Shown piece after piece: positions 1-35,963 of a DNA stretch of 35,963 nucleotides. The notes beneath the pieces were generated by a model. That model saw only the letters and a list, made by a program, of their open reading frames with translations. It ran no database searches and had not been told where the DNA came from. A program made the translations under genes and the position numbers. The stretch's first letter is position 1. Each line of letters opens with the position of its first letter. This DNA is from Streptomyces phytophilus (GTDB taxonomy: Bacteria > Actinomycetota > Actinomycetes > Streptomycetales > Streptomycetaceae). The stretch is from contig NZ_JACBXC010000007.1 of assembly GCF_013870535.1 (NCBI RefSeq), positions 1 through 35,963 on the forward strand. The letters are read 5' to 3'.

Positions 1-39
1 CCCGGCGCCGCCGCCCCGGCGGTCTTCACCCTGCTTTGA
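1..39 (+). CDS. possible 3' end of an upstream gene
   Basis: The first 39 bases read in frame 1 as twelve codons (ending ...AVFTLL) to a TGA at 37-39. This could be the C-terminus of a gene that begins outside the window. Twelve codons are too few to identify it. By synteny one might expect a lipoate-synthesis gene here, but this tail does not resemble the usual LipA C-terminus. Confidence 0.25.
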   Translation, partial: PGAAAPAVFTLL

Positions 40-141
40 CCGCCGGGCCACGCGCTGGTAACACCGGAGGGTGAGCATGGAGCCCGAGAGAGCTTCGTCC
101 GCTCCGGACCACTGACTTCCCGACCGCCGAGGGGGGCCGTC

Positions 142-375
142 GTGCCGTCGTCACCGTCGTCGTTACCGTCCTGGCCGCCACCCCGGCCCACCGTCGCCGG
201 GGTGCTGCGCACGATCGAGGGGGTGCTGCTGCGCGGCGAGCAGCGCACCGCACGGCGTAACGCCTGGGACGCCGTTCTGGAGGACCGCCGCCGGGCCAGG
301 GCCCGGCTGGAGTCGGAGTCGGCGGTGGGCAGGGCGGGCCCGTCCGCGGGCGGTAAGTCCGCTCTGCCCCGATAG
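142..375 (+). CDS. small conserved-looking protein upstream of the DUF4191 gene
   Basis: 77-residue protein starting with GTG at 142, with a purine-rich stretch GAGGGGGG about 5 nt upstream as ribosome binding site. The N-terminus is Ser/Pro-rich. From about residue 17 it is a basic, Arg-rich, probably helical segment (LRTIEGVLLRGEQRTARRNAWDA). No signal peptide, membrane span or catalytic motif is visible. A small protein in this position next to DUF4191-RDD-glnA fits the Streptomyces core gene order, which is the main support that it is real. Function unknown. Confidence 0.5.
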   Translation: MPSSPSSLPSWPPPRPTVAGVLRTIEGVLLRGEQRTARRNAWDAVLEDRRRARARLESESAVGRAGPSAGGKSALPR

Positions 376-432
376 CCGCCCCGGCCCGGCCCCGCCGCGG
401 CCCCGCTCCGGCCCCCGGCTGCCGGGCCCGGT

Positions 433-468
433 CTGACCTCGGGCCCGGCTGGCCGTAGAATTCGCGGC
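433..468 (+). promoter_or_regulatory. promoter giving a leaderless mRNA for the DUF4191 gene
   Basis: CTGACC (433-438) and TAGAAT (456-461) are separated by exactly 17 nt and match a vegetative -35/-10 pair. The ATG at 469 lies 7 nt after the -10 box, where transcription should begin, and there is no Shine-Dalgarno sequence. A leaderless transcript is the simplest reading. Confidence 0.6.
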
Positions 469-1164
469 ATGGCCAGCAGTGAACCCACACCCGAGAACAC
501 CGGGCGTCTGAAGCAGATCGCCCTCACGTACAAGATGACCAGGCGGGCCGACCCCAAGGTCGGTCTGATCGTCGCGGGCGTGGGCATCCTGGTCCTCGGT
601 GCCGCCCTGGGCATCGGCTTCCTCATCGGGCACCCGATCTACCTGGGCATCGTCGGTTTCCTGCTGGCGCTGCTCGGTATGGCGATCATCTTCGGGCGGC
701 GCGCGGAGGCGGCGGCGTTCGGGCAGATGGAGGGCCAGCCGGGCGCGGCCGCGGCGGTGCTGGACAACATGAAGCGGGGCTGGACCGTCACCCCCGCGGT
801 GTCCATGACGCGGCAGCAGGACGTCGTGCACCGCGCCGTGGGCAAGGCGGGCATCGTCCTGGTCGGCGAGGGCAACCCGAACCGGCTGAGGGGTCTGCTG
901 GCGGCCGAGAAGAAGAAGATGAACCGGGTCGTCGCGGACGTGCCGGTGCACGACATCGTCGTCGGCAACGACGAGGGCCAGGTGCCGCTGAAGAAGCTGC
1001 GGGCCACGCTGGTGAAGCTGCCGCGGGTGCTGCAGGGCCCGCAGGTCACGCAGGTCAACGACCGGCTGAAGGCGCTGGGCGACCTGATGAGCAACATGCC
1101 GATCCCGAAGGGCCCGATGCCCAAGGGCATGCGCATGCCGAAGGGCGGCGGCAAGCTGCGCTGA
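469..1164 (+). CDS. DUF4191 family integral membrane protein
   Basis: 231 residues. A charged N-terminus (about 1-30) is followed by two close hydrophobic spans (about 31-52 and 55-75) with a short turn, then a cytoplasmic domain with NMKRGWTVTPAVSMT and AGIVLVGEGNP, and a repetitive basic tail built on PKG.M units (about 211-231). The two-span hairpin plus this soluble domain is the DUF4191 pattern of actinobacteria. It stands immediately before an RDD protein and glnA, as in other Streptomyces. Its biochemical role is unknown. The ATG at 469 is favoured because a -10 box lies just upstream. Confidence 0.85.
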   Translation: MASSEPTPENTGRLKQIALTYKMTRRADPKVGLIVAGVGILVLGAALGIGFLIGHPIYLGIVGFLLALLGMAIIFGRRAEAAAFGQMEGQPGAAAAVLDNMKRGWTVTPAVSMTRQQDVVHRAVGKAGIVLVGEGNPNRLRGLLAAEKKKMNRVVADVPVHDIVVGNDEGQVPLKKLRATLVKLPRVLQGPQVTQVNDRLKALGDLMSNMPIPKGPMPKGMRMPKGGGKLR

Positions 1165-1178
1165 GCGCGGCGGCGCCC

Positions 1179-1205
1179 GTACGGGCACGGGGGCCCGGCC
1201 CGTAC
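1179..1205. terminator. hairpin between converging DUF4191 and RDD genes
   Basis: GTACGGGC (1179-1186) pairs with GCCCGTAC (1198-1205) around an 11-nt GC-rich loop. It lies 15 nt after the DUF4191 stop and about 50 nt beyond the end of the converging RDD gene, so it could end transcription from both sides. There is no T-run. Confidence 0.5.
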
Positions 1206-1257
1206 ACGGAACCGGTGACCGGCCGACGGCCCCGGAAACCGCCCTCTCGGCCCAGCC

Positions 1258-1734
1258 TCAGAACCGCACCTCGACGGCGCGGGCGACGCGGTCGTGCAGA
1301 CCGCGGGTGTCGCGGTCGAAGATGACGGCGGGGATCAGCAGGCAGAGCAGCACGGTGCGGGTGACGGTGGCGAGCGGGCCGAGCCGGGCGCCGTTCTCGG
1401 TGAGGACGCGGATGCGCATGATCCGCTTGCCCGGGGTGAAGCCGAGCGTGCCGACCAGCAGCACGCTCATCACGAAGAAGACGCCCATGGTCCACAGCCC
1501 GAGCGTCCGGGTGTCACCGCCGGCGAACAGCCCGTAGGCGATGAGCTGGCACAGCAGCCAGTCGACGACCAGCGCGGCGATGCGCCGGCCGACCGAGGCG
1601 ACCGAGCCGGGCCCGGTCTCGGGCAGGCCGAGGCGCTCGCCCCGGTAGCCGAAGTCGACGCCCATGTCCTCGGCCGCCGAGCGGGGGCCGGAGAGCCACG
1701 ATCCGATTGCTTGCCGCTTCTCCGCGTCATCCAC
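1258..1734 (-). CDS. RDD family membrane protein
   Basis: 158 residues read from a GTG at 1734. A soluble N-terminus containing GVDFGYRGERLGLP (about 25-38) precedes VGRRIAALVVDW (48-59), the first Arg/Asp element of the RDD family. Three hydrophobic spans follow at roughly 52-72, 78-98 and 119-138. The family signatures GFTPGKRIMRIRV (98-110) and FDRDTRGLHDRVA (139-151) are both present. RDD proteins are small membrane proteins, some linked to ion or antibiotic transport; no specific substrate can be read here. It is divergent from glnA and converges on the DUF4191 gene, the usual Streptomyces arrangement. The start is uncertain because no clear ribosome binding site precedes the GTG. Confidence 0.85.
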   Translation of the reverse strand: MDDAEKRQAIGSWLSGPRSAAEDMGVDFGYRGERLGLPETGPGSVASVGRRIAALVVDWLLCQLIAYGLFAGGDTRTLGLWTMGVFFVMSVLLVGTLGFTPGKRIMRIRVLTENGARLGPLATVTRTVLLCLLIPAVIFDRDTRGLHDRVARAVEVRF

Positions 1735-1861
1735 GCATCCACGGTACTGCCAGGCCCGCGAAGCCCTTCCCCGCCCCCTGCCGGCGCCCGCGGACCGCAT
1801 ACGATTCCGGCCACCCGGGGGCCCGGCGGGTCCGGGTTCGCGGGCGCGGGCGGGGGCCGCG

Positions 1862-1900
1862 GTTAACATCGGCGAAACAAACGGGTCATGCCCGAGAAAT
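1862..1900 (+). promoter_or_regulatory. GlnR-type operator upstream of glnA
   Basis: GTTAAC (1862-1867) and GAAAC (1874-1878) are followed by GTCAT (1885-1889) and GAAAT (1896-1900). This alternation of GTnAC-like and GAAAC-like half-sites at about 11-nt spacing is the established GlnR box of Streptomyces nitrogen genes. A possible -10 box, TAGGCT, lies just downstream at 1911-1916. It predicts nitrogen-responsive control of glnA by GlnR. Confidence 0.75.
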
Positions 1901-2016
1901 CCCGGGTGCCTAGGCTCGGGCGAGCATGCCGGCACGCTGGCACGCCGGTATCGCGCACCTCGCGCAGGCTCTGCAGGCTTACCCGTCCCCTCGCGGCGGG
2001 GCATAGGAGGAATGGG

Positions 2017-3432
2017 ATGTTCCAGAACGCCGACGAGGTCCAGCAGTACATCGCGGACAACGACGTGAAGTTCGTCGACGTGCGTTTCTGCGATCTGCCG
2101 GGCGTCATGCAGCACTTCACGGTGCCCGTGGACGTCTTCGAGCCCGACGGCCAGCTCATGTTCGACGGCTCGTCGATCCGGGGCTTCCAGGCCATCCACG
2201 AGTCCGACATGGCGCTCGTACCGGACCTCTCCACCTCCCGCGTCGACCCGTTCCGCAAGGACAAGACGCTCAACATCAACTTCTTCATCCACGACCCGAT
2301 CACCGGCGAGCAGTACAGCCGCGACCCGCGGAACGTGGCCAAGAAGGCCGAGGCGTACCTGGCCTCCTCCGGCATCGCCGACACCGCGTACTTCGGCCCG
2401 GAAGCGGAGTTCTACGTCTTCGACGACGTCCGCTTCGAGACCAAGGCGAACGCCGGCTATTACCACATCGACTCCGAGGCCGGCGCCTGGAACACCGGCG
2501 CCGTCGAGGACGGCGGCAACCGCGGCTACAAGGTCCGCTACAAGGGCGGCTACTTCCCCGCCCCGCCGGTCGACCACTTCGCCGACCTGCGCGCGGAGAT
2601 CTCCCTCGAACTCGCCGCCTCGGGCCTCAAGGTCGAGCGCCAGCACCACGAGGTGGGCACCGCGGGCCAGGCGGAGATCAACTACAGGTTCAACACGCTG
2701 CTGGCCGCCGCCGATGACCTGATGCTCTTCAAGTACATCGTGAAGAACGTCGCCTGGCGCAACGGCAAGACCGCGACCTTCATGCCCAAGCCGATCTTCG
2801 GCGACAACGGCTCCGGCATGCACTGCCACCAGTCGCTGTGGACCGGCGGCGAGCCGCTCTTCTACGACGAGCAGGGCTACGCGGGCCTGTCGGACACCGC
2901 CCGCTACTACATCGGCGGCATCCTCCGCCACGCCCCGGCGCTGCTGGCGTTCACCAACCCCACGGTGAACTCGTACCACCGCCTGGTCCCCGGCTTCGAG
3001 GCCCCGGTCAACCTGGTCTACTCCCAGCGCAACCGCTCCGCGGCGATCCGCATCCCGATCACCGGCGCCAGTGCCAAGGCCAAGCGCATCGAGTTCCGCG
3101 CCCCGGACTCCTCCGGCAACCCGTACCTGGCCTTCTCCGCGATGCTGCTGGCCGGCCTGGACGGCATCAAGAACAAGATCGAGCCCGCCGAGCCGGTCGA
3201 CAAGGACCTCTACGAACTGGCCCCCGAGGAGCACGCCGCGGTCCCCCAGGTCCCGACGAACCTCCCGGCCGTACTGGAGTCCCTGGAAGCCGACCACGAG
3301 TTCCTGCTCCAGGGCGGCGTCTTCACCGCCGACCTGATCGAGACGTGGGTCGACTTCAAGCGCACCCAGGAGATCGAGCCCATCCAGCTCCGCCCGCACC
3401 CGCACGAGTTCGAGCTGTACTTCGACATCTAA
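2017..3432 (+). CDS. glnA: glutamine synthetase, type I
   Basis: 471 residues. Joins ammonia to glutamate with ATP in the cytoplasm; the main ammonium-assimilating enzyme. The start at ATG 2017 is set by a perfect AGGAGG (2005-2010) 6 nt upstream. The N-terminal beta-grasp has [10 protein letters not shown] (48-57). Metal and substrate loops are [10 protein letters not shown] (127-136), [16 protein letters not shown] (210-225) and [12 protein letters not shown] (264-275). The NRSAAIRIP arginine loop is at 339-347. Tyr399 in [10 protein letters not shown] is the adenylylation site, so the enzyme should be under GlnE control as well as GlnR transcription control. It is a core gene at the left border of the arsenic island. 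Confidence 0.98.
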
Positions 3433-3478
3433 AGGCCGGGGTCGGGCGACCTTATTCTGCTCGACGTCAGAAACGCTG

Positions 3479-3516
3479 CGAGGGCGGCTACCCCGTGACC
3501 GGGGTAGCCGCCCTCG
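3479..3516. terminator. strong hairpin terminator after glnA
   Basis: A perfect 17-bp stem, CGAGGGCGGCTACCCCG (3479-3495) with its complement at 3500-3516, closes a 4-nt loop TGAC. It sits 46 nt after the glnA stop and before the converging acr3 gene. There is no T-run, as is common in Streptomyces, and it can act in both directions. Confidence 0.9.
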
Positions 3517-3575
3517 TCGGCCGACGGAGCCGCACAAGGTCGTCGATGTTCACGTCGCCTGCCTCGCTTTGCCAC

Positions 3576-4691
3576 TCATTCCGCGGTCATTCCTGTCTGC
3601 CCTTGGCGAAGTCCCCGGGTGGAGTCGAACTTTCGGCGCCGGGCCAGGGAGACGTGCACGAGGGCGATGAGCACCGGGACTTCGATGAGGGGGCCGACGA
3701 CGCCTGCGAGGGCCTGGCCTGAGGTGACGCCGAAGGTGGCGATGGCGACCGCGATGGCGAGTTCGAAGTTGTTGCCGGCCGCGGTGAAGGCGAGCGTGGT
3801 GGTGCGGTCGTACGGGAGGCCGATGGCTCTGCCGAGGGCGAAGGTGCCGAACCACATGAGTGCGAAGTAGACCAGGAGGGGCAGCGCGATCCGGGCGACG
3901 TCCAGGGGGTGCGAGGTGATCGTCTCGCCCTGGAGGGCGAAGAGGAGCACGATCGTGAAGAGCAGCCCGTAGAGCGCCCACGGGCCGATGCGGGGCAGGA
4001 TGCGCTGCTCGTACGCCGTGCGGCCGAGGCGGCGTTCGCCGATGCGGCGGGTGAGGAAGCCGGCGAGGAGGGGGACGCCGAGGAAGACGGCGACGTTGAG
4101 CGCGATCTTCCATGTCGAGATGTCGAGGTTTTCGCCGTCGCCCAGGCCGAGCCGGCCGGGGAGGAGGTCGAGGTAGAACCAGCCGAGGAGGCCGAAGGCC
4201 AGTACCTGGAAGACGGAGTTGAGCGCCACCAGGACGGCCGCGGCTTCGCGGTCGCCGCAGGCCAGGTCGTTCCAGATGATGACCATCGCGATGCAGCGGG
4301 CGAGCCCGACGACGATCAGGCCGGTGCGGTACTCGGGCAGGTCGGGCAGGAAGATCCAGGCCAGGGCGAACATCACCGCAGGGCCGATCAGCCAGTTGAC
4401 CGCCAGGGAGGCGGTCAGCAGCCGGCGGTCGCCGGTGACGGCGTCCAGGCGGTCGTAGCGGACCTTGGCCAGCACCGGGTACATCATGATCAGCAGGCCG
4501 AGGGCGATGGGCAGGGAGATGCCGCCGGTCTCCACCTTCGCCAGTGCGTCGTCCAGCCCCGGGACGACCCGGCCCAGGCCGAGGCCGGCGGCCATGGCGA
4601 GCAGGATCCAGACGGCGAGGTAGCGGTCGAGCGTCGACAGCTTGCGGGCCACGTGCTCCTCGGCACCGGCTTCCGGGCCGGCGGTGACCAC
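3576..4691 (-). CDS. acr3: ACR3-family arsenite efflux permease
   Basis: 371 residues with about ten hydrophobic spans. Exports arsenite, As(OH)3, across the membrane using the proton gradient. The ACR3 signature GLARCIAMVIIWNDLACGD (129-147) contains the conserved essential cysteine (Cys133). A conserved glutamate follows in GPLIEVPVLIAL (Glu337), and the AAGNNFELAIAVAIATFG segment is also typical. GTG start at 4691, one base after the arsR stop, so the two genes should be translationally coupled. With arsR and the divergent arsC it forms the basic arsenate/arsenite detoxification unit, needed by a cell that handles arsenic in its metabolism. Confidence 0.95.
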   Translation of the reverse strand: MVTAGPEAGAEEHVARKLSTLDRYLAVWILLAMAAGLGLGRVVPGLDDALAKVETGGISLPIALGLLIMMYPVLAKVRYDRLDAVTGDRRLLTASLAVNWLIGPAVMFALAWIFLPDLPEYRTGLIVVGLARCIAMVIIWNDLACGDREAAAVLVALNSVFQVLAFGLLGWFYLDLLPGRLGLGDGENLDISTWKIALNVAVFLGVPLLAGFLTRRIGERRLGRTAYEQRILPRIGPWALYGLLFTIVLLFALQGETITSHPLDVARIALPLLVYFALMWFGTFALGRAIGLPYDRTTTLAFTAAGNNFELAIAVAIATFGVTSGQALAGVVGPLIEVPVLIALVHVSLARRRKFDSTRGLRQGQTGMTAE

Positions 4692-4692
4692 G

Positions 4693-5004
4693 TCAGCAGG
4701 CCCGCTTGCGGTCGGCGTCCACGGTGGCGCGGGCGGCTGCTCCCAGTTCGGCGAACGAGCCGGCCAGCGCCTCCAGCACCGCGGGGCGCAGCTTGTAGTA
4801 CGTGAAGCGACCGCACGGCTCGGTCTCCACCACCCCGGCCTCGCGCAGCACCCGCAGATGGTTGGAGAGGTTCGTCTGCCGCGCTCCGGTCTCCTCCACG
4901 AGGTGCGTGGTGCACAGCGTCTCCGCGGCCAGGAGCTCGACGATCCGGACCCGGAGCGGGTCCGCCAGGGCGCGGATCACTTCAGTATCGACTGATGTCA
5001 GCAT
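4693..5004 (-). CDS. arsR: ArsR/SmtB-family repressor of the acr3-arsC unit
   Basis: 103 residues. Winged-helix DNA-binding repressor released by trivalent arsenic. The recognition helix region is ARQTNLSNHLRVLREAGVV (41-59) and the wing is GRFTYYKL. Cysteines are at 31 (TLCTTHL), 64 (EPCGRF) and 103 (the last residue). None forms the CVC pair seen in the other ArsR proteins of this window, so the sensor site is of a different design. Divergent from arsC across 72 bp holding an inverted repeat; stop and acr3 start are 1 nt apart. Confidence 0.93.
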   Translation of the reverse strand: MLTSVDTEVIRALADPLRVRIVELLAAETLCTTHLVEETGARQTNLSNHLRVLREAGVVETEPCGRFTYYKLRPAVLEALAGSFAELGAAARATVDADRKRAC

Positions 5005-5007
5005 GGG

Positions 5008-5025
5008 CTGATATTGTCACATCAG
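5008..5025. promoter_or_regulatory. candidate ArsR operator between arsR and arsC
   Basis: Inverted repeat CTGAT (5008-5012) and ATCAG (5021-5025) with an 8-nt spacer, starting 4 nt upstream of the arsR start codon in the arsR/arsC divergent spacer. Further CTGAT/CTGATG copies flank it (about 4992 and 5032). Its position suits a repressor controlling both directions. Confidence 0.5.
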
Positions 5026-5076
5026 GCGAAGCTGATGCCACCCCTCCCCCATCGCCGCACGACAAGAGAGACCGCG

Positions 5077-5490
5077 ATGTCCGACAAGCCCTCCGTGCTG
5101 TTCGTCTGCGTCCACAACGCCGGCCGCTCCCAGATGGCCGCGGCCTGGCTGACCCACCTCGCCGACGACCGCGTCGAGGTCCGCTCCGCCGGGTCGGTCC
5201 CCGCCGACACCGTCAACCCCGCGGTCGTCGAAGCGATGCGGGAGGTCGGTATCGACATCGCGCACGAGCAGCCCAAGGTCCTCACCACCGATGCCGTGCG
5301 GGCGTCGGACGTCGTCATCACCATGGGCTGCGGCGACGCCTGCCCCGTCTTCCCCGGCAAGACCTACCTCGACTGGGATCTGGACGATCCGGCCGGTCAG
5401 GACGTCGCGGCCGTACGTCCCATCCGCGACGAGATCCGTACGCGTATCGAGTCCCTCATCGCCGACATCGCACCGGCAGCCGGCGCGTAA
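5077..5490 (+). CDS. arsC: arsenate reductase, low-molecular-weight phosphatase type
   Basis: 137 residues. Reduces arsenate to arsenite in the cytoplasm. The nucleophile loop is CVHNAGRS: Cys11-X5-Arg17. The second cysteine cluster, TMGCGDACPVF, supplies the residues that pass the disulfide onward, and the aspartate loop DWDLDDPAGQ follows. This is the thiol-relay class related to tyrosine phosphatases; whether the partner is thioredoxin or mycoredoxin/mycothiol cannot be read here. ATG at 5077 follows a purine-rich AAGAGAGA. The last 35 bp overlap tail-to-tail with the converging MFS gene. Besides detoxification it could supply As(III) to the pathway. Confidence 0.95.
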   Translation: MSDKPSVLFVCVHNAGRSQMAAAWLTHLADDRVEVRSAGSVPADTVNPAVVEAMREVGIDIAHEQPKVLTTDAVRASDVVITMGCGDACPVFPGKTYLDWDLDDPAGQDVAAVRPIRDEIRTRIESLIADIAPAAGA

Positions 5491-6715
5491 GGACCCGCCA
5501 CCGGCCTCGCCGTGCCGTTGTGCGATAAGCCGTCAGCGCCGCGGCCGCGCTGATCGCGGCGAGGGCGGCGAAGAGGTTCGGGTAGCCGCCGAGCGGCGCG
5601 GCCAGGGCGGTGCCCGCGAAGGGGGCCAGGGCCGAGGCGGTGACGGTGGGGGCGGCGAGCAGGCCGGAGAGGCGGCCGTAGTGCGTGGTGCCCCAGCGGT
5701 CGGTGATGGCGGTGGCCTGCAGGAGGGTGAGGTTGCCGCGGACGATGCCCGCGGCGACGGCGAGGGTGGCAAGCAGCGCGTAGGGGCCGGGGATGAGAGC
5801 GAAGGCGGCGGTGCCCAGTCCGCCCAGGGCGATGAGGGCGACGGTGCGCGTCCCGGGGCGGGTGCGGCGGGCGAGGGCCGCGTACAGGGTGCGGCCCATG
5901 GTCTGGCCCAAGCCTCCCAGTCCGAGGGCCCAGGCCGCCTGGCCGGTGGTATAGCCGCGTTCGAGGAGCAGCGGCACGACGGTGACGACGACCGCGTACA
6001 TGGCGAAGGCGGAGAGCGTCAGGGCTGCGGCGAGGAGTGCGAAGGTGCGGCTGCGGGCGATGCTCGTGGAGGTCGTCGGGCCTGCCGTGGGGGCCGGCGG
6101 GGCGGGAGGCCAGGGGCCGCGGAGGGCGAGGGCGTGGGCGGGCAGGGTGAGGGCGGCCAGGACGGCCGCGAGGATGAGGTAGCTGTGCCGCCAGCTGAAG
6201 TGGTCGGCGAGTTGGGCGGTCAGGGGCGCGAAGACGGTGGAGGCGAGGCCGCCGGCGAGGGTGACGGCCGTGAGGGCACGTACGTGGTCCGGCGCGTACC
6301 AGCGGGTGAGAGCGGCGAAGGCCGGCTGGTAGAAAGTGGCCGCCATCGCGAGCCCGGCCAGCAGCCAGCCGGCGACGAACTGGGGCAGGTTGGGCGCGGT
6401 GGCGATGACGGCCAGGCTCGTGACGGCGGCGGCCGACCCCAGGGTCATCACCCCGCGGGGGCCGCGGGCGTCGAGGATGCGGCCGATGCGGATGCCGGCG
6501 AGTGCGGAGACGAGGAGCGCGGCGGAGAACGCCGCGGTGGTGGCCGCCGGGCTCCAGCCGGTGGCGGCGGTGATCTCGGGGTTGAGGACGGGGAAGGCGT
6601 AGTAGACGACGCCCCAGCTCGTGATCTGGGTCAGGCACAGGGCGGGCAGAGCCGCGCGGGGACGCGGCCGGCGACCGGCCGCGGTCGCGTCCCCGCGCGT
6701 ACCGACATCGCTCAT
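5456..6715 (-). CDS. MFS transporter linked to arsI
   Basis: 419 residues with about 12 hydrophobic spans in two halves around a Pro-rich loop (about 205-215). The SWGVVYYAFPVL start and the GRILDARGPRGVM loop, with a conserved GRLSGLLAAP near the end, mark a major facilitator. It starts 7 nt after arsI, so the two are surely one transcript, which points to efflux of arsenite or of a methyl-/organo-arsenical. MFS pumps of several types (ArsK, ArsJ) occur in ars operons, but I cannot assign this one to a named type. The 3' end overlaps the converging arsC by 35 bp, and the C-terminal tail (RRGRWRVLTRRLPVRCRR) is very basic. Confidence 0.85.
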   Translation of the reverse strand: MSDVGTRGDATAAGRRPRPRAALPALCLTQITSWGVVYYAFPVLNPEITAATGWSPAATTAAFSAALLVSALAGIRIGRILDARGPRGVMTLGSAAAVTSLAVIATAPNLPQFVAGWLLAGLAMAATFYQPAFAALTRWYAPDHVRALTAVTLAGGLASTVFAPLTAQLADHFSWRHSYLILAAVLAALTLPAHALALRGPWPPAPPAPTAGPTTSTSIARSRTFALLAAALTLSAFAMYAVVVTVVPLLLERGYTTGQAAWALGLGGLGQTMGRTLYAALARRTRPGTRTVALIALGGLGTAAFALIPGPYALLATLAVAAGIVRGNLTLLQATAITDRWGTTHYGRLSGLLAAPTVTASALAPFAGTALAAPLGGYPNLFAALAAISAAAALTAYRTTARRGRWRVLTRRLPVRCRR

Positions 6716-6722
6716 CGACCGG

Positions 6723-7181
6723 TCAGCAGCAACCGGCCGCCGCGGGCTGTTGCTCCGCCGTGGCGGCAGCCGCGGGCGTGCAGCAGCTGCTGTTCTGCTC
6801 CTTGGCCAGGGAGTCCGCGTCGGCCTTGACGACGTACACCTCCCACGGCTCCTGGCCCGGGCCCTGTACCCAGACCTTGTCCTGCAGGGCGTAGCAGCAG
6901 GTCGTGTCGTCCTCCTCGACGGTGGCCAGCCCGGCCAGGTCCAGCCTGGCCGTGGCCTGCTGGACGTCCTCGCTGGATGCCACCTCTACTCCCAGGTGGT
7001 CCAGGCGGGTGCCCTCTCCCTCCGCTCCCTCGATGAGGACCAGCTTGAGGGGAGGCTCGGCGATGGCGAAGTTGGCGTAGCCGTCGCGGAGCTTGGCCGG
7101 CTCGGCACCGAACAGCCTGCTGTAGAAGTCGATCGATGCCTGCAGGTCGGGGACGCGCAGGGCGAGTTGTATCCGGGACAT
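6723..7181 (-). CDS. arsI: ArsI, C-As bond lyase (CadI/glyoxalase fold)
   Basis: 152 residues. Fe(II)/O2-dependent dioxygenase that cleaves the carbon-arsenic bond of trivalent organoarsenicals, releasing arsenite. Expected metal ligands are present: Gln5, His62 (RLDHLG) and Glu114 (EPWEVY). The vicinal cysteine pair that binds As(III), Cys95-Cys96 in TTCCYALQDKVWV, is present too. The Ala/Gln-rich tail adds two more pairs, Cys133-Cys134 and Cys151-Cys152 at the end, that could also bind arsenic. Start ATG 7181 with AAGGA upstream. Cotranscribed with the MFS pump and divergent from an arsR. In an organoarsenic producer this enzyme is probably self-protection or scavenging. Confidence 0.93.
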   Translation of the reverse strand: MSRIQLALRVPDLQASIDFYSRLFGAEPAKLRDGYANFAIAEPPLKLVLIEGAEGEGTRLDHLGVEVASSEDVQQATARLDLAGLATVEEDDTTCCYALQDKVWVQGPGQEPWEVYVVKADADSLAKEQNSSCCTPAAAATAEQQPAAAGCC

Positions 7182-7198
7182 GAGCCGTTCCTTCTGTA

Positions 7199-7212
7199 TC
7201 GACGTTCTTCGA
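7199..7212. promoter_or_regulatory. TCGA-N6-TCGA operator-like motif, arsI leader
   Basis: ATCGA (7198-7202) and TCGAT (7209-7213) form an inverted repeat around CGTTCT. It lies just downstream of the predicted arsI transcription start, a usual place for a repressor. The same TCGA-N6-TCGA spacing recurs at 18504-18517 and 30825-30838. Confidence 0.45.
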
Positions 7213-7220
7213 TGTCGCTC

Positions 7221-7249
7221 AGCATGCACCCGGGATCGACGTCCGTCAA
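7221..7249 (-). promoter_or_regulatory. predicted arsI promoter
   Basis: On the minus strand TTGACG (7249-7244) and CATGCT (7226-7221) are separated by 17 nt. The predicted transcription start is near 7214, about 33 nt before the arsI ATG. The -35 box overlaps the first copy of the GTCAACATAGAGG repeat, so a protein bound there would block the promoter. Confidence 0.5.
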
Positions 7250-7339
7250 CATAGAGGTTCATCAAATCCGACGGACAGGCCGGCAGCCCGATGCGGGCAC
7301 ACCCCTTGGCAAGTGATTCGACGGGTGTCAACATAGAGG
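7245..7339 (+). repeat. two copies of a 13-bp element in the arsI/arsR spacer
   Basis: GTCAACATAGAGG occurs identically at 7245-7257 and 7327-7339. The first overlaps the arsI -35 box; the second ends 1 nt before the arsR ATG (7341). A close variant (11 of 13 positions) stands at 33649-33661, 1 nt before the start of the related arsR. It is probably an ArsR operator, and its ACATAGA core may also serve as a -10 box of a nearly leaderless arsR message. Confidence 0.5.
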
Positions 7340-7340
7340 C

Positions 7341-7703
7341 ATGTCTAAGTTGGCCTCGGACTCCGCCACGCTCGCCACCGTCACGCCGCTGGGGTGCTGC
7401 CGGCCGCTGGGGCGCGAGGAGTTGTCCGCCGACGACGCGGAGCCGATCGCCGCCATGTTCAAGGCGCTGTCCGACCCCGTCCGGCTGCGGCTCTTCTCGA
7501 AGATCGCGGTTCGGCCGGGCGGGGAAGCGTGCGTCTGCGAGATCCAGGACGTCGGCGTCTCCCAGCCCACGGTCAGCCACCACCTGCGCAAACTGCGGGA
7601 AGCCGGGCTGCTGTTGTCGGAACGCCGCGCCAGTTGGGTGTACTACCGGGTCGCACCCGGAGCGCTGTCGGTCATGGCCGGCCTGCTGTCGCAGGCCGAC
7701 TGA
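7341..7703 (+). CDS. arsR: ArsR-family repressor (CC/CVC type) facing arsI
   Basis: 120 residues. Winged-helix arsenic sensor. Cysteine pairs lie at Cys19-Cys20 in the N-terminal arm (LGCCRPL) and Cys64/Cys66 (ACVCEI), a typical trivalent-arsenic site of actinobacterial ArsR proteins. The DNA-reading helix is VSQPTVSHHLRKLREAG, followed by the wing SWVYYRV. It is a clear paralogue of the ArsR at 33663-34028 (shared MFKAL.DPVRLRLFSK and ACVC), while the ArsR at 4693 has a different cysteine layout. No Shine-Dalgarno is visible, and the motif GTCAACATAGAGG abuts the ATG. It probably controls itself and arsI-MFS. Confidence 0.93.
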   Translation: MSKLASDSATLATVTPLGCCRPLGREELSADDAEPIAAMFKALSDPVRLRLFSKIAVRPGGEACVCEIQDVGVSQPTVSHHLRKLREAGLLLSERRASWVYYRVAPGALSVMAGLLSQAD

Positions 7704-7710
7704 ACGACAG

Positions 7711-7757
7711 CCCGGTGCCTCAACCCGTGCTGCGCGGTCCGGGGTCGAGGCACCGGG
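7711..7757. terminator. hairpin between converging arsR and pstB
   Basis: CCCGGTGCCTC (7711-7721) pairs with GAGGCACCGGG (7747-7757), an 11-bp stem around a 25-nt loop, starting 8 nt after the arsR stop and before the end of pstB. Probably bidirectional. Confidence 0.7.
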
Positions 7758-7799
7758 GCGGAGTGAACGTCGAGGAGTGACCTTGTCGGCAGGAGGTGA

Positions 7800-8489
7800 T
7801 CAGACAGCCGCGGCAGCGGGAGAAGCCGCGGCGGGCAGGTCCAGGAGGACGGTCGTGTCGCACAGGCGCTCCACCTGCGCCGGGTCGTGGGAGACGAGGA
7901 GGACCGTCCGGCGGCCGCGGAGCGCCGCGATGGACTGCTCGACCGTGTCCCTGCTCTGTTCGTCGAGCGCGCTGGTGGGCTCGTCGAGGAGCAGCCCGGC
8001 CGGCTCCAGGGCCAGCGCGCGGGCCAGGCAGAGCCGCTGCCGCTGTCCCGCGGAGAGGGTCTGGGCCGGGGCGTCGAGCCTGTCGGATACCTCCTTCCAC
8101 AGTCCGGCCTCGGTGAGGGCCTGTTCGGCCCGCTCGCGCAGTGCCTCCCGGGACGCGCGCAGGACGTGACGCAGGCCGAACAGGGCGTTGTCGAGGACGC
8201 TGCCGCCGAAGACGACCGGTGTCTGGGGTACGAGGACGACCTTGGCTCTGAGGTCCGCGTCGCCCTTGCCGGGTGCGATGGTGCGATCGAGGACCTTCAG
8301 GTCGCCGTCTCTGACGAGCCCGTCGGGGAGCAGGTCCACCAGCGCACGCAGGACGGTGGACTTGCCGGCGCCCGAGGGGCCGCACAATCCGGTGGTGGAG
8401 CCGCGTTCGAGGGTGAAGGAGACCGGGCCGACCAGGGTCTTGTCACGGGTGCGTACGCGTAGTTGGTGCACGGTGATTACGTCGTCCAT
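7800..8489 (-). CDS. pstB: Pst-type ABC transporter ATP-binding protein
   Basis: 229 residues, shorter than the usual PstB of about 250-260. Walker A is CGPSGAGKST, the Q-loop VPQTPVVFGGSVLDNALFG is Pst-like, the signature is LSAGQRQR, Walker B is LLLDEPTSALD and the H-loop is VSHD. It energises oxyanion import through the adjoining permease. The ATG at 8489 lies inside the permease gene, whose stop is 13 nt further on, so translation is coupled. The Ala/Pro-rich end (LPAAASPAAAAV) is unusual. Given the arsenic genes on both sides, the imported ion may be arsenate rather than, or as well as, phosphate; that is inference. Confidence 0.85.
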   Translation of the reverse strand: MDDVITVHQLRVRTRDKTLVGPVSFTLERGSTTGLCGPSGAGKSTVLRALVDLLPDGLVRDGDLKVLDRTIAPGKGDADLRAKVVLVPQTPVVFGGSVLDNALFGLRHVLRASREALRERAEQALTEAGLWKEVSDRLDAPAQTLSAGQRQRLCLARALALEPAGLLLDEPTSALDEQSRDTVEQSIAALRGRRTVLLVSHDPAQVERLCDTTVLLDLPAAASPAAAAV

Positions 8490-10282
8490 CGTTCTCCTTC
8501 GAAGCGGTTGCGCAGCGCGATCGCCGCGCTGAGGAGTACCGCGGTGATCAGGACCAGCACCATGGCGCTGCCCCACGCCTGGTCGACGGCCTGCGGGTCG
8601 CCCGAGTCCTGGGAGAGGGTGAAGATGTGGGTCGGCAGTGCCTGCACCGGGGACTCCACGATCCCGTTCGGCACCGTGGGAGCGCCGAAGAACACGGTGG
8701 CGGTGAAGAGCAGCGGAGCGGTCTCGCCGGCTGCGCGCGCCAGGCCGAGCAGCAGGCCGGTGACGGTGGCGGGCCAGGTGTAGGGAACGACGACCGACCG
8801 GATGTACTGGGCACGTGTCAGCCCCAGCGACAGTGCGCTCTCGGTGAGTTCGGGTGGCAGGCTCCGGATGCGTGCCGCGGTGGTCAGGGCGACGACGGGT
8901 GCCACGACGGGGACGAGCACGATGGCGCCGGCCAGCCAGGACCTTCCCCATCCCATGCTGGTGGACAGGATGACGAAGCCGGCGAGCCCCAGCAGGATGG
9001 TCGGCACGCCGCCCAGGACGAGCGTCAGCGTCTGCAGCACACGCGCCGTCCGCGCGGAGGCGTGGGTGCCGATCAGGATGCCGGCGCCGAAGCCCAGCGG
9101 CAGGGCGAGCAGCCCTGTGGTGACGACGAGCAGGAGGGTGCCGGTTATCTGGTCGCGTACGCCTCCGCCGGCCGCTCCGGTCGCCGCGCTGACCCAGAAC
9201 GACGGGTTGAACGCCGAGGTGCCCCGTGTCACGAGGAGGCCGAGAATTCCGATCAGCAGTGCGCTGGGCAGCAGCAGGGCTCCCAGCCGCCATACCGTCA
9301 GCAGCCGGTCCCGCTGCTGCCGCAGCCGCGGTGTCGGCAGGTGCCCGGCCTTCCGCGTGCTCCGGCGCCGTTCCCGTGTGCCCCAGATGGTCGCTCCGGC
9401 CACCAGCGCCAGAAGGAGGAGGCCCAGGCCGCACAGGGCGGCGAAGTGCGGTCCTGAGGTGCCGGCGAGTACGGGCTCGGGGCCGGCGAGTTTCGTGGTC
9501 AGCGTCTGGCCGGGGTGGCTCAGCGAGTCGAGGAACTCGCCGAAGCCGTGGGGCATCCGCCCGTCGGCCCTGCCCACCACCAGGAACACCGCGATGGCTT
9601 CGCCGAGCGCCCGGGCCAGACCGAGCAGCACGGCGGCGCGCATCCCCGACCGCGCCAGCGGCAGGACCGCCGAGCGGATCACTTCCCCGCGGGTGAGGCC
9701 GAGGGAGTAGGCGGCCTCGCGGTAGCGGTCGGGCACGGCGGAAAGGGCGTCGACGCTGACGGCCACGACCGTGGGAACGATCATGACGGCCAGGACGATG
9801 CCGGCTGCCGCGAGGCTGTCTCCGCCCGGCACGTCGGCGATCGACGCGATGACGGGACGGATGACGGCGATGCCGATGAGGCCGTAGACGATCGACGGGA
9901 CGGCGGCGAGCAGCTCCACGCACATGCGCATCGGCCGGGCGATGCGCGGCGGGAGGTACTCCGACAGCGCGATGGCCGCCGCCCATCCGATGGGTACGGC
10001 GAGGACGAGGGCGAGGACGGAGACCACAGCGGTGCCGTAGATCATCGCCAGGCCGCCGAAGGCCGCGTTGGGCGGGCTCCACGCGGACTCGGTCACCAGG
10101 TTCAGCCAGTCGACGGTGCCGCTGCCGATACCGCTGCCGAGATATCCGACAACGGCGAGAAGCAGCCCCGCGACGGCGAGTGCTCCGGCGTAGGTCCAAC
10201 TCCACACCCACGTCGACGGCCTGGGGCGTCTGCCCTCGTCGGAGGTGGCGGATGGTCGAGCCGGTGTCTTGGTCGTAGCCAT
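8477..10282 (-). CDS. fused PstC-PstA permease of an oxyanion ABC transporter
   Basis: 601 residues, about twice the length of one Pst permease. The first half (about 1-310) is PstC-like and the second (about 330-601) PstA-like. Each half carries an EAA loop that contacts the ATPase: EAAYSLGLTRGEVIRS in the first and ESALSLGLTRAQYIRS in the second. The halves are joined by a basic linker (RERRRSTRKAGHL). PstC and PstA are normally separate proteins forming a heterodimer, so the fusion fixes their pairing. It starts 3 nt after the pstS stop and overlaps pstB by 13 nt. Membrane channel for phosphate- or arsenate-like ions. Confidence 0.88.
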   Translation of the reverse strand: MATTKTPARPSATSDEGRRPRPSTWVWSWTYAGALAVAGLLLAVVGYLGSGIGSGTVDWLNLVTESAWSPPNAAFGGLAMIYGTAVVSVLALVLAVPIGWAAAIALSEYLPPRIARPMRMCVELLAAVPSIVYGLIGIAVIRPVIASIADVPGGDSLAAAGIVLAVMIVPTVVAVSVDALSAVPDRYREAAYSLGLTRGEVIRSAVLPLARSGMRAAVLLGLARALGEAIAVFLVVGRADGRMPHGFGEFLDSLSHPGQTLTTKLAGPEPVLAGTSGPHFAALCGLGLLLLALVAGATIWGTRERRRSTRKAGHLPTPRLRQQRDRLLTVWRLGALLLPSALLIGILGLLVTRGTSAFNPSFWVSAATGAAGGGVRDQITGTLLLVVTTGLLALPLGFGAGILIGTHASARTARVLQTLTLVLGGVPTILLGLAGFVILSTSMGWGRSWLAGAIVLVPVVAPVVALTTAARIRSLPPELTESALSLGLTRAQYIRSVVVPYTWPATVTGLLLGLARAAGETAPLLFTATVFFGAPTVPNGIVESPVQALPTHIFTLSQDSGDPQAVDQAWGSAMVLVLITAVLLSAAIALRNRFEGERWTT

Positions 10283-10285
10283 CGG

Positions 10286-11158
10286 CTACTTCCCGATTTC
10301 CTTGAGCTTCAGGTAGCCGTGCTTCGTCATCAGCTCCTGCCCCTTCGGGGACAGGACGTAGTTGATGAACTTCTTCGACGTGCCCTCCGGCTCGCCGTCG
10401 GTGATGAGGTACAGCGGCCGGGACATCGGGTACGTGCCCGTGGCGATGTTCTCGGGACTGGGCGCGATGCCGTCCAGCGTCACGACCGCCAGGTCGTCGT
10501 GCCCTTCGACGAAGCTGGTGGACAGCGGTGCCACGGCGCCGGGGGTCGACTTCAGCTTGTTGCGCGTTTCGAGGTTGCCGCCGACGATGGCGAAGTTGCC
10601 CGACTCCGGCGGGGGCGGGGCTTTCTCTTCGCCGTAGATGTACTTGTCGAGGACTTCACGGGTGCCGCGTCCGGGTTCCTTGTCGTAGACGAAGACCTCC
10701 AGGTCCGGGCCGCCGACCTCGGACCAGTTGGTGATCTTTCCTTCGAACAGGTCACGTACCTGTGCCGCGGTCAGGTTCTCCACTCCGGCCTCGGCGACTT
10801 CGTCGGTGACGATGACGCCGACGGCGTCCGCGCCGACCTGGGTGACGCGGAAGTCGGTGTCGGGGTGGGCGGACTCGTCCTCCGGTGCAATGGGCTTCGA
10901 ACTCATCGCGATGCCGATCTGGCCCGCCGCGAGCTGGGAGATGCCGCCCGCGGAGCCGCCCTGGGTCGCCACGATGATGTCGAGGCCCTTCGCCTTGAGC
11001 GCCTCGGCCGCGTCCGCGGCCACAGGAGCCACGGTGGTGGAGCCGCTGACCTGCAGCGCACCCCCCGATCCGGCGTCGTCGCCGGCGCAGCCGGACAAGG
11101 AGACGAACAGGACGGCGGTCGAGGTGAGATATGCGGCGCGGCGCTTGTAAGTGATCAC
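10286..11158 (-). CDS. pstS: PstS-family oxyanion-binding lipoprotein
   Basis: 290 residues. A lipoprotein signal ends in LSGC (Cys24), so the protein is anchored outside the membrane and hands its ligand to the PstCA permease. PstS ligand-loop elements are present: VSGSTTVAP near the N-terminus, GGSAGGISQLAAGQIGIAMSS and EPGRGTREV. The GTG start at 11158 has only a weak purine-rich leader (AGAGAGAAGAG). I see no run of PHO-box repeats in the 400 bp upstream, which argues against ordinary phosphate control. The ligand may be arsenate, given the neighbours, but binding preference cannot be read from sequence. Confidence 0.85.
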   Translation of the reverse strand: MITYKRRAAYLTSTAVLFVSLSGCAGDDAGSGGALQVSGSTTVAPVAADAAEALKAKGLDIIVATQGGSAGGISQLAAGQIGIAMSSKPIAPEDESAHPDTDFRVTQVGADAVGVIVTDEVAEAGVENLTAAQVRDLFEGKITNWSEVGGPDLEVFVYDKEPGRGTREVLDKYIYGEEKAPPPPESGNFAIVGGNLETRNKLKSTPGAVAPLSTSFVEGHDDLAVVTLDGIAPSPENIATGTYPMSRPLYLITDGEPEGTSKKFINYVLSPKGQELMTKHGYLKLKEIGK

Positions 11159-11559
11159 TAAGGGGACTCTTCTCTCTGCATGCGTGCGCGTGGTGTGCGC
11201 TGTGGATGTGTGGTCCGGGACGGGCTCAGCCCTTTCGCGTGGTCACCCGGCGCGCTGGTGGGCGACGGGTCGGCGAAGTGGTCAAGTGGTCCCGCGCGGT
11301 CTCCCGGAGGGGGAGACGGCGGTGCACGCATGGCCGCGGAAGGCGTCCGTGGAAGCAGGCATGTGGAAGCGAACGGACTGGTGCATTGTCAGATCCTTCG
11401 GGTTGGCGGTGCCCTGAAGAGGACGCGGGACATCGCGCCCCGAAGGGCTGCCCCGCGCAGGCTGCGGTGGATCTGGCGCAGGTGTGCCGACAGCGGGTCG
11501 CTGCCGGCCTGGGGAAGAGCGCCGGGCTCAGGCCGCCCGGATGGTGCGGTCCCCTTTCC
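11159..11559. other. non-coding spacer holding the pstS promoter
   Basis: About 400 bp between the end of the 119-residue protein gene and pstS, both on the minus strand. I see no convincing gene. A tandem 8-bp repeat AAGTGGTC lies at 11276-11283 and 11284-11291. No clear terminator for the upstream operon and no clear -10/-35 pair for pstS were found, so read-through from the biosynthetic operon into pstSCAB is possible. Confidence 0.5.
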
Positions 11560-11919
11560 TCAGGAGGCGGCGGTCAGCCAGACGTGGCCTGCCGCCTCCA
11601 GGTGGACATCCATCCCGCCGGCGGCGGGACTGGTGCGCATGGAGCCGCTGATGAAGCGCCAGGCGCTGTCGGCGTACTCGGGCAGCAGGGCGTCGAGGCC
11701 GATGCGGGTTTCGTGCGTGGACGGGTTGTGGAGGCCCAGCACCACGCAGGACCGGTCGGCCGGTTCGCGTACGACGATGTCGATCCCCTGGGTGTCCAGG
11801 TGGCGCACGACGGCGTCGTCGGCGAATGCGGCCGCGACGTGCGGCGCATCCAGGCACCGCGTCGATTCCGGTACCTGAGTCCAGACGGCCTTCACGGGAG
11901 CGGAGAGGTGGGGGGTCAC
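11560..11919 (-). CDS. 119-residue protein of unknown function, coupled to the mutase-like gene
   Basis: Starts at GTG 11919, whose last two bases share the TGA stop of the preceding PGM-like gene (GTGA, 4-nt overlap), so the two are translated together. Cys22 (TRCLDAPHV) is the only cysteine. The second half (GIDIVVREPADRSCVVLGLHN, then WRFISGS and HVWLTAAS) reads as beta-strands. It loosely resembles the C-terminal beta-sandwich of GH13-type sugar enzymes, with a closing WL. That likeness is weak and no catalytic domain is present. Its tight coupling to the enolpyruvyl transferase and mutase-like genes suggests an accessory subunit or a step acting on their product. Function not known. Confidence 0.75.
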   Translation of the reverse strand: MTPHLSAPVKAVWTQVPESTRCLDAPHVAAAFADDAVVRHLDTQGIDIVVREPADRSCVVLGLHNPSTHETRIGLDALLPEYADSAWRFISGSMRTSPAAGGMDVHLEAAGHVWLTAAS

Positions 11920-13451
11920 AGCAGCGTCCTTCCTGTCATGGCGGATCCCGGCTTTCTGCCGAGCAGGTGCAGGACGGTGGGGGCGACGTCGGCGAGCGTC
12001 GCCGCCGCGGGCAGTGCCGGCGCGGGCGCTCCCCAGTCGCGCGGGACGATCACCAGAGGGACCGGGTTGGTGGTGTGTCCGCCGTAGGGGCGGGTGGTGC
12101 CGTCCGCCGCCTCCTTGGTCATCTTCTCGGCGTTGCCGTGGTCGCCGACCGCCAGCACCCACCGCCCGCCGGCACGTGCTGCCCTGAGGATCCGCCCCAC
12201 CGCGCTGTCCGTGGCCTCGCACGCGGCGACGGTGGCGGCCAGGTCGCCGGTGTGCCCCACCACGTCGATGTTGGCCAGGTTGGCGACGACGAGTTCGGCG
12301 TCCGCCCGGCCGGCGGCCTCGATGACGGCCGTGGCGACGCGGTCGAGGTTCATCTGCGGGCGCGCAATGTAGTCGGGCTTGCCGTCGCCCGTGATCCGCA
12401 CGTGCTCCTCGACGCTGCGCGCCGTGTCGTCGCGGCCGTTGATGTAGTACGTCACGTGCTCGAACTTCTCCGCCTCGGCGATACGGACGCTGCGCACTCC
12501 GGCCTCGGAGAGTTCGTCGGCCAGGCCGCCGGAGGCGTCCGCCCGCTCCACCAGCGGCGGGATCGCGGCACGGGTGTCGTACCGGGCCAGGCTCAGCATC
12601 CGCGTCGAGCGCCCGGTGGCCGTGAGGTGCCCGACGAGGCGGTCGGCGAACTGCTGGATGCGGTCGCTGCGGAAGTTGAACCACAGCACCGCGTCCCCGT
12701 CGGCGACGGCCGCGTCTCCGGCAGCCGTGAGCACGCCGGCGGGCACCCACTCGTCGCCGCGCCCGGAGGCGGCCAGCGCCTGCCGGACGCTGCCGGCGGG
12801 CGCGCCCCGGCCGTCGGCGACCAGGGCGACGGCCTGCTCGGTGAGGTCCAGGTTGCCGGCCTTGTCCATGGCGTAGCCGCGGCCGACGACGGTGGCGAGC
12901 TGTCCCGTCCCGGCGCGGCGGGCCAGCTCGTCGACCCGGGTCAGGAAGGCGTGGGCGGTGCCGTCGGCGACGTCCCGCCCGTCGGTGATGGCGTGGATGA
13001 ACACGCGGCCCACTCCGCGGGCCGATGCTGCCGCCAGGAGTTCGCCGAGGTGCTCGATGTGGGAGTGGATCTGCCCGTCCGAGCACAGGCCGATCAGATG
13101 CAGGGCGCTGCCGGCGGCAGCCGTGTCGTCCAGGACGGAGCCCAGCGGGGGGTGGCTGCGCAGGGTGCCGGCGGCGATGGCCTGCTGGACCAGCAGGCTG
13201 TCGTACGGCACGGGCCGTCCGGCGCCGATGACCATGTGGCCGATCTCGGAGTTGCCGACCGTACCGGCGGTCAGTCCGACGGCTTCGCCGGAGGCGTCGG
13301 CGAGCGTGTGCGGGAACCGCGTGACGACGTCGTCCAGGACCGGAGTACGGGCCAGCGCCAGGGCGTTGTCGTCGGCCGCCGGGGCGTGGCCCCAGCCGTC
13401 GAGCACCAGCAGGATGCCCGGACCGGCGAACGGCGCGTCGGGCGCGCTCAT
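11916..13451 (-). CDS. cofactor-independent phosphoglycerate-mutase-like enzyme, candidate arsenoenolpyruvate mutase
   Basis: 511 residues, the full iPGM length. Two-metal alkaline-phosphatase fold with all expected ligands: Asp18 (LDGWG), Ser68 (VGNSEIGHM), Asp396 and His400 (NIDVVGHTG), Asp437-His438 (GDHGNAE) and His459 (GGHTTNPVP). Substrate residues His129, Arg159 (DGRD), Arg191, Arg261 and Arg264 (FRSDR) and Lys329 also remain. Differences from glycolytic enzymes include Lys197 where YAMDRD has arginine and an altered [13 protein letters not shown] stretch. Its ATG overlaps the EPSPS-like stop by 4 nt. In known arsenopolyketide clusters the equivalent gene is proposed to rearrange arsenoenolpyruvate into the C-As bonded arsonopyruvate. 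A plain glycolytic role is the alternative, but unlikely in this operon. Confidence 0.85.
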
Positions 13452-14770
13452 ACAGTGCTCGTGAGGGCGGGGTGCAGGGTGTCGAGGGTCTGCCAGAAGG
13501 TGGGGAAGGACTTGGCGACGCAGCCGGGGTCCTTGATGACCACCCCCTCGGTGCGCAGGCCGGCGATGGCGAAGGTCATGGCGATGCGGTGGTCGTCGTA
13601 GGTGTCGATCTCCGCGCCGACCGGGGTGCCCCCGGTGATGTACATGGCGTCGGCGTGCTCTTCGACCTCGATGCCCATCTTGCGCAGCTCGGTGGTGACG
13701 GCGGCGATGCGGTCGCACTCCTTGACCCGCAGGGAGGCGATGTTGGTGATGCGCGTGGTGCCCTCGGCGTGGGCGGCGGCGACCGCCAGGGACGGCACGA
13801 CGTCGGGCATGGCCTCCATGTCGATGTCGATGCCGCGCAGCGGACCGCCGGTCAGCGTGGTGGAGTCGTCCGTGACCTCGGCGCGGCAGCCCATGCGCTC
13901 CAGGGCCTGGACCAGGTGCGCGTCGCCCTGGTGGGATCCGCTGCCGATGCCCGGGATGACGACCCTGGACCGGAGGACGGCCGCGGCGATCAGGAAGTAG
14001 GACATGCCGGAGGCGTCCGGCTCGACCGTGACCGTACCGCCCCGTGCCTGCTGCCCGGCGGCGACGGTGAAGCGCCGGTGGCCGTCGCGGTCGACTCGTA
14101 CGCCCATCTCCTGCAGCGCAGCGAGCGTCATCTCCACGTACGGCTTGGAGACCAGCTCGTCGCTGATGGTGATCTCGGTCGTGGTCCGGGCCCGCAGCGC
14201 GTTGATGATGAGGCTGGAGGTGAACTGGCTGGAGACCGCGCCGCTGAGGGAGGTGGCGCCTCCCGTGAAGGAGCCGCCGACCACGCGGATGGGCGGGCTG
14301 CCGTTGCCGCGTACCGCGGCGGCGTCCACCCCGAGGGAGGGCAGCGCCTTGAGGAGGTCGCCCATGGGGCGCTCCTGCATGCGGGCGTTGCCGTTGATGA
14401 TCGTGGTGCCCTCGGCGTGTCCGGCCATGGAGATCAGGAACCGCAGCGGGGTGCCCGCGCCGCCGACGTACATCTCCTCGCTCGGTGCGCGCATCGGCCT
14501 GCCGGTGGGGGTGACCCGGATGCGGGCTGCCTTCCGGTCGATGTCGCAGGTGACGTGTCCGAACATCTCGATGGCGCGGGCGAGATAGACGGTGTCGTCG
14601 GAGAGCAGCGCGTTGTCGACGACCGTCTCCTGCCCGGACAGGGAGGCGATGGCCAGGTAGCGGTTGGTGTAGCTCTTGGAGCCCAGGACGTGGACGGTCT
14701 CGTCGAAGCCGGGCAGCGGCCGGACGGTGACGGACTCGGCCTCAAGGCGCGGGTCGGACGTTACGGTCAT
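13448..14770 (-). CDS. EPSP-synthase-like enolpyruvyl transferase, candidate arsenoenolpyruvate synthase
   Basis: 440 residues, normal AroA length. Moves the enolpyruvyl group of PEP; in AroA the acceptor is shikimate-3-phosphate, here probably an arsenic oxyanion. PEP-site and catalytic residues are kept: Lys32 and Arg37 (GSKSYTNR), SSQF (180-183), Asp323 (MPD), Lys350-Glu351-Arg354 (RVKECDR), His394-Arg395 (DDHR) and Lys420 (GCVAKSFP). The GNAGT loop reads GGAGT (103-107), with glycine in place of asparagine, and MRERP reads MQERP (131-135). ATG 14770 is fixed by GGAGG 6 nt upstream; the stop overlaps the mutase-like start. An extra, divergent AroA inside a cluster points to secondary metabolism rather than aromatic amino acids. 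Confidence 0.88.
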
Positions 14771-14823
14771 GCACTGCCTCCAGCGGTTCTTCGGGGACGA
14801 GCGTGCGGCGTTCGCGGGGCGGG

Positions 14824-17361
14824 TCAGGCTCTGACGACCCGGCAGGCGAAGCACTTGAATGCCTGCTGGCCGGAGAGGTTGTCGTAGTAGCGGTCGTCGG
14901 GCAGGGTGTTGGCCGCTTCGTAGCGGGGGTCTTCGTAGAGGTCGCCCGTCTTCTGGGCGGGGCCGAAGGTGTTGGGTACGAACACGGTGTCCGTACGGAT
15001 CCCCTCCCACAGCAGCGCCGTGCCCGTGACAGAGCCGCGCGGGCTTTCGACGCGGACGTCGTCGCCGTCACGGATGCCTGCCCGGCGGGCGGTGTCGGGG
15101 TGGATCTGGACGAAGCGGATGCCGTTGAGCTGCTTGCCCGTCGGGGTCCAGTGGGTGACCGCGGCGAAGTGCACGACGCTGGGCCGGCCCGTCATCCCCA
15201 TCAGCGGGAAGTCCCGGTGCACGGCGTCGTTCCCGGGGACGCCCAGGCGCACCGGGTGGGTGACGGCCTGGGGGTTGAGGGGGTTGGTGACGAAGGCGCG
15301 GCCGTACGCCAGGGTCGGGTTCTTTCCGGTGACCTCGGGGTGGGTGTAGAAGATCGGCAGGGCGCTGTGCCCGGTCGCGGCGAGCTTCTTCTCCAGCTCC
15401 GGGGTGGTGATCTCGACCTTGCCGCTGGGGGTGAGGAAGCGTTTGCCGCGATTGCCGGGATCCAGCGACGCGGCGGCTTCGTACCAGCTCGGGTGGTCCA
15501 GGTACAGGGTGCTGACCCCGGGGTGCTCCGGTGTGGGGCACGGCCAGCGCAGCGGCTCGGTGCGCCGGCGCATCCGGGTGCGGGTCATGCCGCCCGCCCC
15601 GGGGGTGTGGGCGACGAAGTCGTCCCACAGGTGCCGGTAGTCCGTCCACCGCTCCGGGAACGCCTCGCGCCACTGCGCCCCCGGGCGGTCGGTGTCCAGT
15701 TCGGCCAGGGCGTGCGCGAGGCCGATCCAGATCTCCCAGTCCGGCCGCGACTCGCCCACCCGGTCGACGACCTGCTCCTGCCAGCGGATGGCCCTGTCGT
15801 CACGGCGCATGTAGACGCCTTCCATCTCCAGCCCGCTGCAGACGGGCAGGATGACGTCGGCGTAGTACGCCGCTTCCTCCATGAACAGGCCGGTGTAGAC
15901 GTAGAAGTCGAGCTGTTCGAAAGCCTTCTTGACCTTGGTGGTGTTGGCGGAGGAGACCAGCGGGTTGCCCTGCGTGATCACCGCGCGCAGCCGGTACGGG
16001 TCGCCCGTCAGGATGGACTCGGCGAAGTAGTCCGGGCCGACGGGCAGCGCCTCGCGCCGCTCCGGCACGTCGGCGGTGAGCGGCGGCAGGTGCAGGTCGC
16101 CGGGCCAGGTGTTGTGCATGAAGTTGCAGCCGGCACCCGGTACGCCGACGTTGCCGGTCACCGCGGCCAGGAACGCCGCCACGCGGTAGGTGTCGAAGGC
16201 GCCGAGCTGGTGGGAGATGCCGGCGTTGCAGAAGATCGCCGCCGGTTTCGCCTGCGCGTACTCCTCGGCCATCTCCCTGATGGTGGCGGCGTCCACGCCG
16301 GTGACCTTCGCCGCCCACGCGGGGGTGTACCGGTGCTTCTCCAGGTGGGCGTGCAGTTCGTCGAAGCCGACCACCCAGCGCTTGACGAACGCCTTGTCGT
16401 ACAGCCCTTGTTCGACGATGTGGTGGAGCATGGCCAGCAGCAGGGCGAAGTCGGTGTGCGGCTTGGGCGCCACCCACCGGTCGGCCTCCGCGCCGGTCGG
16501 GGTCAGCCGGGGGTCGACCACGGTCAGGGTGGCCCTGGTCTTCCTCCGGCCGCGCAGCAGGTAGTCGAAGGTCACCGGGTGGGTTTCGGCCTGGTTGGTG
16601 CCGAGGAACAGGTAGTGGCGGGCGGAGCCGAGGTCGTCCTTGCCGGTGGCACCGTCGGTGCCGTAGCCGTTGGTGAAGTTCCCCAGGCCGAACGTGGTCG
16701 CCAGGGCATTGCCGCCGGCGTCGTTGCAGACGGGGCCGACGTCGGTGTTGTTGGGGCTGCCGAGCATGGCGAACAGGCGGGCCACGAGGGAGCCCGTGCC
16801 CCGGGGCAGGCGGCCGGTGGTGCGGTTGGCGATGGTGTGCGCCTGCCCGGCGTCCCGCAGCTCCAGCAGCTTTCCGGCGATGGTGCGGAGAGCCTCGTCC
16901 CACGTGACGGGTTCGAACGTCGAGTGCGACGAGCCCTTCGCACCGGCGACGCGGCGCAGCGGCCGGGTCAGCCGTTCTGCGTTGTAGACCAGCTGCGGCA
17001 TGAGTTCGGCTTTGACGCACACCTGGCCCTGCTGCACCGGATCGTCGTCCTCGCCCCGCACCGCGAGGATGCGGTCGGCCTTGAGGTCGACGTTGAGCCG
17101 GCAATTGGAGTTGCAGAACTGGCAGGCGGTGGCAACGGTCTTGTCCGGCGTCAGGGCGGCCGACCGGTCGGTGAACGCCGACCGCGCGCCCCCGTTGCCG
17201 GCTGCCTCCCCGTCTGCCGCGGCGGTGCCGTCGGTGGCGGCGTCGGTGGCGGCGTGAGCCGAGACGACCGGCAGCAACGCGGGGGTACCCAGTCCGGCAC
17301 CCCCGACGACGCTGCCGCGCACGAAACCGCGCCGGGAAAGACCGTGCTGTTCGGACTTCAT
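14824..17361 (-). CDS. Tat-exported molybdopterin oxidoreductase
   Basis: 845 residues. Twin-arginine signal SRRGFVRG (Arg10-Arg11) followed by a hydrophobic stretch, so it is exported folded. A 4Fe-4S site at Cys80, Cys83, Cys87 and Cys115 (C-X2-C-X3-C-X27-C) precedes the catalytic domain. Cys212 ([12 protein letters not shown]) is the likely molybdenum ligand. A cysteine ligand fits the polysulfide/thiosulfate/arsenate-reductase (Psr/Phs/Arr/Arx) or periplasmic nitrate group and excludes AioA-type arsenite oxidase, which lacks it. No partner iron-sulfur or membrane subunit is encoded nearby. It lies 53 nt before the EPSPS-like gene in the same operon, so arsenate reduction or arsenite oxidation outside the membrane is the natural guess; direction is unknown. 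Confidence 0.85.
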
Positions 17362-17473
17362 AGAGGCTCAAGGCTCCTTCCGCCCGGGGTGCGGGGGACG
17401 AACGGGCATGACGGTGCCTCAGCCGTGCGCGCGACGCACGACCTCGTCGGCTGCTGCGGTGGTGCCGTGGTGA

Positions 17474-18190
17474 TCAGGCCGCCGAGGCCGCGGGCACACC
17501 CGGCCTGCTGCGCACAGCGGAGAGGAACGCCTTGAGGATCTTGTGCTCGGCGCCCGGCGCGGACGACAGCTCGGGCTGGAAGAGGCTGCCCATGAAGAAG
17601 GGGTGGCCGGTGATCTCCAGGGCGCGGGCCGCACCGTCGCCGTCCCAGGCGCTGAACCGCAGGTCGCCCTGGTTGGCCGCGTCCATGAAGGAGTCCGCCA
17701 GCCCGTAGTCGCAGTGGAAGATCTCCTCCACCTCGGTCGTGCCGTAGATGCCGGCGAGGTGGGAGCCTTCTTTGACCTTCAGCGGGGCCTTCTCTCCGCG
17801 GAAGGAACACGTCAGCGGCGTGACCAGGGGCATCAGCTTCTCCGGGTCTTCGTCCACGCCCTCTGCCTCCGGCAGGTGCAGGACGTTCTGCGCGTGTTCG
17901 ACGAGGGCGCTGAAGAAGCCCCCGCAGGTGCCGAGAAACGGCAACCGGTTCTCGCGTGCGTACCGGACGGCGATGTGCACGCCCTTCTGGTTGAAGTACG
18001 GAGCTCCGGGCACCACCCAGATGCCGTCCCAGCCCGCCAGCGCGGATGCGTCGTGGATGTCGGTGGTCGGGATCCACTCCGTGGTCAGGTCCCACCGCTC
18101 GCGCATCGCGTCGATCCTGGGGTGGGACGGCTCGTCGTGATTGCCGCGATCGCCCACCAGGGCAAGGCGTGGCTGAGTAGAGACTGACAT
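17474..18190 (-). CDS. class I glutamine-amidotransferase-like protein (CTP synthase C-domain type)
   Basis: 238 residues matching only the C-terminal amidotransferase half of CTP synthase; the synthetase domain is absent. The start RLALVGDRGNHDEPSHPRI and the GIWVVPGAPYFNQKG loop are CTP-synthase-like. The nucleophile elbow is GTCGGF with Cys89. The usual HPE motif of the catalytic triad reads QPE (Gln205, Glu207), so the catalytic histidine is replaced by glutamine and normal glutaminase activity is doubtful. It is the first gene of the minus-strand operon that continues into the Mo enzyme, EPSPS-like and PGM-like genes. CTP-synthase-like genes have been noted in arsenopolyketide clusters; their role is unclear to me. 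Confidence 0.8.
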   Translation of the reverse strand: MSVSTQPRLALVGDRGNHDEPSHPRIDAMRERWDLTTEWIPTTDIHDASALAGWDGIWVVPGAPYFNQKGVHIAVRYARENRLPFLGTCGGFFSALVEHAQNVLHLPEAEGVDEDPEKLMPLVTPLTCSFRGEKAPLKVKEGSHLAGIYGTTEVEEIFHCDYGLADSFMDAANQGDLRFSAWDGDGAARALEITGHPFFMGSLFQPELSSAPGAEHKILKAFLSAVRSRPGVPAASAA

Positions 18191-18503
18191 CGTTTCCCCC
18201 TTTGTGGTTCGACAGGCCCGGGAACCAGCCGCCGCCAGTGACTGATTTCCAGCCTCGTGTGCGGAGCCGGACGTGTGCCGAACGCGTCCGACTACGCAGT
18301 TGTCATCGGGTTCGAGGTGGCGTCAGGTCCGTGCCGCCATGCACGGACCTCATGGAAGACGAAGGTGTGTGGGCGCTACCGCGGTGCCGTCGGCGGTGCG
18401 GCTGCCAGCAATTTCCTGCCGGATGTACGCATCTGTTCCATCCCCCTGGCACCTCGTGCGAGACCTTCTGCACGGAACCCCGTGCTGCTTCTCGGTCAAT
18501 TTA

Positions 18504-18526
18504 TCGATGACGGTCGAAGTATTCGA
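18504..18526. promoter_or_regulatory. TCGA-N6-TCGA motif in the divergent region
   Basis: TCGA (18504-18507), six bases TGACGG, then TCGA (18514-18517); a third TCGA at 18523-18526 makes the nested palindrome TCGAA-GTA-TTCGA (18514-18526). Same spacing as the arsI leader motif (7199-7212) and the motif upstream of the PKS (30825-30838). Candidate operator. Confidence 0.4.
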
Positions 18527-18728
18527 GGGTCCCGTACGCGGCGGGGAAAGATTTGCGCCAACTCTCCGAGACTCCATGCGACTTCCTCCCGGCGCGGCGC
18601 TCCATCCGGCAGCCGACCCCGGCGGCCCGGCCCGCACGCCCTTTGCGCACATCAGCGCGGGAGTGCACCGATCAGCCGGGGGAATCCTGAGGTCACGGGG
18701 CAGATGGCTGGAATTAGCGCACAACACA

Positions 18729-18764
18729 CGCCCCTATCAACAGCCATCGCTGTTGATAGGGGCG
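18729..18764. promoter_or_regulatory. perfect 16-bp palindrome overlapping the exporter promoter
   Basis: CGCCCCTATCAACAGC (18729-18744) and its exact complement (18749-18764) flank the 4-nt loop CATC. The right arm holds TTGATA (18753-18758), a possible -35 box, with TAGATA (18774-18779) as a possible -10 box 15 nt downstream; the spacing is short. It may be an operator for the ArsR of this transcript, or a transcriptional hairpin. Confidence 0.55.
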
Positions 18765-18839
18765 AGAGCTGTTTAGATACGGCTGGTCGGCCCCGACCTC
18801 CCGCGGGGACCACGCCCGTTGCGTCCGAGGAGAGCGTGA

Positions 18840-20405
18840 GTGAACAGCTCCACCGGCCATCCACGCCGATGGCAGATCCTGAACGTCCTGTGCCTGAGCC
18901 TGGTACTGATCGGCCTGGACACCCTCATCCTGAATCTGGCCCTGCCCAGCATCCAGAAGGATCTGGATGCCACCAGCAGTCAGCTCCAGTGGATGGTCGA
19001 CTCGTACGCCCTGGCCTTCGGCGGACTGCTGCTCATGGCCGGCGGCCTGTCCGACCGGTTCGGCCGCAAGAGGCTGCTGTCGATCGGTCTGGCCGCCTTC
19101 GCGCTGACCAGCCTGGGCGCCGCGTTCGCCGCCGGCGCCGAGGCGCTGATCACGTTCCGCGCCCTGATGGGCATCTCGGCGGCGCTGATGATGCCCGCCA
19201 CCCTGGCCATCATCAAGGACGTCTTCCCGCGCGAGGAGCAGGGCAAGGCCATCGGCATCTGGTCCGGTGCCGCCGCCGTCGGCGTCCCGCTCGGCCCGCT
19301 CGTCAGCGGCCTGCTGCTGGAGCACTTCTGGTGGGGCTCGATGTTCCTCATCAACGTCCCGCTGGCCGCCATCGCCCTGATCGGCGCCGCCAAGTTGATC
19401 CCCGAGTCCAAGGCGGCGGACCATCCCGGGCTGGACCTGGTCGGCGCCCTGCTCTCGGTGGGCGGCCTGGTCGCCATCGTCTACGGGCTGGTCGAGGCGC
19501 CGCACAACGGCTGGGGTGACATCGTCACGCTCGGCTCCCTGTTCGCGGGCGTCGCCCTGATGGTCGCCTTCGTGGCCTGGGAGCGGCACACGGCCCACCC
19601 CATGCTCGACGTCGGCCTGTTCCTCAACGCCCGCTACGGCGGCGGCGCCCTGGCGATCGCCTGCACCTCCTTCGGCCTGTACAGCGGCCTGTATCTGCTC
19701 ACCCAGTACCTCCAGTCGGTACTGGAGCTGGACCCCCTGGGCGCCGGGCTGCGGATGCTCGCCATCGGCACGATGATGATCGGTGCCCCGCTGTCGGCGA
19801 AGCTCGTGGAACGGGCCGGCCTGAAGGCCACGGTGGTGTTCGGGCTGCTGCTGTGCGCCGTCGGCATGGGCATCCTGGCCGGCCTGTCCGTCGACGACGA
19901 GAACCAGGCCCTGCTCGGTCTCGCCGTGTTCGGCCTGGGCATGGGCATCGCCCTGCCGGCCGCGGTCGACGCGATCCTGGTCGTCTCCGCCGCCCGCCAA
20001 GCGGGCGCCGGCTCCGCGGTGGCGGATGTCGGCATGCAGGTCGGCGGCGCGCTCGGCATCGCCATCAGCGGCAGTGTGGTCACCACCCTCTACCGCGACG
20101 ACCTGCCCCAGGCCGCCCGACTGCCCGGCGAGGCCGGGGCGGCGGTCCGCGAGTCCCTGGCGGGCGCCTCCGCCACCGCCGAGCAACTCGGCGGTACGGC
20201 GGGCCGCCGGGTGCTGGACGCCGCGCAGCATTCCTTCGTCGGCGGCTTCGCCACCACGTTGATGATCGCCGTCGGCGTCGCGGTCGCGGGAGCGCTCACC
20301 ACGGCATTCGTCCTGCCCCGGGCCCGCGTGGCCGAGGACGACGCCACCGCGCGGGCCGAAGTCGCCGCCCCCGGCGGCAAGGCGGACTCCCCGGCCTCCT
20401 CCTAG
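18840..20405 (+). CDS. MFS drug exporter, DHA2 (EmrB/QacA) type
   Basis: 521 residues with about 14 hydrophobic spans. The loop motif GGLSDRFGRKRLL (motif A) and AAAVGVPLGPLVSGLLL (motif C, the antiporter signature) place it among proton-driven drug exporters. The first span contains LVLIGLDTLILNLALPSIQ, typical of DHA2. GTG start at 18840 with GAGGAG (18827-18832) 7 nt upstream. An ArsR regulator follows on the same strand 110 bp downstream, so expression is probably arsenic-responsive. Lying between the two biosynthetic operons, it is the best candidate for export of the finished organoarsenic product. Confidence 0.92.
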   Translation: MNSSTGHPRRWQILNVLCLSLVLIGLDTLILNLALPSIQKDLDATSSQLQWMVDSYALAFGGLLLMAGGLSDRFGRKRLLSIGLAAFALTSLGAAFAAGAEALITFRALMGISAALMMPATLAIIKDVFPREEQGKAIGIWSGAAAVGVPLGPLVSGLLLEHFWWGSMFLINVPLAAIALIGAAKLIPESKAADHPGLDLVGALLSVGGLVAIVYGLVEAPHNGWGDIVTLGSLFAGVALMVAFVAWERHTAHPMLDVGLFLNARYGGGALAIACTSFGLYSGLYLLTQYLQSVLELDPLGAGLRMLAIGTMMIGAPLSAKLVERAGLKATVVFGLLLCAVGMGILAGLSVDDENQALLGLAVFGLGMGIALPAAVDAILVVSAARQAGAGSAVADVGMQVGGALGIAISGSVVTTLYRDDLPQAARLPGEAGAAVRESLAGASATAEQLGGTAGRRVLDAAQHSFVGGFATTLMIAVGVAVAGALTTAFVLPRARVAEDDATARAEVAAPGGKADSPASS

Positions 20406-20515
20406 GTTCGGGGAGAGCGAGGGTGCGTAGGATTGAACCCGCGGTCCCCATCGACTCACCCGGCGTGGCGGGTCCATGGCCGGACGGCAGGTACAGGGGT
20501 GAGAGGAAGGTGACG

Positions 20516-20917
20516 ATGGCCCGGCCGGCGAAGTTGAGGGTCGCGGTCAGCGATCCCGCCCAGTGGATCGGCGAACGCGAGCGGGCCCGGATGCTGGCGC
20601 CCAAGCTGCGCGCGCTGGCCGACGAGACGCGGCTGATGCTGATCCTGCTGATCGCGCAGCGTCCGCGTACGGTCAAGGAGTTGCAGGAGGCCACGGGCCT
20701 GAGCCAGACGCTGGTCAGTCATCATCTGGCACCCTTGCGCGAGCAGGAACTCGTCGAGGCCGTTCCCAAGGGCCGCAGCAACCAGTACGTGATGTGCTGT
20801 CAGACCCTGGCCGAGCCGCTGCGTATGTTCGCCAGCCTGGCGGCCATGGACCCCGAGACGGTGGCGGCCTGCCTCCAGCCCGAGGCCGACCAGGCAGGCA
20901 CCGTACAGAACGCCTGA
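20516..20917 (+). CDS. ArsR-family regulator next to the exporter
   Basis: 133 residues. Winged-helix repressor: LRALADETRLMLILLIAQ (first helices), VKELQEATGLSQTLVSHHLAPLREQELV (recognition region) and GRSNQYVMCC (wing and last helix). The only cysteines in the core are the adjacent pair in VMCCQT, placed unlike those of the other ArsR proteins in this window, so its inducer may be a different arsenic species or the pathway product. ATG 20516 is chosen because AGGAAGG ends 5 nt upstream; GTG 20510 is possible but lies inside that site. Probably co-transcribed with the DHA2 exporter. Confidence 0.88.
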   Translation: MARPAKLRVAVSDPAQWIGERERARMLAPKLRALADETRLMLILLIAQRPRTVKELQEATGLSQTLVSHHLAPLREQELVEAVPKGRSNQYVMCCQTLAEPLRMFASLAAMDPETVAACLQPEADQAGTVQNA

Positions 20918-20933
20918 CGCCCGGCACGAGCGC

Positions 20934-20979
20934 GTCCGGCCGGTGCCCTCTCGCATCCGCGAAGGGGCACCGGCCGGAC
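20934..20979. terminator. bidirectional hairpin between arsR and the decarboxylase gene
   Basis: A perfect 15-bp stem, GTCCGGCCGGTGCCC (20934-20948) with its complement at 20965-20979, around a 16-nt loop that holds a smaller TCGC/GCGA stem. It lies 16 nt after the arsR stop and 14 nt beyond the end of the converging decarboxylase gene. Confidence 0.85.
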
Positions 20980-20992
20980 GGCAGGCGACGGT

Positions 20993-22096
20993 CTACTGCT
21001 GAAGGCTGTCCTGGAAGCGGTCCCGGATGTCCAGGGGACTCAGGGCGTTGGTCGCCCGCGGCGGGATCGCGCCAGTGCGCGGCAGCGTCGTCACACTGAT
21101 CAGATGCGGCCCCGGGGCCGCGCGTGCACTCTCCATCGCGGACCGCAGGGTGTCCCGGGTGTCGCAGGCGGCCGCGCTCGCGTAGCCGGCCGCCAGCGCC
21201 GCCTGCGGGAACGAGGTGGTCGCCGACGTGGTCGCCTGCCCGCCCGTCGACTCGTGCACGCGGTTGTCGAGTACGACGTGGATCAGGTTGCCGGGCGCCG
21301 CGTGGCCGATCATCGACAGCGCGCCCAGGTGCATCAGCAGCGCACCGTCCCCGTCCAGGACCACCACCGTCCGCTCCGGATGCGTCAGTGCCACTCCCAG
21401 GCCGAGCGAGGAGGCGTGGCCCATCGAGCCCTGCATGTAGAAGTTGCCCGGTGCGTCGGCGACGGCGAACGCGTCACGGCCGGTGTAGCCGGTGGTGGCG
21501 ACGACGGCCGCCTCCGGCACAGCGGCCGTGACGACACGGATGGCCTCCGCCGCCTCAAGCCCCTCGGCCGGGGCGGCGCCGGTTGCCGCGGCCTTGCCGA
21601 TCGCGCCGCGCTCCACCAGGACGAACGGGGCCCGCTGCGCGGCCAGGTCCTGCTCCGCCTTCGCCAGGATCGCCGCGAACTCCTCCGTGCCGTCCTCGGC
21701 GTACAGGGTGTAGTGGGGGGTGTCGACGCTGTCGAGCAGACCGGGAGTCGCCGGTCCCATCACCGCGTGCTGGGGTTCGTCGGTGGCCGGGTCGGGCCAG
21801 CCGCGCAGGCTCGTGAAGGTCAGGATCGGCAGCCGGTAGGTCATCACCAGCGAGGTGAGCGGGTTGATGAGGTTGCCCAGGCCGGAGTTCTGCAGCATCA
21901 CGTACGCGCGCCGGCCGCCGAGCGCGGCGCCCGCGGCCACCGCCAGGGCGCTGCCCTCGTTCGGGGCCGGGACGTACGCGCCGGGCCGGTTGCTGAGGTG
22001 GGCGATGGGGCCGCCGAAGTGGGAGCAGGGCACGCCGCTGGCCAGGGAGAACCCGCGGTCGGCGAGCAGGTCGCAGAAGTCTGGTGCGGAGATCAT
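20993..22096 (-). CDS. ThDP-dependent phosphonopyruvate-decarboxylase-like enzyme, candidate arsonopyruvate decarboxylase
   Basis: 367 residues, the length of phosphonopyruvate decarboxylases. ThDP enzyme: catalytic Glu47 (APNEGSALAVAAG), the family segment LQNSGLGNLINPLTSL (68-83) and the ThDP/Mg loop from Gly249-Asp250-Gly251 to Asn278 (VVLDNRVHESTGGQ). In phosphonate pathways this family pulls the unfavourable mutase step by decarboxylating phosphonopyruvate to phosphonoacetaldehyde. Here, with the PGM-like mutase and arsenic genes, the expected reaction is arsonopyruvate to arsonoacetaldehyde. Its ATG overlaps the DedA stop by 4 nt; it is the last gene of the PKS operon. No classical PEP mutase is encoded nearby, which favours an arsenic rather than phosphonate substrate. 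Confidence 0.88.
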   Translation of the reverse strand: MISAPDFCDLLADRGFSLASGVPCSHFGGPIAHLSNRPGAYVPAPNEGSALAVAAGAALGGRRAYVMLQNSGLGNLINPLTSLVMTYRLPILTFTSLRGWPDPATDEPQHAVMGPATPGLLDSVDTPHYTLYAEDGTEEFAAILAKAEQDLAAQRAPFVLVERGAIGKAAATGAAPAEGLEAAEAIRVVTAAVPEAAVVATTGYTGRDAFAVADAPGNFYMQGSMGHASSLGLGVALTHPERTVVVLDGDGALLMHLGALSMIGHAAPGNLIHVVLDNRVHESTGGQATTSATTSFPQAALAAGYASAAACDTRDTLRSAMESARAAPGPHLISVTTLPRTGAIPPRATNALSPLDIRDRFQDSLQQ

Positions 22097-22788
22097 GGGC
22101 GGGGAAGCTCCGTTTCCGGTGCGGCGGTCGCGGTCGTGTCCGTCTGGAGCCTTGCGGCCTTGGCGCTGCGGGCGCGGCGGCGCATGCGTATGCCCTCGAT
22201 GATGATCGGGATGCCGGAGACGAGGACGATGCCGATGACGATGAACTCGATGTTGTCGCGGACGAACTCCACCTGGCCCAGGTAGTAGCCGACCAGGGTG
22301 AGGCTGACCGACCACAGGACGGCGCCGAGCACGTTGAAGAGGAAGAAGGTGCGGTACGCCATCCTCCCCACCCCGGCGGTGATGGGGATGAAGGTGCGGA
22401 AGACGGGCACGAAGCGGGCCATGACCAGCGCCTTGGGGCCGTGCTTCGCCATGAAGGCGTGGGCGCGTTCGGCGTTCTCCTGCTTGAAGAAGCGGGAGTT
22501 GGGCCTGCGGAACAGGGCGCCGCCCACCTTGCGGCCGAAGGCGTAGCCGAACTGGTCGCCCAGGACGGCCGCGACCGCGATGGCCAGCATGACCAGCCAG
22601 AGCGGCTGGTGGAGGATCTGGTCGTTGGCCACGAGCAGTCCGGACGTGAACAGCAGCGAGTCGCCGGGCAGGAAGAAGCAGACGATCAGCCCGGATTCGG
22701 CGAAGACGGTGGCCATGATGCCCAGCAGCCCGAAGGTGGAGATCAGGGCTTCGGCGTCGAGCAGGGGTGATGCGGCGAGTTGTGGCAC
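22093..22788 (-). CDS. DedA-family membrane protein
   Basis: 231 residues. DedA/SNARE-associated family: an early hydrophobic span with FAESGLIVCFFLPGDSLLFTSGLL (about 31-54), then GDQFGYAFGRKVG and the second re-entrant motif RFVPVFRTFIPITAGVGRM. DedA proteins flip lipid carriers or support envelope homeostasis; some have been tied to metalloid resistance. GTG start at 22788 with a weak leader. Its stop overlaps the decarboxylase ATG (4 nt), so it is produced in step with a biosynthetic enzyme, suggesting a role in tolerance to, or movement of, the organoarsenic lipid-like product. Confidence 0.85.
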   Translation of the reverse strand: MPQLAASPLLDAEALISTFGLLGIMATVFAESGLIVCFFLPGDSLLFTSGLLVANDQILHQPLWLVMLAIAVAAVLGDQFGYAFGRKVGGALFRRPNSRFFKQENAERAHAFMAKHGPKALVMARFVPVFRTFIPITAGVGRMAYRTFFLFNVLGAVLWSVSLTLVGYYLGQVEFVRDNIEFIVIGIVLVSGIPIIIEGIRMRRRARSAKAARLQTDTTATAAPETELPRP

Positions 22789-22827
22789 GGATGCCCCCGG
22801 GGTCGGTGGTGGGAAGGAGCGGACAGG

Positions 22828-22861
22828 CCGCCCGCCGGCCCTCGGCGGGGCCGGCGGGCGG
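22828..22861. terminator. strong hairpin inside the PKS operon
   Basis: A 14-bp stem, CCGCCCGCCGGCCC (22828-22841) with its complement at 22848-22861, around loop TCGGCG. It lies 7 nt after the KAS III stop and 40 nt before the DedA start, both on the minus strand. It could attenuate transcription from PKS-KAS III into DedA-decarboxylase, or protect the upstream message from decay. Confidence 0.55.
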
Positions 22862-22868
22862 GCAGGAG

Positions 22869-23909
22869 TCAGGCGGCGGCCCAGACGGGGCGCCGATCGA
22901 CGCGGACGACGGCGCAGGTGATGGAGACCCCGCCGCCGTGGGCCACGATCAGGACGTGGTCTCCGGGCCCCACCTGCCCGGTCTCCACCAGGTGGGTCAG
23001 GCCCACGATCTGGTCGTTGACCGTCAGGTGGCCGAGGTTGCGGCCGAAGTCGAGGAGCCCTTGCTCCGGGGACAGGCCCATGGGGTCGAGGATGACCTTC
23101 AGGTAGCTCTCCTGGCCGGTGAAGACGTGGCAGACGCGGGTGACGTCGCCCGGCTCCAGACCCGCCTCGGCCAGGGTGCGCAGCGCGATCTCGGTGCGCA
23201 GCTCGCCCTGGCGGCGTACGACTTCCGCGACGGTCTCCTCCAGGCCGCCGGCGGCGGCCAGCCGCTCCTTGAAGTCCATGCCCCGGCCGACCGTCGCCGA
23301 CGGCGGGAAGAGCGGCTCGTTGCCCCGGTACTGCTCCTCCACCTCGGCGGTGGAACCGGTGTTGATCGACAGCAGGCTCGCGAAGCCGTCGGCCTTCGAC
23401 AGCAGCACGGCGCTGCCCGCGTCGCCCAGCACGCCGTTCTGGATGCCGAACGCCCAGCGGTTGAAGTTCGGGGTGCCGACGTTGTCGGCGCCCGTCACGA
23501 GGGCGGCGGTGCGCTCGGGTACGGCCTTCAGGTAGCAGGCGGCCAGTTCCAGGGAGCCGACCATGCCGCTGCACGCCTGCCAGACGCGGAAGGACGGTAC
23601 GTCGCGGTCCGTGAGGTGGCGCAGGATGTAGTGCTGGGGTGACCAGCCTTCGGGGCCCTGCTCGTGGCCGCAGGCGTGGATGTGCATGTCGATGTCGTGC
23701 GGGTGGAGTGCGGAGCGTTCCATCGCCTGGCGGGCGGCGGCGACCGCCATGTCGGGGGCGGGCATGTCGTCGGCCACCGCGGCGCCGGTCCAGCCGTAGA
23801 ACTCGCAGTCCTCTGCGTCGTACAGACCCAGCGCCACGGCCTTGCGGGCGTCGACGCTCTCCGGGACGTAGGTGCCGAGTCCGGCGATGCGGATGTCGGT
23901 GGTCTTCAT
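22869..23909 (-). CDS. KAS III-like ketosynthase/acyltransferase
   Basis: 346 residues. Thiolase fold with active Cys113 (WQACSGMVG), His261 (CHVFTGQESYL) and Asn291 in GRNLGHLTVND. The GHL stretch after the Asn, with an aspartate at 299, resembles KAS III-like enzymes that transfer acyl groups to hydroxyls (the CerJ/ChlB3 kind) rather than priming fatty acid synthases. It follows the PKS by 29 nt in the same operon, and the PKS has no thioesterase. It is therefore a good candidate for releasing the chain as an ester of a hydroxyethyl arsonate; starter-unit supply is the alternative. Confidence 0.85.
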   Translation of the reverse strand: MKTTDIRIAGLGTYVPESVDARKAVALGLYDAEDCEFYGWTGAAVADDMPAPDMAVAAARQAMERSALHPHDIDMHIHACGHEQGPEGWSPQHYILRHLTDRDVPSFRVWQACSGMVGSLELAACYLKAVPERTAALVTGADNVGTPNFNRWAFGIQNGVLGDAGSAVLLSKADGFASLLSINTGSTAEVEEQYRGNEPLFPPSATVGRGMDFKERLAAAGGLEETVAEVVRRQGELRTEIALRTLAEAGLEPGDVTRVCHVFTGQESYLKVILDPMGLSPEQGLLDFGRNLGHLTVNDQIVGLTHLVETGQVGPGDHVLIVAHGGGVSITCAVVRVDRRPVWAAA

Positions 23910-23938
23910 GGGCAGTCGGTTCCTCGTCAGTCGCTCGG

Positions 23939-26900
23939 TCAGGCCAGGGCGTTCGCGGAGTCGAGTTCGTCGGCCAGGGCCTGGGCGACGGTGGTGATCG
24001 TGCCGTCCTTGAGGAGCTTCACCATCGGCAGCTTCACCTGGTACCGACGCTCGATGCGGTTGCGCAGCTCGACGGCCATGAGCGAGTCCATGCCCAGCTT
24101 GTTCAGCGGCCGGTTGACGTTCACCCGCTCCGGGCGCAGCCCCATCACGGTGGCGACCTCCTGCTTCAGGAAGTCCAGCGCTTCGGTGTCCGGTGCCGCC
24201 GCGGCCGGCGGTACCGCGGTGGCCGGCCGGGGCTCGGCGGCCGGTGCGAGAGAGGGCTGGGCCGCCTGCTCGTCAGGCACCTGCACCGCTGCCCGTTCGG
24301 CCGGCCGGGCGTCGGGGAGCAGGTGCGTCAGCAACGGCGCTTCGGCGGCCGCCGGGTAGGCCCGCGCCCAGGCGGGCCAGTCGGCCGGGAGCACCGCTGT
24401 GTGCACCAGTCCCTCGGCGAGGATCCTCCCCAGAAGTGCCAGCCCCTCGTCGGGGCTGAACGACGACATGCCCTGCGGCAGCAGGGTGCGCTGCTCCTGC
24501 TCTTCCTGCCGGTGGACCATGCCGACGCTCTCCCAGAAGCCCCAGTTGACGACGGTGGCGGGCAGCCGCTCCGCCTGCCGGTGGTGGGCCAGGGCGTCCA
24601 GGAAGGCGTTGCCGGCCGCGTACCCGCCGAGCATGGGCGAACTGAGCAGGGCGGAGCCGGAGGAGAACAGCACGAACGCCTCCACCGGCTCCCCGCGCAG
24701 CAGCCGGTGCAGGTTCCACGCGCCGGAGACCTTCGCGGCCAGCACCCGGTCCAGCTCGGTGCCGCTCATCTCGCTCAGCGGGGTGTAGTCGATGACCCCC
24801 GCGGCGTGGAAGACGCCGCGCACGGGAGGCAGGCCCGTACGGCGCCTGGCGGTGAGCAGCGCTTGCATGGCCGGTGCGTCGGCGACGTCGACGGCCTCGT
24901 ACGTCACGTTCACGCCGCGCTTCCGCAGCTCGTCCATCAAGGCCACCGAGGCGGCCTGCGGGTTGTCCTCGGCCAGGGGCGTGCCGGACTCGGGCAGCGG
25001 CCTGCGCCCGGTCAGCAGCAGGTGCCCGGCGCCCTGGTCGGCGAGCCACAGGGCCAGCCGGCCGCCTATGCCGCCCGCACCGCCGGTGACGAGGTACGTG
25101 CCGTCGGCGTGGACGGCGACGGGTCGGCCTCGTGGTGCGGTCACCGGCCCGGAGGCTGCCTCGTCGAAGGAGAGCACGATCTTGCCGGTGTGGCGGGACT
25201 GGGCCATCAGCCGGAAGGCGTCCGCGGCCTGCCCCGCCGGGTAGACCGTGTGCGGCAGCGGCTCAAGGGCGCCCCGGCCGACCAGGTCGGCGGCTGCCCG
25301 CAGCACCCGGCCGGCCCGCTGAGGGGCGTGCTGGATCATGTGGACGACGTCGACGGCGTGGAAGGACAGGTTGCGGGCGAACGCCCCCAGCGGCAGGGGG
25401 TTGTTGTCGAGGATGTCGCGCTTGCTGAGTTCCAGGTAGTGGCCGTACGGGGCCATCAGCGACAGGTTCGCCGCGACGGCCTCGCCGGGCAGGGTGTTGT
25501 AGACGGCGTCGAAGCCCGTCCCGCCGGCGGCCGCTTTGAACGTGTCGGCGAACGTGAGGCTCCGGGAGTCGGCGACCTGCTCGACACCCAGCTTGGTCAG
25601 CATCTCGCGCTTGGCGTCGCTGCCGGCGGTCGCGTAGATGTGCGCGCCCTTCCAGCGGGCGATGTTCATGGCGGCCCGGCCGGTGCCGCCGGTGGCGGAG
25701 TGGATGAGGACCTTCTGTCCGCGCTCCAGCCCGGCCAGGTCGACCAGGCTGTGGTACGCGGTGAGGTACGCGGCCGGCAGGGTGGCCGCTTCGGCCGCCG
25801 TCAGCCGCGCCGGCTGGGGCGCGGTCAGGCAGGCCCGGGTGACGACCTCGGAGGCCAGTGCGCCTTCGGCGAAGGCGATCACCTCGTCGCCCACCGCGAC
25901 GTCCGTGACGGTGTCGCCGGTCTCGGTGACCGTGCCGGCGCACTCCCAGCCCATCACCGGCGGCCGGTCGTCCTGGCCCGGGTACATGCCCAGGGAGAGC
26001 AGTACGTCGCGGTAGTTGACGCCGGCGTGGCTGACCCGGATGCGTACCTCGTCCGCGCCGAGGGCGCGCGGCATCCGTTCGGTCAGCCGCAGGTCGTCGA
26101 TGACGCCGGGTGCGGGCAGCGAGAGCGCCCGCGGCACGCCGGAGCCCGTGGCAGGCAGATCCGCCGGTACGAGCCTGGCGGCGAAGCGGCGTCCGTCGCG
26201 CAGGGCGACCTGGTCCTCGCCGTCCGGGTGCAGCAGCAGGTCGGCCAGGGCCGGGACGCTCGCGGCGGACCGGTCGAGGTCGACCAGGCGGGGGGTGAGC
26301 GCGGGGGCTTCGCCGGCGAGGGTGCGTACGAGACCCCAGGAGACGGCCTGGAAGGGGTGGCGTACCGCCTCGCCGACAGCCGTGGCCTGGGCGAGCTGGG
26401 TGATCACCCACAGCGGCGGGTGGCCGAGGGGGTGCCGCTCCAGCGCCCGGGTCAGGTGCAGGACGCTGTGGGCGGCGAGGAGTTGGGCACGGCCGACCTC
26501 GGCGGGTGTCGCGTCGAGGCCCGCCCGGGCGTCCAGGGACCAGAGGTGGAGGATGCCGCGGCAGGTGCCGTCGCGGGCGACGTCGCCGAGGATCTCGCGG
26601 TAGTGGTCCTCGTTCGACGGGTCGACGCGGTAGCGGTCGCCGCCTCCGGCGAAGGCGCCGGCACCGGCGGTGACGGCCACCACGCGCCGCCCGCGGCCCG
26701 TCAGCTCCCGTACCAGGGAGCGGCCCGCGGAACCGCTGTCGGTCAGGACGAGCCAGAAGCCGTTCGGGTCGGTGCCCGCCCCTCGACCGGCCGGGACGGG
26801 AGCGGGCTCCCAGGTCAGGGTGTGCAGCCAGTCTCCGTGGTCGCTGTCCGCGGGCGGCGGGGAAGAGGGCTCGGTCGTGTCGGTTGCGGTCACGGTGTCC

Positions 26901-29900
26901 TCGGGGCGGGGGTGCAGGAGTGCGGGGGCGTGTCCGGCCAGGTACTGCAGGCGCAGCCCGCGCATCTGCGCGACGAGCCGGCCGTCGTCGTCACGGATGT
27001 CGATGTCGGCGGCGAAGGAGTCCTCGCGGTCGGACGGCAGGAGCCGGGCGTGGCTGAACAGGGAGGCGGACGGCTGCCGGTGGAAGCGGACCTCGTCGAT
27101 GCCGCCCAGGACGAAGACGCCCTCCTCTCCGGGAGCGGTCGGCGGCCGGGCCGCGGCCATGGCATGGCCGCTCGCGTCCAGCAGCGCGGGGTGGAAGTGG
27201 TGCCGTATGAGATCGCCGGTGAGGGGCGCGGGGCAGACCAGGTGGGCGAGGACTTCGCCGTCCGTGCGCCACAGCTCGGTGATGCCTTGGAAGGTGCCGT
27301 TCCACTGGTTGCCGCGTTCGGCGTGCCACGGGTAGAACTCCGCGGCGCTCTGGTGCTGCGGCAGGCGGGTCCGGATGGTCTGGAGCGGTTCGGACGGCTC
27401 GGGTGCAGCGGTCGGCAGGGCGCGAGCGGTGCCTTCGGTGTGGAGGGTCCACTCGCCGCCCTCGTCGTCCCGGCTGTGGACACGGCAGTGCAGCGAGGTG
27501 TCCGGCCGGGAAGTGACGGTGACCTTGACCTCGGGCGCGGGGCCGTCCTCGTCGAGGAAGAGGGCGCGGTGGTAACGCACGTCCGAGACGGACAGGGTGC
27601 CGGTCTCCAGGACGGAACGGGCGGCTGCGGAGATGATCTCCAGGTGGGCTGTGCCCGGCAGGATGATCGTGTCCTGGATCCGGTGGTCCCGTAGATAGGC
27701 GTTGTCCGCGAGGGTCAGCGGCCCTTGCCACGTACGGGTGCCGCCGTCGGCGGGCAGCGGCCGGCCCAGCAGCGGGTGCGTGCGCTCCGCGGGGTCCTGC
27801 GAGGTCGGGACCGAGGCGGTCCCCGGGCGCGCGGGGGGCGCCGGGATGCTGCTGGGGCTGATCCAGTGGCGGGTGCGCTGCCAGGGGTAGGACGGGAGCG
27901 GCACGTAGCGCCCGCCCTCCGTCAGCGTACGGAAGTCGAGGTCGACGCCGGCCGCGTGCAGGGAAGCGGCGAAGGTGAGCAGGCTGGACCGCTCGTCGGT
28001 GTGGCGGCGCAGGCTGCCGACCGCGGTGGTGTCCGCGCCGGTGTGCAGGCGGCCGATCTCGCGGATGTTGGCCACCAGCAGCGGGTGGGGACTGACCTCG
28101 ATGAACACGGTGTCACCGCGGCTGAGCCGGCTGCTGACGGCGCCGGCGAAGTCGACGGGCCGGCGGATGTTGCGCACCCAGTAGTCCGCGTCCATGCCCG
28201 AGCCGTCGATCACCTCGTTCAGCAGGGTCGAGTGCAGCGGGATGCTGCCGGCTCGCGGGGCGAGGTGGTCCAGTTCGGCGAGGAGGTCCTCGCGCAGCGC
28301 GTCCATCTGCGGGCAGTGCGAGGCGAAGTCGACGTTGACTCGCCGGTTGTCGACGCCGCGTGCGTCGAGGGCGTCGAGTACGCGGGTCAGCGCGTCGACG
28401 TCGCCGGACAGCAGCGTGGACGTGGGGCTGTTGATGGCGGCCACGGCGACCTTGTCCTCGACTCCGGCCAGCGCTGCCGCGGCCTCGTCGGCGGGCAGCG
28501 CCACCCAGGCCATGGTGCCGCGGCCCGAGAGGCGCTTGGCGAGGCGGCTGCGGCGGCAGATGACGGCGGCCGCGTCCTGCAGCGAGAGCGCGCCGGAGAT
28601 GTACGCCGCCGCCGACTCGCCCATGCTGTGGCCGATGACCACATCCGGCTCCACGCCCCAGGACCGCCACAGCTCGGCCAGGGCGATCTCCATGGCCCAC
28701 AAGGTGGGCTGGATGACGTCGAGTTCCTTGAGGCGCTCCTCGTCCGCGGCGCGCAGCAGCTCGATGACCGACCAGCCGGTCTCGGTCTTGACGGCGTCGT
28801 CGCACGCTCCCATCGCCTGGGCGAAGACCGGCTCGGTGTCGAGGAGCTCGCGGCCCATCCCGGGCCACTGCGAGCCCTGTCCGGGGAAGACGAACGCGAC
28901 GCTGGGGCGGGCGTCGGGGTCGGTGTAGTCGCTGCTGGCCAGGCCGGGTTCGTCCTCGCCTGCGGCGAACCCGCGCAGGGCGGCGGCCGCCTCGCTGTGG
29001 CTGTCGGCCGGGAACGCGAGCCGGGCGTCATGGGTCGTACGGCGCAGGGCCGCCGAGTGGCAGATGTCGCGCAGGGAGTGACGTGTGCCGTCACCGTCGA
29101 GGTAGGCGGCCATGCGGTGTGCGCCTTCCGCCAGGGCCTCGGGGCTGAGCGCGGACAGCACCAGCAGTTCGCTGCGCTCCCCCGGCTGCTGCCCGTCCGG
29201 CTCGGGCGCGGGCGGCTGGGGGGCGGCTTCGAGGACCAGGTGGGCGTTGGTGCCGGAGAAGCCGAAGCTGCTGACCCCGGCGACGGCCGGGCGGCCCCTG
29301 TCGGGCAGCGGCGTCGCGTCGGTGGGGACGGTCAGCGGCAGGTTCTCCCAGTCGACGGCCGGGTTGGGGTTCTTCAGGTGCAGGCTGGGCGGGACGGTCC
29401 GGTGCTCCAGGCACAGCACGGCCTTGATGAGCCCGGCGATGCCGGCGGCCGCCTCGGCGTGACCGATGTTGGTCTTCACCGAGCCGACCAGGGGGCGCCG
29501 GTCCCGGGCGCGTTCGCCGACGACGGATGCCAGGGCTTCCAGCTCGACCGGGTCGCCGACGCTCGTCCCCGTGCCATGCGCCTCGATGTAGTCCACGTCG
29601 GCGGGGTCGACGCCGGCATTGGCGTACGCGCGGCGCAGTACGCCGAGCTGGCCCTCGACGGCCGGGGTGACCAGATAGCCGCTGGACCGGCCGTCGTTGC
29701 CGACGGCGGAGCCGCGGATGACGGCGCGGATGCGGTCGCCGTCGGCCTGGGCGGCGTACAGCGGCTTGAGGATGACCGCGCCGACGCCGTCGCTGCGGAC
29801 GAACCCGTCGCCGGAGGCGTCGGCGAACTTGCAGCGGCCGTCGGCGGCGAGCATGCCGGCTCCGGAGTACACGACGCCTTCCTCCGGCAGCAGCACCACG

Positions 29901-30538
29901 TTGACGCCGCCGGCGATGGCCACCGGGCACTCGCCCAGCCGCAGGGCCTGAACGGCGTTGTGGACGGCGACGAGCGCGGAGGAGCAGGCGGTGTCGACGG
30001 TGAAGCTGGGGCCGCGCAGGTCGAACGCGTACGACAGCCGGCCCGAGGTGATGGCGCGGGAGGCCGCGCCGGTCATGGCGTACAGGTCGAGCTCGTCGCG
30101 CCTGTCGTACTGCAGGTGCCAGTAGTCGCCGCCGAGTTGGCCGACGAACACTCCCGTGTCCGTGCCGCCGAGGGCGGCGAGGGACTGCCCGGCGTCTTCG
30201 AGGGCCTCGTACGCGACCTCCAGCAGCAGCCGCTGCTGCGGGTCCATCCGGTCGGCCTCGCGGGGGGAGATGCCGAAGAACTCGGCGTCGAACGCGTCGA
30301 TGTCGCGCAGCAGCCCGCCCCACCGGCTGACGGTACGGCCGCGGGTACGGGGCTCGGGGTCGTAGACGGCGTCGACGTCGTAGCGCTCGGGCGGGATCTC
30401 CGTGATGGCGTCACGGCCCTGGAGCAGCATGTCCCAGAGCTGTTCTGGACTGGTGGCGTCGGCGAACCGCCCGGCCATACCGACGATGGCGATCGGTTCG
30501 CCGGCGGCCTCGGCCGCACGGCTCAGATCGTGGTGCAT
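23939..30538 (-). CDS. iterative type I polyketide synthase, methylmalonyl-specific, KS-AT-DH-psiKR-ER-KR-ACP
   Basis: 2199 residues, a single highly reducing module in the style of mycocerosic acid synthase. KS 13-440: Cys185 (DTACSS), His321 (EAHGTGT), His360 (NIGHAE). AT 547-870: Ser638 (GHSMGE) and FASH at 738-741, close to the YASH marker for methylmalonyl-CoA. DH 920-1200: His952 and Asp1121. A catalytically empty structural KR region spans about 1240-1460. ER about 1485-1790 has HSATGGTGRAA (1613-1623). KR about 1800-2060: TGGAGGIG, Ser1960, Tyr1973, Asn1977. ACP about 2120-2195: Ser2152 (GMDSL). No thioesterase or methyltransferase. ATG 30538 has AAGGA upstream. One module used repeatedly would give a methyl-branched, partly reduced acyl chain. 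Confidence 0.95.
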   Translation of the reverse strand: MHHDLSRAAEAAGEPIAIVGMAGRFADATSPEQLWDMLLQGRDAITEIPPERYDVDAVYDPEPRTRGRTVSRWGGLLRDIDAFDAEFFGISPREADRMDPQQRLLLEVAYEALEDAGQSLAALGGTDTGVFVGQLGGDYWHLQYDRRDELDLYAMTGAASRAITSGRLSYAFDLRGPSFTVDTACSSALVAVHNAVQALRLGECPVAIAGGVNVVLLPEEGVVYSGAGMLAADGRCKFADASGDGFVRSDGVGAVILKPLYAAQADGDRIRAVIRGSAVGNDGRSSGYLVTPAVEGQLGVLRRAYANAGVDPADVDYIEAHGTGTSVGDPVELEALASVVGERARDRRPLVGSVKTNIGHAEAAAGIAGLIKAVLCLEHRTVPPSLHLKNPNPAVDWENLPLTVPTDATPLPDRGRPAVAGVSSFGFSGTNAHLVLEAAPQPPAPEPDGQQPGERSELLVLSALSPEALAEGAHRMAAYLDGDGTRHSLRDICHSAALRRTTHDARLAFPADSHSEAAAALRGFAAGEDEPGLASSDYTDPDARPSVAFVFPGQGSQWPGMGRELLDTEPVFAQAMGACDDAVKTETGWSVIELLRAADEERLKELDVIQPTLWAMEIALAELWRSWGVEPDVVIGHSMGESAAAYISGALSLQDAAAVICRRSRLAKRLSGRGTMAWVALPADEAAAALAGVEDKVAVAAINSPTSTLLSGDVDALTRVLDALDARGVDNRRVNVDFASHCPQMDALREDLLAELDHLAPRAGSIPLHSTLLNEVIDGSGMDADYWVRNIRRPVDFAGAVSSRLSRGDTVFIEVSPHPLLVANIREIGRLHTGADTTAVGSLRRHTDERSSLLTFAASLHAAGVDLDFRTLTEGGRYVPLPSYPWQRTRHWISPSSIPAPPARPGTASVPTSQDPAERTHPLLGRPLPADGGTRTWQGPLTLADNAYLRDHRIQDTIILPGTAHLEIISAAARSVLETGTLSVSDVRYHRALFLDEDGPAPEVKVTVTSRPDTSLHCRVHSRDDEGGEWTLHTEGTARALPTAAPEPSEPLQTIRTRLPQHQSAAEFYPWHAERGNQWNGTFQGITELWRTDGEVLAHLVCPAPLTGDLIRHHFHPALLDASGHAMAAARPPTAPGEEGVFVLGGIDEVRFHRQPSASLFSHARLLPSDREDSFAADIDIRDDDGRLVAQMRGLRLQYLAGHAPALLHPRPEDTVTATDTTEPSSPPPADSDHGDWLHTLTWEPAPVPAGRGAGTDPNGFWLVLTDSGSAGRSLVRELTGRGRRVVAVTAGAGAFAGGGDRYRVDPSNEDHYREILGDVARDGTCRGILHLWSLDARAGLDATPAEVGRAQLLAAHSVLHLTRALERHPLGHPPLWVITQLAQATAVGEAVRHPFQAVSWGLVRTLAGEAPALTPRLVDLDRSAASVPALADLLLHPDGEDQVALRDGRRFAARLVPADLPATGSGVPRALSLPAPGVIDDLRLTERMPRALGADEVRIRVSHAGVNYRDVLLSLGMYPGQDDRPPVMGWECAGTVTETGDTVTDVAVGDEVIAFAEGALASEVVTRACLTAPQPARLTAAEAATLPAAYLTAYHSLVDLAGLERGQKVLIHSATGGTGRAAMNIARWKGAHIYATAGSDAKREMLTKLGVEQVADSRSLTFADTFKAAAGGTGFDAVYNTLPGEAVAANLSLMAPYGHYLELSKRDILDNNPLPLGAFARNLSFHAVDVVHMIQHAPQRAGRVLRAAADLVGRGALEPLPHTVYPAGQAADAFRLMAQSRHTGKIVLSFDEAASGPVTAPRGRPVAVHADGTYLVTGGAGGIGGRLALWLADQGAGHLLLTGRRPLPESGTPLAEDNPQAASVALMDELRKRGVNVTYEAVDVADAPAMQALLTARRRTGLPPVRGVFHAAGVIDYTPLSEMSGTELDRVLAAKVSGAWNLHRLLRGEPVEAFVLFSSGSALLSSPMLGGYAAGNAFLDALAHHRQAERLPATVVNWGFWESVGMVHRQEEQEQRTLLPQGMSSFSPDEGLALLGRILAEGLVHTAVLPADWPAWARAYPAAAEAPLLTHLLPDARPAERAAVQVPDEQAAQPSLAPAAEPRPATAVPPAAAAPDTEALDFLKQEVATVMGLRPERVNVNRPLNKLGMDSLMAVELRNRIERRYQVKLPMVKLLKDGTITTVAQALADELDSANALA

Positions 30539-30824
30539 GGATGTCCTTCCGGGAAGGGCGAAGCCGTTCACTGTGAAGCAGCACGGAAGGAACCGCGGTC
30601 TGTGCGCGGCAGGCCGGCAGCGGGACCGGCTCGGTGGCGGGCGCACACACCGAGAGCAGGCAGGAGTAGGAAAGGTCGGGGAAGATCCGGTCCCGTCATC
30701 TGAACGGCCGCGTGCGTGGCGAACGCATCTGACCGTTCACGGGCCGGTGGGCCGTCGGCACGACCGCTGCTCCCCCGTGAGCCCCGGCATCGGACACATG
30801 CCCGCGCCGTCTACTCCCGCTGTT

Positions 30825-30838
30825 TCGACATGTATCGA
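30825..30838. promoter_or_regulatory. TCGA-N6-TCGA motif upstream of the PKS
   Basis: TCGA (30825-30828), CATGTA, TCGA (30835-30838). On the minus strand the right part reads TGTCGAAACAG, close to CGTCGATACAG in the arsI leader. It lies 287 bp upstream of the PKS start. Candidate shared operator. Confidence 0.4.
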
Positions 30839-30889
30839 GATTGGCCCGTCGCGGGGCACTCACGCAACGCGACGAAGAGTGACGCTCGT

Positions 30890-30922
30890 CACATCTGGCA
30901 TCGGCCAGATGTGCGGTTGACA
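30890..30922. promoter_or_regulatory. 9-bp inverted repeat next to a TTGACA box
   Basis: CACATCTGG (30890-30898) and CCAGATGTG (30905-30913) form a perfect inverted repeat with a 6-nt spacer, 3 nt before TTGACA (30917-30922), a consensus -35 hexamer for rightward transcription. No good -10 box is seen at the expected distance. Reads as a dimeric-regulator site. Confidence 0.5.
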
Positions 30923-31037
30923 TTCATCGAACCAACGGCAATCCTGGAAGCCTGATTCGTTATTTATCTATATAGGCGGTCGTGATGAGCCCGCTCCCGC
31001 GCCGCGATCAGGGCTGCCGCGACAGGAGCTGAAACCG

Positions 31038-31244
31038 ATGAGCGACCCCGCCGCGGACACCGGCGCCTCCGAGCCGGCCAGTGCCTGCTGCGCCGCGATG
31101 GCGGAACTCCAGCGCCGGGCCCGGCCGCGCACCGAGCAGGACGCACAAGCCCGGACCGGCGTGCCCGCCGGCACCACGCCGCCCGAGACCGAGCCCGCCC
31201 GATCCGCGCCCCAGCCCTTCGTAACGCGCCCTAGCCCTTCGTGA
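31038..31244 (+). CDS. small CC-motif protein, possibly the detached N-terminus of the monooxygenase
   Basis: 68 residues from ATG 31038 with AGGAG (31024-31028) 9 nt upstream. Contains an adjacent cysteine pair, Cys17-Cys18 (ASACCAAMAEL), a short basic helix (LQRRARPRTEQDAQ) and a Pro/Thr-rich end. No known domain. The vicinal cysteines could bind trivalent arsenic, as the CC pairs in the neighbouring ArsR proteins do. The stop (31242-31244) is followed by the monooxygenase start at 31259. A 20-bp tandem duplication spans the end of this frame; without it the frame runs straight into the monooxygenase, so it may be a broken-off N-terminal extension. Confidence 0.55.
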   Translation: MSDPAADTGASEPASACCAAMAELQRRARPRTEQDAQARTGVPAGTTPPETEPARSAPQPFVTRPSPS

Positions 31245-31245
31245 G
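31206..31245 (+). repeat. 20-bp tandem duplication at the start of the monooxygenase gene
   Basis: GCGCCCCAGCCCTTCGT (31206-31222) recurs at 31226-31242 with one change (C to T), a period of 20 bp. Twenty is not a multiple of three, so the duplication shifts the reading frame between the small CC protein and the monooxygenase. Confidence 0.85.
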
Positions 31246-31258
31246 AGGACACCGCATC

Positions 31259-32740
31259 GTGGTTGACCACCACCCGGACCACCTTCCCGTCGCCGTGATC
31301 GGAGCCGGCCCCGTCGGCCTCGCCGCAGCGGCACACCTGGCGGAACGCGGCGTTCCCTTCGTCGTCGTGGAAGCCGGCGACGCCCCGGCGGCGGCGGTGC
31401 GCGCCTGGTCCCACATCCAGCTCTTCAGCCCCTGGGAGTTCAACGCCGACCCGGCCGCCCGCCGCCTGCTCACGGCCGCCGGCTGGGAGCAGCCCGACGC
31501 CTCGGCCCTGCCCACCGGGGGCGACCTCGTCAAGCAGTACCTCCAGCCGCTGGCCGAGCTGCCCGCGCTGGCCCCCCACATCCGCTACGGCGCCGCCGTC
31601 ACCGCGCTCAGCCGCCACGGCATCGACCGGGTACGTACCACCGGCCGTGAGACGACTGCGTTCGTACTGCGCCTGGCCGACGGCGAGGAACTGCTCGCCC
31701 GTGCCGTCATCGACGCCTCCGGCACCTGGTGCCGGCCCAACCACGTCGGCGCCAACGGCCTGCCCGCCCACGGAGAGCCGGACGCCGCCGCCTGGATCAG
31801 CCACGGCCTGCCCGACGTCCTCGGTACGGACCGCGCCCAGCACGCCGGCCGCCACACGGTCGTCGTCGGCGCCGGCCACTCGGCCGCCAACACCCTCCTC
31901 GCCCTCGCCGAACTCGCCGACGCCGAGCCCGGCACCACGATCACCTGGGCCATCCGCGCCGCCGACCCGGCCGCCTCCTTCGGCGGCGGCAGCGACGACG
32001 AACTGCCCGCCCGGGGCGCCCTCGGCTCCGGCCTGAAGATGCTCGTGGACACCGGCCGCGTCACGCTCGCCCCCGGCTTCCGCACCCACGCCATCCGCCG
32101 CCTGGGCGACGACCCGGCGCAGGACCAGGTCGAACTCGTCTCCCGCGACGCGGACGGCAACGAGCAGACCGTCACCGCCGACCGCGTCGTCGCGGCGACC
32201 GGATTCCGCCCCGACCACGGCATCACCGACGAACTGCGCCTGGACCTGGACCCGATCATGTCCGCACCCCGTGCGCTGGCACCCCTGATCGACCCCAACC
32301 AGCACTCCTGCGGCACCGTCACCCCGCACGGCTACCGCGAACTGGCCCACCCCGAACCGGGCTACTACGCCGTCGGCATGAAGAGCTACGGCCGCGCCCC
32401 CACGTTCCTCATGCTCACCGGCTACGAGCAGGTCCGCTCCATCGCCGCGGCGCTCGCCGGCGACCTGGAAGCCGCCCGGTCGGTCGAACTCCAGCTGCCC
32501 GAGACCGGCGTCTGCTCCGTGACCGCCGGCGGCGAGGCCCTCGCGCTGCGCCTGGGCCTGACCAAGGACCAGCACGAGCAACTCCTCCAGGTCACCGCCA
32601 AGCACCTGGGCTCCTCTGCCAGCGCCTCGGATGCGGTACTCACCGCGGCCACGGAACTCGGCGTCGACCACACCACGGCACTTCAACTGGCCGCGTACGC
32701 CGCCGACATGTTCGACGCCCCCGACGCACCGGGCTGCTGA
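31259..32740 (+). CDS. FAD-dependent monooxygenase of the ars-locus (ArsO-like) type
   Basis: 493 residues. FAD-binding fold at the N-terminus (VAVIGAGPVGLAAA, 11-24), second Rossmann fold for NADPH (HTVVVGAGHSAANTL, about 200) and the ATGFRPD motif common to flavin monooxygenases. A helical extra domain of about 100 residues closes the protein, ending in GC. Flavoproteins of this kind sit beside arsR in many actinobacterial ars loci (arsO), where their reaction is not settled; oxidation of a trivalent arsenical is plausible. GTG 31259 is preferred because AGAGGA (31244-31249) lies 9 nt upstream; GTG 31241 in the same frame is possible. The true gene may once have begun at 31038. Confidence 0.85.
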   Translation: MVDHHPDHLPVAVIGAGPVGLAAAAHLAERGVPFVVVEAGDAPAAAVRAWSHIQLFSPWEFNADPAARRLLTAAGWEQPDASALPTGGDLVKQYLQPLAELPALAPHIRYGAAVTALSRHGIDRVRTTGRETTAFVLRLADGEELLARAVIDASGTWCRPNHVGANGLPAHGEPDAAAWISHGLPDVLGTDRAQHAGRHTVVVGAGHSAANTLLALAELADAEPGTTITWAIRAADPAASFGGGSDDELPARGALGSGLKMLVDTGRVTLAPGFRTHAIRRLGDDPAQDQVELVSRDADGNEQTVTADRVVAATGFRPDHGITDELRLDLDPIMSAPRALAPLIDPNQHSCGTVTPHGYRELAHPEPGYYAVGMKSYGRAPTFLMLTGYEQVRSIAAALAGDLEAARSVELQLPETGVCSVTAGGEALALRLGLTKDQHEQLLQVTAKHLGSSASASDAVLTAATELGVDHTTALQLAAYAADMFDAPDAPGC

Positions 32741-32747
32741 CCGACGA

Positions 32748-32788
32748 CGGCGCGGCTGTTCCGCGCACCGCACCGAACAGCCGCGCCG
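32748..32788. terminator. bidirectional hairpin between monooxygenase and SDR
   Basis: A perfect 14-bp stem, CGGCGCGGCTGTTC (32748-32761) with its complement at 32775-32788, around a 13-nt loop. It lies 7 nt after the monooxygenase stop and 14 nt beyond the end of the converging SDR gene. Confidence 0.85.
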
Positions 32789-32802
32789 AGGCACGACCGG
32801 CT

Positions 32803-33579
32803 CTAGGGGACGCGATGCACCTTGTGCTGGGCCGCCTGCGCCCGGGGGCGTACGACCATGAGGTCGACGTTCACGTGCGAGGGCCGGCTCACCGCCCACG
32901 CCACCGCGTCCGCCACGTCCTCGGCCACGAGCGGGCCCGGGACTCCCGCGTAGACCGCGTCGGCCCTGCTCGTATCCCCGCGGTAGCGGTTGAGCGAGAA
33001 CTCCTCGGTCTGCACCATGCCGGGCGCGATCTCGATCACCCGCAACGGCTGCCCGCACGATTCGAGCCGCAACGTCTCCGCGAGCACGTGCGCCCCGTGT
33101 TTGGCGGCGCTGTAGCCGCCACCGCCCTCGTAGCAGGTGAAGGAGGCCGTCGAGGTCAGCACCACCACCGTGCCGTCACCGCTCGCCAGCAACTTCGGCA
33201 GCAGCGCCTGCGTCACCTTGAGCGCACCCAGCACGTTGACCTCGTACATGCGCCCCCAGTCACCGGGATCCGCATCCGCCACCTCCTCCACCCCGTAGGC
33301 ACCGCCGGCGACGTTCACCAGCACATCGCAGACCTCGACCTGCTCGGCGAACGCGGCGACGGCCTCCCCGTCCGTCACATCCAGCGGATACGCCCGCACC
33401 GCGCCGCCCTCGGCCCGGATCTCCCCGGCAACCGCCTCCAGGCGGTCGGCCCGCCGCGCGGCAAGGACCACGGCGAACCCTGCGCGCGCCAACTCACGCG
33501 CGGTGGCCGCACCGATGCCGCTGCTCCCTCCGGTGACCACCGCGGTACGCGACTGCCGGGCGTGGTCGGGTGATGCCAT
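32803..33579 (-). CDS. short-chain dehydrogenase/reductase
   Basis: 258 residues, classical SDR. Nucleotide-binding TGGSSGIG (16-23), with RR at 42-43 after the second strand, favouring NADP(H). NVAGG (89-93) and Asn115 follow. The catalytic set is Ser143 (LTSTAS), Tyr156 and Lys160 (YSAAK). C-terminal NVDLMVVRPRAQ is typical of YdfG-like NADP enzymes acting on small hydroxy acids or aldehydes. Divergent from an arsR, with an inverted repeat in the spacer. In the proposed pathway it could reduce arsonoacetaldehyde to the hydroxyethyl arsonate, but nothing in the sequence fixes the substrate, and a general stress role is possible. Confidence 0.9.
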   Translation of the reverse strand: MASPDHARQSRTAVVTGGSSGIGAATARELARAGFAVVLAARRADRLEAVAGEIRAEGGAVRAYPLDVTDGEAVAAFAEQVEVCDVLVNVAGGAYGVEEVADADPGDWGRMYEVNVLGALKVTQALLPKLLASGDGTVVVLTSTASFTCYEGGGGYSAAKHGAHVLAETLRLESCGQPLRVIEIAPGMVQTEEFSLNRYRGDTSRADAVYAGVPGPLVAEDVADAVAWAVSRPSHVNVDLMVVRPRAQAAQHKVHRVP

Positions 33580-33600
33580 GAGTGCTGCCCCCAGGTCTTG

Positions 33601-33618
33601 ATTAGACGGTTGTCTAAT
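33601..33618. promoter_or_regulatory. inverted repeat in the SDR/arsR spacer
   Basis: ATTAGAC (33601-33607) and GTCTAAT (33612-33618), perfect 7-bp arms with spacer GGTT, 22 bp upstream of the SDR start. The form suits a TetR- or similar dimeric repressor, but no such gene is in the window; the neighbouring ArsR is another possibility. Confidence 0.5.
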
Positions 33619-33648
33619 AATATGACCTTGGCATCGGGGAAAACTAGT

Positions 33649-33661
33649 GACAACATAGACG
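33649..33661 (+). promoter_or_regulatory. ArsR-box variant abutting arsR
   Basis: GACAACATAGACG ends 1 nt before the ATG at 33663. It matches the GTCAACATAGAGG element of the 7.3 kb arsR at 11 of 13 positions and at the same distance from the start codon. Probably a shared operator or leaderless promoter element. Confidence 0.5.
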
Positions 33662-33662
33662 T

Positions 33663-34028
33663 ATGTCGAAGCTTCAGGAGATGGTGGCCGCGCTTCCGGC
33701 CGAGCCGTGCTGCCCTGCCCTGACCGAGCGTGAGCTGACCGCCGAGGAAGCCGAACTCACCGCCGCGATGTTCAAGGCCCTCGGCGACCCCGTCAGACTC
33801 CGCCTCTTCTCCAAGGTGGCCTCCCACCCGGACAGCGAAGCCTGCGTGTGCGACATCGCCGACGTCGGAGTCTCCCAGCCCACCGTGTCCCACCACCTGA
33901 AGAAGCTCAAGGAAGCCGGCCTCCTGGCATCCGAACGCCGCGGCACGTGGGTCTACTACCGCGTCGAACCCGCGGTCCTGGCAGCCATGGGCCGCCTCCT
34001 GACCCCCGCCCCCGCAAAGGCCGCCTGA
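33663..34028 (+). CDS. arsR: ArsR-family repressor (CC/CVC type) at the right end of the island
   Basis: 121 residues, paralogue of the ArsR at 7341-7703. Cysteine pair Cys16-Cys17 (AEPCCPAL) in the N-terminal arm and Cys61/Cys63 (ACVCDI); shared core MFKALGDPVRLRLFSK; recognition helix VSQPTVSHHLKKLKEAG; wing TWVYYRV. No Shine-Dalgarno; the ATG follows the ACATAGA element directly, as in its paralogue. Likely controls itself and the divergent SDR, and perhaps the arsI unit too. It is the last intact gene of the arsenic island; mobile-element remnants begin just after it. Confidence 0.93.
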   Translation: MSKLQEMVAALPAEPCCPALTERELTAEEAELTAAMFKALGDPVRLRLFSKVASHPDSEACVCDIADVGVSQPTVSHHLKKLKEAGLLASERRGTWVYYRVEPAVLAAMGRLLTPAPAKAA

Positions 34029-34039
34029 ACGGCCGCATC

Positions 34040-34226
34040 GGCGGCAAGCCACTCGCCCACCTCCGCGCCAGCGGTGGCGCGGGCGCCGACCCACCTTGAG
34101 GACATCCGGCCCGATACGGCGGTGCCGCCACTGAGAGAGGGTTTTCACCGGCACACCGAGGTAGGCGGCGCCGTCCTCCGGCGTAGCCGGCGGAGTGCGT
34201 CCCGCAGCACCAACGGTACGTGTCAC
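34040..34226 (-). pseudogene. remnant of an excisionase-like (AlpA/Xis helix-turn-helix) gene
   Basis: On the minus strand from about 34184 the frame reads TPEDGAAYLGVPVKTLSQWR, then RHRRIGPDVLKVG. This is the helix-turn-helix of small excisionase proteins of actinobacterial integrative elements and phages. After KVG the frame is lost: a matching end (EVGEWLAAD) appears in another frame near 34040-34070, so a frameshift has broken the gene. A GTG at 34226 could have been the start. It suggests that an integrative element once sat here. Confidence 0.55.
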
Positions 34227-34278
34227 CGACGGGCTGAAACTGTAGACCCGAATCCGCTGTGAATCTTCATCGCCGGAA

Positions 34279-34785
34279 GCCGGCACGACGCCGCGGGCAC
34301 AGACCAGTTCGCGGTAGGCGTCGTGGCCGTAGCCGCGGTCGGCGAACAGCGAGTCGGGCTTGCGCCGGGGACGGCCGACCCGGCCGCCACCGGCGGGATC
34401 GTACCGATTAGCGGCAGCAACTGGGTGACGTCGTTGCCGTTGCCGCCGGTGAGAATGACTGCGAGCGGTGCGCCATGCCCGTCGGTGATCAGGTGGTGCT
34501 TCGAACCGGCCCGGCAAGCAGCACCTCATGCAGCCGCTGCCACAGACCCGCCTCATTCCAGTCCCGCAGCCGGCGGCAGCAGGTCATGCCTGAGCCGAAG
34601 CCGAGTGCCTGCGGCAAGTACTCCCACTGGATCCCGGTGTGCAGCACATACAGGATCCCGCACAGCACCTCCCGGTCCGGCAACGGCTTGCGTCCCGGAT
34701 ACCGGAACCTGCGCTCACGCTGCGGCAGCAACGGCTCAACACGATCCCACAACTCATCCGACACGACCCACGGCGATGTCCCCAC
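34279..34785 (-). pseudogene. broken IS5-family transposase
   Basis: The N-terminal part from about 34785 reads VVSDELWDRVEPLLPQRERR, then GRKPLPDREVLCGILYVLHTG and WNEAGLWQRLHEVLLA, a typical IS5-family start. Then about 35 residues are missing and the match resumes in another frame with SKHHLITDGHGAPLAVILTGG and NGNDVTQLLPLIGTIPP. It shifts again to RVGRPRRKPDSLFADRGYGH and ends at ARGVVPA near 34279. The last third, with the final catalytic acid, is absent. The element is dead and old. Confidence 0.85.
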
Positions 34786-35104
34786 ACCGGACCCCAGCGC
34801 CCAACTCCCGCCTCAGACACGGCAACCACGACGGATCCACCTCATTGTGTCAGCCGCAGTAAGGGGGTCGTGGCGTGTCAGTCGTGCACGCAGGTCTCGG
34901 GTGAAAAGCGCGAGGACTACAGGTCGCGAAGCCGTACCCGACGGGGCGCGTCGCGGTTGAGCAGGCAGTTCGCCTGCGGGCGGTGACGATCACCGGGCCG
35001 TCGGCATCGTCAAGGCCAACGGTGAAAGGCGTCGTTGCCTCGAACCCTTCGAGGTGTCCGGTCTGGTGGGACCCCTCCCGGACTCCGTTGCCTACTCTGC
35101 GCCC
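34786..35104. other. spacer without recognisable genes
   Basis: About 320 bp between the broken transposase and the lipoprotein gene. Short frames occur but none has support. It may contain an end of the degraded insertion element (around 34840-34860); I could not identify clear terminal repeats. The last bases hold the lipoprotein promoter. Confidence 0.4.
35093..35098 (+). promoter_or_regulatory. -10 box for a leaderless lipoprotein message
   Basis: TACTCT at 35093-35098 ends 6 nt before the ATG at 35105, with no Shine-Dalgarno between. No clear -35 box was seen. Suggests transcription starting at or next to the ATG. Confidence 0.4.
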
Positions 35105-35593
35105 ATGAAAGCTCCACGCAGATGGATCTTCACGATGCTCGCCCCCCTGATGATGGCGGGCTGCTCCAGTTCCCCGGACGCCGCATCGCCGGCATCTGAC
35201 CCGGCATCGGTCTCTGCCTCGCCCAGCGCATCGACGGCAAGCCCGAGCGCCACGGCAACCTCGGCATTCTGCCTTGATCTGTCGACCTTCCAGGTGGGCG
35301 TCATTGCCTACCGCGGCGATGTGGGTGCGGCGATCGAAGGGCAGCCGCTGGACTTCAAAGAGCTGCGGAGGAAGGCCGCCTTGATCGCCGACATAGGTGG
35401 GAACATGCGGACGAGCGCACCGCCGGACATCGCCGAGGAGTTCCGTACGGTGCTCAAGGCGATCGATACCTCGGTGAGCAATCTGAAATCGGGTGCGGAG
35501 ACGCGTGATGTCGTGGATCCCGTGTACGGCGAGCGCAACCGTCCCGCCTTCGACGCGGTGGACAACTACGACTGCGGCGCTGCGAACCGATGA
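35105..35593 (+). CDS. putative secreted lipoprotein
   Basis: 162 residues. Signal peptide with basic start (MKAPRRW), hydrophobic core and lipobox MAGC (Cys20), so the mature protein is tethered outside the membrane. A Ser/Ala/Pro linker (about 21-53) is followed by a helical domain of about 110 residues with two cysteines (AFCLDLSTF and NYDCGAAN) that could form a disulfide. No enzyme motif. Composition and layout fit the many small Streptomyces lipoproteins of unknown role. It lies beyond the transposase remnant and looks like resident chromosome rather than part of the arsenic island. Confidence 0.8.
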   Translation: MKAPRRWIFTMLAPLMMAGCSSSPDAASPASDPASVSASPSASTASPSATATSAFCLDLSTFQVGVIAYRGDVGAAIEGQPLDFKELRRKAALIADIGGNMRTSAPPDIAEEFRTVLKAIDTSVSNLKSGAETRDVVDPVYGERNRPAFDAVDNYDCGAANR

Positions 35594-35615
35594 CTGCGCC
35601 GGCGGGCCGGCGCAG
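35594..35615. terminator. hairpin directly after the lipoprotein stop
   Basis: CTGCGCCGGC (35594-35603) and GCCGGCGCAG (35606-35615), complementary over 10 bases with a 2-base centre, begin at the base after the stop codon. Confidence 0.65.
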
Positions 35616-35765
35616 CCTCCGGCTCTCCCGGCCGTGGGCGTGGAGCCCGGCCGGGGTGGGTAGCGGGTGGGGGTGGCATTTCCTTCTTGGATACGTGGGC
35701 GGCCCGGGGTGTTCAGCTCCTCCGCGCACGCTCGACTGGTCCGTTCGCCGAAGGGGAGGCCGGTC

Positions 35766-35963
35766 GTGGGTGACTCTGCCCGTGTGCGTGGGGGGCGGTC
35801 CGGCGCTGTTGTCGCGGCTGCCCTTGCCTCGGCCGTCCTTCTGACGCAGGTTGCGGTCGCGGACGAGCCCGGCGGTCCGGCCGGCGTCGAGGAGCAGCGG
35901 GAGCGGGCGTCGGATGCCGCGCGGCGGGCCGGTGAGGTGCGGGAGCGGGTGGCGGAGTTGGAT
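35766..35963 (+). CDS. secreted coiled-coil protein, 5' part only (possible NlpC/P60-type wall hydrolase)
   Basis: The first 66 residues, cut by the window edge. GTG start at 35766 with AAGGGGAGG (35751-35759) 6 nt upstream. A signal peptide (RVRGGRSGAVVAAALASAVL, then LTQVAVAD) is followed by an Arg/Glu-rich coiled coil (EEQRERASDAARRAGEVRER). A secreted N-terminal coiled coil of this kind is common in Streptomyces peptidoglycan endopeptidases of the NlpC/P60 family, but the catalytic domain would lie outside the window, so that assignment is only a guess. Confidence 0.75.
   Translation, partial: MGDSARVRGGRSGAVVAAALASAVLLTQVAVADEPGGPAGVEEQRERASDAARRAGEVRERVAELD

Follow-up and report, generated by a model that had tools for sequence, protein, structure and literature searches.

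The window analysed here is a stretch of 35,963 nucleotides from Streptomyces phytophilus (NZ_JACBXC010000007.1), and it carries 23 intact genes between positions 3576 and 34028. An earlier note on this DNA had listed acr3, arsC, arsI and four arsR genes together with EPSPS-like, PGM-like, PPD-like and KASIII-like genes and a PKS, and all of these were found as open frames. The exporters it mentioned are two MFS transporters, an ArsK-like one (5456-6715, minus strand; PF07690; ArsK model NF033733 at 150 bits, below the cut-off of 400) and a DHA2-type exporter (18840-20405, plus strand; TIGR00711 over cut-off), and the usual PEP mutase is indeed absent among the 23 genes. In addition to these, we found pstS, a fused pstC-pstA, pstB, a Tat-type molybdopterin oxidoreductase, a CTP-synthase-like class-I GATase, a flavin monooxygenase, a short-chain dehydrogenase/reductase (SDR), a DedA protein and a protein of 119 aa. 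Methyltransferase and radical-SAM families were both missing from the Pfam domain matches of the 23 genes. The region had been called an island, but it is not shown to be a mobile element, the G+C content being steady at 67-75% and glnA adjoining one side. A 53-bp stretch at 3462-3514, located downstream of glnA and found again outside arsR4 in Streptomyces aculeolatus, was considered as an attachment repeat and rejected, since its sequence gives a GC-rich hairpin resembling a terminator.

The arsenic-resistance genes comprise acr3 for an arsenite efflux permease (3576-4691, minus strand; TIGR00832 at 439 bits, cut-off 283), arsC for an arsenate reductase of the LMW-phosphatase type (5074-5490, plus strand; PF01451 (LMWPc) over cut-off, ArsC models below theirs) and arsI of the ArsI/CadI family, whose product has a Cys-Cys tail (6723-7166, minus strand; NF041414 at 198 bits, cut-off 116). 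The four regulators arsR1 (4693-5004, minus strand), arsR2 (7341-7703, plus strand), arsR3 (20516-20908, plus strand) and arsR4 (33663-34028, plus strand) all match HTH_5 and HTH_metalloreg over cut-off. Acr3, ArsC, ArsI and the ArsR repressors would handle inorganic and trivalent arsenic and turn the genes on.

A Pst-like transporter is encoded on the minus strand by a pstB-like ATPase gene (7800-8486; PF00005, with the PstB model as the best NCBIfam match, below cut-off), a gene for a 601-aa permease that fuses PstC and PstA (8477-10282; TIGR02138 and TIGR00974 over cut-off in one protein) and a pstS-like binding protein gene (10286-11158; PF12849; TIGR02136 at 169 bits, below the cut-off of 207). 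A further pstC match over cut-off lies outside the cluster in all six genomes searched. The Pst system of the cluster is somewhat more likely than not an arsenate importer.

The molybdopterin oxidoreductase (14824-17361, minus strand; PF00384, PF01568 and PF04879) has a Tat-like N-terminus and exceeds the cut-off of none among its best 25 NCBIfam models. Formate dehydrogenase, thiosulfate reductase and nitrate reductase models outscore that of the arsenate reductase ArrA, and the Fdh-alpha model gives 329 bits against a cut-off of 666. In formate dehydrogenase, a catalytic His directly follows the Cys or Sec that ligates the molybdenum. This His is missing from all 18 aligned rows of the oxidoreductase, which read GPVCNDAG, while three chains aligned to it read C-H, X-H and C-H at the Mo-ligand site. 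We put the enzyme forward as a tentative candidate for arsenic redox, at slightly less than even confidence. The alignment of this family, like those of the KASIII-like protein (14 rows) and the SDR (12 rows), included the window and required 85% coverage, and the row counts are small because loci broken by contig ends or gaps fail this coverage. The other accessory genes encode the GATase, which is related to the C-terminal part of CTP synthase (17474-18190, minus strand; PF00117 just over cut-off; NF004836 at 229 bits, cut-off 260), the DedA-family membrane protein (22093-22791, minus strand; PF09335) and the flavin-dependent monooxygenase/oxidoreductase (31241-32740, plus strand; PF13738), for which the ArsO model is the best with 49 bits against a cut-off of 425.

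At the center of the cluster, a bsnM-like gene for an EPSPS-family transferase (13448-14773, minus strand; PF00275 and TIGR01356 over cut-off) adjoins a bsnN-like gene for an iPGM-family mutase (11916-13448, minus strand; TIGR01307 over cut-off). Since both proteins exceed the cut-offs of housekeeping NCBIfam models, these models alone would name them AroA and GpmI. An EPSPS tree was built on the 94 rows left after removal of 15 duplicates, of L036 and L075, whose extracted frames contain a stop, and of L003, which gave no tblastn hit. In it, 36 rows of BsnM-type proteins form a clade with SH-aLRT 100, and AroA proteins from these genomes lie outside it; the AroA fragment of the S. phytophilus genome itself (L002) falls in another clade. 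Of the 16 EPSPS ligand positions for S3P and PEP, 13 are kept in all 36 rows and the other three in 35, a pattern that EPSP as the pyruvyl donor would predict. An iPGM_N gene occurs once per genome in 33 of 33 genomes, always in the cluster, and BsnN keeps the catalytic residues but has Lys in place of R191 in 36/36 rows. The reading in the earlier note, which depended on the two enzymes standing apart from their housekeeping relatives, thus survives; a common arsenic-resistance locus that happens to adjoin an unrelated polyketide cluster, the EPSPS and iPGM genes being housekeeping copies, would fit the cut-offs and the ars genes, which by themselves make a normal resistance locus, but we reject it as extremely improbable given the tree, the separate AroA fragment, the single iPGM_N gene and a gene order kept across species.

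Streptomyces aculeolatus DSM 41644 (L126, L007 and L135) has the identical set of 23 genes in identical order. Positions 3558-34034 of the window are collinear with it in pieces of 87.6-96.0% DNA identity, with a gap of ~100 bases in the PKS gene, and the identities are 95% for bsnM, 98% for the KASIII-like gene and 97% for the SDR gene. The two loci differ between acr3 and glnA, where S. aculeolatus has ~5.7 kb of other genes that are absent in the window. Much of the cluster is common to at least 11 other Streptomyces loci, and this recurring order, together with the ordered alignment to S. aculeolatus, indicates that the genes are not grouped by chance.

None of the 80 loci listed comes from S. 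lividans or S. coelicolor, so the bsn clusters of these species were likened to the window by their described gene content and gene numbers; like the window, they are described as having EPSPS, PGM, PPD, PKS and ars/ArsR genes and no SAM enzyme. According to the review PMC12159101, BsnM, BsnN and BsnJ of S. lividans 1326 are required for 2-hydroxyethylarsonate (2-HEA), and bsnPKS and bsnFB lead to 2,4,6-trimethyl-2-nonenoic acid. In the route proposed there, BsnM converts EPSP and arsenate to arsenoenolpyruvate, BsnN rearranges this to arsonopyruvate, forming the C-As bond, and BsnJ decarboxylates the product to arsonoacetaldehyde, followed by reduction and ester formation; the review assigns no reductase and mentions no dedicated enzyme for esterification. 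Every gene type it names for bsn is present in the window except bsnFB, whose counterpart might be the KASIII-like gene. The arseno-polyketide cluster of S. coelicolor is described as SCO6812-SCO6837, with SCO6818 as PGM, SCO6819 as EPSPS, SCO6826-6827 as polyketide genes and five ArsR genes compared with four in the window, where the cluster also borders glnA. SCO6819 and SCO6826 are separated by six gene numbers, and bsnM and the KASIII-like gene of the window by six genes, a correspondence that is inferred from the numbering and fails if SCO6826 is a piece of the PKS.

The bsnJ-like gene (20993-22108, minus strand; TIGR03297 at 353 bits, cut-off 312) encodes an enzyme of the phosphonopyruvate decarboxylase family. 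This enzyme and the Pst-type transporter would also suit phosphonate synthesis by way of an atypical mutase, with the transporter feeding phosphate, and we found no residue that proves a preference for arsenate. Against a phosphorus substrate, PEP mutase (TIGR02320) was over cut-off in none of five genomes, including that of S. phytophilus in an 82% complete assembly, a count with no positive control, as none of 14 control genomes passes either. Moreover, the arsenic genes are interleaved in the cluster, and the S. lividans cluster, which requires bsnM, bsnN and bsnJ, yields an arsenical according to PMC12159101; we reject the phosphonate pathway as very unlikely. Gene content, the EPSPS tree, the single-copy iPGM-like gene and the S. 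coelicolor gene numbers uphold the connection that the earlier note drew to bisenarsan and the arsenic cluster of S. lividans. With high confidence for a comparison of sequences, we assign the cluster to the bisenarsan (bsn) type, as an additional member of an already known family.

The PKS (23939-30646, minus strand; Pfam domains) is a single module of 2235 aa with the order KS-AT-DH-ER-KR-ACP and is presumed to be iterative. None of the exact strings YASH, VASH and HAFH occurs in it; its AT reads FASH, which resembles YASH, the motif of methylmalonyl-specific AT domains. The KASIII-like protein (22869-23909, minus strand) was assigned from its solved relatives, the nearest being ChlB3, DpsC and CerJ. 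Its C113, H294 and D299, kept in all 14 rows, are at the positions of C113, H296 and D301 of ChlB3, and a Cys-His-Asp triad is also found in CerJ. As the proposed ester-forming acyltransferase, it would use 2-HEA as the acceptor, which differs from the ACP of ChlB3 and the sugar of CerJ. Within a bsn-type cluster, it could alternatively load the starter as in DpsC, which the ChlB3 paper counts as condensing, or pass the acyl group to another carrier as in ChlB3, with the ester made by another enzyme or non-enzymatically. The ChlB3 paper provides a precedent, in that ChlB3 transfers its acyl group to an ACP, leaving ester formation to ChlB6, and by our own reasoning 2,4,6-trimethylnonenoate would require a propionyl starter. 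However, DpsC has a Ser where the KASIII-like protein has the Cys, CerJ, whose acceptor is a hydroxyl, has the same conserved triad, and apart from the PKS none of the 23 genes gave a Pfam carrier-protein match. We consider the loading or carrier-transfer role less likely and somewhat favor the KASIII-like protein as the candidate ester former.

The SDR (32803-33579, minus strand; PF00106, with YdfG as the best NCBIfam model, below cut-off) is the proposed arsonoacetaldehyde reductase, and its solved relatives include the sulfoacetaldehyde reductase 6ixj. We searched 15 of the 16 genomes with bsnJ and four of the 18 others, leaving L011 out of the genome searches. The cluster SDR is encoded beside the cluster in 11 of the 15 bsnJ genomes and on another contig in two more, and it lies beside the cluster in none of the four genomes lacking bsnJ. 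In L019, the SDR gene adjoins bsnJ, and the best KASIII match of that genome is at 32%. It is also conceivable that the reduction is carried out by an SDR paralogue encoded elsewhere or by some other enzyme, and that the cluster SDR serves a different purpose. Each of the 19 genomes tested has a paralogue at 63-70% identity, which in G301 is partial, no close SDR besides it was found in the bsnJ genomes G300 and G308, and the G308 contig extends past the PKS without the cluster SDR. The co-occurrence with bsnJ argues against this alternative, to which we give roughly one chance in three, and leaves the cluster SDR as a slightly better than even candidate for the reductase.

In the bsn-type reading, arsenate would enter through PstS, PstCA and PstB of the cluster, and the molybdopterin oxidoreductase may shift the ratio of As(III) to As(V). 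BsnM, BsnN and BsnJ would convert arsenate and EPSP through arsonopyruvate to arsonoacetaldehyde as published for S. lividans, and the SDR would reduce the latter to 2-HEA. The single-module PKS would build a methyl-branched acyl chain, which would pass from the carrier domain of the PKS to Cys113 of the KASIII-like protein and then to the hydroxyl of 2-HEA. The product, bisenarsan or a close homologue, would be exported by the DHA2 transporter.

Clusters with bsnM and bsnN but no PKS or bsnJ (e.g. L022, L026, L038, L041 and plasmid NZ_CP109189.1) contain ars genes and often the 119-aa protein and pst genes. They carry instead aminotransferase, permease and FemAB/GNAT-type genes, or ATP-grasp and GNAT-type genes. 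The 119-aa protein gene (11560-11919, minus strand; no Pfam or NCBIfam match) overlaps the end of bsnN and, by HMM, has a counterpart beside bsnN in 28 of 36 related loci; in L022 it is in frame with BsnN. Foldseek with its model gave weak matches, none at an E-value of 0.001 or better (best 5e-3; query TM 0.48-0.56 for the top GH13 enzymes). AlphaFold modelling of the natural BsnN/119-aa frame in L022 gave a block pLDDT of 27-51 over the C-terminal part, leaving the interface between the two unreadable. We suggest, as a speculative reading that we hold less probable than its opposite, that BsnM, BsnN and the 119-aa protein make up a C-As unit feeding at least two further classes of organoarsenicals. 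The 119-aa protein would then be a stand-alone beta domain, akin to the one at the C-terminus of GH13 enzymes, and would act on BsnN or together with it. One class, with an aspartate-type aminotransferase and an ArsP-type permease, would lead to an arsono-amino acid, and the other, with ATP-grasp and GNAT enzymes, to a peptide or amide.

Judged by its close match to the published cluster, the gene set is complete and should convert arsenate to a small acid with an arsenic-carbon bond, to be joined to a polyketide chain. SAM-free formation of a C-As bond is rare, and its support in PMC12159101 consists of gene disruption and feeding. While this kind of cluster was already known, our comparison adds candidate genes for steps previously without an assigned enzyme, one each for the reductase and the ester step, as well as a frequent companion of the mutase BsnN. 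The occurrence of bsnMN in distinct neighbourhoods suggests that arsonopyruvate may be a branch point to several arsenicals.

The window (G000:C1440:1-35963) belongs to a fragmented genome assembly of 6.9 Mb in 1772 contigs, 82% complete, and contains 23 open genes between glnA, which ends at 3432, and IS5-like frames at about 34.1-35.0 kb. Family scans recovered the genes that the earlier note had listed: acr3, arsC, arsI and four arsR genes, the EPSPS-like (bsnM), iPGM-like (bsnN) and phosphonopyruvate decarboxylase-like (bsnJ) genes, the PKS, the KASIII-like gene (22869-23909) and MFS exporters. The scans also added a PstS/fused PstC-PstA/PstB transporter, a Mo oxidoreductase, a GATase, a DedA protein, a flavin monooxygenase and an SDR (32803-33579), and gave no family match for the 119-aa protein encoded at 11560-11919. 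On the outer side of arsR4, at about 34100-35000, frames resemble by eye a broken IS5-type transposase.

This type of cluster is already known, because a review (PMC12159101) and the S. coelicolor papers describe it, and the present locus is new to it. According to the review, bsnMN occurs widely in diverse surroundings, and in the S. coelicolor papers the cluster spans SCO6812-6837 or SCO6811-6837. In the literature searched, a scope outside which most subscription papers fall, arsonopyruvate or this gene combination appeared only in PMC12159101. We make no claim of novelty in the literature for the KASIII, SDR and 119-aa assignments discussed below.

The EPSPS-like protein, used as a query against the named genomes, matched at least 79 loci (L007-L085). 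Among the matches listed, 36 loci (L007-L042), all actinobacterial as judged from record titles, have 66-95% identity to the query, and the remaining 43 have 29-44% identity and no BsnN match within the locus DNA examined. The gene was present at E < 1e-90 in three of the 297 family genomes sampled, the own one counted. S. aculeolatus, the nearest among the matches listed, has all 23 genes in identical order, and carries about 5.7 kb between glnA and acr3 (L135 1-5700) that is absent from the window, where frames resemble by eye flavin oxygenase, hydrolase and VOC-type genes. The arrangement is largely common with the window in 11 loci (L008-L017, L033), several of which end at contig ends, and L017 has the pst genes on the opposite side. 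The comparison was extended to the far side of the PKS at nine PKS loci; eight of them (L126-L133) retain the block of PKS, flavin monooxygenase, SDR and arsR4, and the Catenuloplanes flank (L134) lacks the SDR. L028 and L031 are arranged differently, with the SDR across bsnMN on the other side, and their flanks (L137, L138) revealed nothing further on the arrangement.

Judged from phylogeny and gene counts, neither the EPSPS-like nor the iPGM-like enzyme is a housekeeping enzyme. In a 94-row EPSPS tree, built by a quick method without bootstrap and with several long branches outside the window clade, the window protein groups within a clade of 36 rows (SH-aLRT 100), whose stem measures 1.2 changes per column. 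AroA proteins from the same genomes form a separate clade of 13 rows, including the own fragment L002, and a third EPSPS clade is present in these genomes (L099, L112, L113). PF06415 matched exactly once per genome in 33 of 33, each time at the bsnMN locus, and an S. coelicolor glycolysis paper likewise doubts SCO6818 as a glycolytic mutase. The grouping with housekeeping AroA and glycolytic iPGM, which the earlier note had named as counterevidence, is thus not borne out, by the tree for the EPSPS-like enzyme and by the gene counts for the iPGM-like one. At the iPGM catalytic positions, BsnN retains the residues in 36/36 rows, while R191 is replaced by Lys in 36/36 and the residues just after it are unlike those of two aligned solved iPGMs; these changes are compatible with, and no proof of, an altered substrate. 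BsnM was compared with E. coli EPSPS, in the numbering of the latter, at the ligands of shikimate-3-phosphate (S3P) and PEP. K22, S23, R27, R124, S169, S170, Q171, S197, Y200, D313, K340, E341 and R344 are kept in all 36 rows and H385, R386 and K411 in 35; N94 and N336 are changed. The retained S3P site agrees with EPSP as the pyruvyl donor, as proposed in PMC12159101.

Among solved structures, the KASIII-like protein is closest to ChlB3, two chains labelled just 3-oxoacyl-ACP synthases, DpsC and CerJ. Its C113, H294 and D299 occupy, in 14/14 rows, the positions aligned with the Cys113-His296-Asp301 triad described in the ChlB3 paper. According to the same paper, CerJ acylates the hydroxyl of a sugar with a malonyl unit, and we infer that the KASIII-like protein would carry the acyl group from the PKS to the hydroxyl of 2-hydroxyethylarsonate (2-HEA). 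Alternatively, it may hand the acyl group on to an ACP, with another enzyme forming the ester, or have a condensing role; in the ChlB3 paper, ChlB3 hands its group to an ACP before ChlB6 makes the ester, and DpsC is classed as condensing. In the scheme of PMC12159101, 2-HEA attacks the carrier-bound acyl chain of the PKS (BsnPKS, BsnFB), with no additional enzyme named; the KASIII-like protein may or may not be BsnFB.

For the reduction step, the same review allows either a cluster-encoded or an orphan reductase. Relatives of the cluster SDR include sulfoacetaldehyde reductase (6ixj, E 4e-35), clavaldehyde dehydrogenase and YdfG-type enzymes, and the SDR IsfD converts sulfoacetaldehyde to isethionate (PMC6616044), a reaction analogous to the reduction needed in the bsn pathway. 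BsnJ is present at ≥60% identity in 16 of 34 genomes; in one further genome, G324, the match has 42% identity and contains a stop. The SDR was searched for in 15 of the 16 genomes with BsnJ at ≥60% and in four genomes without BsnJ, and adjoins the cluster in 11/15 and 0/4, respectively. G299 and G301 have it at 77-79% on a separate contig, their cluster contig stopping before its expected place; G300 and G308 have only a paralogue, and the G300 contig also stops about there, whereas that of G308 continues. Against the cluster SDR as the reductase stands an SDR paralogue of 63-70% identity in all 19 genomes. In S. verrucosisporus (L019), which has bsnMN, bsnJ and the SDR adjoining bsnJ, the best KASIII match in the genome is just 32%, which suggests that its pathway ends at 2-HEA or leads elsewhere; this species is perhaps a 2-HEA producer. 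Such an absence counts for little in a draft genome, because the draft of G301, a PKS-type strain, shows no KASIII either.

An iterated HMM placed the 119-aa protein family, which matches neither Pfam nor NCBIfam, in 28 of the 36 loci, directly downstream of bsnN or in its frame in 27 and near the SDR in L019; L008 gave just a weak, partial match, and none was found in L017, L021, L023, L025 and L039-L042. In Herbidospora mongoliensis (L022 10411-13191) the homologue makes up the C-terminal portion of the BsnN frame, a fusion known from one genome because the sister locus L025 lacks this part. The structure model (mean pLDDT 84) bears a weak resemblance to the beta domain at the C-terminus of GH13 enzymes.

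Regarding arsenate supply, the cluster transporter permease is a PstC-PstA fusion, and at least one additional pstC match over the cut-off lies outside the cluster in 6/6 genomes searched. The Mo oxidoreductase has a twin-arginine N-terminus (18/18 rows), a 4Fe-4S motif and GPVCNDAG (18/18). All NCBIfam models listed score below their cut-offs, with ArrA behind those for formate dehydrogenase, thiosulfate reductase and nitrate reductase. A Streptomyces plasmid carries, among arsO, acr3, arsC and thioredoxin genes, one with the annotation molybdopterin oxidoreductase. The putative role in arsenic redox is the least certain of our assignments.

Other bsnMN clusters are free of the PKS and contain ATP-grasp and GNAT-type genes, as found by family scan in L022 (15125-20531) and by eye in L041 (15660-20503), L021, L023, L025, L040 and L042. 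Unrelated proteins in these clusters terminate in Cys-Cys. With related loci counted repeatedly, CC lies within the last four residues of 46/514 GC-filtered frames in L007-L042 and 9/143 in twelve flank loci; with longest-frame calling, and related loci again counted repeatedly, the count is 32/566 frames versus 1/460 (L043-L085) and 0/45 (L002, L003, L099-L113). L026 (2232-5311) encodes an ArsP_1 permease and an aminotransferase (best model aspartate transaminase, below cut-off), and L038 (545-8104) a FemAB-like protein. On the 316-kb Streptomyces plasmid NZ_CP109189.1 (L139), bsnN and bsnM are annotated as gpmI and aroA, next to genes annotated for an aminotransferase, a permease and a GNAT protein. 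L026, L038 and L139 represent a second type of bsnMN neighbourhood.
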